64,000 nt of DNA, taken from positions 12,439,001-12,503,000 of the forward strand of contig NC_092680.1 of NCBI RefSeq assembly GCF_964355755.1. Reading direction: 5' to 3'. A program made the translations under genes and the position numbers. The notes under the pieces were generated by a model. It was given only the letters and a program-made list of their open reading frames with translations, was not told where the DNA came from and made no database searches. This DNA is from Antedon mediterranea. Taxonomy: Eukaryota > Echinodermata > Crinoidea > Comatulida > Antedonidae. The first letter of the stretch is position 1. Every line of letters starts with the position of its first letter. This document shows positions 1 through 64,000 of this stretch, one piece after another.

Positions 1-1250
1 CGTTCATCTATAGTTCCAATGTACCACTCCTTTCATACATACAAGCAATATATTTACCAGGTTGATAGTCATCATTCGGAATTGAAATGTTTTCTTCTTC
101 ACTACCTAACTAAACACACAGTGCTGTAAAAAAAAAGTCATCTTCAGACAATCTGCGCATTTCAAGCTTTCCTGCAGATATACCGGAATAAAGCTATGAT
201 GGGAGAGCAAGTACCCATAATAGTTTTTGATGATAAATAGCGTTCCTCTAGTTTGTAAGCTTCTGTATTTTTCTGTACATCCTTATCACTTACAAAGAAG
301 AATTTGATGCCAGCAATATTTTTAGAGACCCAGTCAAACATTTGAAGAGCCGTGAGGATTTGGTTTCCTTCTGTTGCCTGTAAACTTGCTCGTGCAACCA
401 AGCCTCTTCACTGTACCGCAGATACCATCACATGGGCTTTTTCCATGACTAGTGGCAAAAAAATGCCACTGGGCATTAATGCATGATCAGATTGGTGATG
501 ACATAGGTTTGTGAGGTTTTTGTAATTTTTATACTGGCTTGCTGCACCATCTATATAGTAAATTAATTTAGTTGTATGTGGTAAGATTTCTTTTAAATAA
601 GATGCCAACACATTTAATAAATGCATGAACTGTTGATGTTGCATGTTTAAGGCAGTCCGAAATAACACAGACACTAATGCACTTGAGATCTTCATTCTCC
701 TTATAGTATATAGCAAATGGGTGGAGTGTCGCCTGGCTATTGTCCCAATAGAATAGTTTTCTGCAAAGTCTAAACAGTACGATGGCTTCATCTCCTGCTG
801 CTGCTAACTGCTCTAAGGTTTCGCAAGTAGGAGGCAGCCTGGGCTTTTGTTACAAAATAGTGTTGACAAAGTTTATCTAAAGCATCGCATAGTGTCTGAA
901 GGAGTTCTTGAATTGACAGTTGTAAGTTGTGTTCTGTCTGTGTGCATCCATTGCTTGTAATTAACAGAATCCTCCATGTCAACTTCGTAGTCTGAGCACA
1001 CTTGCGACATCGACAAATAGCTCATGAGGGCTGCTTTACCAGGACAGTTGGTACAAGACCGGATCATGCAGTCCCGATTACTTATGTCGCATACCATTCT
1101 TGCGAGCAGGTCTTTGTATTCTTGTTTATTAGGAAGAGCTGCAATAAGAAGCTTCACATTTTGATGTTTTTGGCAGACATGGGTATGTCCATGGTTGAAG
1201 TGACATGTAGTTAGTGGTTTCAATAAACAAAGAAATCCTATAAATTTCAT
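1..1250 (-). pseudogene. Frameshifted copy of an uncharacterised multi-copy gene family
   Basis: Read on the minus strand, a protein-like sequence runs across several frames. A Cys-rich N-terminal part (residues NRDCMIRSC and NCPGK, near 1040-1100) is followed by NYKQWMHTDRTQL, then DFAENY near 750, YWDNSQATLHPF in another frame, YYIDGAASQYKNYKN near 530, WHFFATSHGKSPCDG near 450, and VARASLQATEGNQ near 380; it continues past the left edge. I recognise this order of motifs from large uncharacterised gene families of invertebrates, but know no assigned function. At least five frame changes (about 930, 735, 590, 465 and 400) break the reading frame, so this copy is dead. No intron is evident over 1.2 kb, which suggests a retrocopy or a mobile-element gene. 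It probably lies inside a TRIT1 intron. Confidence 0.72.
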
Positions 1251-2312
1251 TTTCGATCATTTTTAGGCTCCAGTATCAATAGGAATAAAACAAGAAATGA
1301 TAAATCTATTTACATTTTTGGAATCAGCACAAAAAGTTAGCTAAGACTGATTAATTTCAAAATGTTAATAGTTCTAATTATCAGTTTAGAGAACTCTAAA
1401 AGTACGAAAAATGGCTATAGTATAAAAAAAGTATATAAAAATGAAAAAGTAGCACTATTTATAAAATTTAGATAACCATGAAGCAGTGGAGTTGCAAATT
1501 TCAAATTTGAATCAGATATAGATCTGGTATGTATTTAATAATTAACGCAATTTTGAAGTTTGTTAAGATCCATCTACGGGGTCAAAGGTCAACGAGAAAA
1601 TGGGCTATTTTCATGGTTTTTTTCCCCGGACCATACTTTGGGTACTAGTTATTTTGTTATTTCAGCTTTAAAATACTATACTATTGCTTTAAAGTAAATG
1701 TATGTACTTATATAACAGAATTAAAAAGTTTGAACACTCTATGAATGCTATTGTGGGTATACAGGGCTGACGAAAATCGAAAAAAGCTAATTTTGCTTAA
1801 CGAAAATGGGTTTTCGGACTGCTGTATCTTCCAAAGTAGTAGAGATAACTTTTTTTTTACACCAGATTCTGTTTATTGAGTGGGAATTATCCATAGGTAG
1901 AAATTTTCAGCTTAATATATTTGTCCGTTGCGGAAATTTAAGCCTCCAAAAACACAAAATATTAAACTCCGCAATTTTGGAACGAAAAATGGGGCGAGAC
2001 GCCCACATTTAAAACGGCCATATTTCCGAAACCACTTGGAATTGAGGGCTAATTTTTTGCATATGTTCATTATATAGATAGAGGTACCTTAGGAAAAAAA
2101 ATCAGTAAAATCTAAGAGGTGACCTGCCCAAATTTTGTTCAGATTTGTTGATTTGGCATGGAATGACCCTGGTGTTGTTAAACCAGGACAAAAATATTTT
2201 AACATACCGTAGATATCAAATGCTTCGATATATTTTCATTATACTGTATGTGATTGATATAGCAAATCTTAGTATGGATTTAGTTGGAAGTACTTATTTT
2301 ACCAGGGAAGGT
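1251..2312. other. Gene-free stretch, probably TRIT1 intron
   Basis: No exon, RNA gene or repeat could be supported here. The short open frames (for example 1806-2012) have AT-rich, non-coding-like composition. If the TRIT1 exons at 3586-4818 belong to one gene whose 5' part is left of the window, this stretch is intronic. Confidence 0.5.
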
Positions 2313-2321
2313 ATTACACAT

Positions 2322-3159
2322 GGGTGTCTAGAAAACTCAGATCTAGAACACTCAGATCTCAGATATATCTGAGTTTTCTAGATATAGAAAACTCAGATAT
2401 CTGACTTTTCTAGATCTAGAAAACTCAGATATCTGACTTTTCTAGATCTAGAAAACTCGGATATCAATATCTGACTTTTCTAGTTCCAAAATGGAACTAG
2501 AAAACTCAGATCATCATTTGATTGGTTGGTAGGTCCATTATTAATCAGCAGGTATTATTAAAACTGATTACTGTGTATGTTCTTACTAATACTGTAACAT
2601 GTAGAAGCGGCCTACGGCTTAAATCATAAAGAAAATACATTGCATGTTACCGTTAAAATGTAGGCTTAAAAATGAGGCATGTACGAGTTGATGTGGGTTC
2701 GAGTTGGTTGAGGTACGAGTTAGCCAAGTTGGGAATAGGTACCAGTTATTTTGGGTACGAGTTGACCACTTCTATTCTAGTACTGTAGGACCAGGTCTTC
2801 CTTTTGCGATACATCGCGATAGCGCCCACACGTTGAGCCTTGAATTGAGTTTGCTTAGCTAGGCCTAAATGCTATAAGACTACATTTTAAAAGGTGTATA
2901 CTGTATTTCTTTATGATTTAAGTCGTAGGCTGCTACTACAAGTTCCAATAATTATTATTATTAGTAAGAAAACGTACTGTGTAGTATTTCAAATATGCTA
3001 CCCTCTAATAATAATGGAACGATCCATTTGATGATCTGGGTTTTCTAGTTCCATTTTGGAACTAGAAAAGTCAGATATTGATATCTGAGTTTTCTAGATC
3101 TAGAAAACTCAGATATATCTGAGATCTGAGTTTTCTAGATCTGAGTTTTCTAGACACCC
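2322..3159. mobile_element. Fold-back element A, 838 bp, 9-bp target duplication
   Basis: The ends are exact inverted repeats: GGGTGTCTAGAAAACTCAG at the left and its complement ending GACACCC at the right. Both arms are built from short units alternating AGAAAACTCAGATATC and GACTTTTCTAGATC, and the pairing extends inward, for example TTCCAAAATGGAACTAGAAA near 2484 against its complement near 3050. The 9-bp sequence ATTACACAT directly abuts both ends (2313-2321 and 3160-3168), as expected for a target-site duplication. There is no coding capacity. Structure and duplication length fit a non-autonomous fold-back or MULE-like element; elements C and J have the same architecture. Confidence 0.88.
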
Positions 3160-3240
3160 ATTACACATATCCTTATTTCAACACCAAACCATTGGCCTAG
3201 TTGATATTGACTTTAACTGGGAAATATTGGCCTGAAATGA

Positions 3241-3360
3241 TTAATGTTCGCTTGACCTGGTGAATATTCACTTGACCTGGTTAATATTTGCTTGACCCGG
3301 TTAATATTCACTTGACCTGGTTAATATTCACTTGACCTGGTTAATATTCGCTTGACCTGA
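3241..3360. repeat. 20-bp tandem repeat, six units
   Basis: Six consecutive 20-bp units of the form TTAATATTCRCTTGACCTGG. It lies in the intron before the first visible TRIT1 exon, and no function is apparent. Confidence 0.9.
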
Positions 3361-3585
3361 CCTCTTTTCATGATATTCTAATATTATTTCTTGTTTAAAA
3401 AAGCCACAAGCATTTTGCTTATGCGTAATACGAACACTACTAAATATACATTATTAATAAATGCACATAGATAAATAACATTTTAAATTATTATATTATT
3501 CATGGTACATTGGTTTATTGCTGTACAAGTGTCAGATATTTAATGTTTGTATGATGGATGCTTTTGATTTTTTTTATTTTAACAG

Positions 3586-4818
3586 GACGACCTGGTTTCA
3601 ATGTACCCCCTGTATATGGCCTAGATGCTACTGACGCCACACAATGGGATCATGCAGTACTTGAGCCAGCGATGAAAATCCTTAGTGATGTCATGGAGGT
3701 AACTTGAGTTGTAGCTTGGTGGTTATCCGCTACCAAAGTCCTGGGTTCATATCAGATGCTAGGATTTGTTTTCAAACTTCACTCAAGGACTTGTTAAAAA
3801 ATATTTAACAAGTTGTATAGGCTTATTCACAGTCAATCAATGATGCCAAGCTAATCAATATCATGTTAGTTTTCAATAAATCAAAATAATGCGCAGTGTT
3901 TTATTTATATACACACATATATCTTGAATTTACATTTATGCCCAAGAGATTATAATTCAATTCATTTATTTTCCTGAAAGACATAACATTTGAGTACAAA
4001 TAATGTTAGAGTCTTGCAGCAGATTGTAGATAAGTGAGAAAACCACTTTTTTTTTTAATAAAGGGTAAAATGCCAAGTGCAAAACCGTTAGTGATTGAGG
4101 AGAGGTCAGAGGTCAAACCAGAAACCACATTCGTGTGTGATATATGTAGTGGTCGAATAATCGTTGGACATCAACAATGGCAAGGTATTTGTAAGATGCA
4201 TTTAAATTTGATTGTCTTTATATTTCCACCAACCTCTCATATCGTTATGTACCACCTAATTGTGAGGTAGATTTAAACAAAGATAGAAACACTTGATGCA
4301 ATCCACCAATCATATGGTAAGGATGCACTGTTAGAGACACATGATACATACTCCACCAATTAAATGGCAAGGATACACTGTTAGAGACAAAGTTAGACAC
4401 ATGATACATAATCCACCAATTAAATAGCAAGGATACACTGTTAGAGACACATGATACATACTCCACCAATCAAATGGCAAGGATACACTGTTAGAGACAT
4501 ATGATACCTAATCCACCAATCAAATGGCAAGGATACACAGTTAGAGACACATGATACATAATCCACCAATCAAATGGCAAGGATACACTGTTAGAGACAC
4601 ATGATACATACTCTACCAATCAAATGGCAAGAATACAAGACAAAGTTAGACACATGATGCATAATCCACCAATCAAATGGCAAGGATACATTGTTATTTT
4701 GTTTGTGTAATTCTTTATTTCAATTTCTACAGCACACTTAAAATCCAGAGTTCATTTCAAACGTGCAAAAAAGATTCGGAAGAAAGAATTGCTGGCTAAG
4801 TTTGCCCAAGAATCTTGA
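3586..4818 (+). CDS. TRIT1: tRNA dimethylallyltransferase (tRNA isopentenyltransferase), last three coding exons
   Basis: Exons 3586-3698, 4064-4184 and 4733-4818 join in frame with GT-AG introns and end at TGA 4816-4818. The enzyme adds an isopentenyl group to A37 of certain cytosolic and mitochondrial tRNAs. The visible part is the C-terminal tail: WDHAVLEPAMKIL matches the helix before the tail of animal TRIT1, and a C2H2 zinc finger of the matrin/U1 type follows (CDIC, then H-x5-H in AHLKSRVH), split by the last intron, then a basic stretch (KRAKKIRKKE). The catalytic N-terminal exons must lie left of the window; none is visible between 1250 and 3585. The assignment rests on the tail alone, but the finger, its spacing and the preceding WxxxVLEPA block together are distinctive. 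Confidence 0.85.
4300..4696. repeat. Minisatellite in the last TRIT1 intron
   Basis: About eight copies of a 50-bp unit (ATCCACCAATCAAATGGCAA followed by GGATACACTGTTAGAGACAC and ATGATACAT). Some units carry a 10-bp insertion, AAAGTTAGAC, making them 60 bp. The array lies between the 4184 donor and the 4733 acceptor. Confidence 0.92.
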
Positions 4819-4983
4819 CATAAAAGGTACACTTTTATTTGATATGTACTATAATTTAAAATTCAGTTTATGAAACTATTATATACAATGTTCACATGCT
4901 ACATAACAATATAATTATTTTTTTCAATAGTGCTTTATCTATATATATATGTTTATATGTTTATATGTTTATTAAAAATTGAG

Positions 4984-4989
4984 AATAAA
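4984..4989 (+). promoter_or_regulatory. Candidate TRIT1 polyadenylation signal
   Basis: An AATAAA hexamer lies about 165 bp after the TRIT1 stop codon. No cDNA is available to confirm its use. Confidence 0.45.
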
Positions 4990-7617
4990 ATTTAAGGCCT
5001 AACTATATAAAATATCCACCTGTAGCCTGCATTGTGTCCTATGTACAACCTATGGGTGGAAAAAATAGGACAATTTAATACCTGTAGGCCTCGAAAAAAT
5101 GTGAAAAATTAGTTTCATTCATTTTGAGAATGAATATTGGTGGATATATCTGTCGTCTATTTGTGTTTGACTAGCATTTGTGTAACCACTTTGAGACGAA
5201 AACTACTGTTTGTGAAGATCTGAAAGTTATCAAAAAAATGAAAGAAAAGTGCAAAAACTATGAAAAAGAAACTATGAGAAAGTGCAAAAACTAGTTTATT
5301 GCATAGAGATATTATATCTCTATGTTTATTGTAACGGCAGAAAAAAAAAACCTGAATGCACTTGTTGGGCAACTTAATGATAACATTAAAACCATTAGCA
5401 TAATACTAGATAGAAGGCAAGAGTTGGTGCGTGAGTGATGGATACACAATTGGCATTGTAAACATTTTAGTGAAGTGTATCCCCTGACAATACATGGCTT
5501 TCAAATAATAAAATATAGCATAGATTTCAAATAAACTATCTACAGTATTTGTGTAATGGGTCATAAAAGCAATCTCTGCTTCATTTATATCAAAACATCT
5601 TATTTTGATTGAATATAAAGTACTATTTAATTAGATAAAAGCATATCAATCACTAGAGACACGTTTTAGTATTTACCCTTTGACCTTAAGTCATTTACTT
5701 CCATTAGGAAGAAGAAACTGTCAAACTAATACAGTTAAAAGGCAGGTTATTGTATCAGTAACATATGATGTTATAAACTGGAGTCTTGATCCACTTTACG
5801 ATTCCTTTCATCTTGCAATGGCTTGGAATGCCTCAATCTTCTGTTTTTAATTGAAGTATTTTCCACATTAAGTTCATTCATCTACTTTGTTCCACCCTCT
5901 ACCTTCAATACTAGGTAGACAAGACTAATGGACTGTTGAACAAGTTATAAACACATACACAAACTGTGTTTACTATAATATTTAGGTTTTAGTATAATAA
6001 TACTAAAACTAGTGGACTCCTCAGATCATCTACCCCTCTATTTCGAAAGGTTAAACTCCAGGAATTTCTTTAATTAGTTCGTACCATCTATGACATCCAG
6101 TACACATCATCATAATGTTCATGTTCCCGGTACATCTTCAATTTGGAACTATTAATATAATTATTAAAAAACTTATTAAACTAAATTAAACTAATTACCA
6201 CGATAATTTAAATACATAATCCCAATTACGGTATTCATTTTTTATTAAAAAGCCATTTAATTAAAAAATTATGCTACCTAAAATAGACAAGTCAATAATT
6301 GTATACGGCATGCACCCCCGGGTCTAATATACATTAATGGCATCCGTTCAATCACAATATAATCTATAAACTTTATTAATATTCTGTTGATGATGAAATA
6401 AAAAATCACCCAATTTACCTTGAATATTAATAATCATTAATGTCAATTCTCAAGCGGTTATGAAGTTACAAAAAACGTTGAATTAATCACATATTGTGTG
6501 CTGTATGATGCCTTAGGGAAAAACATGTATAAAACTAAGCTTGCTAGTTTCAATACAACTAGCATTTTATAATCAATATTGATGATAGATGAAAAGCTTT
6601 AGAAAAATGATGTTAAATAAATAGGATTGTTCCAGTTCGGAATTTTAATTTTACACAGATGACATATAGAATCATGCATGATACAAGATTATTTTTTAAT
6701 TTAAAACTGAAATTCACAATATTATGTCTTTTTAGCTTTATTACAGTTGGTATCCATTAAATAAAGTCCATCAATCACATCATGATCATTTGCCTCTGAT
6801 ATGATATCAGATGCATTTCTAGCCTGAAACCAGTTAAATTAAACCTCAAGAAGTTCAATATTTATAGTTAACACAACATCCTGAAGGGTAATGTAGACTT
6901 GTATAATAAGAGTTTAAAAATTTACATCACTGATTCATAAATTGATATCCCTTCAGCAAAAGTCAAGACTTAAATATTATTAGAGTTAGCAAATTATATT
7001 CCATAAACACAGGCTGTAGTCCCATTAGCAAAGTGAAGACTTAAATATTATAATAGTTAACAAATTATATTCCATAAAACTGACACAGGCTGTAGTCCCT
7101 TCAGCAAAGTGAAGACTTAAATATAATAAGAGTTTACAAATTGCATTGCTGATTTGTACAAATTAATGAAATGAGTCCCTTTAGCGAAGACATTCAGTGT
7201 AGAAGTACAAATTGACAGACATTTATGAACTTGTGTAAACAAAGTGACCTTAACATTTACAAATGGATGATGTCATCTACATTCATTAGTTTATACAGTT
7301 GTTCCTAAGGCACATTAAATTCACAATTCGATAAAACTGCACTAACATAAAGAGGACAAGGGCAATCAAGAAATTATACTATTATACTGCTTTAAAAAGT
7401 TTAAAGTGTTTAACCCAGATTTTACAAGAAGGGCGGCTGGCGATGGATTGAAAAAACATCCGGAGCAGTTGCAAATGTTTGTGCAGGAAAAGTGCCTACA
7501 AATAAACTATTGCATATTCATAAACCCGCAAATGTGAATAAATAGCTCACAGCAGCATATTTACATACTATACAAATATACACTGAGATTTTATCTCTAA
7601 CAGCATGTACAAAATCG
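4990..7617. other. Intergenic region between the 3' ends of TRIT1 and the F-box gene
   Basis: The two flanking genes converge here. No exon is supported. The DNA is AT-rich, with many runs of A or T. From about 6895 to 7190 there are roughly three copies of a 105-115 bp repeat recognisable by TTCAGCAAAGTGAAGACTTA and AAATTATATTCCATAAA. Confidence 0.55.
6895..7190. repeat. Degenerate tandem repeat, about 110-bp unit, three copies
   Basis: Successive copies share CCTTCAGCAAA, GTGAAGACTTAAATAT and ACAAATTATATTCCATAAA, with small indels between copies. Confidence 0.7.
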
Positions 7618-7659
7618 TTTATTTATTACACTATCATTTCTTCTTACAGACTACTGGCT

Positions 7660-10600
7660 TTATGGCGTAGGCCACAGTTTCATGAATTCTTCCGGGGTAA
7701 GATTTTGCTGTGTCACAACAACGTCTGAGAATTGTCTAGTTGAGAACTCTGGGGTTATTTCTGCTGAGCATGGATGACCACCGTCCTGAAAGAAAAATGA
7801 CCACGGAATAAGACAAATGACCATACAGTACTACTACTAGAATGACCTTACAGTGTCAGATACAAGATAAAGTATAAAAAACTTCAAAATATTTACAGTA
7901 TCATGTTTAAAATACATTTTAAAAATGAAAACAAATTAAAATTAAAACATTTTTAAAATAAATTAAGAAAAGTGATGAGAATACAACTCCTCAAAATTTA
8001 AAACAAAAACAAAAAAAATTTAAACGCGGCATGCAATAAAACATTTTTTTTAAATACAAACTCTATTGTTAATGACAATAAAATTAATTTTTTTTAAAGT
8101 AAATTTTGTGGATCATTTATAAAATATGTGTTGATACACTCGACATGCGGTTAACACAGGCATAGTGCTTGCAATAGTTTTAAAAATAATTTTCAAGCAG
8201 TGATTGTTTTGTTTTGAATATTACATACTGACTTCAAAAGAGGGCAGCAGACATGATTTTTATAAAACAAGTATTAATGTGTACTCACTGTCCAATAGAT
8301 ACAGTTACAGTGATTGCATAGGTTTAACACATTGTTGTATAATTCCCTGTTTCCATGACGATGACAAAGCCTACTATACACACCCTTCCAGTTCACTTTA
8401 TTGTCACTGTCAAGGAATTTTGGAGATATAGAAGTAATCTATAGAACAACAAAAAAACAAATGGTTTAAATTTACATCGATCTTTAACAACAAATTGCAC
8501 GTGGTTTGCAATTATGAACTTCATCACTGTAAACTACAGGCCTTGTCGTTTGGAGAGTGCAATCACTTATCAAAACGCCAACTTAGACAGTGTCGTACAA
8601 CGCTCTCTGAGTTGGCCTTTACACTCCCCAGATGTCATTGACACTTTTGTAAACTTATACAAGATACAACGAGCAAACCTACAGCGCCCCTAAAAAAAGA
8701 TATTGATATTCGTCCTCAAGCTTAACTGGAAACTGAGGAAATTTGGATTGGGCCCTCCACGGACCACAGCAGCCAGCAGTGCAGGGCCTACCAGATCAGC
8801 ACACCGGGAGATGATCCCCTACTCTTTTCGAATAGTGTACCAAGTTCTTTAACATGCACGCGTCGAGGAATGCAATTTGTAGCACACCTACAATTTTTAA
8901 ATGTAACAAATGTTTTGTTTTATACCTGTTGCTGAGTAAAATGAAAACGGCAAAGCTTTTCCCATCGCAACGTGTATTCACTGATTTCATGTATGTATTT
9001 GCAAGTTAAACCAAAGTTTACAATATCTTTTGCATTTGCCAATGATGACATAATGCGGTTAAGACAATCTGGAGGTAGATCCATCAGTTGTAATGAGTCC
9101 ACTCTAATCTCAGTTGGCTGCAAGAAACAAAATGGCCACCATGGCTTTATTATGCACATATTATAAATTCACATGATCATTGGATATGCATAGTATTATG
9201 GGATACATCACTTGATTGGGTCAAGGTTCATTTCCAGTTGACATCACTTTATTGGGTCAGGTTCATTTTCAGTTGACATCACTTGAATGAGTCAAGGTTC
9301 ATTTTCAGTTGACATCCTTAATTGGATCAAGGTTCATTTCCAGTTGTTAGATAATATATTTCAAAATTTGAATTCATAACTTACTGTATAGTCAATTGTG
9401 TTAAGTTGTTGTAACCAGTCTTTTACCAAGTCTAACCACTTGTTCCATGTTTTAGGACTACCCACGTGGAAGTGCGGGTTCTTCAAAAGGTTCTTGGAAA
9501 TGTCCTGCAGTATTTTCTTCACTCTGTTTACATAAAGCTTAGTTTCAGACACTGTAAAAATAAATTGTGATTAGTTGTTTCAGGTGTCATTTTAGTGTTG
9601 GACTAAGCATTGACAAGATCCTGACAAATCAAGTTTGCCTCATGAATTATTCATGAATCAAGAGGTCATGCAAGCATAATTCGCAAAATGACAAGCCAAC
9701 TTGTATCGGATCCACCAGCCGTATCTGGCAATTGGTTAGCAAAAGTGTTGGGCAGTGTATGCTTAATTTTTAGGTAAATTCTTTGCATTCAAAATGTTTA
9801 GTTGAATACTGATGTTTGGAGGACGAGACATTGAGGGGGTTAGGTTCCAGGTTGAAATGTGAAGTTATAGAGTAGTTTTGAATCTTACCAACTGTAACTG
9901 ATTCTTCCAAAATAAAAAAGAAATTTTTCTGTGCGAGGCCACTTAATGCAAACAACCAACTTTCTGTTATGATTTCCAAAATCTGAAAAAAAAAACAAAT
10001 TATAAATATAGTAGGACTTATTTGTGTGGTTACCTAGAATTTCTCGTGCACCAGGTCCACCACCATAATAGTAAATAAATTGAAGGAAATAGCTGAAAAT
10101 AAAGTGATGCAAAAGCATAATTTATAGTAAATTCTGAAACCCAGCCATAATTAATATAACGGTAGAATCGTAGAATTAATACTTACCCTACACACATAAT
10201 TGAAACGTCTGTGATCGTGTACAGCACCTGAGAAATCCAATCGATTCAAAACCTCTCCAATAGTAAAATAAAAACCAGTCTATCATTTGAAAATAAGAAT
10301 TCATAAAAATATATTATTATTTATCTAGTGAACATAAATTTATACAGAAGGACAGGAACAAAACCGATTTCATTAGAAATAGTCGACGCAAGATGGAGAC
10401 TATTAGGTCACATACTTAGACAAGACCCATGTACACCAGCCAACACAGCAATAAGCTATTATTTCAGCAACACTACCAATATAAAATTTCGAGGAAGACC
10501 GAGAACCACCCTACCAATAACTCTCAGCAACGACCTACTCACCCTTTATAAGCATAACAGATATTAAGTATCCCGGACAATTGAAAACCAAGAAAGACAT

Positions 10601-13600
10601 GAAACAACAGACTGGAAGAAACTGGTAAAAGAGATTTACGGAGCAGCCAAAGCGGAAATGTCGGCAGACTTTTCAGCGGAAAGGCAGTAATAATAATATA
10701 ATAGTGTATAATTTAAGTGAGGGTATATGAGTGACTGAACTGAGTCTAGTATGTAGGAAAGGGTCACTGGAATCCACATCGGTATTACTCCTTGACCATT
10801 AGGTCTGGACTTACAACTCCCTGGACACATTCTATAAGCCAAATACCAACTCTCACCTTCTTAGCACCTCCTCTTGGTAAAAAGATATAACAGCTGTGGT
10901 GATCTACAAATTAAACAATAAAAAATAGATTAAAATGTCATAATATAAATAATAGATGTAATTTTATACATTTCTGACATTAAATCAGAACTAATTCATG
11001 TATATATTATATAACTATATACTGTATATGACCTGTTAAGGCCAATTTACACAGCAGGTCAGCGGTAACGGTAAACAAAAATAGAGAATCTAGGTTATTT
11101 CTTATGACCATAACAAAACGCAGAGCAGATGAGCGGTTCAGTAAAAACTCTCAAGATAGATACAGATTCTATGTGGGACAAGCTTATCATTACCGCTTGT
11201 CTGTGTAAATTGGACTTTATTAAGCACATCTCCCACTAATCAGGTGATTTAGTTAGTTGCCTCTGGGTCTGACAGTTTCAAAAAGTTGACCGACAGAGCC
11301 AGTCGATTTAAGACAGGTCACTTGTGAGAGGAGAACTTTCTAATTTTTACAGTCTTAATTATAATGGCAATTCTGATTCTAAATTCACAACAACATAATT
11401 ACACAACAAGTATGTAACAACATTTAATAACATGGAATTAGCTTGTGACATGTTGTTTTCTTGCAACAGCTGCTCACAGCCCACTTTGTGATTGTATTCA
11501 AAGATTGAATTTTGATTTCATCACAAACTTGGAGCTGATCCCACATTCCACGTAAGTCTTTTGGCTATCTTCCTATAAACAACTCCCACAAGAGTTACTT
11601 GGTAATTATTACACAATGTTACATGGCCTACTTATTATCATCAATCAAACTATGTTTGTTTATTATTTGTTTGGCAAGAGATGATTTGTAACATATTATT
11701 TAAAGATGTATTGTCTCTTGAAACACAAAAACAACCAGTTTACGTAATTAACAGGTAATTTAATTTGATTACATTTCATCTGGAAAATCGTCGCGAACAA
11801 AAGTAAACAAAGATTTCAAACCATGAGTATGCATGATGCTAATTAGGATTGTTTACAACCTGTCATAGTTGAGAAGGTGTTTTCACACAGATTGCGAGGA
11901 AGTTTTATGATTATGCATACAGAGTAGCCAAACAAGCGCGTTGCATTATGAGATATGTTTTGTTCGCAATAATTTTGACTGGAAGTCAAAATTATTTTTT
12001 GAACAAACAAACATCTGTATTTCAGTTAAATGATTTTTTTTGGACAAATTTTTGGTGAAAGTTAATAACTATTATGATACTTCAAAATGACCCACTTTTT
12101 TTCAAAATATTTTTTTTTATAATTTTTTTGGAATTAGTCAAAGGGACAATACTTAATTAACTAATTTAATTTACACAACACTGTTAATTCAACATCACAT
12201 TGTGAAAGCTAATTAGTTATGTCATGTTTTAACATAAAACGTTATTAATGCTTTTAAATATACTGTACATAATACAGTATTGTTAAATAAACATTGTATT
12301 TTGTGCACGGCTCCAGGGAAGAACAACCTCCTACATAGGACAAATCAATAGTCCAGTTTTGAGCAATACTTTCATTTTGTGAGTTCTAGACTCGTACCTA
12401 CCTATGGATTTCTTTTTTCTGTTTGATTCATTTTCTTTATTTTGATCTTGTGAACTTTCAACTTCTTGGTTCCTATTATTAATATTACTTAATCTGCAAC
12501 AAATAAAAATGGAACCAATCAAAATGTATTGAATATAATAATAATGATCACTCAATATAGAGTACCATAATTCTATGGGAAATCCCCAGGCCACGAAAAA
12601 ATCATGTAGGGCATGTAGGATTTTACTGTCCGGTGACAAGCAACCTCACAAAAGAGTGTTAATAATACAGTATAGAAAACAAAGAAAGAAAGAGAGAATA
12701 TATGCCATGTATTATAGTAATGTTCAAAGAAAAATTTTAAGTAAAGAAGATTAACTAGACTAGACGGAATATCATACAATAACATACCACAGTAAAAACT
12801 AATATTCACAAAATATGAAACAAAAAAGAAATACCATTAGAACCAGCCGGCCTAGACAGAAATAATTAACAAGTGTTTGAACTTTAAATAAAAAACCAGT
12901 AGAACCAGCCGGCCTAGATAGAAATAATTAACAAGTGTTTGAACTTTACCTCTGCGTTTCGGTATCATCAGTCAAAATACGGTTAAAATAATGTGTGGTG
13001 GCGATTGATATGTGAATCCAACCTGAGATGTGGCGTACCCAGTGACCCTCGTTCATCACTAAAGCCATGTTGGCTTAAAATCAACTGTGTAAAGCTAGCT
13101 ACAGTAGTTTTTTAAGCATAAACTGTTGATCAGGAACATAAGACAATAGCAGACTGATCCAATAATTCCAAGTAAAATTGCTGTTAGAAACAACGTTGCT
13201 TTAAAGACCACAGCTTAGTGAATGCACTTAGATCAATGAATATTGACATTATTACAATAGCCTTGTTGTGGCTAGATTATTTGTTAACTTTGAACTATAC
13301 CATATATGGTCGTATTGTAAGAGCCTGGGAAATCATATCTAAAAATAGCTGAGTGATAGAGCTTCAATTAAAATGAGAGGCCAACCTAACAAGTTGTTCA
13401 CCATATTTGGGCATGCATCTAAAATGCAAAATTACTGCTGCCTCTGAGCAGGGAGTCCCTGCTCAGAGAAAACAAATTAGATAAAAATACTAATGCCTAT
13501 TTTACAGAGGGGTCTGACTATAAAAACCAACAAGAATAACATTTTCTTAAGAAAATTGTTAGCTTTATTTAAATGTTTGTTTGTTCATGCTAATGTAAAT

Positions 13601-15653
13601 GGCAATTCATATAACTTCCTTGATCATCTGTTCTTTCCTTCCAAAATTGTTCTATAATTATGTTTATTGATACTTTTACCAAGGCTAAAATTAAAATTTC
13701 CATTATAAAATGGATTATCTAACAAGATGGATTAATATAACTAATTACTGTACTCAGCTTCAGTTATGATATTGCTTTTAATCATGTTGTTTAGTCTATA
13801 ATTAGTCATAATGATAATTACTAATTATTTCCAATTGTTGTTCATGTACAGTTTATGAACTAGACATGGCAAACAAGGTCAAAACGGCCCCTTTTTCAGC
13901 GGCGGGTAAGGTTTGACCGTATACAATGCATGTGTGAAATGTAAAGCTTTCTTATGGCCCTCCCATGCACATGTTCGCAACACGCTGCTTGGTAGGCCTA
14001 TAGTGTTCGTTATAAGAAGACGAGATGTAATTATACGTCCATGGTTTAACCATGTAATGTATAATATTGATTTATTTTAAATTTATTTTTAATATGTCGA
14101 ATGCAGTTTTAATGATGACTGTTCGTTTGTTCGTGTCGACACATTCAGTATCAAATGGCGATATTTCTGTATTTTTTCAATCAATTGCTTGCTTGCGAGT
14201 ATTATATAAGGTATGGTTTAAAGATCTTTGGCTATGTTCGGCTTCGGGATATTATACCACACTTAGGCTAGGCTATAGGGGTCGTCGGTTCGTGTTATGG
14301 GTTGTCCAATTTTAGATCGTCCAATTTGAGGTCGTTGGGGTCGTCAAATTCGAGGTCATCGCTTTCTACACACCCAACAACAATGGGGAAAAACAGTCCC
14401 ACACAACAATGAGACAAATTACCAAACTGACTCTAGTAACTTAGCTATATAACCCCTTCCTCATCACACCCCCTCCTCCCCCCCCCCCCTTCCTAAAGTA
14501 TCCTGCATCATGAAAGGGGGTCAAGTTTGAAAAAGACTTTCACAGTGTACCCTGATTCAATAGTATGTAATGGCTCAGGGTGGGTTTAAAACTGAGTACA
14601 GTATTTACAGTTACAAACAAAAGAACCTGTGCAGAGAAGATTTTGAAAGAATTAATAACAAAAGAATATAAAGTAGGTTATAATTCAGTCAAAAGTCAGC
14701 AAACAAAAAAAAAGAGAAAAAAGACCATACAGTACAATATAAAATGTGTAGAGGCAAACCATACTTACATGACTCTTGAATTTGAACTTTTAGCAAATGT
14801 TGGAATTAAAAAAGAAAAAAATCTATGTACAATAACTTAATGCATAATAGAAAAATAACACCTAAAAAAGAAGCGTTATTATGTATTTACAATAAACGTA
14901 CCCTCAGTAATAACTTAAATGACCTAAAAACTTTCTCTTCAGTGTCAGTCTTGAACCAAATAAATTGAAGTTTTTTTTTCAATTTTAAACGCCAGACAGT
15001 TTCCAGCTGATAATTGCAAGCCTCCATATATTTGGTATCTCTCCGGCTAAAATACAATTTTTCCAATTTTTTTTTAAAACGCAAAAGAATATACTGATAT
15101 TTTTATTGAGTCCGTTTAGTGTATTTAAAAAAAGTTTATGTATAAAATTTATTTATATCGGCAAAAACTTAAATGGCCCTTCTTTACAAAATTAAACTTT
15201 GATGTGAAAAACAGCAGCATTAGCAATTTTCAAGACTGATATTTATTAATAAATTATATTATAATATTTACTTCCTCAATCCCTGTACCATTATATTGTC
15301 AATGGAAAAATGATGATGCATCAAAACCACAACAGAACAAAGGAATGACATTATGTATAGATATTAATGCCATCATCATGAGCGACACGTGATCAATAAA
15401 TATTGTGACTGTTGACGTTTCATGTGATTATTTGTTATGTTGTTTAATAAATTAAATGTATTTAATGATGAAAAAAAATGGTGTAATCTTACCTATCTCT
15501 GGCAAGCCTTTTGATGTGTCGGTTGAGGTTTTCACGAAGAGCAATGAATTTCTCCCATCCGCTGCCACTTCGAACCCAGTTGGAATTGGACACCGCTGGT
15601 GGTGGTGGAACTGATGATGAGGAACATCTCGATTCCTTAGCAACAAGGGGCAT
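7660..15653 (-). CDS. FBXO25/FBXO32: F-box protein of the FBXO25/FBXO32 (atrogin-1) family, complete
   Basis: Nine exons join in frame to 373 codons: 15493-15653 (ATG at 15651-15653), 12402-12493, 10857-10903, 10187-10279, 9889-9982, 9385-9551, 8926-9117, 8289-8438 and 7660-7785 (TAA). All introns are GT-AG. Vertebrate FBXO32 and FBXO25 are 355-367 residues, so the length fits. Blocks in order: NWVRSGSGWEKF at the N terminus, VLNRLDFSGAVHDHRRFNYV, FALSGLAQKNFFFILEE, the F-box starting SLQLMDLPPDCLNRIM (exon 7, about residues 225-265), and the C-terminal HPCSAE with LTPEEFMKLW. The protein should recruit substrates to an SCF (SKP1-CUL1) ubiquitin ligase; FBXO32 is the muscle-atrophy ligase in vertebrates. 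Invertebrates often have one pro-orthologue of the pair, so I do not choose between names. A polyadenylation hexamer (AATAAA, minus strand) lies at 7618-7627. Confidence 0.93.
9208..9342. repeat. Short tandem repeat, about 45-bp unit, four copies
   Basis: Four degenerate copies of a unit containing GGGTCAAGGTTCATTTCCAG followed by TTGACATCACTT. They lie in the F-box gene intron between exons 6 and 7. Confidence 0.8.
10328..10680 (+). mobile_element. LINE C-terminal fragment
   Basis: A plus-strand frame reads DARWRLLGHILRQD, TPANTAISYYF and FRGRPRTTLPITL, then continues in another frame as TTDWKKLVKEIYGAAKAE. This is the end of a non-LTR retrotransposon reverse transcriptase ORF, after the polymerase domain. 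A stop and frame change near 10565 show it is dead. It lies in the F-box gene intron, starting about 50 bp from exon 4, in opposite orientation to the gene. Confidence 0.75.
11699..12156. mobile_element. MITE-like element of the TTTAAAGATGTATTGTC family
   Basis: The left end reads TTTAAAGATGTATTGTC and the right end is the complement of GTATTGTCCCTTTGAC. The interior from about 11840 to 12150 matches the reverse complement of 27711-28025 (for example GAAGGTGTTTTCACACAGAT and ACAAGCGCG). It is a non-coding copy in an F-box gene intron. A third family member is at 44747-45106. Confidence 0.72.
12839..12951. repeat. Direct duplication of about 50 bp
   Basis: AGAACCAGCCGGCCTAGA, then AATTAACAAGTGTTTGAACT, occurs at 12839-12888 and again at 12901-12948 with one substitution. 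Confidence 0.9.
13442..13468. repeat. Perfect 13-bp-arm palindrome
   Basis: CTCTGAGCAGGGA and its exact complement flank a single G. No surrounding feature explains it. Confidence 0.85.
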
Positions 15654-16504
15654 CGTCTTTAGTCAAGAAAAGCTGTTTTAAGGAAAACAGTTTGACTGCT
15701 TTTTCCTAATTGTAACCGAAAATACCAATAGATTTAATCTGACTACAATTCTCGTATAATTGTTGGATTTCAAATTAACAACTGTTGATGAGAAGAAACG
15801 TTTATGAAAACACTGACGATTACCATCTGGTTTTGTTTTGATCACGTGGTTATTAAAGATCCAGACAAGAGGGCTATACCATTTTAAAAATGTGGAATAA
15901 CAAATATATAAAACTTCAACACTACGTACTTTTCAATAGGCTTTGGAATAATTAGTACACATTTATAATATTTAAAAAAATATTTAATAATTAAACTCTT
16001 AAATATGAAGTTTTCATTGACAATATTTTGTGTAAGAGTTGAAAAAAAAGCTGAAACTTGTTATTTAATATTCTCATGCGTCAACAACCTTGTTGAGGGA
16101 TCATCTTGGAGTAGCTCACATCACTTTTTTATTATTTTAATTAATATAATGAATACATTTTGAAGATACGCTTTTATAACAGCGGCACACTTAAATAAAG
16201 GTGCGTTAAGCATATCAACCAAAATGGTAACTAAACAAAGAAACTAATATTAATAAAGAAATCTTATGCAAACGGCCTAACATTATTTTGCTGCATGTAA
16301 AATTATAATCTTACACTGACAGTTTGAAGGCGATCCCCGAAGGATGACACATACCGAAAATTACGTCATCAAGTGAACATGCGCCCGTCGCGCGTTGTCA
16401 AAACAAAGATGGCGACTTTTCCATTGCAAGTCATGAAATTCATTCATTTTTACTCATATTTTGAATGAAATAAATGTTTAATTATATAGAAAATAATATC
16501 TACC
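15654..16504. promoter_or_regulatory. Shared upstream region and probable OSER1 non-coding first exon
   Basis: The F-box gene start codon (minus strand, 15653) and the presumed OSER1 first exon face away from each other across about 750 bp. At 16376-16420 the sequence becomes CpG-rich (GCGCCCGTCGCGCG) and contains CAAAGATGGCGAC (16404-16416), which matches the YY1 site often placed just downstream of transcription starts. A consensus donor, TACC then GTAAGT, lies at 16505. The ATG inside the YY1-like motif opens only an 18-codon frame. I infer a bidirectional promoter and a non-coding exon ending at 16504; neither is proven. Confidence 0.5.
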
Positions 16505-17091
16505 GTAAGTATTATAGTTATTTTTAGTATCTGTATTGTTAAAATGATTGATAAAATGATAATAGGCCTAGGGCCTAGATTCTTTATCTGTTGAATGAAT
16601 TTGGCCTCTTTTATTGTTTTGCTCCTCTCTCTATCTCAGTGAGTCGAGTGACACTATCATTGGTGGAGTCCAACCGGCCTTGCTTGCTGTGACTGGTTGT
16701 CCCGTCTTCTAGGCCTAGAGGCTAGGCTGGTTAATGGCGCAATAATACAGGAGTCTAAGCGCGCCTATAAAGTCCCGCATATCTGGCGTGAGGCTCAATG
16801 TAAATAAGCTAACTTTTTTGGGCTAGGGCCTAGGCCTAGGAGGCTACGCTAATCATGGAAAATCTTTTATTTTAATTTGTAAATGTATTTAGGCCTAGCT
16901 AGGGCTAGGCCTAGGCCTAATTTATTTTAATTAATGTCAGTAATTTTATTTATGTTTGTTAGTTATTTAATAATAATAATATCACTTTATTTTTTTATGA
17001 TGATTTTCCTAATATATAATTTCAAATCATACGCTTTTTCACGTTTCAAAAACATTAACAATCGCAATTTGATTTCAACTCATTAGTTGAA

Positions 17092-17120
17092 CTAGATGGT
17101 TCGCTCGCGTACCATCTAGG
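17092..17120. repeat. Short inverted repeat in OSER1 intron 1
   Basis: CTAGATGGT and ACCATCTAG flank a 10-bp GC-richer loop. A second hairpin, GAGTCCAAAT and ATTTGGACTC, lies at about 17310-17338. The open frame between them (17123-17314) is not recognised. Confidence 0.6.
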
Positions 17121-17721
17121 TCGTGCCCACAGATGGTTCTCGAATATACAGTAATTTCAGCGTAACAAAAACTGGCGATTTCAAATGTACGTACCGCAGG
17201 ACTATAATACATTCTCGTTTACAGAAACGAATAAATAGACACGATGATTTATGTAGTCAACTAAAATTAGCACCCTGGGAATTACTTCCGAAGGAGAAAC
17301 TTATCACAAAATGAGTCCAAATTTTTGATTTGGACTCATTTAAAGAAACCCAATTTGCGTTTTGTATGTAACATTAGGGTTGAGGGATGGGAAAGCGGAT
17401 AGGTACAAAGAGAAACAATTTTTAAATATATTCTTTATCCACTCAGTAACGAAATGTTTTTTTCATGTTTTATAGGCCTATAAATAATATACCTCTAAAT
17501 ACAGTAAAACATTTGCGATTTAATACTTAAACTGTCACTGTCATAATCGATTGAAATATTAAAGTACATGTCACAATACACCACTACGACGTTTATATTA
17601 TTGGTAATTATTAATTAATACAAACGTTTAGAAGGAACTGTCAGTATAAAGTTTATTTGTATATAATAATGTGTTTATATATCTAACTGTAGCCTATCCA
17701 CAATGTCAGTAATAAAGTTTA

Positions 17722-19261
17722 TTGGTTATCCGCAACGAAGTTGCAGGATAACCTCTTGTGATTGTACGAAATCATTCTGTTTGATTTTTGTGTAACGCTT
17801 TTCTCTACAACTCGCAAACATAACATTTCGGTAACTATCTTAACATATTGACATTTACGTAACGTCGTCAAGCGAAGCTTTTCATGACGTTTACAATTGC
17901 GCAACGTGACTTACGCACGATTTAACGATTTTGTCGTATTTAACATAGCTCGACAACCAAATAACATTTCAACTTGAAACTTTGCAAAAGTTTAATTTAT
18001 ATCATGCGCTAACTTTCTGTTGAAAAAAAATTCCGTGTTTTACACAAAGTTACGCGCGCACGCGCATTTAAAATTTCAAAATGCGCAAAATTAATTTCTA
18101 ATCAACTTTCTACGCGTTTCATGTCGTTTTAAGCATGTCAACAATTCCCACGCGTGCGCACATTTTTACGTGTGCGGTGCGCACGTAGCATTGAAAACGT
18201 ATTTTTTTCGCGTGATTTATGTTTTTCCAGCCTTTTCTAGTAATTTTACCAAATTTTAAACAATTTCGACTTAAAGATACGTCATACGAGCACGTCGAAT
18301 TGGACAATTTGCGCGCGTTTTTTATGAAAAGGTTAAAAAATTCGTTTAAAATATGCCTTTTTTTAAACAGTCGTAATTTCTAAACTAGACGGTCAACTTT
18401 TTGTGGATGACATATTCTGAAAGTAGATGAGTTGTAGGTGTCGGATCAGGTATTAATATGGCTAACCGGACATTGTGACGTCATCGTATGGCCACGCGAA
18501 TATAAAATTTAGGATTTTTGTATCTTTCGTCATAGCTCATCACATTGAATAGAGCGCATCTTCACTTATTCGTTTTCCATTTTCACCCCCATTTTGATAT
18601 TGTCTAGGTCAATCAACTATCTTTCGCATGAGTTAAAAATATTTTAATTCTTTTGACGTCATCATGCCTAAAAATTTAAATCACGTGTGGCATCAATTTC
18701 ATCTTTACAGTAAATTTTAATCTGTTATAGCTCATAAGAATAAAATGTGATAATCACGATTAAAACTTTTTCTGGAAGCTATTGGATTGTATATACGAAA
18801 TTATGTAAACATGTTGCCCATCGGATGTTGTGACGTCATCATATGGCCAGTTAAATAAAAAAGGTCGTATTTTCATCTTTTGCGTCATAATTCATTACAT
18901 TTAAAAGAGCGCGCATCAATATTTCACGTATTCAAATTTCTTCTACACGCTAATACGTTGTTGCTGAGATAATTTCCTTTCGGAATTGCTACCTTCGCGT
19001 TTCATTTTAAAACCGTCAACATGTTAAAAATTGCAATAAATAGCGGGTCCCGTAATTTCACCTATTCTACACTGTATGTGATATGGATACAGATTATACT
19101 GTGTATATACTATATATGAATTTATATATAGATAAAATTCAGCAATAACAACATATCATATTCTTCAGTTCAGGTCATAATGCCAACGTGAACACTTCCT
19201 TTTGTCCTCAACCTATCCCCTTATATGTTAATGTTGCACCACTTGCGCGGCGGATAACCAA
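17722..19261. mobile_element. Possible TIR element in OSER1 intron 1
   Basis: TTGGTTATCCGC begins at 17722 and its complement GCGGATAACCAA ends at 19261. The left end continues as a small hairpin (GTTATCCGCAAC against GTTGCAGGATAAC). Inside, a block of about 90 bp occurs twice in direct orientation, at about 18476-18565 and 18829-18915, sharing GACGTCATC, TATGGCCA, CTTT, GCGTCATA, ATTCATTACATT and GAGCGC. There is no clear target duplication and no ORF. Confidence 0.5.
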
Positions 19262-20577
19262 ACTCGTCAAAGTGACGAGTTACATGTCTAGTTTGTATAT
19301 ATTTTTATATTACATCCAACAGGACGAACATTCACAGTAAGAAATGTTCGATTCAAATGAAGACCAAAAATAGTTAATAGGTATTTACAGTATTGTCAAA
19401 GTATTGCAAGTTTATTCTCAAAGGGCCCATATATTTACCTACTGCATGTGTTAAACCAAGGGCTCATAAATTTACCTACTTGTATTAAACCAAACTCTGG
19501 CAGACTGAGAGATTGGGATGTTCCATTCATCGCAAATCAATGCATTTGTATAATCGTATATTAAATGTATCAAAATAGTATTTTTTTAAGAAAATCGGCC
19601 TGTCTTCAACATTATGATGGTGTACTCTAGCTGTTCAACCGGTTTTCAGCTATTAAAAACAATTATCGTAGGAGGAGATAGGAAAATGTGAAGCCTCCTC
19701 GCATTTTTGTGGTGGGTATTTTTCAAGATGGACATCCATTAGACAGTGTATACCACGATCAGAAAACACCCCTATTTGGGGCAAATCATTGAACCTAAAT
19801 TCGTTTTAATCGTCAATAACTAATTATCTAACTTAATTTAATTAGTAAACAGGGTTACATCAGGTGGTTAAAATCAGTACCGAAAGTACGAACCAACTGT
19901 ATATACCATCGAGTAAAAATTCTAGAAGTAAGGCGCGATTTACCGAATTTTGCCCTTACGTAAATTTATATATAGATACATACATGGGTTTATTATAATT
20001 AACCAATAATTGCAAGCCAGCAGCAACCTCAAACAACTTGACATGTATAACTTATAATAGTACAATTATTCAAGATAAAGGATACAGTAGGCCTACTGTA
20101 GTTTTACTGTAGGCCTATCTTAAATTATGTTAAATTATTTAGAATTTAATTGTAAGAGATGTCGAAAGTGTCAAAATGGTTCATTTTATTGACGGTCCTG
20201 TCTACCTCATCCTCCTAAAGTGCTTTGTATTTTGTGACCAGTAATCTTATTAAAAAGTCCCATTCCCTACATTTTTTTCTTGTAAATGTCTATAACAGCA
20301 TAGTTGTGCCATACTTAATATATATGTTATTTTGTCTAATTCACTGTAGGCATAGATTACGCTTTACAAGTTATTCAAAATCAGGAAGAATATTGTAGGC
20401 ATTGCCACCACTATTAAGATATTATTTTTTATATAACACCTATATAAATTCCTGTCATTTGATTGGACGAATGTGGGTCACATGGCGTGCAATAGTACGC
20501 ACTATTCAACGATCGTTAAATAGTACTTTTTGAAACATTTTTGTGTACGAAAAAAAAACGTCTAGATGTTATATAAA

Positions 20578-20739
20578 ACAAATAATGAATGTTTTGTATT
20601 CGTGTAATGGTACAAATAATGGCACTTGGTGAATGATGAAAGGTTATATCAACTCGGCTTTGCCTCGTTGATATAACCTTTCATCATTCACCTCGTGCCA
20701 TTATTTGTACCATTGCACTCATAAACATTCATTATTTGT
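20578..20739. mobile_element. Hairpin MITE, about 75-bp arms
   Basis: The sequence from ACAAATAATGAATGTTT to GGTTATATCAAC (20578-20653) is nearly the exact complement of GTTGATATAACC through AAACATTCATTATTTGT (20667-20739), with a 13-bp loop (TCGGCTTTGCCTC). It lies about 50 bp upstream of the OSER1 coding exon acceptor. Confidence 0.9.
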
Positions 20740-20792
20740 ATAATATTGTACTATTATGTTATTTACATGTCTTTTTTAAAGGATTACTTTAA

Positions 20793-21939
<1,147 letters not shown>

Positions 21940-21986
21940 CAAACAGATTAAGTAGAGAAGTGTATATTACATGAAAAACATAGATT

Positions 21987-22094
21987 AAAGCTCTATCTAT
22001 ATCTACACTATCAAACTAGTTTGTGCCCAAACATGGTAGTGATATGACATGATGTCCATGGGTGCATCACCTTTGATAGTGTAGACAGAGCTTA
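21987..22094. mobile_element. MITE, family AAAGCTCTGTCTACACTATC
   Basis: Ends pair as AAAGCTCTATC...CTACACTATCAAACTAG against GATAGTGTAGACAGAGCTT. It lies in the OSER1 3' UTR region. A second, longer copy is at 23222-23369. Confidence 0.8.
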
Positions 22095-22400
22095 GTAAAA
22101 AAGTGTGTGATAAACTATCCTACAGTGCTAACAAGTTGGTATACTCATTCCTACTGTATTTTGCAGCAGTGATTTAAACAGTGTTGAGATTCTAAAGATG
22201 AATTCAATTCGTCATTATTTGAAATTCAGACAATACTAACAATATTACATATTGCCATACTTGACCGTTCTGCTTTGTCATTTAACTCTACGTTGCATTG
22301 CACAGTTCAAACAAAATTATTTGTTGTTTAATGTTTAAATAGAGATTCTATTGTGAATGTTTTGATATTAATATGTTTACTTAAAATAATGTAATTTAAG

Positions 22401-22406
22401 AATAAA
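22401..22406 (+). promoter_or_regulatory. Candidate OSER1 polyadenylation signal
   Basis: AATAAA lies about 460 bp after the stop codon, followed within 30 bp by a GT-rich stretch (AAGGTTGTTGG). Confidence 0.5.
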
Positions 22407-23221
22407 GCACATTTTGTAATGATGTAAGGTTGTTGGAATTTTTAACCGAATCTTCCTTAATAACATCAATTTAAGAACTTTTTTTAAAGAAATTTATTAC
22501 AGAAAATAGTATGGAACTTTTTATATTTAATTTCTTGCTAGAAATTTGTTTAGAGTTAAATATTATGTATATTTAGATATAGTGCATAAACAGTATTATG
22601 TTGTTTGTATGTTTAATGTTCTTATACACACAATGTCTCAAAGATCACACTTGCATAATTTGTTTGCAATTCGTGATGTTTGAATTTTGTTTCTGTAATT
22701 TGTGATGTTTATTGTAAGTTTCCCAAACTTGAATTCTAATTTATTAACTTTTCACACATCTCAGAGTGTATGTGTCGGTGGGTGGTTTTACATAGAAAAA
22801 AACAATTGATATGATAATATTAATGGTAGCTATGCTGTATCATAGTAGGATGGTTATTATGGTATCTGTTGTATTTATAGCAATACTGACTGTTACTGGT
22901 AGAATGAGGTCATTTTGTATAGCCGTTTTGATAACATAAAGTTAAAAAATAAAATTTATAAAATAGTTTTTTTAAACTTCATAATCCCTGCATTTTCTTT
23001 GATGTATTCATAGGGGTAGTAGTACAGTATAAGATAAGTGAAATCAGCTATTTAAAATTGTATTAATTTAAATACTGTATTTTCAAAAAAAGAAAGGTAG
23101 ATTAAATTATAGTAACATATATTGACTAATAAGTTTAGAGTCAAATATGAATTACGAATCTGGAACATTTACATTTTTTTAAATGTTATTACTACTGTAT
23201 TAAAAACTCTATTGTTTTGAG
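22407..23221. other. Gene-free AT-rich stretch downstream of OSER1
   Basis: No exon, TIR element or tandem repeat could be recognised. It may still be transcribed as part of a longer OSER1 3' UTR. Confidence 0.5.
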
Positions 23222-23369
23222 TAAAGCTCTGTCTACATTATCAAACTCGTTTGACCAAAATAAGTATGATGTGACCAAATATGGTAGTGATATGACGTCA
23301 CCATGTCCATATATGGGCACATCACACCTTTTTTTTTTCACAAAGTTTGATAGTGTAGACAGAGCTTTA
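23222..23369. mobile_element. MITE, second copy of the AAAGCTCTGTCTACACTATC family
   Basis: Terminal inverted repeats TAAAGCTCTGTCTACATTAT and its complement enclose a core shared with 21987-22094 (ATATGGTAGTGATATGACGT, GGGCACATCAC). A third, strongly diverged relative may lie at 23620-23740. Confidence 0.85.
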
Positions 23370-24154
23370 GAAAGTTTTTTTATATATATAATGTAGAAGA
23401 AAACACATTTAAAGGTGCAATCACATGTTCTGTTTTCAGACCATTTAAGTTTAACTATTAAATTATAAGATTTGTTATTTACATTATAAAACATTAATTG
23501 ATATAAAAACATCATGATGTCAAATTGTTTAGTATACTTTATTGTACAGTAATTGTATGTGTTAAAATCATACTCATCGAAATCTTAAATACTACAGTTT
23601 GTTTTCCAAATGAACTCTAGTCTACAAACACTGTCAAACTTTATGTGACAAAAAAAATTTGCTGTGCCCATATATGGACACAATTACGTCATATTCCTAC
23701 AGCATTTTTGTAGTTTGTGTAGTATAGCTTAGCCGAGCTTAAAGTGTGGTTCCTACTTGGACTCAACGTAAGCGCGCCGCAAGTAATTAAACCAATCACG
23801 GCGCGATGGATCATCCGACGGTCGCTTGTGATTTGTCAACGTACCAATAGGCGAATTGATTTCATGAGATACAACACCTATTCACAATCCAGTTTTGCAC
23901 TTTATATTCGGGATACACAAGTAAAGTTAAACACATTAATTTACCGTTACACAACTCCCTTGCATAAAATATATAATAATAATACAACTAATAAAATGTT
24001 AGTATCTTCTTGCCCATACCATAATCTTTTAATTGGCCTCCTGAGAAACTTAACCCAACCCTCGTGTGTAACATTTTTTTGACGTCACATAATGCGCGCG
24101 CAAAACACCAATCACGTGCTAAGATTGCTCAGTTCATAAATTAATCAATTCTAC

Positions 24155-25692
24155 TATGTTTACTTGTTTACTTGTTTCCCGTACACTTTCGTCTACGGGA
24201 TCGAGGCGAAGCACTCAGTGCTTAAAAGCCCCTCTTAGCAATAAAATCATATTCTATATAGGGTGAAAACTTCAGCGGGTGGTTAGACCATGCGACGTTA
24301 AGTTTTGCTTTGAACAAGTTCACCGTAGCACATGAAACTACATCCGTAGGCAGAGCATTCCATAAGAGAATAACTCTCCTGGAGAACGTGTCCCTCCTAA
24401 TATTAAGACGAGAGCTTTTAAACTTGAGTTTATATGGGTGTCCACGGGTCCGAGATTCTAGATCAAATTCAAAAAATGTGTTGATCGAAATACGATCGAA
24501 ACCTTTAACAATCCTAAAAACTTGGATAATATCTGCTCTCTGCCTTCGATATCTCACTCATGGTAGGAAGACCAAGAATTCTCAAACGTTGTTCATAAGG
24601 AATATTACGGTACCTAGGAATCAATCTTGTTGCTCTTTGCTGGACCTTCTCTATTTCATCCTGATCTCGTTTTCTAATAGGATTATAAACAGTGTTACAA
24701 TATTCAAGCGTTGGCCTGACAATAGACTTATACAGCTTCAAAAATCCATCTTTATTCAAGAATTTAAAAGATCTATAAATCATTCCTAGTTTCTTATTAG
24801 CTCTTTTACAAATATCCGCTACATGCAAATTAAAGATTAAACTATGATCAAAGGTAACACCTAGATCTTTCTCCTGCTTTACCTCATGTAGTAAATTACC
24901 AGCCATTGAATACAAGAATTTGGGATTATCACGACCATAATGAAATACCTTACACTTAGTGTCATTAAAAGGCAATTGCCAAACATTAGACCAATGGGAA
25001 GCACTGTCAATGTCTCTTTGAAATAAATCTGCATCATCAATGTTATTGACCACTCTATACAACTTGGTGTCGTCTGCAAATAAACGTATACTAGATTCGA
25101 CAACATCAGGTAAATCGTTAATGAAGATTGAAAATAAGATTGGGCCCACAACGCTACCCTGTGGAATTCCACTTAATACTGGAGCCTGTGATGACAATTG
25201 ACCATTGACACTAACTCGTTGTGTTCTATTTGACAAATAATTAGAGAACCATCCTAGTAGATTTCCCGTAATACCAAAACCTTTCAATTTGACTAGAAGC
25301 CTTTGGTGTGGCACACTATCAAAGGCCTTTTTATAGTCTAAATAGACACAATCAAAGCTATCATGGTTATCCAGGTTAGTAGTCCAACTCTCCAGGACAT
25401 CAAGTAGTTGTAATGCACATGATCTACCTTGTCTGAATCCAAATTGCTCATTGCACAAAAGACCATTACTTTCAAGATACATTACAAGTTTATCCCTAAT
25501 AATCCTTTCCATCATTTTCCCTATGACCGACGTTAAACTAACCGGTCTGTAGTTAGCCGGGTCCTCCTTTTTGCCTTTCTTAAATATAGGTATTACAATT
25601 GCCTCCTTCCACGATAGAGGGACCTTCTGATCATTGAATAATCTAGTGAATATTAGACTGAGAGGGTAAGCAATGTTACTATTGAACTTATA
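24155..25692 (-). mobile_element. 5'-truncated CR1-like LINE (reverse transcriptase and 3' end)
   Basis: The minus-strand frame covers the reverse transcriptase: PIFKKGKKEDPANYRPVSLT, then AFDSVPHQRLLVKL, GIPQGSVVGPILF and the catalytic FADD, followed by the C-terminal QRATRLIP block. Near 24560 the frame shifts and resumes as YRRQRADIIQVFRI...RTRGH...LWNALP, ending at 24222. The 3' end carries a short tandem repeat (ACAAGTAA type, about 24158-24178), typical of CR1/L2-type elements. There is no endonuclease region, so the copy is 5'-truncated. Its 5' edge, near 25692, is fused in frame to the N-acetyltransferase-like sequence. Confidence 0.88.
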
Positions 25693-26509
25693 CATTTGAG
25701 GGAAATACTTCAGTAGAATACTACGTAATTCATCATTTCTTAAGATTGGATTGGTTACTAATTCATCCTTATCATTTTCGTAAATAAATTCGTTATCTTT
25801 AATTGCAACTAATCGCCCGTTGCTCATGATTACCGCGCGAACCTGCAGCAAAAACGGGAATTTACAGTAATAAGGATCAACATAGTGATTGCAAGTTTGC
25901 TGTGAAATCGTCAATTGTACAATTGTCATAAAATAAATACCACTTATCCTTTTCTTCTTCTTTGTTGGCTTGTTGGTAATTACGTTTGTGAATAACGATA
26001 TCGTATTGTTATCTTTACGACAAAATTTATATTCTAAAAATCCTTGTTTGTACACAGGCGATGCTTCGTTGAAATCAAGTGGCATAATTCTCCACGTTGG
26101 TAAGGACGTGCTTATAATTATCAAGAAAGTGTGAATCTCCTAACTGTACGAGTGACCGAATTATCAGAGTCAGATGGAAGTTGTTGATGCCGAATGCCAG
26201 TGTTCCTGTATAGGCCTAGTCTACCTGGTAACCAATAGACACAAGAACCTCTCTCAGAAAATAATTTATGGAATAGCAACTGCCTCCTTGCCGCGTCATC
26301 ATAGCTGATTTGATTTCTTCAAACGTTGGCACATGGCGCGCATCCGGTGGTACATTTATCGCATGTACCGTTTGGAATGGTATAGCATGCATGAACGAAT
26401 ACGCAATATCAGACAAGAGTTCCACTTTATTTTGTTCGAACTTTTTAAAACTATCATCAATTCCCAGAATACTGTTCAGAAAATCTTCAGATTCTTCTTT
26501 AGACAACAT
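25692..26509 (-). pseudogene. Arylamine N-acetyltransferase-like pseudogene, 3' part lost to a LINE
   Basis: The first exon, 26225-26509, starts at ATG and ends at a GT donor. It reads MLSKEESEDFLNSILGID, then RQGGSCYSINYFLREVL, where GGSC is the family RGGxC motif holding the catalytic Cys. The C-terminal part follows at 26124-25692: MPLDFNEASPVYKQGFLEY, FPFLLQVRAVIMSNGRLVAI and LRSILLKYFPQ, all typical of this family (PF00797 type). The middle segment is broken: the matching text (WYLFYDNCTIDDFTANLQSL) is in a different frame from both flanks, and the segment after the first exon is too short to supply the rest of the fold. The family acetylates arylamines or hydrazines from acetyl-CoA; this copy should be inactive. 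Confidence 0.75.
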
Positions 26510-26710
26510 CGTTTTGACCTGACGTCCTGGACTACTGCTGACGTAGTTTGTTACCTAGACCTAAAGTGGAAAAAAAGTAAAGAAAGTAGTCTGCGCGTCA
26601 ACCATGGAGGAAATTACTGTATAGTTTTAATGGTAGTTTAAATAAATGGAAGAGACTCTATACGCGCGTGTACCATGCACTAGCGTGGTTCTTCCAACGA
26701 GATATAAGCC

Positions 26711-27079
26711 TAAAGCTTGGTTCCCACTAGAACGTACCGTAACGCAAGGACGTAAACGCAACGCAAGCGTTTTAACCAATGACAAGCGAAGTTATAGACA
26801 GTTAGCAATCACAAGCGAATAAGCCATCGCTTGTGATTGCTCAATTCACTTGCGTTGCGTCTTAAGTGCTGGGTTCTTCCCACTACTGACGTAACGCAAC
26901 GCAGTGACGTATTGATGCACAGCGTTGTGTATTGCGTAATCATAAGGAAACAGCTATGACGCAATTGTGCTGCAAACATCGCAGGTTTGATTTCACGCAG
27001 GCGGGGCCAAACACAATTATTGAAAGGGCATTTTCTTGCGTTGCGTTACGTTTAGTCGCTAGTGGGAACCACTCTTTAG
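26711..27079. mobile_element. MITE with TAAAGCTTGGTTCCCACTAG ends
   Basis: The left end, TAAAGCTTGGTTCCCACTAG, pairs with the right end, CTAGTGGGAACCACTCTTTA. The interior repeats AACGCAA and TTGCGTTGCGT many times in both orientations. A similar single end (AAAGTGTGGTTCCTACTTGG) is at 23740. No ORF. Confidence 0.72.
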
Positions 27080-27152
27080 GACGCAACGCAAGGAACTTGG
27101 TAGTGGTTGCACTCGGACGCAATGACGTACGCACTATGATGGACTCGGATCG

Positions 27153-27715
27153 CTTGCGTTCAAATTCAAATTCAAATTCAAATATTCTTTATTTATCAAA
27201 CATAAAACATTGTGAAATACAACAATATAAGAATACATAATAAAAAGATGAAAAGGAAACACATAAAAACTCAAAAGAGCTTGATAAGTTGTGTCCCCCT
27301 ACGTCCCTAACAAGCCTAAAAAACTAATACTTGAATAATAATAAAAGCTAGATCCTGCAACAAGTATTATTTTTAAATTATTTGTAAAATGATAATAAAT
27401 GTTCTTTAAACAATAATTTAAATATATTTAATGAGTTGGTACTTTTTGTAGTTCGTAATTCAAGTCATTCCACAGTTTGGGTCCCACACATGACACAGTA
27501 AAACTAGTAGAAGTACGATTACGTTTTCTGAGTCTCATTTTGTCCTTAGATCTTGTATATTATGGCAAGAACCATTTTTTATAAATAGTGATGAAAAACG
27601 CACGTCCTGATTAGTAATAACGTTGTACATGAAAAGCCCAATTTGGTTCTTATTGATATCCGCAATTTTAAGAAGTTTAAATTTATAGAAACATTCAGTC
27701 ATCGAATCATTAAAG
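27153..27715 (-). mobile_element. LINE 3' fragment with a (AAATTC)n tail
   Basis: On the minus strand the end of a reverse transcriptase ORF reads LKIADINKNQIGLFMYNV, then SFTVSCVGPKLWNDL, followed by a stop and an AT-rich 3' UTR. It ends in a hexanucleotide tail (GAATTT repeats, 27153-27181). It is truncated at the 5' side, next to the TTTAAAGATGT-type end at 27711. Confidence 0.75.
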
Positions 27716-28025
27716 ATGTATTGTCCCTTTGACTAATTCCCAAAAAAAATTTTTTTTTTTATTTCGAAAAAAAGTGGGTCATTTTGAAGTATCATAATAG
27801 TTATTAACTTTCACCAAAAATTAGTCAAAAGAAAAATAATTTAACCGAAATACAGATGTTTTTTTGTTCAAAAATGATGACCAGATTGCATTAGCACCCT
27901 ATGAGCTAATGTAATCCGGGATGGTTGGGATGCGCTTGTTTGGCTACTCTGTATGCATAATCATAAAACTTCCTCGCGATCTGTGTGAAAACACCTTCTC
28001 AATCGTGATGAGTTGTAAACAATCC
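27711..28025. mobile_element. Partial TTTAAAGATGTATTGTCCC-type element carrying integrase-transposon sequence
   Basis: It starts with TAAAGATGTATTGTCCCTTT and matches the reverse complement of the 11699-12156 element (GTGGGTCATTTTGAAGTATC, GCGAGGAAGTTTTATG in complement). At 27876-27933, in place of part of that element, it carries GATGACCAGATTGCATTAGC and CCGGGATGGTTGGGATG. Those sequences recur in inverse orientation at 28812-28869 and again at 47485-47542, next to the integrase transposon copies. Confidence 0.65.
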
Positions 28026-28597
28026 TTTTTTTTTTGTCTTTTGTGGGTTCGTCCCACTTTTATTATAGTTCTATAAATATAAATAATATATGTATATATG
28101 CACATTTATATAATTCTCTTATTTATAAGGTACATTGTTAAAAAAATACATATCTTTTGAACAGTATATACATAAGACTAAGATTTTTTTGATGTTAAGA
28201 AGTAACCACATTTACATTCATATACATTTTTAAAAATACAATTAATTAAAATATGTCGATGGCAGTAAACTGTCGATAAAAATTGATTTAAAAAAAACGT
28301 ACTTATGAAAAAGTTATTATTGTTGTTTTATTCTGTTCGTGTCCGTTGTCTGGGTAGAGAGGCTATAAACTCAGGGGAAGAATATAAAGAATCTTCCCTT
28401 TTCACCAAGAAAAAAATGGATGAGATGAAAACGAAGAATGCAAAAGCTTAATAATAGCATGCACAAATAGAGTAGAGTAGATTTCTATTGAGCAAATAAT
28501 AAACTGACTAGTTACATGTCGTCGTACGCAAAACGTATCATGGCGTCATATTAATTTTTAGTAGGCTACCATACCATACAATAGGCCTTTTTACGAA

Positions 28598-29640
28598 AGC
28601 CTATTAGGGCCAACAAAAAAATAACATTGCTTTCACAAATTCGAAATAACGAATTATTAATTCGTTATTTCGAATTTATTTAAGTAATTTGAAATTTCGA
28701 ATTATTAATTTGAAATTTCGAATTATTAATTCGAAATAACGAATTACTAATTCGAAATTTCGAATTATTAATTCGAAATAACGAATTATTAATTCGACCT
28801 CTGCTCTTTCTAATGACATCCCAACCATCCCGGATTACATTAGCTCATAGGGTGCTAATGCAATCTGGTCATCATTCGTCCTGAAAACCATTGGATTAGA
28901 TTATTTCAATCGTAGCTTAAATTATCAAGAGATTATTGAAATGTTAGCAGAAGATCATGATATGTTGATAAGTAAACGGACATTAAAGCGAAGGCTGAAA
29001 AAATGTGCCTTAGTCGAAGAAAACGGCATTCTGACGAACTTGAAGCCAATTACAGACGTCAGGGATGCTACATGGGTACAGGTGGATGCACATTCGTTGC
29101 ACACAAAATGGGTTAAACATAGATAAAAAGATGGTCAGAATAATTTTAAACCTTCTTGACCCAGAGGGTGTCTAAGCAAGGAGACGACGACTACACAGAA
29201 GAATTTATCATGTACCTGGCCCAAACTATATCTGGCATATCGACTCGTACGACAAACTTAAGCCATACGGCATTTGTATAAATGGCGGATTCTCTAGACA
29301 CATAATATGGCTAGTCCAAAAGTTATAGCCGGCTATTACGTAAATTCTGTTCGCCAAAAAAATGGATTGTCCCGGGGGTTGTCCAAAGTCTATTAGAACA
29401 GATTTTGGAACTGAAAATTCTATTGTTGGTCCAATGCAACAATTTCTTTGTAATGAGAACAGCAGTTTTATATAAGGAACAAGTCAGCATAATCAACGAA
29501 TTGAGAGTTGTTGGGGCATTCTCAGAAAATTATTATTAATATCGTATTTAACTAAAGTGTCTGCCAGAGTAAGATTAAGGGCCTCTTTACATACATTTGT
29601 TTTTAAATTTATATGGATCAATTTTAAATTATAGTGTAAT
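28598..29640 (+). mobile_element. Integrase-type DNA transposon, copy 1 (degenerate, DDE integrase remnants)
   Basis: After AT-rich palindromic repeats (28640-28797) a frame begins at 28941: MLAEDHDMLISKRTLKRRLK, a helix-turn-helix-like start, then TWVQVDAHSLHTKWV. Across frameshifts it continues as RRIYHVPGPNYIWHIDSYDK and LKPYGICING. DFGTEN lies in the next part and NQRIES near 29500. D in WHID, D in DFGTEN and E in RIES, with about 33 residues between the last two, form the DDE triad of retroviral-type integrase folds. Stops and frame changes (near 29180, 29320, 29400 and 29470) make it inactive. It resembles the IS3EU or related integrase-core transposons of animals; the superfamily is my recollection, not a search result. 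Copy 2 at 46386-47960 is inverted. Confidence 0.75.
28640..28797. repeat. Self-complementary AT repeat of the integrase transposon
   Basis: Repeating units TTCGAATTATTAATTCGAAA and CGAATTAC, nearly palindromic at every step. The same repeat, longer, lies at the equivalent place in copy 2 (47548-47952). Confidence 0.88.
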
Positions 29641-30587
29641 ATAATTGGAGACGTTTTAGACTGCTGAGCCCGGTATTGAGACTTTACTCGCTTGGTTGCA
29701 ATTGAGTTCGTATATACGATACGATACGATAATACTATACTACAGGGTATCAGTCGATCGGTGATGATAGATGATGATGTTGTGAATGAGGTGTGTCTCT
29801 GTAGGTGTGCCTATGATGAAGTGGCTCAGTGAGGTGTCTCTGGGCTCTATTGAGACTGGGGGTATATCGGCTGCTGTTCATTGCATATGCCATCATTATA
29901 TCGTCTTTGAGCTTAGATATAACATTGGTCCTAGTTGATCCACGATCTAGGTATAGGCAAGACAAAGGAGTTTGAAAAAATTGTATATCTCAATGATGGA
30001 TATCGTTGTCACGTCAATTCTCTACTTAAAAGCTGTCATTCTTGAATTGTTTTACGATGGGAAAGTTCTCTAAGGTTAGATAAACTGTTATTTTAGAGAG
30101 CTAATTGGTTACAAGTAGTATTCATGAAAAACATCTGGTCAGTTTCTTACTGGACTTTTGTGGGGCAAATTTTTGAACTCAGTTGGTGTGTGGTAACGTT
30201 AAATATTGGAATTGTATATAACTCTGATACATTACAATAGCAACAAGTCGTTGCAGCTTAGCCGTTGATTTCATCGATCATAACGAGTTTATGGGATTAC
30301 GATATTCTGTCAATGAAAATAATATGATACATTTAATATTTAAAATACTGCCATGGACTGACAGATTATGTCTTGCACCAGTTATTTAAAAATATTATAG
30401 AGGAATGCAACTATAGCTCTATAACATGTTGATAACACAATATACGCATATATGGCAATTATCGCATAATAATTGTATTTTTAAAAAGGTGATATTTTGG
30501 CCATTTTTCGGGAAAATTCCTGTAGGCCTACTATAGTACACGGATTCTTTTTTCAAACCAATGGTATACAAAACGTACAAGTATACT
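29641..30587. other. Gene-free stretch with no recognised element
   Basis: It contains a short TACGA microsatellite (29710-29732) and AT-rich DNA. The open frame at 29750-29965 (minus) is not recognised and is His/Arg-rich, probably chance. Confidence 0.45.
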
Positions 30588-30827
30588 CAGGGGCGGATTC
30601 AATTTACGTCCGAGACGCCAAATGACAAATGTTGTTGGAAATTGAAATCTTATAGCCGGGAAATTTTACCTTCCTCTTTTTTGTTTGCTTCTCAGTTGAA
30701 ATGAACATGTCATATTGAGAAACATTACCTCTGCTCCATCTCCCCTTCTATTTAATTTTAAATTCTTTGACCCGCCCCCTCATGTACTTGCCAAATGGCA
30801 GATGACAAGGTAGTAGACCCGCCCTTG
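30588..30827. mobile_element. hAT-like MITE
   Basis: The left end, CAGGGGCGGATTCAA, and the right end, ACCCGCCCTTG, form the short CAGGGGCGG-type inverted repeats common in hAT MITEs. ATACT abuts both ends (30583-30587 and 30828-30832), shorter than the usual 8-bp duplication. No ORF. Confidence 0.6.
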
Positions 30828-31012
30828 ATACTGTATTGATATTCGAATCAATATGACAATACTTTCTTAACTTTCAACTTTATTGTCAAACATAAGAGTG
30901 TAAACATTCTAAATTAATGACAAGGGATGATAGATTAGCCAACAATGAATATAAAGTGGGGTGGGGGTGTCAACTGTAATGTGAGTTTGTGAAATTTTGA
31001 TTCGCCGACCGT

Positions 31013-31062
31013 TTCAATTTCAATTTCAATTTGTTTTATTGAAAAAAAAGGGGGCAACGACA
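31013..31062 (-). mobile_element. LINE 3' tail remnant
   Basis: Repeated TTTCAA followed by TTTGTTTTATTGAAA is the usual minus-strand appearance of a LINE 3' end with a tandem hexamer tail. No coding part could be read beside it. Confidence 0.4.
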
Positions 31063-31189
31063 GACAGATTTGCTACATTTGACAGTGTCATTTCATAACT
31101 GTTAGAAGTATAAGTAATTGGGAAACAAATACATATAAAACAAAACGTGAATTTAATTGCAAAAACAATCAAGTGTTATGGTAAATTCC

Positions 31190-31450
31190 GGGTGTCTCGA
31201 AAACAGAGACCCCCACTAAAACTTCTTGATATTACGTTATATAGGGGGGTATCTGTTTTCGAGATTTTCTCGATTGTTTTCGAAATTTTCTCGAAAACAG
31301 ATACCCCTTAAATAATGTAATATCGAGAAGTTTTTTGTTTTTTTTTTGTGGTGGGTGGGGGGGGTCTCTGTTTTTTAAAATCTCCAAAACAGAGACCCAT
31401 GGGTCTCGGGTCTCTGGTCTTTGTTTTCGAGGTCTCTGTTTCGAGCACCC
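31190..31450. mobile_element. Fold-back element B, 261 bp
   Basis: The left end, GGGTGTCTCGAAAACAGAGA, pairs with the right end, TCTCTGTTTCGAGCACCC. Inside are a second hairpin (GGTATCTGTTTTCGAGA against TCTCGAAAACAGATACC) and repeats of GGTCTCTG. The flanks are an imperfect 9-bp match: GTAAATTCC at 31181-31189 and GTAAATTTC at 31452-31460, offset by one A. The ends are close to those of element C. Confidence 0.78.
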
Positions 31451-32526
31451 AGTAAATTTCAATAGCGAGGGCACATCCCTGCGTATTCCGTTTTTTGACT
31501 GGGGAGTACACACATTACGGATAGCTATTAACATTAACACCAGGGGTGTTGCCCTAGACGTGGCCCGGGCAGCGATTTTTTTTTCGTACATAAGTTGGGG
31601 ACCCCCTCATGAAACGTCACAAAATAAACATGAATAATTCATCAGTTAAATTTTCCTGTTCCGTGTGCACCCAAGCGTATTGCGGTACGATTCTAGGCCT
31701 ATCTCAGACTCCGCTGTTGTTGCGGCGTGCGATTTCATAGAAGAATAGCTGCGTTTTGTGTGGATTGTCGAAATAATCAGCCTTTAGTTTATGGTGTTTT
31801 TAATATAATGTATTACTAACGAATTACGTGTTAAAATTATAGTTTCTATTAATACTATTAGGCCTAATTATTTGTCTCTAAACCCATGTCTATTCTAGTA
31901 GTAGCTGTGTGGGTATGTGTGACGTGTGTGTGTTGGTATGACACAATCCGAGTAATAAGTCAGCAAAATTAAACAATAAACTTACACAAAAATACATTTT
32001 TTATTCTCGCGGGTCTAATCTTCCCATCTCATGTGTTCATATAAATATACGCGCATTTTTTAAGTTCCTTTGAGTACATGCCATATTGTTTGATAATAAA
32101 ATAGCAGAATTAAAAAAATAAGTACACAAATCATACACATTCTTTATTCTTGTGGGTCTAAGGTTTCTTTGGGCTATGTCCAATGAATTACTACTTAGTG
32201 TAATGTCTTGCCTAGCTGTCGATTAGCCTCGACTCGACACATTTTGCATAGTGGTGTGTGTGACGTGTGAAGAAGAGTGCGCGAAGGCAATCACGTGAAT
32301 TGACAGAATCCTAGGCCTACTCAAAGATAGTGTAGTAGGAAGATGTTACACTTCCTATTCGTTCAATGCAAATAAAAGCGAGACAACATGGAGCTAAATT
32401 TAAAGGGCGCCTCGCACGTCGAGTAGGGATACAGAAAGTTATTGTATAGGAAATAGGCTATTATAACAGTAGAATAATATGATTGTAAAAAAAGTTAAGA
32501 TTTAATACGAATTAACATATAAAATG

Positions 32527-34154
32527 CGTATCCGGATATTCACCCCCTGGACATTTACCCCCCGGACAACTACCCCCCGGACAACCACCACCTGGACCAC
32601 TACCCCCTTAGGACAACTACCCCTTTAGGACAACTACCCCCCGGACAAATACCCCCCGGACAACTACCCCCTTAGGACAACAACCCCCTTAGGACAACTA
32701 CCCCCTGGACAACTACCCCCCGGACAATTACCCCCTAGGAACAATTACCCCCCGGACAATTACCCCCCGGACAATTACCACCCGGACAATTACCACCCAG
32801 AAAACTATCCCTTTAGAACACCCTAACCACCCAGACCATTCAACAACCTGACTCTGCAACTATTAATTAATAACTATATTTTAATTCGTTACTTTGACGA
32901 ATTACTATTCATTATTGTAAACAAAAGTAAAAGATTGAACATAAATATAGCCTGGTGGTATAAACTGAAGATTGTCACACATGATCATAGGATAGGATTT
33001 TTGCGTCAGGACAATGCTTCGATAACCACTGGTCTTAAAAGAATTAATTTTTGTCTCAAATTTGTCATATATGTATTTTTGTACACTTGAAGAATAATAT
33101 CACTTTTGATATTTGACCTCAATGTTCACTCACCGAATAAACGTCGATCTTTAAATAAATTCCCCTCAAATAAACGGTGAACATGTCACTCCCATGAAAC
33201 ATCATATGGAATAATCGGCGTCTATTTCCATTAGATTATACCCCCTCCCATTGAATAAACAACTTTCTTCCAATAAATGTCCACCTAAAAACCACCTAAA
33301 CAATAAACAGCCCAGGCCGTTTTTTCAATAAATACGGTACTTTAAATCTAGCACATCTAGGGTCTAGCGTGCTGTTAAACAGAATAATCGGTTAAAAACG
33401 GGTGTTTCGAAACTAGAGACCCGAGACCAGAGACCAGAGACCCGAGACCCAATACGAAAAGGGAGACCTAAATATACGAAAAGGGAGACCCACGTACGAA
33501 AAGGGAGACCCCACTATACGAAAAGGGAGACCCCACTATACGAAAAGGGAGACCCTAATATACGAAAAGGGAGACCTAAATATACGAAAAGGGAGACCAA
33601 ATATACGAAAAGGGAGACCCAAATATACGAAATGGGAGACCTAAATATACGAAAAGGGAGACCCACTATAAGAAAAGGGAGACCCCACTATACGAAAAGA
33701 GAGACCACACTATACGAAAAGGGAGACCCTAATATACGAAATATAGGTCTCCCTTTTCGTATTGGGTCTCGTGTCAGGTCTCTGGTCTCGGGTCTCTAGT
33801 TTCGAAACACCCGTTAAAAACAGATGATTTCATTTTTACAGAAACCGGTCCTATATATTTGTCTACTTTTGGATTGGGGGGGGGGGGGGTAGTTGGCCGG
33901 GGGGTAGTTGACCGGGGGGTAGTTGACCGGGGGTAGTTGACCGGGGGGTAGTTATCCTAAGGGGGTAGTTGTCCTAAGGGGGTGGTTGTCCGGGGGGTTG
34001 TTGTCCGGGGGGTTGTTATCCTAAGGGGGTAGTTGTCCTAAGGGGGTAGTTGTCCGGGGGGTAGTTGTCCGGGGGGTAGTTGTCCTAAGGGGGTAGTTGT
34101 CCGGGTGGTAAACATCCGGGGGGTAACTGTCTAGGGGGTAGGTGTCCTAGAACC
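32527..34154. mobile_element. Fold-back element E with 15-bp-repeat arms, 8-bp target duplication
   Basis: The left arm (32545-32850) is a tandem array of GGACAACTACCCCCC and variants with TTA insertions (about 15-17 bp). The right arm (33878-34145) is the complementary array (GGGGGGTAGTTGTCC and GGGGGTAGTTGTCCTAA). ATAAAATG occurs directly outside both ends (32519-32526 and 34155-34162). Sea-urchin TU fold-back elements are described with arms of 15-bp tandem repeats and 8-bp duplications, so this is an excellent structural match. The central part has no ORF and contains element C. Confidence 0.85.
33400..33812. mobile_element. Fold-back element C, 413 bp, nested in E, 9-bp target duplication
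   Basis: Perfect terminal inverted repeats, GGGTGTTTCGAAACTAGAGA and its complement, continue as GACCCGAGACCAGAGACC. Between them about 14 units of a 20-22 bp repeat (CGAAAAGGGAGACC plus a variable TA-rich spacer) run in one orientation, closing with one inverted unit. GTTAAAAAC abuts both ends exactly (33391-33399 and 33813-33821). Confidence 0.93.
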
Positions 34155-35779
34155 ATAAAATGTAATGTTATCTTTATAGAAAGTGCAAATGAATCATATT
34201 TATATGTTTTGGAATACAAATTTGTGTTTCAATTACCTGGAATTGTTTAAGTACCTGGAATTTATCTACCCGTATTTTATTTCTTTTATTTTAATGTTTT
34301 TATTTGCAAATCAATTGAACTTTTTAAAATTATTTACATTTAATTGTTTATCATTGGACATAGATAGAAAATTTAATACCTAGCTTTAGAAACACTTCTT
34401 CGTCAGAGTGAATAAATATATTAGGAGCCTAGTAGTGGTAAATAGGCCTATAATGTGTATGCCTATATAATAATCCATTACGTATGGTTTATTTCTAAGG
34501 GTAATAAAAGAGAATAGGTAGTATGGCATGTAATCAATAATCAATCAATCAATCAATATTTATTATAATCAATAATATTATACAAATAGTCGATCTGCAT
34601 AAACTGAATACGGTACCAGTAGGCTTGAACATTATAGGAATTTAGGACTACGAGTATGTTTTTTTACTGAAAAAAAAACAATTATTGTTAATTATCTATT
34701 AATTTTAATAATTTAATAATACTGTAACTAATTATTATATTATGCTTGTAACACTCCGAACTTTTGTGCATTCATCGTAATTGTATATGCCCTGATTATG
34801 TAACGCCTAACATTATTGATAATATTAATTATAAGCCAATGAGTTCATTATTGGTAAGGTTATATCAAGGAAAAAATATCCGCGGGGAAGCCTACTTTAC
34901 CCCCTTTCATTATACTATCCTTACAAAAAATGTTCTATCTATAGAAGTTTTAGAATTCTATGTTAATCTATAGAAACAGATAATTTCTATAGAAACGAAT
35001 TTACAGATTCTACCCCTAGAGTTTTATAGAAATTGCAGAAGAATTGCTATAATTTATTCATAAATCATATATTGTTTGTCAACAACAATACTGTATACTG
35101 TAAAATTAGCATTATGACTTCAGACTTAACTGGGGTTTACCAAAGATAGGTAAGAGTTTTTATGGGTACGGGTGGGTTGGTTTGGGTACGGGTTGGTTTG
35201 GGTACGGGTTGGTTTGGGTACGAGATGACCACCATCCATTCATTCATGAAAGCGTCTACAGGCGCGCGTAAGCCTCCTCCTGATCCTAGCTCAGTGTTTA
35301 CAGTCATGTCATGACAAAACTCACTCCAAATAAATGTATTAACAATTAAAAAGATCCAAAAACAGTATGAAAACATCATATTAATTTTTAACTTTGTATA
35401 ATAAAGACAAAAAAGAAGTTTTTGTTTGTTTTTTGTGGCTTATTTTTACAATTTATTGCCGAAAACACCATTTTCATTGGGCTTTGCCATTGCGCTCCTC
35501 ATGTTTCAGATTCGTCTATCCCTACTCGTCGTGAGAGGCGCCCTATCTCGAGCGGTTCTTTAATTTTTGAGCGAAGTGTAACATCTTCCTACTACACTAT
35601 CTTTGGCCTACTGTAGAAAGTATCGTATCGCAGTTATGTAATCACTTCTTGTTGCTATACGCTTGGGTGCACACGGAACAAGATAATTTAACTGATTAAT
35701 TATTCATGTTTATTTTGTGACGTTTCATGAGGGGTCCCCAACTTATGTACGAAAAAAAAATCGGGCCCGGGCAACACCC

Positions 35780-37223
35780 TTAATTTCATACTAAATTTTG
35801 TTTCTACCACTAAATTAAAATTGAGTCCCATTTCATCGCATACAATATCCATATTTATACGTTATAGAAGTCCAGTCTGGAGAGAATATTTGTAAATTGG
35901 CAGAATGCACAGCAGTCACCAATAGGCCTACTATACCGCGCACAGATAAGTGTAGATAAGTTTCTGAGCATGCGCAGAATGAATTTCTGATTGGCTAGTT
36001 GCTTGTGGTGCGCGCGTCATAAGAGCAGGGAGATGTATCTCTCTCCTGATGAGAGGTACGAACGGAGGCCAACACACACTGTGTTCGGAAAAAACCCATC
36101 ATATGGGTCGTCGATTTGTTCATAATTATTGCGTTTTTCTATAATTTAAGGCCAAATCATAATTTTTGCGTATAGTTTTGTTTTTTTCGTGTAGTACCCT
36201 ATTTATCTTCTCCGGACCCGGAACTTGAGTGGCTTAGTCATAAAGTAGTTACAGAGTTGCAGGGCATTTTATCACTGTTGAATGTTTTGATGTTAGCTTA
36301 ATTGTTAAAATTGGTAACGCTGGCGCGAACGAATTTAACGACCTCCACAACCAAAATATTTCTTTGTAACAAAATTTATTTTAAATGAAGCGCTACAAAA
36401 ATAATAACGTATCTTTGTTAAGCTTTACTATCAATCCATTTTCATTATCACGCAATCCATTTTTCAACAATATGGTAGTATAATAACATTTTGATTGAAT
36501 AGTGAGGGATTAGTTACAGTGTTGACTTTGAATACACCATAGGAAATTTACTGAAAATCCAAAATGAACTTGTGTTATAATAGAAACAAAATTATTCAAT
36601 CAAAGATCAAAGAAACGCTCTACTACACATGAGAAATACATGTCGGTTGATAAACTTCTGACGACGACGAAAATAACGACAATCAGCTAAATGTATTCGT
36701 GATTTTATTTCATCTCTGGCTTGTTACATTATCATGACACATTACCGGACTTCCCCCTCCTCTCGCAATGAACGGCAGTAGAGATCTTCCCTATCTAGGC
36801 TCGTGTATGTAGCCTACTACGTCATTCACAAATTACCCACGCATAGCAGTGTTACTAGCGCCATCACAGATTACGTACCTCTAATCATAGAGAAATAAGT
36901 TATATTTTTTCCATGCTCTAATGGAACAAGCATTCACACATGAACTTTGCGTCAAAAAAAAAATTCATCGACAAACGAAATATAGCCTATATTCATTCAT
37001 TTTAAATATTAGGCATATTGCCCAGGCTAATAATCGATTTGTCCATAATTATTGCGTTTTGCCGGGGGTTTTCCATAATCTAAGGCTAATTTTTAGGCCA
37101 AATAATAATTGTGGGTATAGTTTTGTATTTCCGATGCGTGTAGTACCCTATTTATCTTCACTTCCGTACGTCCGTAAATATTAGGTCGAATTTCCGTAAT
37201 GAATTTTACTTGCGAGAGTACCG
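35780..37223. other. Gene-free stretch with a diverged direct duplication
   Basis: About 110 bp at 36105-36215 (TCGATTTGTTCATAATTATT, GCGT, GTGTAGTACCCTATTTATCT) recurs at 37028-37160 with an extra 25 bp inside. No gene is supported. Confidence 0.6.
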
Positions 37224-37667
37224 TTTACGCAGCGGTGGCGCCAGGATTTTTCAGAAGCAGGGGCTACATTTCCCGACGAGGGGCGAAGCGAGCATCACTA
37301 GGCTGGAGACCAGGGGGAAGCCAAGGGCCCTCGGTGAAGCAACGCGTTCAAGCGTCATTTGAGGCCATTTTAATAAGATTTAGGGTAGCCACTTTTTCCA
37401 TTGTTTTTATAATGCATAAAGAAAATACTGCTTGCAAAAACACGATGCGCGATGATGACTGTTTCAATCCATATTTTTCAATTTTAAAAAAAAGTTCAAA
37501 ATATGCCTATATTTATCGGGTAAATTGTAGCTTAGAAAATTAATATACGCAAACGTAAAGCGTAGGGTACCCACAGGCGAAGAGGTGTGCCTATATTGTT
37601 TATCGCATAAGCGTATGCTGGTTGCTGTCTGGGGTTGCAAAAATGGTAAATGCGTGCCTTGGTCTGA

Positions 37668-38040
37668 TCTGTAAGAAATTTTTGAAAAATAGAGCTGTTA
37701 GGTCCTCGGAAGTTGCAATTAATTCTATGAAACGAAATTACAAGTCTACAGAAACAGACAACCGTGGTTGGGATGGAGCTAAGAAGATTTAGAAAAATAG
37801 AGTTGGAGGTCCCGGAAATTGGACTTATTATACTTCAAAACAAGAAACAAAATATAGTCCCTATCATGGTTATGACTGAGATAAGACATTTTTGAAAATT
37901 AGAGCTGTTAGGTCCCGAAAAGTGCACTTATTATTATTCGAAATATGACCAGCCTTATGGTTGGGGCTGAGCTAAGAAAATGTTTAAAACTAGAGCTGCA
38001 GGTCTTCAAAAATTGCATCTCATACTATGGAAACATCGGG
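37668..38040. repeat. Degenerate tandem repeat, about 105-bp unit, four copies
   Basis: Each unit contains TAAGAAAATTTTTGAAAA-like text, AGAGCTGTTAGGTCC, a T-rich ATTATTA stretch and GGTTGGGGCTGAGC, with 15-25% divergence by eye. It lies inside the hAT-like element. Confidence 0.75.
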
Positions 38041-38387
38041 CCTAGAGGCTTAAAAAAAGTGGTCCGTTTTGCCTTTATTTTAGAGGAGGAGGTGGGGTGC
38101 GTCCGCAAGCGTAGAACCTTTTAGTCGGGGAAATCAGTTTATAGCCTACTTCCCAAGTGTATGCGTGCGTACGTCCATCTGGACTTCCGAGTGGTGAGAA
38201 GTTCATACAGGACATTGACAATTTAATAACTTAGCTATAATAAGATGTTGGCTAAGCGAAAATAGCATGTTTTTTTGTGTAGTAATGTATGAAATATATA
38301 TTTTAAGTGCCCTATGGTACAGGGTTACTTGTAAATCCAAAAATTTGTGAACATACGAACAATTAACATAATTCGTTTTTCCTGTAG

Positions 38388-38535
38388 TGTAGCTTACGTC
38401 GACACAGTACACGACGTAACCGTCGGTAAACTTCGCCTGGAAAGTAACTACAATACACATTTTGGTCCCTGGATGGAACATGATATCACGCGTCTGGACC
38501 CAACGTTGAACGATTCGTACAAAGGGATACTTTAA
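38388..38535 (+). other. Exon-like ORF inside the hAT-like element
   Basis: After a good acceptor (TTTTTCCTGTAG) an open frame reads VAYVDTVHDVTVGKLRLE, then FGPWMEHDITRLDPTLN, and stops at TAA. Composition is richer in G+C and less repetitive than the surroundings. I do not recognise the family. It may be a captured host exon or chance. Confidence 0.35.
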
Positions 38536-38539
38536 AATT

Positions 38540-39212
38540 AGGACTTATAAGTACTTTCAGAAAGAGAAACACATAATAACAAATAAATAAATCCTTTAAA
38601 TTGATGATTTTACAGATGTGTTTCTTTGTATACTGTAATGTAACTCCTCGAGCTCCCCATGCTCAATGTTTTTGTTTCTATGGAGCGCCAAAAGAGCAAC
38701 AATAATAGTACAAGTATAAAAACAGAAAGAAAACGAAACAAAAAAACTTATCATGATTTTTAAATTAAAATTTATTTGCCAGTATTTATTTCTTCGTACT
38801 TGCATGATTATACTATTATCATTACAATTTTAATTTTACATTGTTCCATTCACACTGTAGATGGACTCCACAGGGTTTTCAGCCCTCTATATAATTTTTG
38901 CTCTTTTGACGTTCCATAGAAACAAAAACATTGAACATGGTGTAGGCCTACTGTACTGTAGGCTAGTCATTTTGTGTGCGAGAAAAACGTCTGTAAAATC
39001 ACCAATTTAAAAATGTATTTGTTACTTTTTATGTGATTCTTTTTCATGAAAGTGCCAATTCTAAGGTGTGGTATTCAGAATAAATGTTTGGAGTTAAAAT
39101 ACAAGGCAGGTGCGAAAGATAAATATTTGTAATCTTAGGTCTGGGTCTTAGCTTTCGTGATCTTAGGTCTTAGGGGGTCTTAGCTTTCGTGGTCTTAGGT
39201 TTCGTGACACCC
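38540..39212. mobile_element. Repeat D: fold-back core with one GGGTGTC-type end
   Basis: The right end, CTTAGGTTTCGTGACACCC, is the complement of a GGGTGTCACGAAACC start. Before it are repeated TTAGCTTTCGTG and TCTTAGGTCT units. The core is a palindrome: AAATTGATGATTTTACAG, TTTGTTTCTATGGAGCGCCA and AAAGAGCAA near 38596-38700 pair with 38900-39010. The same core occurs at 54420-55160 in element J. The left end is missing. Confidence 0.7.
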
Positions 39213-39865
39213 ACTGTTTAATAGCTAGATCGCTGGCAATAACTAATGCATAGTGCATAATAGCCCTCTGATGTATTCACGGTCAATGGAACGTCGCGGT
39301 TTTCTAGGCGCTGAAGCTACGAAGTGAACGCGAACGATTTTTACTGTTATTATATTCCCCGACAAAAAGTACCCGTGTTCCCCGACGGGGGGGGGGGGGG
39401 GGCTAGGCTCCCCGACGAGGGGGCTAGAGCCCCCGTAGCTCCTCCCCCCCCCCCCGCTGGCGCCACCACTGTTTACGGCCATCTTGGGGTGTCATTTAAC
39501 AATTTGCTTGCTCAAATACTCAGTGTCTACAGCCCTGGAGTCTTTGGGCAACTCTCTTAAAATAGTCCTGTGACCGCCCCTGAACACCTAATCATATCTT
39601 AATTTAATCTTAATAAGTTTTTTAAAAATAGAATACATTAATGTTATATTACTAACCAATAACTGTACTTTTATACTAGGCTAAAGTCGCTATAGCTATA
39701 CACTTGAATTACCCCATGATAGTATAGTGTGGAAGCGTCCAACTTTTACGCAAAAAAGTAGCCATTCGCTTACCAAAGTCTGTTTGTGCAATCATTAGGG
39801 CTTAATTCGGTTGGCGGTACAAGAAGCTCGACTGGGGAATAAACCATAGGCCCTACATTAAATTC

Positions 39866-42800
39866 ATGAAAGATACGGCGATGGATAAGTTATATGAATA
39901 CATGGAGGAACGAGGAATTGAAGAAGAGTACATACAGACAATGAGGGATGAAAAGGTAAACAAAAAACAATGTCTATGCTTAAATCATGGGAATACCAAA
40001 TATTATACTGTAATTATATTTGTCATTAAATATTGTATCCTCTATAAGATTAATATAGGCCTATAGTCCTATTCTGCATCTTTGTTGTATGAGGTTGAAA
40101 CGTTCACACGGCGCCCAGTTGCGAATCCAGGGAGAGGGGGAATGTTTAAGTTTTTGTGAACCCCCTAATAAGCGGCGTAAAAAGGAGGTTTGTACTGTGA
40201 AATCTGTAATTTTCCCAAATATTTAAGTTTTTCACCCAATAAAAGGCAACCTTACAGCAATTTCAAATTTTGTTTCCATAAATGGTTTCCCTTATAGTTG
40301 TAGTGTTTATCTAATCAATATTAAAATTGATATATGTACATATACATGATTTATCCTAATCTGTTAAGAAAATTCATAATTTAACGTAGCACATACGGGT
40401 CGCTTGCATGCCACGATGTTTTACACAGTACGCACACATTTTAAAAGGTTTATTGTTTAGATCAATCATTGGTATGCCTAATTAAATATATTGAAACGTT
40501 CACTCGACCCCTTAATGTGACTATGTAATGCATGATGTTAATCAACTTTTGTTTTTTGCAGATTTATTCAGTAGTTATAGTAGTCATGACTGACGAAGAC
40601 CTTTCGAAATTTATTCCTCTCCTTGGGGACAGAATTGCTGTACGCGAATTTTGCAAAGACAAAAAACGCAAAGGTAAAAGTAAAAAAAAAACAGTTCTAC
40701 AAAAACTCAAACAAAAATTGAACAAGAGAAGGGACGATGAAGAGGACGTGGAAGAGGACGGAAATCTTTGGGATACGCGCTCAAGCACGCTGTTGGGGAA
40801 CAAAAATGCCCAAAAACAAATCGGAAAATCGATATAGGGTGGTTGGACTACGACGCTGAATCAAAATGCTTCAAACAAGTTCGCAAACAAAAAGGAGGAG
40901 GAACAAGACAGCTAATAGTTCAAAAGTCCACAAATTATAATGAACTTTTAGAAATTGCCACTAACTAGCGAATTCAACTGCAAGCTATGTGATTTTCGAC
41001 AACATCCCTTGAAAAAAGACATGAGCGTTGGGGAGCTGTATGCTGAATGCAAAATGGCAGTTCTAAGGTTCTACCTTCAAACCACTCCAGTTGGCAGAAA
41101 AGATGAAGCCGTAAAACGAAAGAGAAGTGGCGAGTCATCTGATGACCGGTATGGTGTACCCTAAATCAGATGATTTCAGATGAAGGGGATTCTGCTGTAA
41201 TTTTGTTTCTTTTCAATTTCAATTTTTTCGTTTCTGTCGTATTTATATGGTGTTGATTTTTTTTTTTTGTAATACAGTATCACGAACTTGTGTAAAAACA
41301 ATCAATATTGATTGAACGAGTTGTACTACACATCAGTCTCGTGTCTAAATAAAGTTTATATATATATGACGACGACGGGGATAATGATGTACCGTTGGTA
41401 GCAATAGACCATCCAACACGCCCACTTGTACAGCCCGACACACCAACCGTATCGTTTAAGGTATGTAATATTTAAAATTGTAATTGGAACCCACAAGTAA
41501 TAATTATGCATTGTATAATTGTGGTACAACTCAATGATATACTAGTGTGATTCATTTTTGTTAATTAACAGAAGACCGAGTCCATCTTTTCTGGTAGTAA
41601 ATATAACCTTGTTACAGAAAGGTGAAATAACTCATCGTGCACTTATAATACAATATTCATAAAGTAAACTCCAGCATTATAATGAATTGCTCCATTTTCC
41701 GAATCTTCAGAATGATGAATCGAGGTAGCATACATAGACGTGACAGGGCTACCATTACGATAGTAGTAATCAACTATTTGTTTAAAAACAAAAATACAAG
41801 TTTATGTACCATGGTTAGATTTAAAGGCAAATTGTCTGTCATCAGAAGTTATAGTATCACCAGATAATTCGATAAGAACATGTTCTAAAACCTTAGATAA
41901 TACACAGGCTAGGGCCTCGGCACCCAAAATCTTCTTACTATGGCAAACTCAGGCCAAATGCTTAAATTCATTAATGAATCTCTACTATTAAAATCACAAC
42001 TTATCTTAAACGAAGAACAATCATCCCTTTTACTTGGAAGAGATCCAACTGTTGCTTCAATTGAATTTGACTTTGACTTTGACTTTGTTGCTTTGAATTG
42101 ACTTTGTTCGCAGATGGTTCTTAACATCTTCTACTGTTGTACTCGGGTCCATATATACAGTGGTGTAACAGGCGGGGGTGGGTTCCAGATACGGCGGGTT
42201 CCAGATACCCCCTGACGGATGTTGAACCGTGCTAAACAAGCCTTCGCACTTGGCTGGGGTACTGGCCGGAATGCAATTGTAGACAAAAAATCTAGTTAAT
42301 GACAAGGGCGTATCCCTCATACTTTTTGGTTTGGACGTTGTTGGTTACTTTTTGTATTTTTTTGTATCTTTGGTTTCGTATGCCCAGTGCATACGCACGT
42401 AGGTATGCATGTGTGTATTTTATTGTTACAGTAACATTTTGAGCAATATTTATTTTAAACAATATATACTGGTTGCGCTTTTCTGATAATTCTTATTGTG
42501 CACTTTGAATTATATAGACTACTAATGAAAGCAGTTTGCGAACAGTTGGGAGTGCTGGAAGGAGAAGTGGGGAAACAAAATTTTACCCATAACATAGAGC
42601 TATTAGAGCAACGCAAATATGCTATGGCTGGTAGTTTCGTTGCATGGAGTCTATTGCATGGAGGTCCGGGCTTACCAACTTTGCAACCAGAGCTTTTCAA
42701 GCTAATGTGTGGGTTAAAGTCAAATGGATTTTCGGACGTTAATAGTGTGTGTGACATAGATGTCCGAGGCAAGATAGCAAAGGCAAGTGATTTTCGTTTA

Positions 42801-44745
42801 CCATTCTAACATCAAATAACTTATGGGAATATGTGTTATGTTAAAATATTCTATACGTTACCTACCGGACTTTTTATTTATAACATTTTTAAATGGGACA
42901 AGAAATGTTATTAATTTAACTTTTACTATTAAAATAGCAAAAGGTAAATTAATACAATTTTTGTTTTACATTTTTTTTAACATAAATTTTGGTTATTTAC
43001 GGTCTGATTATTTTTTAAAACACGTAGGCCTACAGTAACCACAATCAACTTATTTAACCCAAACCTAATAGGCCTATAATACACGCGGCAAAACGTGTAG
43101 ACCTACATTGTCTTTTATCACACGTTTAGGCCTAATAGGCTTACGATGAATTTGTATTTAATTTTTGTATATTTGTAAAGTATTTGATTACAGTATCTTT
43201 ATATCCAGATTGCAAATGCCAAACGACGGATGAGTACCGTACTATTTCACATGAATTATCGGATTGGGCGGCAGATCAAGAGTCAAGACGTTGTATAACT
43301 CAGATTTCAATCAAAAACAACAAGTCGTGTCAAGTCTGTTGAAGCATTTTTTGTTTTACAGGTAACGTAACAGGCCTAATTGATAGTATATTGTAAGCAC
43401 ATGGTTATTCAGTGTTAGATGCGGGTAAACTAGATATAGATATTACACTGGCAAATAGGCCTCCATGGGTTACGTCATGTAAACAATTAGTTACTAGCCC
43501 TTTTTAATCCAATAAATAGTACGGTATCATTAGGCCTATGCATATTTCCTTAAGGAAAATCACAAGGGGTTATGTCTAGTTCAGGACAGGAGAAACATTT
43601 TGGCATTAGGATTTAAAAGCATCGTGAAGGAAAATCCATCGAAATCCATCCAAATGAAATTCTCCTTTGATTTTTATTTGTCGGTTGACGGCTGCTCTGG
43701 GTGATTCTTCTGTAAAATTGCTGAACTTTAAATCAAGGCTTGGAATTATTGTACAGGTCGTATGAATGTGAACACATTTTATTTGTTAATTGTGATTATA
43801 ATTTACATGGTGCATTCATTTTCTCCTAATCTAGAACACAGTGAAATCCGACAGTTCACTGAAGGATTGGGAGTACTTTGGGAAAAAGTAAGAGATTACC
43901 CAAACCAATTTGTCCCACTTTTTACTCTGGAGGGGAAAGGACTGACACGGCAAGTACTAAAGACACTAATGACAGTTGAATATTCAGAGGCAGGCTCCAA
44001 TTTACGAAGTCTGGAGGTTTTTTTACAAGAGTCGGAAGGTATTGTACAGTATTTAAACTATTTATATCTTTATTTTAATGTAAACTAAATTAAACTCTAT
44101 AGATGGGCCAGTAGCGTTACATGCAGGGGGAGGGAGAGGGGGTGTTGAGATACCCCCACACCTGGCGGATTTTATACACGGCTGACAAATCCTTCGGGCT
44201 GAGAATGAATATCCAAAGTAAAATTAGATACCCCCAAACAGGGCTCGAAACGAAACGATACAATACCGTATTTCCTTACAGTTATATAATATAGCCCTTC
44301 GAGAAAGAAACAATTAGGTTGTGTGTATTCACGAACAAACTTTACCTTGAAGAACTATACCGCTATACCCTATATTTGTAATTCCTTGTACCAAAACGAA
44401 AGTATGCTAATAAGAGCGATGAAAGGGTAAATGGTAGACGAAAAAAGTATACATTTTTTATTTCATAATGTTTAACATTTTTATTTTTATGCATTTTAGA
44501 TAAAAAAGACCAAGACATCCCTTGGAGACTTCCTAACATTTGTTACTGGTACTGACTCAATTCCCCCTCTTGGTTTTAGCAACCAGATACATATAATTTT
44601 TTTTAGTAAGGAGCGAAAGATGAGAGGTTACCCGACAGCCAGTACATGTGGGTTGGATTTACACCTCCCCCGTGGATATGACGATCCATTGGAATTCACA
44701 ACTCTAATGGAGGAAGCCATCATAAATGGCAAGAGTTTTGGATAA
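39866..44745 (+). pseudogene. SAM-HECT E3 ubiquitin ligase-like gene, frameshifted
   Basis: Exon-like segments are 39866-39955, 40562 to about 41160, 41364-41460, 42518-42782, 43209-43361, 43835-44038 and 44500-44745. The first two encode a SAM-like fold (LYEYMEERGIEEEYIQTM, then MTDEDLSKFIPLLGDRIAVR). A conserved block follows (IDIGWLDYDAES, QKGGGTRQLIV, KDMSVGELYAE). The last four encode a HECT-type C-terminal lobe, including SFVAWSLLHGGPGLP, LSDWAAD, PPLGFSNQ and ASTCGLDLHLP, where TC holds the catalytic Cys that accepts ubiquitin. At least five frame changes occur (about 40812, 40965, 43230, 43290 and 44507), two of them in A runs. Similar SAM-plus-HECT genes are multi-copy in several marine animals. 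This copy appears dead; a misassembled live gene is less likely. Confidence 0.72.
41465..42515. other. HECT pseudogene intron with dispersed repeats
   Basis: It contains a TTTGAC tandem hexamer (42064-42086) that looks like a LINE 3' tail on the minus strand, and a CAGTGGTGTAACAGGCGGGG sequence at 42159 resembling a hAT MITE end. No exon is supported. Confidence 0.4.
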
Positions 44746-44746
44746 C

Positions 44747-45106
44747 TTTAAAGATGTATTGTCCCCCAAAATCATGAAGAATAAAGATTTTTTAAATCGG
44801 ACTTTGAATAGGCCATTTTGCAGTTTTAATGAAGTTGTTTCCATAAGAAAAAAAACGAGGAAAAAAAATTATTTCACCTATAGAAAGACAAAACAGTTAA
44901 ACAGTTAAATTACCCCAAAACTCATTGTCTTCCAGCCAATTCGACCATTTATTTGCTTTAAATTACAGTTTTCTTAGGTAAATAATTTTTTTTCAGACCC
45001 ATTTTTGTGTGAAAGTGAATAACTATTATGTGACATTAAAATAACATATTCAACAAAACAATTAAAAAAAAAAAATTTCAGGGGGACAATAGCCTATATC
45101 TTTAAA
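44747..45106. mobile_element. MITE, complete TTTAAAGATGTATTGTCCC copy
   Basis: The left end, TTTAAAGATGTATTGTCCCC, and the right end, GGGGGACAATAGCCTATATC then TTTAAA, are inverted. It begins one base after the HECT pseudogene stop codon. 360 bp, no ORF. Confidence 0.8.
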
Positions 45107-45477
45107 TTATGATCAAGTTTTAGTAGCCAACAGTTTTGTAATTGTTTCAGAAATAAAATACTGTTATATTAAAGTTTCAATAAACAAAATGTTGTTGTTA
45201 AATTACATCTGTTTTACTGTATTGTACAGCTACATAACACAATTCTGTCTGATCATCACAAACTGAACATAATACTATAAATATAATTGTTTATATTGTA
45301 TTCATTACATGTGTTCGTTGCAATTGTTCTAACTTTGTATTGGAAATAATATCACAGTGACAATTAATTAATTAAAAAAAACGATTTATAACGTGATAAT
45401 GTGATATCACGTGCTTGCTGTGGCATTTGATCAGCTGACGTCAAGAAACATATTTCTAAGACTGCTGTAGGCCTAAT
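45107..45477. other. AT-rich spacer
   Basis: No exon, repeat or RNA gene was recognised. Confidence 0.5.
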
Positions 45478-46385
45478 AATAATAACTTTATTGTTTCTCT
45501 TTTATAGCAGAGGCACAATTCTCAGATGTGCAACAACAAAAAAAAAAAATAAATATGAACTTATCTTACTACACAATCAAATACAAACATTATAAATTAT
45601 TACAATAAAAAGTATATACACATTAGGTTATAAAAATACATTCAATACATTTGAGCGAAAAGTAAAAGATTGTTTTATGGACGGATATTATAAATTTTGT
45701 TGCGTTCTTTCCATGCAGTTGTTAAAAATAATTTACAATATTTGTCAAAGATGTTACTTGCTAATACATAGTTAATATTGTTTATACATTGGATTTGATA
45801 TTCTTCATGAATTTCTAGGTCGTCAAAAAAAAGGTGATATTTAAGTTCAGGTGAGCTTGACATGAATAAGTCCCATATTTTATGCAAATCATTGTTGTAT
45901 AGATCTTCCTTAAGTTGTTTAAATATTGAGTTTCTAATATTAACTAATCTAGTACAATTGAATACAAAATGATAAATTGTTTCTTTTTCACCACAATTAC
46001 ATAACAAACATGATCCTAACTTTTGTGGTGACCAAGCTTCCTTTCTTCCTTCGAGTGGTAATGAGTTAGAACGAGCTTTAAATTTTAGACTTGATGCATG
46101 GTAGCTACGTTTTTCCAATAAGTATTTTTCCATTTTAGGTTCATTTTTATATCTTTGTAATTTGTTAAGGATGATTTAGTTTGAGCCTTGTTAAACCATG
46201 TTATGTTATCTTCTATAATATTTTTTTCTTTAAAACCATTAAGCCACTTATTACAATAATCAATATTGAAAAACATTTGCAAATCAAATTTGTTTAAAAT
46301 GGATTCAATCTTTTGGAGCCATTTCCAACTGAGTCTATCTGTATAACTGCAAACCTTCATCACATAAGTATGGTACAATGTACAT
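45478..46385 (-). mobile_element. LINE C-terminal fragment with zinc-binding domain
   Basis: The 152-codon minus-strand frame at 45675-46133 ends in FDKYCKLFLTTAWKERNKIY. It contains SCLLCNCGEKETIYHFVFNC, the C-x2-C...H-x4-C arrangement of the zinc-binding domain after some reverse transcriptases (zf-RVT type). The frame upstream (46085-46378) continues the same ORF after a frameshift near 46110. The 3' end is at about 45478 with an ATT-rich tail. The 5' end abuts the integrase transposon copy. Confidence 0.78.
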
Positions 46386-47960
46386 CAATGTCGGGCGTCC
46401 AAACGGACCATGGCTATTTCTAGATTTTGAGATGCGATGGGCATTCCACTCATTTGCAACCGTGTCCAGTTCATCCTTTAAAAAAAGCCAAATATAATAC
46501 AGTACAGTAAAAACAAATAGTTTAATGACAGTTTAGACCGTGAAAAAAAACAATATCGTAAATAAAAGAGGAGTGATTTAATTCTAGGCTAATATTGTTT
46601 GCTTTTCAAATTGTTGCGAAAGCCCTAATTATTATTATAATTGTCGTACTTGGGGACTATAATGCATAGCACACAATGTAATTGCTGTACTGCTTACCTG
46701 GATAATTTTCATAAAACAAAATTGTAATAAAGACTTGTCTATAAGACCTCCATCATATCTACCGTCATTCTTTAGTTGTTTAAAGGCATCCATCCAAAAC
46801 TGAGTAAAGTGTTTTCTGAGAATGCCTCACCAACTCTCAATTCGTTGATTAAGCTGACTTGTTCCTTGTATAAAACTGCTGTTCTCATTACAAAGAAATT
46901 GTTGCATTGGACCAACAATAGAATTTTCAGTTCCGAAATCTGTTCTAATAGACTTTGGACAACCCATTTTTTGGCGAACAGAATTTACGTAATAGCCGTC
47001 TATAACTGTTGGATTGCTGCTAGTTAAGTAAGCTTCTAGCCATATTATGTTTAGATAATCCGTCTATACAGCCATTTTTACAAATGCCGTATGGCTTAAG
47101 TTTGTCGTACGAGTCGATATGCCAGATATAGTTTGGGCCAGGTACATGATAAATTCTTCTGTGTAGTCGTCGTCTCCTTCTTGCTTCGACACCCTCTGGG
47201 AGAAGGTTTAAAATTATTCTGACCGTCTCTTTATCTATGTTTAACCCATTGTGTGCAACGAATGTGCATCCACCTGTACCCATGTAGCATCCCTGACGTC
47301 TGTAATTGGTTTTCAATGAATAAGTAATTGGTTTTCAATGAGTAAGTTCGTCAGAATGCCGTTTTCTTCGACTAAGGCACATTTTATCAAAATATCACGA
47401 TTTTCTGCTAACATTTCAATAATCTCTTGATAATTTAAACTACGATTGAAATATATAATCTAATCCAATGGTTTTCAGGACGCATGATGACCAGATTGCA
47501 TTAGCTAAAGTAATCCGGGATGGTTGGGATGTCATTAGAAAGGGCAGAGGTCGAATTATTAATTCGAAATAACGAATTACTAATTTGAATTTTCGAATTA
47601 TTAATTCGAAATTTCGAATTATTAATTCGAAATAACGAATTAAAAATTTGAATTAACGAATTACTAATTTGAAATTTCGAATTACTAAATTATTAATTCG
47701 AAATTTCGAATTATTAATTCGAAATAACGAATTACTAATTCGAAATTTCGAAATAATAATTTGAAATAACGAATTACTAATTCGAAATTTCGAATTAATA
47801 ATTCGAAATTTCGAATTAGTAATTTGAAATAACGAAATAAATAATTCGAAATTTCAAATTAATAATTCGAAATTTCAAATTAGTAATTTGAAATTTCGAA
47901 TTAATAATTCGAAATTCGAAATAACGAATTAATAATTCGTTATTTCGAATTTGTGAAAGC
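46386..47960 (-). mobile_element. Integrase-type DNA transposon, copy 2 (inverted relative to copy 1)
   Basis: Minus-strand frames read RRIYHVPGPNYIWHIDSYDK, then (after a frame change near 47045) IIWLEAYLTSSNPTVIDGYY, VNSVRQKMGCPKSIRTDFGT and NQRIESW. A TGG-to-TGA change follows near 46827. A possible second exon (46384-46475) encodes DELDTVANEWNAHRISKSRN. The D, D-33-E triad residues are intact, but a frameshift, a nonsense codon and a small duplication near 47325 make the copy inactive. The palindromic AT repeat at 47548-47952 and the GGCCAACAAAAAAATAA end match copy 1. Confidence 0.78.
47548..47952. repeat. Self-complementary AT repeat, longer copy
   Basis: About 400 bp of TTCGAATTATTAATTCGAAA, TAACGAATTACTAATTCG and variants. 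Almost every 18-20 bp window is its own complement. Confidence 0.9.
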
Positions 47961-48007
47961 AATATTATTTTTTTGTTGGCCCTAATAGGCTTTCGAGGCT
48001 TTCGTAG

Positions 48008-48103
48008 AAAACACCATCGTTTTGCATAATTGTACATCTCCTGTTTCATTATCGTCTATCCCTACTAGTCGTGAGAGGCGCCCTATCTCGAGCGGTTTTC
48101 TAA
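48008..48103. repeat. Element F arm fragment upstream of RIDA
   Basis: TCGTCTATCCCTACT, GTCGTGAGAGGCGCCCTATC and TCGAGCGGTT match 35512-35556 with one mismatch. Looser similarity (GAAAACACCAT) extends upstream to 35461. The fragment ends about 80 bp before the RIDA start codon. Confidence 0.8.
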
Positions 48104-48181
48104 ATTGCACGCTCCAAAAACTTAGGCCTATTAACTGTACTTCTTTTCTACTGGTTGATTGTGTTTATTTTCTTCTTTAAC

Positions 48182-51100
48182 ATGTCTGCTGTAGTAAGGA
48201 GAATAATAACTGCAGCAAAAGATGCACCTGCAGCTATTGGAGCATACAGGTTAGTAGCCTACTGTCTGTAGCCTACTACATTACATGACAGCAGTGGACA
48301 AGGACGGGATAAATAGGAGTAGGGCCTAGCCCTACTAGCTAGGGCCTAGGCTAGGCTTAGGCCTAGAGGTCTAAGCCTAGGGGAGTATGGTCGAAGCGCC
48401 AGCGCCAGTTTAATATCGTCATTTGTATGGAACGCCATGTGCGCTTTAATATTTGATTGTCGTTGTCAAGGCCGCCTATATGGCGAGTTGAGTTACAGCT
48501 GTATGATGTATGGACCTATATGGTCAAACCAATAAATATAAGCCAAATCATGTACTATCGAATCTTTATATTTCTATAATAATTACCGTACTGACGCGGG
48601 TATAAGCCCACCCCCCTCGAACATGAAATCACGTCAAGTTTGGGGGGTGGGCTTATACCCGAGGATCCAAAAATGCAGATCGTCAAAAACAGCACATGTA
48701 CACTGTGTATTTCCACCATGCGAGCGAGCGCCCTCGCGTGTAAGACGTTGCCTCTAAATACACGAGGTGTAGAGTGTCGGAAAATTAAGCTTATAGCCTA
48801 GTTCGTGTAATTTATCGTAGAATATCTTATTTTAAACATCAATTGAACAAGAATTTATCAAGCAGAAAAGCAAGTATACAATGTTCGTTAAATAGAAATG
48901 TACCAAAGAAATTTAATAAGCTTGTTTATGGCAGCCGATACCAAATAGTGGTTTTCCATTTTGGCGACTTGTATTGTATGTAGCGTCGTGTGTGAAGCGA
49001 TCTTTGACCGCGATGGAGTGTAAACAAAACAGGACCGCTAGGCCTCATATGGCCTAGCGTATATTAGCCTAGCTTGGTTATGATCAAAGGTAGGTGTATT
49101 CGGTGTATGGACGTCGCCAAATACAAAAATATGTATTACGACACACACTGTAGATCTTCAAATTAATGGGTGGGCTTATACCCGAGTGCCTCATTTTTCA
49201 TGAAAATTAGTCAAAAGTCGGGGGTGGGCTTATACCCGAGTATGGGCTTATACCCGCGTCAGTACGGTAAGTTTGCCTGCCGATAAATCAATAATGTATA
49301 TTTTATTTGTATTTTAATATTAACTAACTAAATATATTTACATACTATCGAATCATTAATAGTTTACGTTTGCATCATAATCTACATACAGTACTATTTA
49401 ATATTTTATTTATTTATTTTTTTATTTATTCGACTTCTCACTAATTCAGTTAGTGAAGGATCTGGACCAACAGGTGTGGTAAACACCTCTAAAACGGTCC
49501 AGTCCCAATTTATGTCTCATTTACGTACTATTTATTTGTTTATTTATACGCCGTGGTTAGGATTCCGGCACCGGAACTCAACTGCCCACCGTTAGGGAAT
49601 CCGACACGCTATTGCGCATGCTCAGAGCTCTGGGAAGTGAATAATTATAGCTTGTGCCACACTGCACACCACACTACCACTGCTGAGAGTCGGAGTGTTA
49701 GGATTTACTGTAGCCTAGTTAGTCGTTGCGCGAGCGAGAGAGCGATGTATTAAACTTGGCCTAGGCCATACATGAATTAATAATTAAAATACGAATACGC
49801 CAGGCGCCACGCGTTAAAATAATTATTATGATATTAATAAGAATCGGTATATCTATCTACCGTAAGAATCGTAATGCTGTATTTAGCGTTGCGACCCCGT
49901 CTTCCCGAACAGTTTTTTCACATCCACGCGGTGGCTGCCGTCAATAAATTAACTTGTGATTGCATGTTATGTACAGTTATAATGCGTTATATGAAATCTT
50001 TTATTTTGTACTTGAAAAATCATAAAACTAGTCAATTCATGTAATTATATAATTCATAATTAGGCCCTATATGAAGTTTATGAATGAAGCAACCACTTTT
50101 TAATTACAAAATAAATAGGCCCACTGGTCACGTCTAGCTGGTAGGCCTAGCCTAGTATTTACTATTAGTGGATCCCGTTATTAGTAGGCATCTACGCTAG
50201 TTCGCCGTGGCGGAGCTATGAAATGATCCATCGCTGTTGATAAAGTATAGAGTCACCGATTACCGGCGCTCTGGGCATGCGCAATAGCGTGTCGGATTCC
50301 CCTTCCCGTCGGTTGGCAGTTGAGTTCCGGTGCCGGAATCCTAACCACGGCGTTATTCATATCTCTTTTTTTTAAAATACATTGGCAGTGAAGGGAAAAA
50401 ATAACGTTGAACTGACCCGACGTTTCTTGAGCACTCTCCTATCGAATCTTCATACAGTATTGCATTAATAATTTACGTACGGTATTGCCGAATATTTATA
50501 TCTCATTTACATACTATCGAATCTTTATACAGCTCAGTATGGCATTAATAATTTACGTACGTTATTGCCGAATCTTTATATCTCATTTTCATCGAATCTT
50601 TATACAGTATTGCAATAATAAGTTACGTACGGTATTGCCGAATCTTCCAGTATTGCATTAATAATTTACGTATGGTATTGCCGAATATTTATATCTCATT
50701 TATATACTATCGAATCTTCACAGTAGTGCATTAAATAATAATTTACGTACGATATTGCCGAATCTTTATAGGCCTTTCTCATTTACATACTATCGAATCT
50801 TTATACAGTATTGCAATAATAATTTACGTACGGTATTGCCGAATCTTTATATCTCATTTACATACTATCAAATCTTTATACAGTATTGCATTAATAATTT
50901 ACGTACGGTATTGCCGAATCTTTATATCTCATATGATTTACATCGAATCTTTATACAGTATTGCAATAATAATTTACGTACGGTATTGCCGAATCTTTAC
51001 TGACACATGTTTGATAGACTTAGTTGATTCCCTTAAAACCCAAACTTCTTAGGGAAATTTCTCGGGTATGGTGTTGGTCGATTTAAAGAAGGCTTTTGAC

Positions 51101-54100
51101 ACTGTAGATCATGACATTTTATGTAATAAGCTTAAATTAATGGGTATTGTAGTATCTATTGAATGGTTCAAATCTTACTTATCAATAAGAAAGCAAATAG
51201 TAACTATTGATCATTGGCCCTTTAAGCCCAGAGGCTTGTTTCCAAAGGGGTCCCCAACATAATAAAATAATATTACAATAATTATACAAAAATATGGATC
51301 TATTATTATTTTATACAGTATTACAAATTAATTTAATTACATGTTAGATTTATGCTGAATTCTGATAATCATTATTATTACAAAAATATCTACTATTATT
51401 TACAAGAAAAGTCAATCATAATTTTAGGTCTATATAATTTGCATATTTGTTAATAAAAATTTCTTAAGAGTCCTTTTAAAACTATTGTGTGTAAAAATAT
51501 TTGTTATTTCTATTGGTAATTTGTTCCACAGTGTGATTGCATTAAAAAAAAAGGTATTACTAACAGTATAGTTATTCATTGGAACAATAAAATTACAATC
51601 TTTTCCTCTAGTACCATGGTTATGATTTATCCTATTAAAATTATTTAACATAAAGTCTGGACAACTTTTTGTATATATTGTCTGTACGTGTTGTAGTGTC
51701 ATTTGTTCGGCCCTGGTTTTAACATCTAATAAACCAAGAAAAGTATAATCGTCTTTGGTGATATGGTATCTATTATGTTTCCCTAAGATGAATCTAATTA
51801 CTTTATTTTGTGTTCTTTGAAGTTTAGTACGGGAATCCGCGGTTGTACCCCAGTACCAGGATGATATAGCATAATTTATTTACTTCCATTATGAGTTTAC
51901 GGATACAGCGATCAAAGTTACGACAATTCCTATACGCAAATTTAATACGACCATTAACTTTCTTAATAATTGTTGAGACAATTAATTCACTATTAAGCCT
52001 ATTGCTTAGTTCGATACCAAGGTATTTTATAGAGCTATTCAAAGAAATTGTATAGCCATTGTAAAGGACGCTAAAATTTGTGTAGTTCTTGAGAGACATC
52101 CTGGGACCAAACAACATTAGTTCAGTTTTTCCCATGTGAAGTGATAAATTATTGTCAATTAACCATTTATTACAATTAGACAGATCCCTAGCAAGATTTT
52201 TACTGATGATATCAGGATCATGATGAGCATTGACAATTGCACTATCGTCAGCATATTGCATTAACAATGATGAGACGGACATAGGCATATCATTGACGTA
52301 GATGAGGAACAGGAGTGGTCCCAGGATGCTCCCTTGTGGCACTCCACATACAATTTCTGAAGGCTCTGAAACAGCCCCACCAATATTGACTGTTTGATGT
52401 CTACATTCCAGATATGATTTAAACCAGCTGACAGATTCGATTCCAATTTTTCTGAGTTTCTTACAAAGTAAGTCATGACTAACGCAGTCAAAAGCTTTTT
52501 GGATGTCAATAAGTAAGATACCAGTAAATTTCCCTTTCGCTGTTTGAGTTTTAAAGTGGAGCTACACTCAGACTTTCTCAGCTTTTATTATGTTTAAGTA
52601 TGTTTAATTGAAAGTGATTACATAAAAAAAACAGGGAAAATACGGAAATATTTTCCAAAAACTCATTTATAAAAAATCGGTCAGAAAATAGTGTTTTTTA
52701 ACAAATTACAGTTTTTCAGTAACTTAGGGGTTATTAGTTTACAATACGTCGCGAAACGCGTTACACTTAGCGACTGACGCGTTTTAGTCGCTGGTCAACG
52801 CATTGTGGAAATGTCTCCCCTTTGGTAAATTATGTGTCAAAAAATGGGGAATAAATTTTATACACACAATTAATACGATTTGTTTAGGCCTAACTAATAT
52901 TTCCGATAAGAATGTCAGTATAATTTACATGTAACCTCATGATTTTCACTGTACAACAACAGCATAATAATCTTATCAGATTGCTTTTAACTTTAAGCTA
53001 GGGCTAGGCCTAGTTAAGCCGTCTGCTCAGCCTAGCTAGCCTTGAATTTTTGTCTAGGGGCCTATGTATTCATAGACATGGTCGTTTCGCCCCATTTATC
53101 GTTCCTGGGTTTTCTCGCACATTAAGAATTGTGGAACACAAAATCCTATACAGAACAAGAGTAGTAAAGAATAGTAAAGCGATGTGCAAGCTTAGACCTG
53201 ACTGAAAAGCAACTATTCAGGCACCCTATCATGGCCCATGGGTAGGCCAAGGTCGGGTGACAGCAAAACAAACTTCACTGCTGTCAGCCTAGCCTAGCTA
53301 GAGGCCAAGCCACTGAGCAGCATCGGTATATACCTACACTCTAGTAGTAGGCCTAGGCCTAGCTTCATTGAATATATAGGAGTGTTGACAAAGTGCGAGG
53401 CAGCGAGGCACGCGAGGCAAGCGAGGCATGCCAAATATTTGTGCGAGGCATCATTTTATCCTTTCCAAAAGTGCGAGGCATGCGAGGCATATAGTTTACA
53501 ATTTCAAAAAGGTGCGAGGCATATCTTAACGTGCTATTATGCTATATTATAGGCCTAATAATCAATCGATACAAGCGTATCTAAATAGATTCGTGTATAC
53601 ACTCATCATGTTGTTTATTTTTATGTAACGATTGTTTTTTCATTCAAGTCATATCGTGTCAAATTTTACTTTTACAAAAGTGCCCAAACTACGGTTAAAA
53701 AATCAAATGACTGCAATGTTTGTTGGCATTTCGAGCGTGTTCACTCACATGTCTCTCGAACATAGCAGAGTGAAAATAATATTTTGTCACACCCCTGCGC
53801 CTAGATCCGGTAGACCGGAGAGATGGAAAATCCCTCTTTACTATTAGCAGGTAGCGGAATGATTCAGCCCTCAGCTCAGAGGATTGTGGTGCATTCCCCT
53901 ACTATAGCACGTGGTTTCAGCAGCAGCAACGCACAGACTTCTCTCTGAGCGGCGTGCCAAAGACATTTTTGACATTCCATTCTCTAGGAACAACACGTGT
54001 ACCTCTCTCGCAAATAAGGTGAACAGCGATTGCCAGGACAAGTTCAATAACTGGCGGTGAATAAAAGGTAATTGATATGCCGATCCAATAACATGCCGCA

Positions 54101-57100
54101 AAGAAAAAAATTGCGACAGAATTCTGGAGCGCGTGTGAAAAAAGACTTACGTCCGACAATTGTAATACTAGGCCTAAAATTAAACTTTAGCTAATAATTT
54201 TTATTATGCTTAGCCCTAACCTAGATAAGAGGCCTATGTAGAAAATAATTTAATCAATTTTGATATAATAATAATTGGTGTAATATTTAATAATGATACA
54301 CTATTCCTGTTTTAGTAAGCTAAGTATATTACGAACGATTTTTATTTATTGTTGTCCATGTACGTACTAATAAACGTGGCGCTAGTTTCCTTCGCTTGTA
54401 TTTTTACTCCAAATTTGATAACTAACTTTATCGTGTGAATACCACACCTTAGAAGTATACCTCATGAGTACTTTAATGAAAGAATCACATAAAAAGTAAC
54501 AAATAAATCCTTAAATTAATGATTTTACAGGGGTGTTTCTCGCACACTGTTCGCGAATTTCACTTATTCAATGTTCAATATATTTGTTTCTATGGAGCGC
54601 CAAAAGAGCAACGATAATAGAGGACTAAAACTCAGTGGAATGCGTCAATTTCTCATGCATTTATTGGTGAAAAACACGTTTTATTTCAATATATTTGTTA
54701 ATTTGTCAATAAAAATGTTGTAATATGTTACTGCTGATACTGTTCTGTTTTCTTCAAAGAATAATAATCGATCCTAAATCAACATCACTACCTAGTCTAG
54801 ACCTAGGACATCCTACTAAGGATATTATGATGAATTTTTCTATTTTATTCTTTAAAAGGTTAACGAAACCGTGTAGATTATCAACAGTAACATTTTTCCT
54901 TACTGACAGTGACAAAATCTATTGAAATTGTACTTGATTTTCACCAAATAATGCGTTAAATATAAATGGATTCCACAGAGTTTTTAGCCCTCTAATTAAT
55001 TTTGCTCTTTTGGCGTTTCATAGAAACCAAAATATTGAACATTGAGTGTGCGAAATGCGAGAAAAACAACGTCTGTAAAATCACCAATTTAATGGATTAA
55101 AGTAGGCCTACTAATTCTAAGCTGTGGTATTCAGGATAAAGTTGGTTAAAATACAAGGCAGGTGCAAAAGGAAACTAGCCTAGCGGGCCTAGGCCTAGGC
55201 TACTTCAATTTCGGTGATTACCTGCCTTGCAATTTTGAGAAATGATAAAATGATGCCTCGCATTTTTTGATGATGGTAAAACGATGCCTCGCATACATTT
55301 CTGACTTGCCTCGCATGCCTTCCCTGCCTCGCGTGCCTTGCTGCCTTGCACTTTGTTACTACCCAATATATAGCCACATCTTTCTCAAATCTCGTTAAAT
55401 TTGACATTTTATTAATAGTCTCATAATCACATTATTACACTGTGAAACATAATAGGGTCACATTCAGAATGTTTTAATATACTTTTCGCCCGTCAAAAAT
55501 AACATCGCGACAAAATAACAGATCGCCAGCTGCAGTAGTGTGATTGTGAAAAATGTCACGTGATCGTACTCCCTAGCAAAATGAAAAACCCAATTGGACC
55601 CGAACGGGGGAAAGTGTCTATTTACGCAAAATTGCGCAATGTATACGTGATAAAAATACCAGAAATAGAAAGATCTGGAAAAATTACATAAAAATACATT
55701 TTACATTTTTTTTTTGGTGAAGAAATGAATTTTTTAGGATTATTCAAATATACCCCCCTTTTGCATGTAAAAGAATAGGAAATTACAAGGTATCCCCCCA
55801 AAACGCAAAAAGGCGTGATTTTCAAGAAAATCGTACTCATTGAAAAAAATTTCAAAAAAATATGAAGTATAAGGGATGATATTTTTAAATAATAGTCGAA
55901 ATGTATGAAAAATAGTAATTTTCTGGGTGGAGCTCCACTTTAATGAAGTCTGTCAAGTGAATTAAACAGTGATCTGTTGAAAAGGACTGTCTGAAACCAG
56001 ACTGAAAACGATATAAAAGCTTGTTCCTTTCCAAAAACTCATTTAATTGTGAGTGAACAATCTTTTCTACAATTTTTGACACCACCGACAGTATACTGAC
56101 AGGCCTATAGTTAGCAGTTTCAAGATTACTTTTTTTCTTGTAAATTGGTCGAACACCAGCCAATTTCATCTCATTTGGAAAACATTCCGTTTCAAATGAG
56201 AAATTGATAATCCGTGTTATGGGAGTTGCAATAATTTCGGACGCATCCCTTAAAAAACGTGCGGGTATGCCATCTAGACCTGTACTTTTATTTACACTGA
56301 GACCCAAGATCTCCTTTTTAACTATATCGTTGTTTACAGGTTGCAAGGAAAATTTGTCAGTACCGTCATAGTATTTTTTTAAATTCTCAGAATTTACATC
56401 AAATTCGTATGACCTTTGCGGGAGCTTTCTTACCAGATCTGATGCTACGTTTGTAAAAAACGAGTTAAAGTGACTGGCAATAATGTTTGGCTCACTACAT
56501 AGTTTGTCATTTATTTTAAGAGTAATCGAAGCAGTTTCATTTTGTTTATTTTGATACCCAAGATCTTTTATAACCTTCCATAACTTTTTAGGGTTACAGT
56601 ATGTCGATTTGTATTGATCTTGTCAATAAAATGAGTCTGCTTTGCTTCTTTTATATTTCTTTGTACCTGATTTCTAAGTTTACAGTATTCAGTACGATAT
56701 AATAAATTACGAGTTCTTTTGAATTTTTTAAGATAATTATCCCTGGCCTTAATAATTTTGAGTATGTCAGGTGTCATCCACGGCTGAGAAGAGTGTCTAA
56801 TTCTGACTTCTTTTACAGGAGCAACTTTATCCAAAACATTTGTGAAATTTACACAAAAGGCTTGCCACGAACAATCAACGGTTTCTGCCTTGTGAACATT
56901 GTCCCAATCAGTCTCTTGAAGAAGACGTATAAACTTTTCTCTATTGTAGTTTTTAGTTGATCTAATCTTCACCTTTTTATGCGTGTGGTGTTTTTGTTGC
57001 TGTGTATGACGAGTGGCATATATAGGAAAGTGATCACTGAAGCCTATAGATAGCACTCCGAATTTGTTTAGTTTGTCCGAAGAGTTGGTGATAATATGAT

Positions 57101-60100
57101 CAAGACAAGATTCGCAGGAATCACAGATGCGTGTGGGTTCGCTCATAATTTGAGACATTCCACTGATGTGCAGAGTCTGTTGGAATTTGATATAGTTGCT
57201 ATCCTTTTTCAAGCTACACATGTTTGTATCTCCGAAAATGTAGATCTCTGAGTTTCTCGGTAGTTGTTCCATAATGTCATCCATTCCATCAATAAATTCA
57301 CCATGACGTTGTTTTGGTGGCCGATAACAGACTCCAACGATAATAGGCCTTGTTCTTGGGAGATGAACTTCAGACCATAGTGCCTCAATGTTGGCATTGT
57401 CACAGTCAGACCGCATAGTAATGGCCAGGGTAGACTTGAAGTACAGACATACTCCACCACCTGCTCTGGCACGGTCTCTACGATATAGTTGGAAGTCTGG
57501 GATGTGTATTTCATTATCGGTAATGGAACTGTCAAGGTGCGTTTCAGTGACAGCAATGACTGCCACTTTGGTTCCACCAACAAGTGTTCTAAGTTCAGAT
57601 ATTTTGGGTAGTAGAGACCGCGCATTAACATGAAGAAAATGCATGCCTTTTCCTTTCAGTACCTCTGCAGGATCAATGATAGAGTCCGAATTACTGCTGG
57701 AATCGTTGTTGATTCCACATACTAGTGGATCCAAGTTGAGCAATGCATCGTTTTCATTTGTATCCGAAGAGATACTAAAGAATGAATCATTCAGTTTTGG
57801 GAGTGCACAAAGATGGCAGCAGCAGTCAGAAGACCTATTTTTGAAGAATGTTCTAAACCTATGAGGATTAATGTAGACACAACTAGCATGGAAATTCCTA
57901 GAACAATTAAAGCATTTAAGCTGTTGTCTGTTTTTTGCAATCTTTCTTTCACAAACATGACAATGAATCGGAAGTGTATTTCGATTTGTATTGTTATTAT
58001 GATTCATGTTTGATTCTGGTCCAGGATTAGAGTGGACATCCCCACATTCGGTCAAGTCAATATTATAAGTGGAGATTGAATTGTGATCATATTGTACTCT
58101 ACTTTTTGAGAACTTGCACTTTTTGTAAGGATGTCCCAAGAGTTTGATGTTACTATGGAGTTGTAAATACCTGGGAATATCAGACACATTATGTTTAGTA
58201 ACGTGAAAGAGTGCAAACAACCAGAACAACAAGGGGATGGTAATTCTGATACTGGTGGTACTGAGCTATTATTGTTTTTTTTTATCATGTATATAAATAT
58301 ATTGTATAATCCGGGTTGTAAAATGAAAACAAACAAATGAAAATGTGTGAACTATTTTAAAATGGGATAGATGATAATGATGATCCTGTCAAGTGTATAA
58401 CAAAATATAAGAAAATTAATGAAAAAAGGAGTAATACAGAATTCATATATGTAAAAATGTTACTTATGAACTGTAACGACATTTACAAGTTAAATAATAC
58501 GATTTTATGTAATATGAGATAATATGAATGTGAATAAAAGTGGTGTTTGCGCCACAAAAGAGAAAAAAAAAGGGGATGGTAATTCTACGCATCGTGCAAA
58601 AAAAAAAAAAAAAAAAAAAACCTACAGGCCTATGCAATACATTCTATTTTAATGCAATCAGAGAATGGAATAACCTTCCTGACTATATTAAACAAATTTC
58701 CAACACATCTAAATTTAAAACTGAATTGAAACAATATTACAAAATTAAACATAGATAAATTATTATTGTGCCATTATATCAGATGTTTTGCTTATATGCT
58801 TATATATTTATGAACCCCGTCTTATAATGTTTGTTTTGTTAAAATTATAATTACTATCTTTTTAGGGACCACATTGGAATTAAGTTGTTTTACTTTAAAC
58901 GACTTTATGTGTTTTCCCGTGCATCGTCAGACCTCCTTAATCCCGCCATTTTTATTTGCTTTTTTGATGTATTTTAATATTTAAGGTGATTATATATGTT
59001 ATTGACGTATTTTTAATGTTATGTATTGAGATGCCAAATAAATGAAAGAAAGAAAGAGGGGAATACAGATCACTCCGGCCGCGCTTCAATTCGGCCGCAC
59101 TTCAATCCGGTCGCGATTCATTCCGGCCGCAGATATGGTGCGATTTATAGGGCTATAATTACATTATAAACGGCATGGACCTGGATGACGATATATGGGT
59201 AGGGTCCAGTGGTATTTTTCTGAAATGACTGGACCCTACTCGCCCCAACCCATGTATCGTCATCCCGGTCCATGCCGTTTATAACGTAATTATAAATAGC
59301 CCTATAAGTATAAATCATACGTTTATATTGCATTTTTTATTTTAAAAAACATTAAATTGGAGTAACGTTTTAAAATGCCGTAAAATGCCAGCTAGACGGC
59401 ATGGACCGGGGCAAGTGGTACCTTTCTGTAATGACTGGATCCTACTCGCCCCAACCCATGTATCGTCATCCCGGTCCATGCCGTTTATAACGTAATTATA
59501 GCCCTATATATCATGCGTTTATAATGCATTTTTTATTTTTAAAAAACGTTAAATTGTAGTAACTTTTTAAAATGGCGTAAAATGACAGCTAATATATATT
59601 TTTTTATATATCTTATAATTATATGTTACGATATATATTTTTTATATTCTTGTCTTTTTGATGTTTATTCGTATTTTTATAAGATCTTGTATTTTTGTAT
59701 TTCATGACTTTTTATATATTTTTAATCGTCATACCGGTCCATGCTGTTTATAACGTAATTATAGCCCTATAAATCATGCGGTTATATTGCATTTTTTATA
59801 ATAAAAACTTCAATTGTAGTTACGTTTTAAAATGGCGTAAAATGATAGCTAGACGGCATGGACCGGGGCAAGAGGTATTTTTCTGAAATGAATGGACCCT
59901 ACTCGCCCCAACCCATGTATCGTCATCTCGGTCCGTGCCGTTTATAACGTAATTATAGCCCTATAAATCATGCGGTTATATTGCATTTTTTATAATAAAA
60001 ACTTCAATTGTAGTTACGTTTTAAAATGGCGTAAAATGATAGCTAGACGGCATGGACCGGGGCAAGAGGTATTTTTCTGAAATGAATGGACCCTACTCGC

Positions 60101-63100
60101 CCCAACCCATGTATCGTCATCCCGGTCCGTGCCGTTTATAACGTAATTATAGCCCTCCTATAAATCATGCAGTTATATTGCATTTTTTATAAAAAAAACT
60201 AAAATTGTAGTAACGTTTTAAAATTGCGTAAAATGGCAGCTAGACGGCATGGACCGAAGAAAGTGGTATTTTTCTGAAATGACTGGACCCTACTCGCCCC
60301 AACCCATGTATCGTCATCCCGGTCCATGCCGTTTATAACGAAGTTATAGCCCTATAAATCATAGCCCTGGTTAGTCTAGAAGCCGTAAGTATAAAATCAT
60401 TTAATTAAAATATTACACATATTGCGCCCCATACATACATGTGAATGTGAATGTCGAATAAGGATAAAAAATTTGAATATCGAATAAGGAATAAGTAACC
60501 AACTTCACGCCGGTTGTTTTGTATGTCAAAATCGGTAACGATAAGATAACAAACAGCATACGATAACACATTTGCACATTAAATTTAATTATTTCCCTTT
60601 GTCATCGTTTTCGTGCACTCTGGGTGCTGTACGAATTGGTTGATGTTTCATTTCGCGATTTCTTTCATTTTTTTTTCATTATGTTTTATCATGTTTCGTA
60701 TTTCAAAATCGGTATACGATAACATAACAAATAACATACGATAACATAATAACGGATACTGTTGGCGAAACTGTGATAGGTATAGGCACAGATTGCATGC
60801 ATATTATAATGTACACCTCGTTCGGAGTACCTTTGTATCAGTTTCATGGGCACACGAACATTCATTATATATCACGATACATAGACATTAAATACTTGAA
60901 TAGTAAAACAAAATCAATGCAGTGACTTTTCTCAACTTTAACTTTTTTTTTGTTAGCAACAATGAAATTAGCTCTTTTTAAACTCCGATCTTTTTTCCCA
61001 GGCAACTTCAAGAAAATGTTTACAATATTTATCAAATGCTGCCAAGACAGCTTTACTAAGATCCATGTTAATGTCCCCCCTAAAACTAAAATTGTTTTTT
61101 CATTAACATTAGCATTTATAAAATATTCCCATGTTGCAGTCTCATCCAAAATTTCAAGGTCATTATTTAGCTTTACTAATTCAATCTCTCTTAGAGCTTG
61201 GAAATTAAATAAAAAATGTTTTTATTTAATAATAATAATAATAATATTAATTTTCTATTTCACCACTCTATATAGTGCAGTGGCCAGTTATTTCTTTAGA
61301 CATAAAATACACGGTTATATCAAGTTAAAACTTCTGTTTTTATTTTCTCTTTCCATTCCTATTCTATAATGAGTTTACTCTATTTTAACACACGATTACC
61401 ATCACTGACAGAAGGTAGTTTGCATTATGTATTATTTATTTTTAATAAATGTTATAGTGTACAGAAACGAATTTCTGATTTTATTTGACCAAATAAATCC
61501 ATCGGTAGCGCCTCATAGTTGACCGTTGAATACAATACACAAAAGACACAGATGAATGCGTTCGTTTCGTTGCTACAATGTTTATCAAACGCATTCGGTT
61601 CTGGAATACGACGGCGAGAAATTCAACTTTAAACTTCAATTATATTTATCAGTTTCTGAAAGAATTAAGCTTTGAAATTTGCAATATACCCTTAATAATG
61701 AATTCCAAACAGGTGGCTGCTCTCTGGTGGTAGGATTTATTGCTCTAGTAGGTATCTGGTGGTATTTAGTAGGACCCTCCTACTACTAGTAGTAGTAGTA
61801 GTAGTAGTAGTTAACAGGCTACTTGCTCTTTTTAAAATAAATCCATCCAGGCCATGTAGCCTATGTATGTGCAGTTTCATGCTTTTGTTATTGCTTTTAC
61901 TTATTATATCTATGTTTATTTTTGTAAATGTTGTTGCTTAACCATACCTTGATGTTAAGGTGAATGTTAATAAAATGTTGAATTTGTGCAGTGATAAAAG
62001 TAATTAGCCTTTTTTTTCCACACACCATATACTCTAGTGTCTTGGTATTTATTTAATTCTACAATTAAAGGGCTACTACTGTTTTTTTAAACCTAGGTCC
62101 CGACCCTAGCCTATCAAATATTTAAAATTGTTTTTATTTACATCTTTTTTTAATTTGAAAACTTTTTAGTCAAGCTGTGATAGTGGATCGAACCATGTAC
62201 GTCTCCGGTCAGCTTGGTATGAATCCAGAGACTCTTAACTTAGTTCCTGGTGGAATTGGACCGGAGACAGAACAGGTAGGCCTAGTGAATGAAACAAATA
62301 AACAGTCAAAAATAAAATTATCTTTTTTCAGATTCAAAGAAGTTTTGAAAAATACACTTTTAATACTACTGTACAGACGGATATCAGGAGAAGTGATCAT
62401 GCCATATAGAACTAGCCCAGCTCATGATGATGTTTGCCCAATTTGTGGAAAAAGACCCCTCCCACCCCTCACCCCAAGAAAACAAATCTTGACAATAGGC
62501 TTTGAGAATTGAGCATGTTTCATGATCATCAAAAAAATGTATGCGAGGAAGATAATTAATACCAGAACAGTGCCTTTGATACCAAATTTACTTCACATTT
62601 TTCTTTTAGGCTTTGAAAAATATGGGGGCTGTACTTCGTGCAGGGAATATTGACTACAGCCATGGTATGTTTGGGAAAAATATCATTTACAAAACTTAAA
62701 TATAGATTTCTATTTATTTTAACCCATTCTAAAACTGCCTTTATGGCAATAATATACCAAAATTAGGTTCAATTTCCAAGATCTTTTAATGACCGTTTTT
62801 AGATGTTTGCCACCACGCCCCCTTTTTAATTTCGGTATGTGTTTGTATGTTTTTTACAAAACCTAACAAGCCTCTTATTTTATTGATTACAGTTATAAAA
62901 TGCACAGTGATGCTAGCAGATATAAATGACTTTAATGAGATGAATACTATCTATTCTAACTGTAAGTGTTTTACTTTGGCATTATATCTAATTGTCTTCA
63001 ATGTCGATACCATCTGTATAAAATAGTTTAATGATTGCCAAGGAGCAGCTTGTTTGTTAAGCTCTGTTTACACTCCCAAACTACTTCTATTCCCACTGTT

Positions 63101-63693
63101 ATCATCACCATCATCTATCCATTATACATTAAATAACATGATTGTCTTAAAAATAGTCATTACTGTATTATTGTTGTTTACCTCTCATCAATGTTCATCA
63201 TCATGATTGGTGTCACCATCACCAACATGTCATAACCATCAACGTTTGATAAAAAATCAGTTCTTTTTTAATAGCTGCCTGTCTACTTTAAGAGGAGTTG
63301 ATCCGGCAAATTTTCAAGATATTATATTTATAATAATATAATGACCTTTGATATTTATAATGACATTTAATGACATTTTACAAGCATTTAACAGACATTT
63401 TTGACAATTCTATGGAATCATTTCTGCAGAAGTTCTTTGAATTGTTGTTATCCGGTTGCATTTGGTTTTTTTGAATGACTAGATTTGAAGCAGTACTTGT
63501 TTTCTTGTCAGCAACATGTTTCATACTTTAAAATGTCGTCATCAAAAACCTGGCAGATTTAATGTTGTCAATCTTAGTATATATATTTACTCCGCTTGTT
63601 TGTATTCCAAAGTAATTATATCATTTTAATATTTTAGATTTTTCTGACAATCGTCCAGCTCGTGTGGCGTTCCAAGCTGGTGCACTTCCTAAG
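48182..63693 (+). CDS. RIDA: 2-iminobutanoate/2-iminopropanoate deaminase (RidA/UK114 family), five of probably six exons
   Basis: Coding exons 48182-48249, 62170-62275, 62610-62664, 62893-62961 and 63638-63693 join in frame to 118 codons. All introns are GT-AG, with a 13.9-kb first intron. The protein reads MSAVVRRIITAAKDAPAAIG, then SQAVIVDRTMYVSGQLGMNP, ALKNMGAVLRAG, CTVMLADINDFNEMN and NRPARVAFQAGALPK. This follows human RIDA (137 residues) closely, including the Arg in PARVAFQ that binds the imine substrate. The missing end (about 19 residues) should lie just right of the window. The enzyme hydrolyses reactive imines made by PLP-dependent dehydratases. Exon 1 sits in a gene-like context after a TTTCTTCTTTAAC stretch; the sequence before it is repeat-derived. 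The plus-strand frame continuing past 62275 is intron read-through. Confidence 0.94.
48586..49267. mobile_element. TIR element G in RIDA intron 1
   Basis: The left end, CCGTACTGACGCGGGTATAA, and the right end, TTATACCCGCGTCAGTACGG, are exact inverted repeats flanked by TA on both sides. GGGTGGGCTTATACCCGAG recurs at 48642, 49168 and 49221. The TA flanks suit a Tc1/mariner- or pogo-type non-autonomous element. No ORF. Confidence 0.78.
49549..50352. mobile_element. TIR element H, 804 bp, 9-bp target duplication
   Basis: Inverted repeats of about 80 bp start CGCCGTGGTTAGGATTCCGG and include CACCGGAACTCAACTGCC and CGACACGCTATTGCGCATGC. TTATTTATA (49540-49548) and TTATTCATA (50353-50361) flank the element with one mismatch in nine. 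A MULE-like origin is plausible. No ORF. Confidence 0.82.
50445..51000. repeat. Satellite, about 75-bp unit, seven to eight copies
   Basis: Units contain TTTACGTACGGTATTGCCGA, ATCTTTATATCTCATTTACA, TACTATCGAATCTTTATACA and GTATTGCATTAATAA. Related single units at 48550 and 49335 flank element G, so the array was probably longer (48540-51000) before elements G and H inserted. The 82-codon open frame at 50755-51003 is a by-product of the repeat. Confidence 0.9.
51005..51262 (+). mobile_element. LINE reverse transcriptase fragment
   Basis: The plus-strand frame VLVDLKKAFDTVDHDILCNK, then WFKSYLSIRKQIVTI, is the reverse transcriptase block with the first catalytic Asp region. It ends abruptly. 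It faces the LINE at 51300-58250 tail to tail and is a separate fragment. Confidence 0.8.
52555..55939. mobile_element. TTAA-target DNA element, 3.4 kb, inserted in the LINE
   Basis: TTAA flanks both ends (52551-52554 and 55940-55943). The ends AGTGGAGCTACACTCAG and, inverted, AGTGGAGCTCCACCCAG are terminal repeats. Removing the element and one TTAA restores the LINE frame exactly across the site (DFIK joined to TQTAKGKF). TTAA duplication is the mark of piggyBac and Kolobok superfamilies; the ends do not start with CCC, so I favour Kolobok. It has no long ORF and carries element J. Confidence 0.9.
53380..55364. mobile_element. Fold-back element J with GCGAGGCA-repeat arms, 9-bp target duplication
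   Basis: Arms contain repeated GCGAGGCA and TGCGAGGCAT units at 53391-53525, and their complements at 55250-55356. The ends, GAGTGTTGACAAAGTGCGAG and (inverted) GGGTAGTAACAAAGTGCAAG, are close. AATATATAG abuts both ends (53371-53379 and 55365-55373). Inside, 54420-55160 is a palindromic core shared with repeat D (38540-39110). No coding capacity is evident. Confidence 0.85.
58622..59058 (+). mobile_element. LINE 3' fragment with GAAA tail
   Basis: The frame NTFYFNAIREWNNLPDYIKQ, then KFKTELKQYYKIKHR and a stop, is the end of a LINE ORF. A 300-bp 3' UTR follows, ending CCAAATAAATGAAAGAAAGA. A run of about 22 A (58598-58620) marks its left edge and may be the tail of another insertion. Confidence 0.8.
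59067..59131. repeat. CG-rich 16-bp repeat, four copies
   Basis: Four units of the form TTCAATYCGGCCGCRC or TTCATTCCGGCCGC in an otherwise AT-rich region. Confidence 0.85.
59144..60365. repeat. Satellite of about 190-bp units, first unit a complete fold-back
   Basis: About five to six units each contain GGCATGGACCGGGGCAAG, TTTTTCTGAAATGA, GGACCCTACTCGCCCCAACC, CATGTATCGTCATCCCGGTC, CATGCCGTTTATAACG and TAGCCCTATAAATCATG. The first unit (59144-59307) is a full palindrome: TTATAGGGCTATAATTAC and GGCATGGACCTGGATGACG pair with its right half. Later units lack most of the left arm, keeping only the GGCATGGACCGGG / CCCGGTCCATGCC stem. One unit (about 59590-59730) carries an extra AT-rich insertion. 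Confidence 0.88.
60366..60950. other. Gene-free part of RIDA intron 1
   Basis: A short repeated phrase (AAAATCGGTA, CGATAACATAACAAA, ATACGATAACA) occurs at 60530-60570 and 60706-60750. Nothing else was recognised. Confidence 0.5.
60951..61230 (-). mobile_element. LINE C-terminal fragment, same family as 45478-46385
   Basis: On the minus strand LNNDLEILDETATWEYFINA shifts frame near 61080 to DLSKAVLAAFDKYCKHFLEV then AWEKRS and a stop. This matches the C-terminal FDKYCKLFLTTAWKERNK of the LINE fragment at 45.7 kb. The plus-strand 139-codon frame here is its shadow. Confidence 0.65.
61231..62169. other. End of RIDA intron 1
   Basis: AT-rich, with the microsatellite at 61785 and a T-rich tract before the exon 2 acceptor at 62168-62169. 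No other element was recognised. Confidence 0.5.
61785..61811. repeat. AGT trinucleotide microsatellite
   Basis: About nine AGT units directly follow CTACTACT, so the region can form a small hairpin. Confidence 0.85.
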
Positions 63694-64000
63694 GTTAGAC
63701 TAATCATTTTACCTAACATGACCCTACAGATTTAGTTTAACCTTCTATAGTAGAACCACCTAACACTGTAAATTTGAATTTTAAAAAAGTAGATTACTCT
63801 TAGTCATATTAGGGAGGTTTCGTCGAATATGACTGGTGATATTCATCAACACGAATACGCTTTACGAATTTGAAATGGGGATCAGGATCAGCTCAAAAAG
63901 TTCACAATGTGTGAATATCCATTTCCGTTATCGTATTCATAGCGCTGCGTAATCTCCCTAATGACATGTTTTCTTTATTTGTGAACAATCTTAAAATGTA

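Follow-up and report, generated by a model that had tools for sequence, protein, structure and literature searches.

Among known kinds of element, the GGGTGT-ended fold-backs described here have their nearest match in Tm1 of root-knot nematodes, a Mutator/Foldback transposon which features a short end motif and a variable number of 13-15-bp tandem units, duplications of 8-10 bp, mostly 9, and MITE-like non-autonomous copies, together with one copy that encloses FLYWCH and MULE domains between its ends (PMC3169594). Tetris of Drosophila virilis is a modular, non-autonomous fold-back element with 8-10-bp duplications, placed in Mutator without a known transposase; its description, which also cites a sea urchin fold-back, names the arm repeats TIR-220 and counts three structurally complete copies (PMC4079207). 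Galileo (PMC3573991, PMC3688188) belongs to the P superfamily and features 7-bp duplications and arms of up to about 1.2 kb, whose repeats contain binding sites for the transposase (THAP); its chimeric copies combine the arms of one subfamily with the centre of another. Rehavkus, reported from arthropod and annelid hosts, is MULE-related and characterized by 9-bp duplications and a PHD finger in the transposase (PMC6446971).

The elements reported here are most likely a related set of non-autonomous fold-back DNA transposons, Mutator-like in kind. They share with Tm1 composite inverted repeats made of tandem units, and the asymmetric outer ends of Tm1 resemble those of one element, J; end and unit sequences differ, no FLYWCH-MULE copy was found within the ends in the loci and elements covered here, and several sister families coexist, with distinct unit variants and a family-specific 9 or 10 bp. 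Tandem repeats in the arms and modularity recall Tetris, and arms varying by tandem repeat number recall Galileo, from which probable superfamily and duplication length set them apart. Rehavkus, compared by description only, is like this genome in its 9-bp duplications and perhaps in the PHD finger, a PHD-like exon accompanying some MULE genes here. No GGGTGT fold-backs are described in the titles and abstract openings searched, which does not prove them unpublished.

Elements of the window and their target-site duplications

The window, meaning the whole analysed stretch, is 64,000 nucleotides of the Antedon mediterranea genome (C11:12439001-12503000 in our contig labels). The genome searched comprises 354 Mb in 18 contigs, and loci, labelled by L-numbers, were read from eleven contigs of 22-41 Mb. 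The elements of the window, none with an assigned strand, are as follows.

2322-3159, element A: 838-bp fold-back with GGGTGTCTAGAAAACTCAGATC ends and arm units of 15-16 bp
31190-31450, element B (CT family): 261-bp fold-back, GGGTGTCTCGAAAACAGAGACC
31572-35764, F, re-bounded: a separate Mutator-like family with GCGATTTTTTTTTCG ends, host of H
32527-34154, H: fold-back outside the GGGTGT group, with arms that repeat the 15-bp unit ACCCCCCGGACAACT and an 8-bp duplication, ATAAAATG; it hosts C
33400-33812, element C, of the TT family: 413 bp long, ending in GGGTGTTTCGAAACTAGAGACC, with ACGAAAAGGGAGACC units repeated every 22 bp
38529-39212, element D: CA-family element reduced to its right-hand portion, with GGGTGTCACGAAACCTAAGACC arm and palindromic core, without the left end
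53380-55364, element J: 1,985 bp, GAGTGTTGAC/GGGTAGTAAC ends, GCGAGGCA arm units
54395-55170, palindromic core of J: about 75-78% identical to its CA-family homologue (D) and, like it, close to the right arm

When the window is searched for inverted 20-bp ends (at least 15/20, spacing up to 12 kb) flanked by exact 9-bp duplications, only A, C, J and F come up, apart from arrays that are simple palindromes and repeats lying within A. A and C have ends identical at 20/20 and exact duplications (ATTACACAT at 2313-2321 and 3160-3168 for A; GTTAAAAAC for C, which sits in H as a passenger), and an equally exact one (AATATATAG) flanks J, whose ends match at 15/20 (GAGTGT/GGGTAG); these three duplications are those that a first, sequence-only reading of the window had noted. 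That reading had joined B and D to the group by their ends: they do belong, as CT- and CA-family members, but the duplication of B is 10 bp long and matches at 8/10 (GGTAAATTCC/AGTAAATTTC, at 31180-31189 and 31451-31460). D, 98% identical to L008, is what truncation has left of a CA-family element about 1.08 kb long. F, tentatively counted in from a GGGTGT at 31544, turns out to have its true ends, GCGATTTTTTTTTCG and CCGATTTTTTTTTCG, at 31572 and 35764, with identity 19/20 and the 9-bp duplication GCCCGGGCA. A second copy of H, in L007, is flanked by the 8-bp duplication CCCCTAAG. Sea urchin TU fold-back elements have 15-bp outer repeats and 8-bp duplications and, by these features, are likened to H alone, not to the GGGTGT group. 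GGGTGT also occurs in the window away from element ends, for example at 24436, beside or inside reverse-transcriptase frames, and at 31544, beside F.

The sequence-only reading had proposed a genome-wide search for GGGTGT ends, and the enrichment and pairing of these ends came out in its favour. The pattern GGGTGTNNCGAAA has 1,773 matches (901 forward, 872 reverse) versus 85 (44 and 41) for the reversed control pattern. Among the 100 matches listed, the two free positions read CA in 66, TT in 21, GT in 7, CT in 3, GA in 2 and AA in 1; D belongs to the CA, C to the TT and B to the CT family. Of the same-type pairs at most 5 kb apart, 41 are convergent and one is divergent, with one more oriented plus-plus and two minus-minus. 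When no more than one mismatch is allowed, the genome has 100 ends of the GT family, which is absent from the window, and 464 of the J type, each with no match in its control; when up to two are allowed, it has 432 A-type ends, versus 1 in the control. A narrower pattern, GGGTGTNNCGAAANNNNNAGA, gave 1 match and 1 in the control, because its AGA spacing was wrong.

Target-site duplications were scored family by family. The CA, GT and TT samples are all same-type neighbouring pairs among the 100 GGGTGTNNCGAAA matches listed (27, 3 and 9, respectively); for A, 15 elements were taken (14 of the 19 pairs visible among the 100 A-end matches listed, plus that of the window), for CT 10 (9 of the 10 pairs listed, plus B, the omitted pair sharing its neighbour's spacing and looking like a copy) and for J 13 (10 of the pairs listed for the J end, that of the window and two nested ones, in L015 and L019). 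The 27 CA pairs, all on C1, feature 21 exact 10-bp duplications, 3 at 9/10, 1 at 9/11 and 2 none; J features exact 9-bp duplications in 12 elements and 8/9 in one. The CT elements show 5 exact 10, 1 exact 11, 2 at 9/10 and 2 at 8/10, B being among the last, and the A elements 4 exact 9, 4 at 8/9, 1 exact 10, 1 at 9/10, 1 at 7/9 and 4 none. Two of the three GT pairs scored have an exact 10 and one has none; two more, judged by eye, gave 9/10 and none, so that the duplication is absent in 2 of 5 (the outer GT pair, L059/L060, was read but left out of the scoring). The TT family includes one independent insertion with an exact 10-bp duplication. In a control that combined the left flank of one element with the right flank of another, none of 4,692 matched exactly and 23 were near-matches (7/9 to 9/11).

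Duplications of the 8-11 bp expected of Mutator/Foldback elements are thus the rule, the exceptions being 5 of 15 A elements, one of them at 7/9, and 3 of 27 CA elements, one at 9/11; the 7 bp of Galileo and the P superfamily do not appear, exact matches being of 9, 10 or 11. The uniform 9-bp duplication claimed from the window holds for J, most A and the one event behind C, but not for CA, CT and GT, where it is 10 bp, nor strictly for A, which is mixed. Differing lengths, which the same reading had named as evidence against itself, are in part what was found, J having 9 bp and CA, CT and GT 10. Empty sites complete the picture: excising J (L019), GT (L020) or H (L007) together with one duplication restores CA sequence, at 98%, 98% and 100%, respectively. 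The J element in L015, where CA sequence does not flank both sides, was left out of this check.

Arm units, nesting and a core common to two families

Aligned in register after GGGTGT, the arm units are ACGAAAGCTAAGACC (CA, second unit), TCGAAAGCGAAGACC (GT), TCGAAAACAGAGACC (CT), TCGAAACTAGAGACC (TT, terminal unit) and TAGAAAACTCAGATC (A). Units of these five families are identical to each other at 9-13 of 15 positions, a level reached by 0 to 187 per 20,000 shuffles of one unit. On this similarity in register, the arms of A, B, C, D and the GT family are built of variants of one 15-bp unit, that is, of repeated copies of the terminal motif. The J unit, GCGAGGCA, is 8 bp long and unrelated to it, and J is the only exception to the 13-15-bp tandem arm units of Mutator/Foldback elements. 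That each family fills its arms with a tandem repeat of its own, as first proposed, is borne out; that these repeats are unrelated is true of J alone.

Two sub-variants of the CA unit occur, and both arms carry the same one in all 24 scorable elements (3 of 27 were unscorable), which none of 20,000 shuffles reproduced. CA cores differ only slightly between the sub-variants (identity 0.976, versus 0.987 within them), and descent by subfamily may therefore explain part of the match.

The smallest copies consist of little else than arms. L068, 99 bp long, has two arms only and an exact 9-bp duplication, and L079, 68 bp, has a duplication at 9/10; L074 (73 bp) and L077 (66 bp) are without duplication. 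Arms alone may thus be sufficient for mobility, although such tiny copies may alternatively have originated by deletion after insertion. L068 and L079 fold far better than shuffles (z -10.4 and -9.8), as expected of such palindromes; the first 150 bases of C fold no better than shuffles, because one arm alone was folded.

C lies within H (32527-34154), which lies within F (31572-35764), in a three-level nest. All nine TT pairs among the 100 matches listed are flanked on both sides by GTTAAAAAC or its complement, the 40-bp flanks of four of them are near-identical to those of the window copy, and arm units and flank hold one relative orientation. These TT copies are therefore read as passengers of a larger repeat: the GTTAAAAAC duplication of C looks like the trace of one insertion event, whose copies spread within the host H. 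Ten C copies, 327-448 bp long, match the unit pattern 8 to 13 times on the main strand and at most once on the other; if all ten descend from one insertion, these counts show growth and loss of units after it, and to this extent the claim that arms grow by repeat expansion is supported. Other nests are J in CA, GT in CA and H in CA.

Consensus sequences were derived from 19 CA copies (1,083 bp; identity between copies averaging 0.980) and from 5 J copies (2,055 bp; 0.989). A palindromic core is common to both: positions 1059-1284 of J correspond to 340-571 of CA (78%), and 1624-1862 to 721-988 (75%). It lies in one orientation close to the right arm in each. The two families differ in their arms, in the unique segment on the left and in duplication length. 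The swapping of arms proposed from the window has its best support in this core (about 75%) being found under different arms, but the core may instead have been inserted separately into each family. It is quite conceivable, if somewhat short of probable, that the latter happened, an older element having become a nested passenger of both, with arms never exchanged on one element: the core is itself an inverted repeat, and elements that sit inside others and spread as their passengers are frequent in this genome (C in H; H, J and GT in CA). Its equal orientation and location near the right arm in J and CA argue against this, as does the inspection of its borders by eye, which did not establish a duplication around it. 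It is conceivable, though less likely than not, that end modules and cores are exchanged as units, that duplication length follows the arms rather than the core, each arm type recruiting its own transposase, and that a core could switch transposase by changing arms, probably via nested insertion and co-mobilisation.

Source of the transposase

The best explanation of these families, and one we hold to be quite probable, is that they are non-autonomous cut-and-paste fold-back transposons, most likely served by MULEs, with arms that are arrays of the end unit and a cut of 9 or 10 bp according to family. It builds on what was observed: ends that pair in inverted orientation, duplications, three empty sites, units that resemble each other, changes in unit number and the core common to J and CA. 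Each end would consist of GGGTGT followed by tandem 15-bp units (consensus about nNGAAAnnnnAGAyC), the terminal motif being the first of them, and the arms would be arrays of a putative binding site, on which, we infer, a transposase may act at both arms, leading to excision and to insertion by a family-dependent 9-bp or 10-bp staggered cut. New families might arise as the unit drifts and spreads through both arms, as unit number changes and as a core gains new arms, the route of such replacement being most plausibly nested insertion and co-mobilisation, or recombination.

That one transposase acts on all these elements had first been argued from shared ends and a single duplication length. 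Lengths are not uniform, being 9 bp in J and 10 bp in CA, CT and GT, and more than one transposase is therefore probable. We think it unlikely that one enzyme serves all families, J included, with 9 or 10 bp reflecting slack in the cut. Some families do show more than one length (4 exact 9 and 1 exact 10 in A, an 11 among the 10s of CT, and in TT 9 bp for the C insertion and 10 bp for another), but in the samples scored J has an exact 9 in 12 of 13 and never 10, CA an exact 10 in 21 of 27 and never an exact 9, and J differs in ends and arm units as well.

A profile of the MULE domain, PF10551, has 36 matches in the genome. The sequence-only reading had suggested looking for a full-length copy with a MULE gene and GGGTGT ends; none was found inside GGGTGTnnCGAAA ends in the 14 of the 36 MULE-match loci covered (L021-L029, L061-L065; L052 and L053 were viewed at their ends only), and no transposase gene was found inside the longer GT, CA, A and J elements fetched (L056-L058 viewed as a middle slice only). 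Long elements often contain nested ones (L015, L019, L043/44, L055, L107, L108), namely retroelements, J or H elements and a PHD-bearing element (L055, L108); others, such as L018, L042, L054, L056-L058 and L109, have no assigned insert.

Several candidate partners were discarded. L023, L024 and L029 are F-type MULEs: F-kind ends and a 9-bp duplication recur there around open MULE-domain frames of 637, 637 and 346 aa, the domain of L023 having been examined by Pfam. L052, a MULE of 6.3 kb, ends in CGGTCCGCC and has arms rich in repeats; L021 and L022 lie in near-identical stretches of at least 13.6 kb, with the left end beyond the reach of the reading; in L025-L028, 8 kb read, no GGGTG-ended pair with a duplication was seen.

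A FLYWCH profile has 10 matches, three of which lie at most 4 kb from MULE matches (C1:26676502, C2:22960486, C3:12266897), and none in L061-L065. L055 contains a PHD-like exon (E 0.0049, 17.3 bits, under the cut-off of 24); counting the exon itself, it has 43 matches with E of 0.01 or less, several of them beside MULE matches (L061-L065). This exon was discarded as a part of the L055 GT element, since it lies in a nested unit with GTTCGGCCGC ends of its own, which also occurs apart in L066 and whose right ends are found in L113, L117 and L118; the second exon of the unit is FLYWCH-like by eye only, with no match in Pfam.

L062, a MULE gene with a PHD-like exon, and its C8 copy have at one end GGTGTGTGACCGAAACGGCCGCC and a second unit, the other end being different. 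Ends of this kind have 35 matches at up to 3 mismatches (control 1), and resemble GGGTGT-CA-CGAAAC / GGGTGTnnCGAAA without being identical to it; this similarity is the one link between the PHD-like exon and GGGTGT ends. No clear 9-10-bp duplication was seen by eye in L062 and the C8 copy, and an intermediate pattern, in which GGGTGTNN was combined with the end unit of L062, had 6 weak matches versus 14 for its control.

MULE genes elsewhere in the genome are the likely source of the transposase for the GGGTGT elements, and the 9-10-bp duplications point to MULEs, without proving it. It is improbable that another superfamily with 8-10-bp duplications (P-like or Merlin-like, for instance) is responsible and the MULE genes coincidental: no transposase was tied to GGGTGT ends, as such a reading would have it, but duplications are of 8-11 bp in MULEs and of 7 bp in the P-type fold-back Galileo, according to PMC6446971 and PMC3573991, respectively. 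Chance, suggested by the shortness of GGGTGT, the AT-rich window and the occurrences at 24436 and 31544 that are no element ends, has a negligible probability, already refuted as it is by genome-wide counts, pairing, duplications and empty sites.

This genome is a natural experiment on the purpose of fold-back arms. Five families are built on variants of one unit, and even the 99-bp and 68-bp copies are flanked by duplications, the former by an exact one of 9 bp and the latter by one matching at 9 of 10. The core common to J and CA, found under different arms, allows one to ask whether duplication length and mobility track the arms. Passengers are spread by nesting, as seen for C within H within F and for J, GT and H within CA, and family counts that rely on flanks are misled by this.

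Target sites of the F-type MULE

The Mutator-like (MULE) element F of the window and three copies of its type found elsewhere in the genome are flanked by exact 9-bp duplications, and CCGG lies within the target site of all four copies examined.

Exact 9-bp duplications of F-type copies
31563-35773, F in the window: GCCCGGGCA
L023: GGCCGGCTA
L024: ACCCCGGCC
L029: GTCCCGGGA

Set against the window's GC content of 34.5%, these sequences suggest a possible target preference of F-type MULEs for CCGG-containing sites. Once F is removed, a small hairpin, GGGTGTTGCCC...GGGCAACACCC, is seen by eye at the insertion site (31544-31571 joined to 35765-35779); the end of F placed at 31544 by the sequence-only reading is, on the same inspection, one arm of this flanking hairpin.

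Fold-backs, arrays and coding frames

Nested within F lies the fold-back H, whose 15-bp units and 8-bp duplications are features also of the sea urchin TU elements.

Other features of the window
32527-34154: H, fold-back, 15-bp units, 8-bp duplications
24514-26124, 51824-52342 and 55885-58232, minus strand: non-LTR retrotransposon frames (by eye)
62177-62512: RidA-type deaminase-like frame (by eye)
59725-60362: tandem repeat, 194-bp unit, 3.3 copies

Palindromic arrays of AATTCGAAATT-like units, with a period of 21/42 bp, occupy 28638-28797 and 47551-47954, and are perhaps an additional fold-back family. Outside the window, within an element of CA, the fold-back family of D, frames recur on both strands (L015, ~4400-7500) in what resembles an extensive array, either tandem or inverted.

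Other MULE genes and repeat-built arms

Contigs C2 and C5 share a stretch of at least 13.6 kb at 99.87% identity (L021/L022 with L050/L051), containing an open 651-aa MULE-domain frame, found with equal length and score at five places by the genome profile search. The right end of the L021/L022 stretch is a tandem array of CCGAAAACAA, and units like those of the GGGTGT-ended family A occur in L021 at ~490-575 and ~1880-1990.

The L052 MULE family
L052, 337-6601: CGGTCCGCC ends, ACCGGAAAAAACCAAAAAA-like units in the arms

This family is represented at three places, by frames 707, 706 and 637 aa long, the Pfam search having been run on L025. The L052 family is a further MULE with repeat-built arms in the A. 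mediterranea genome.
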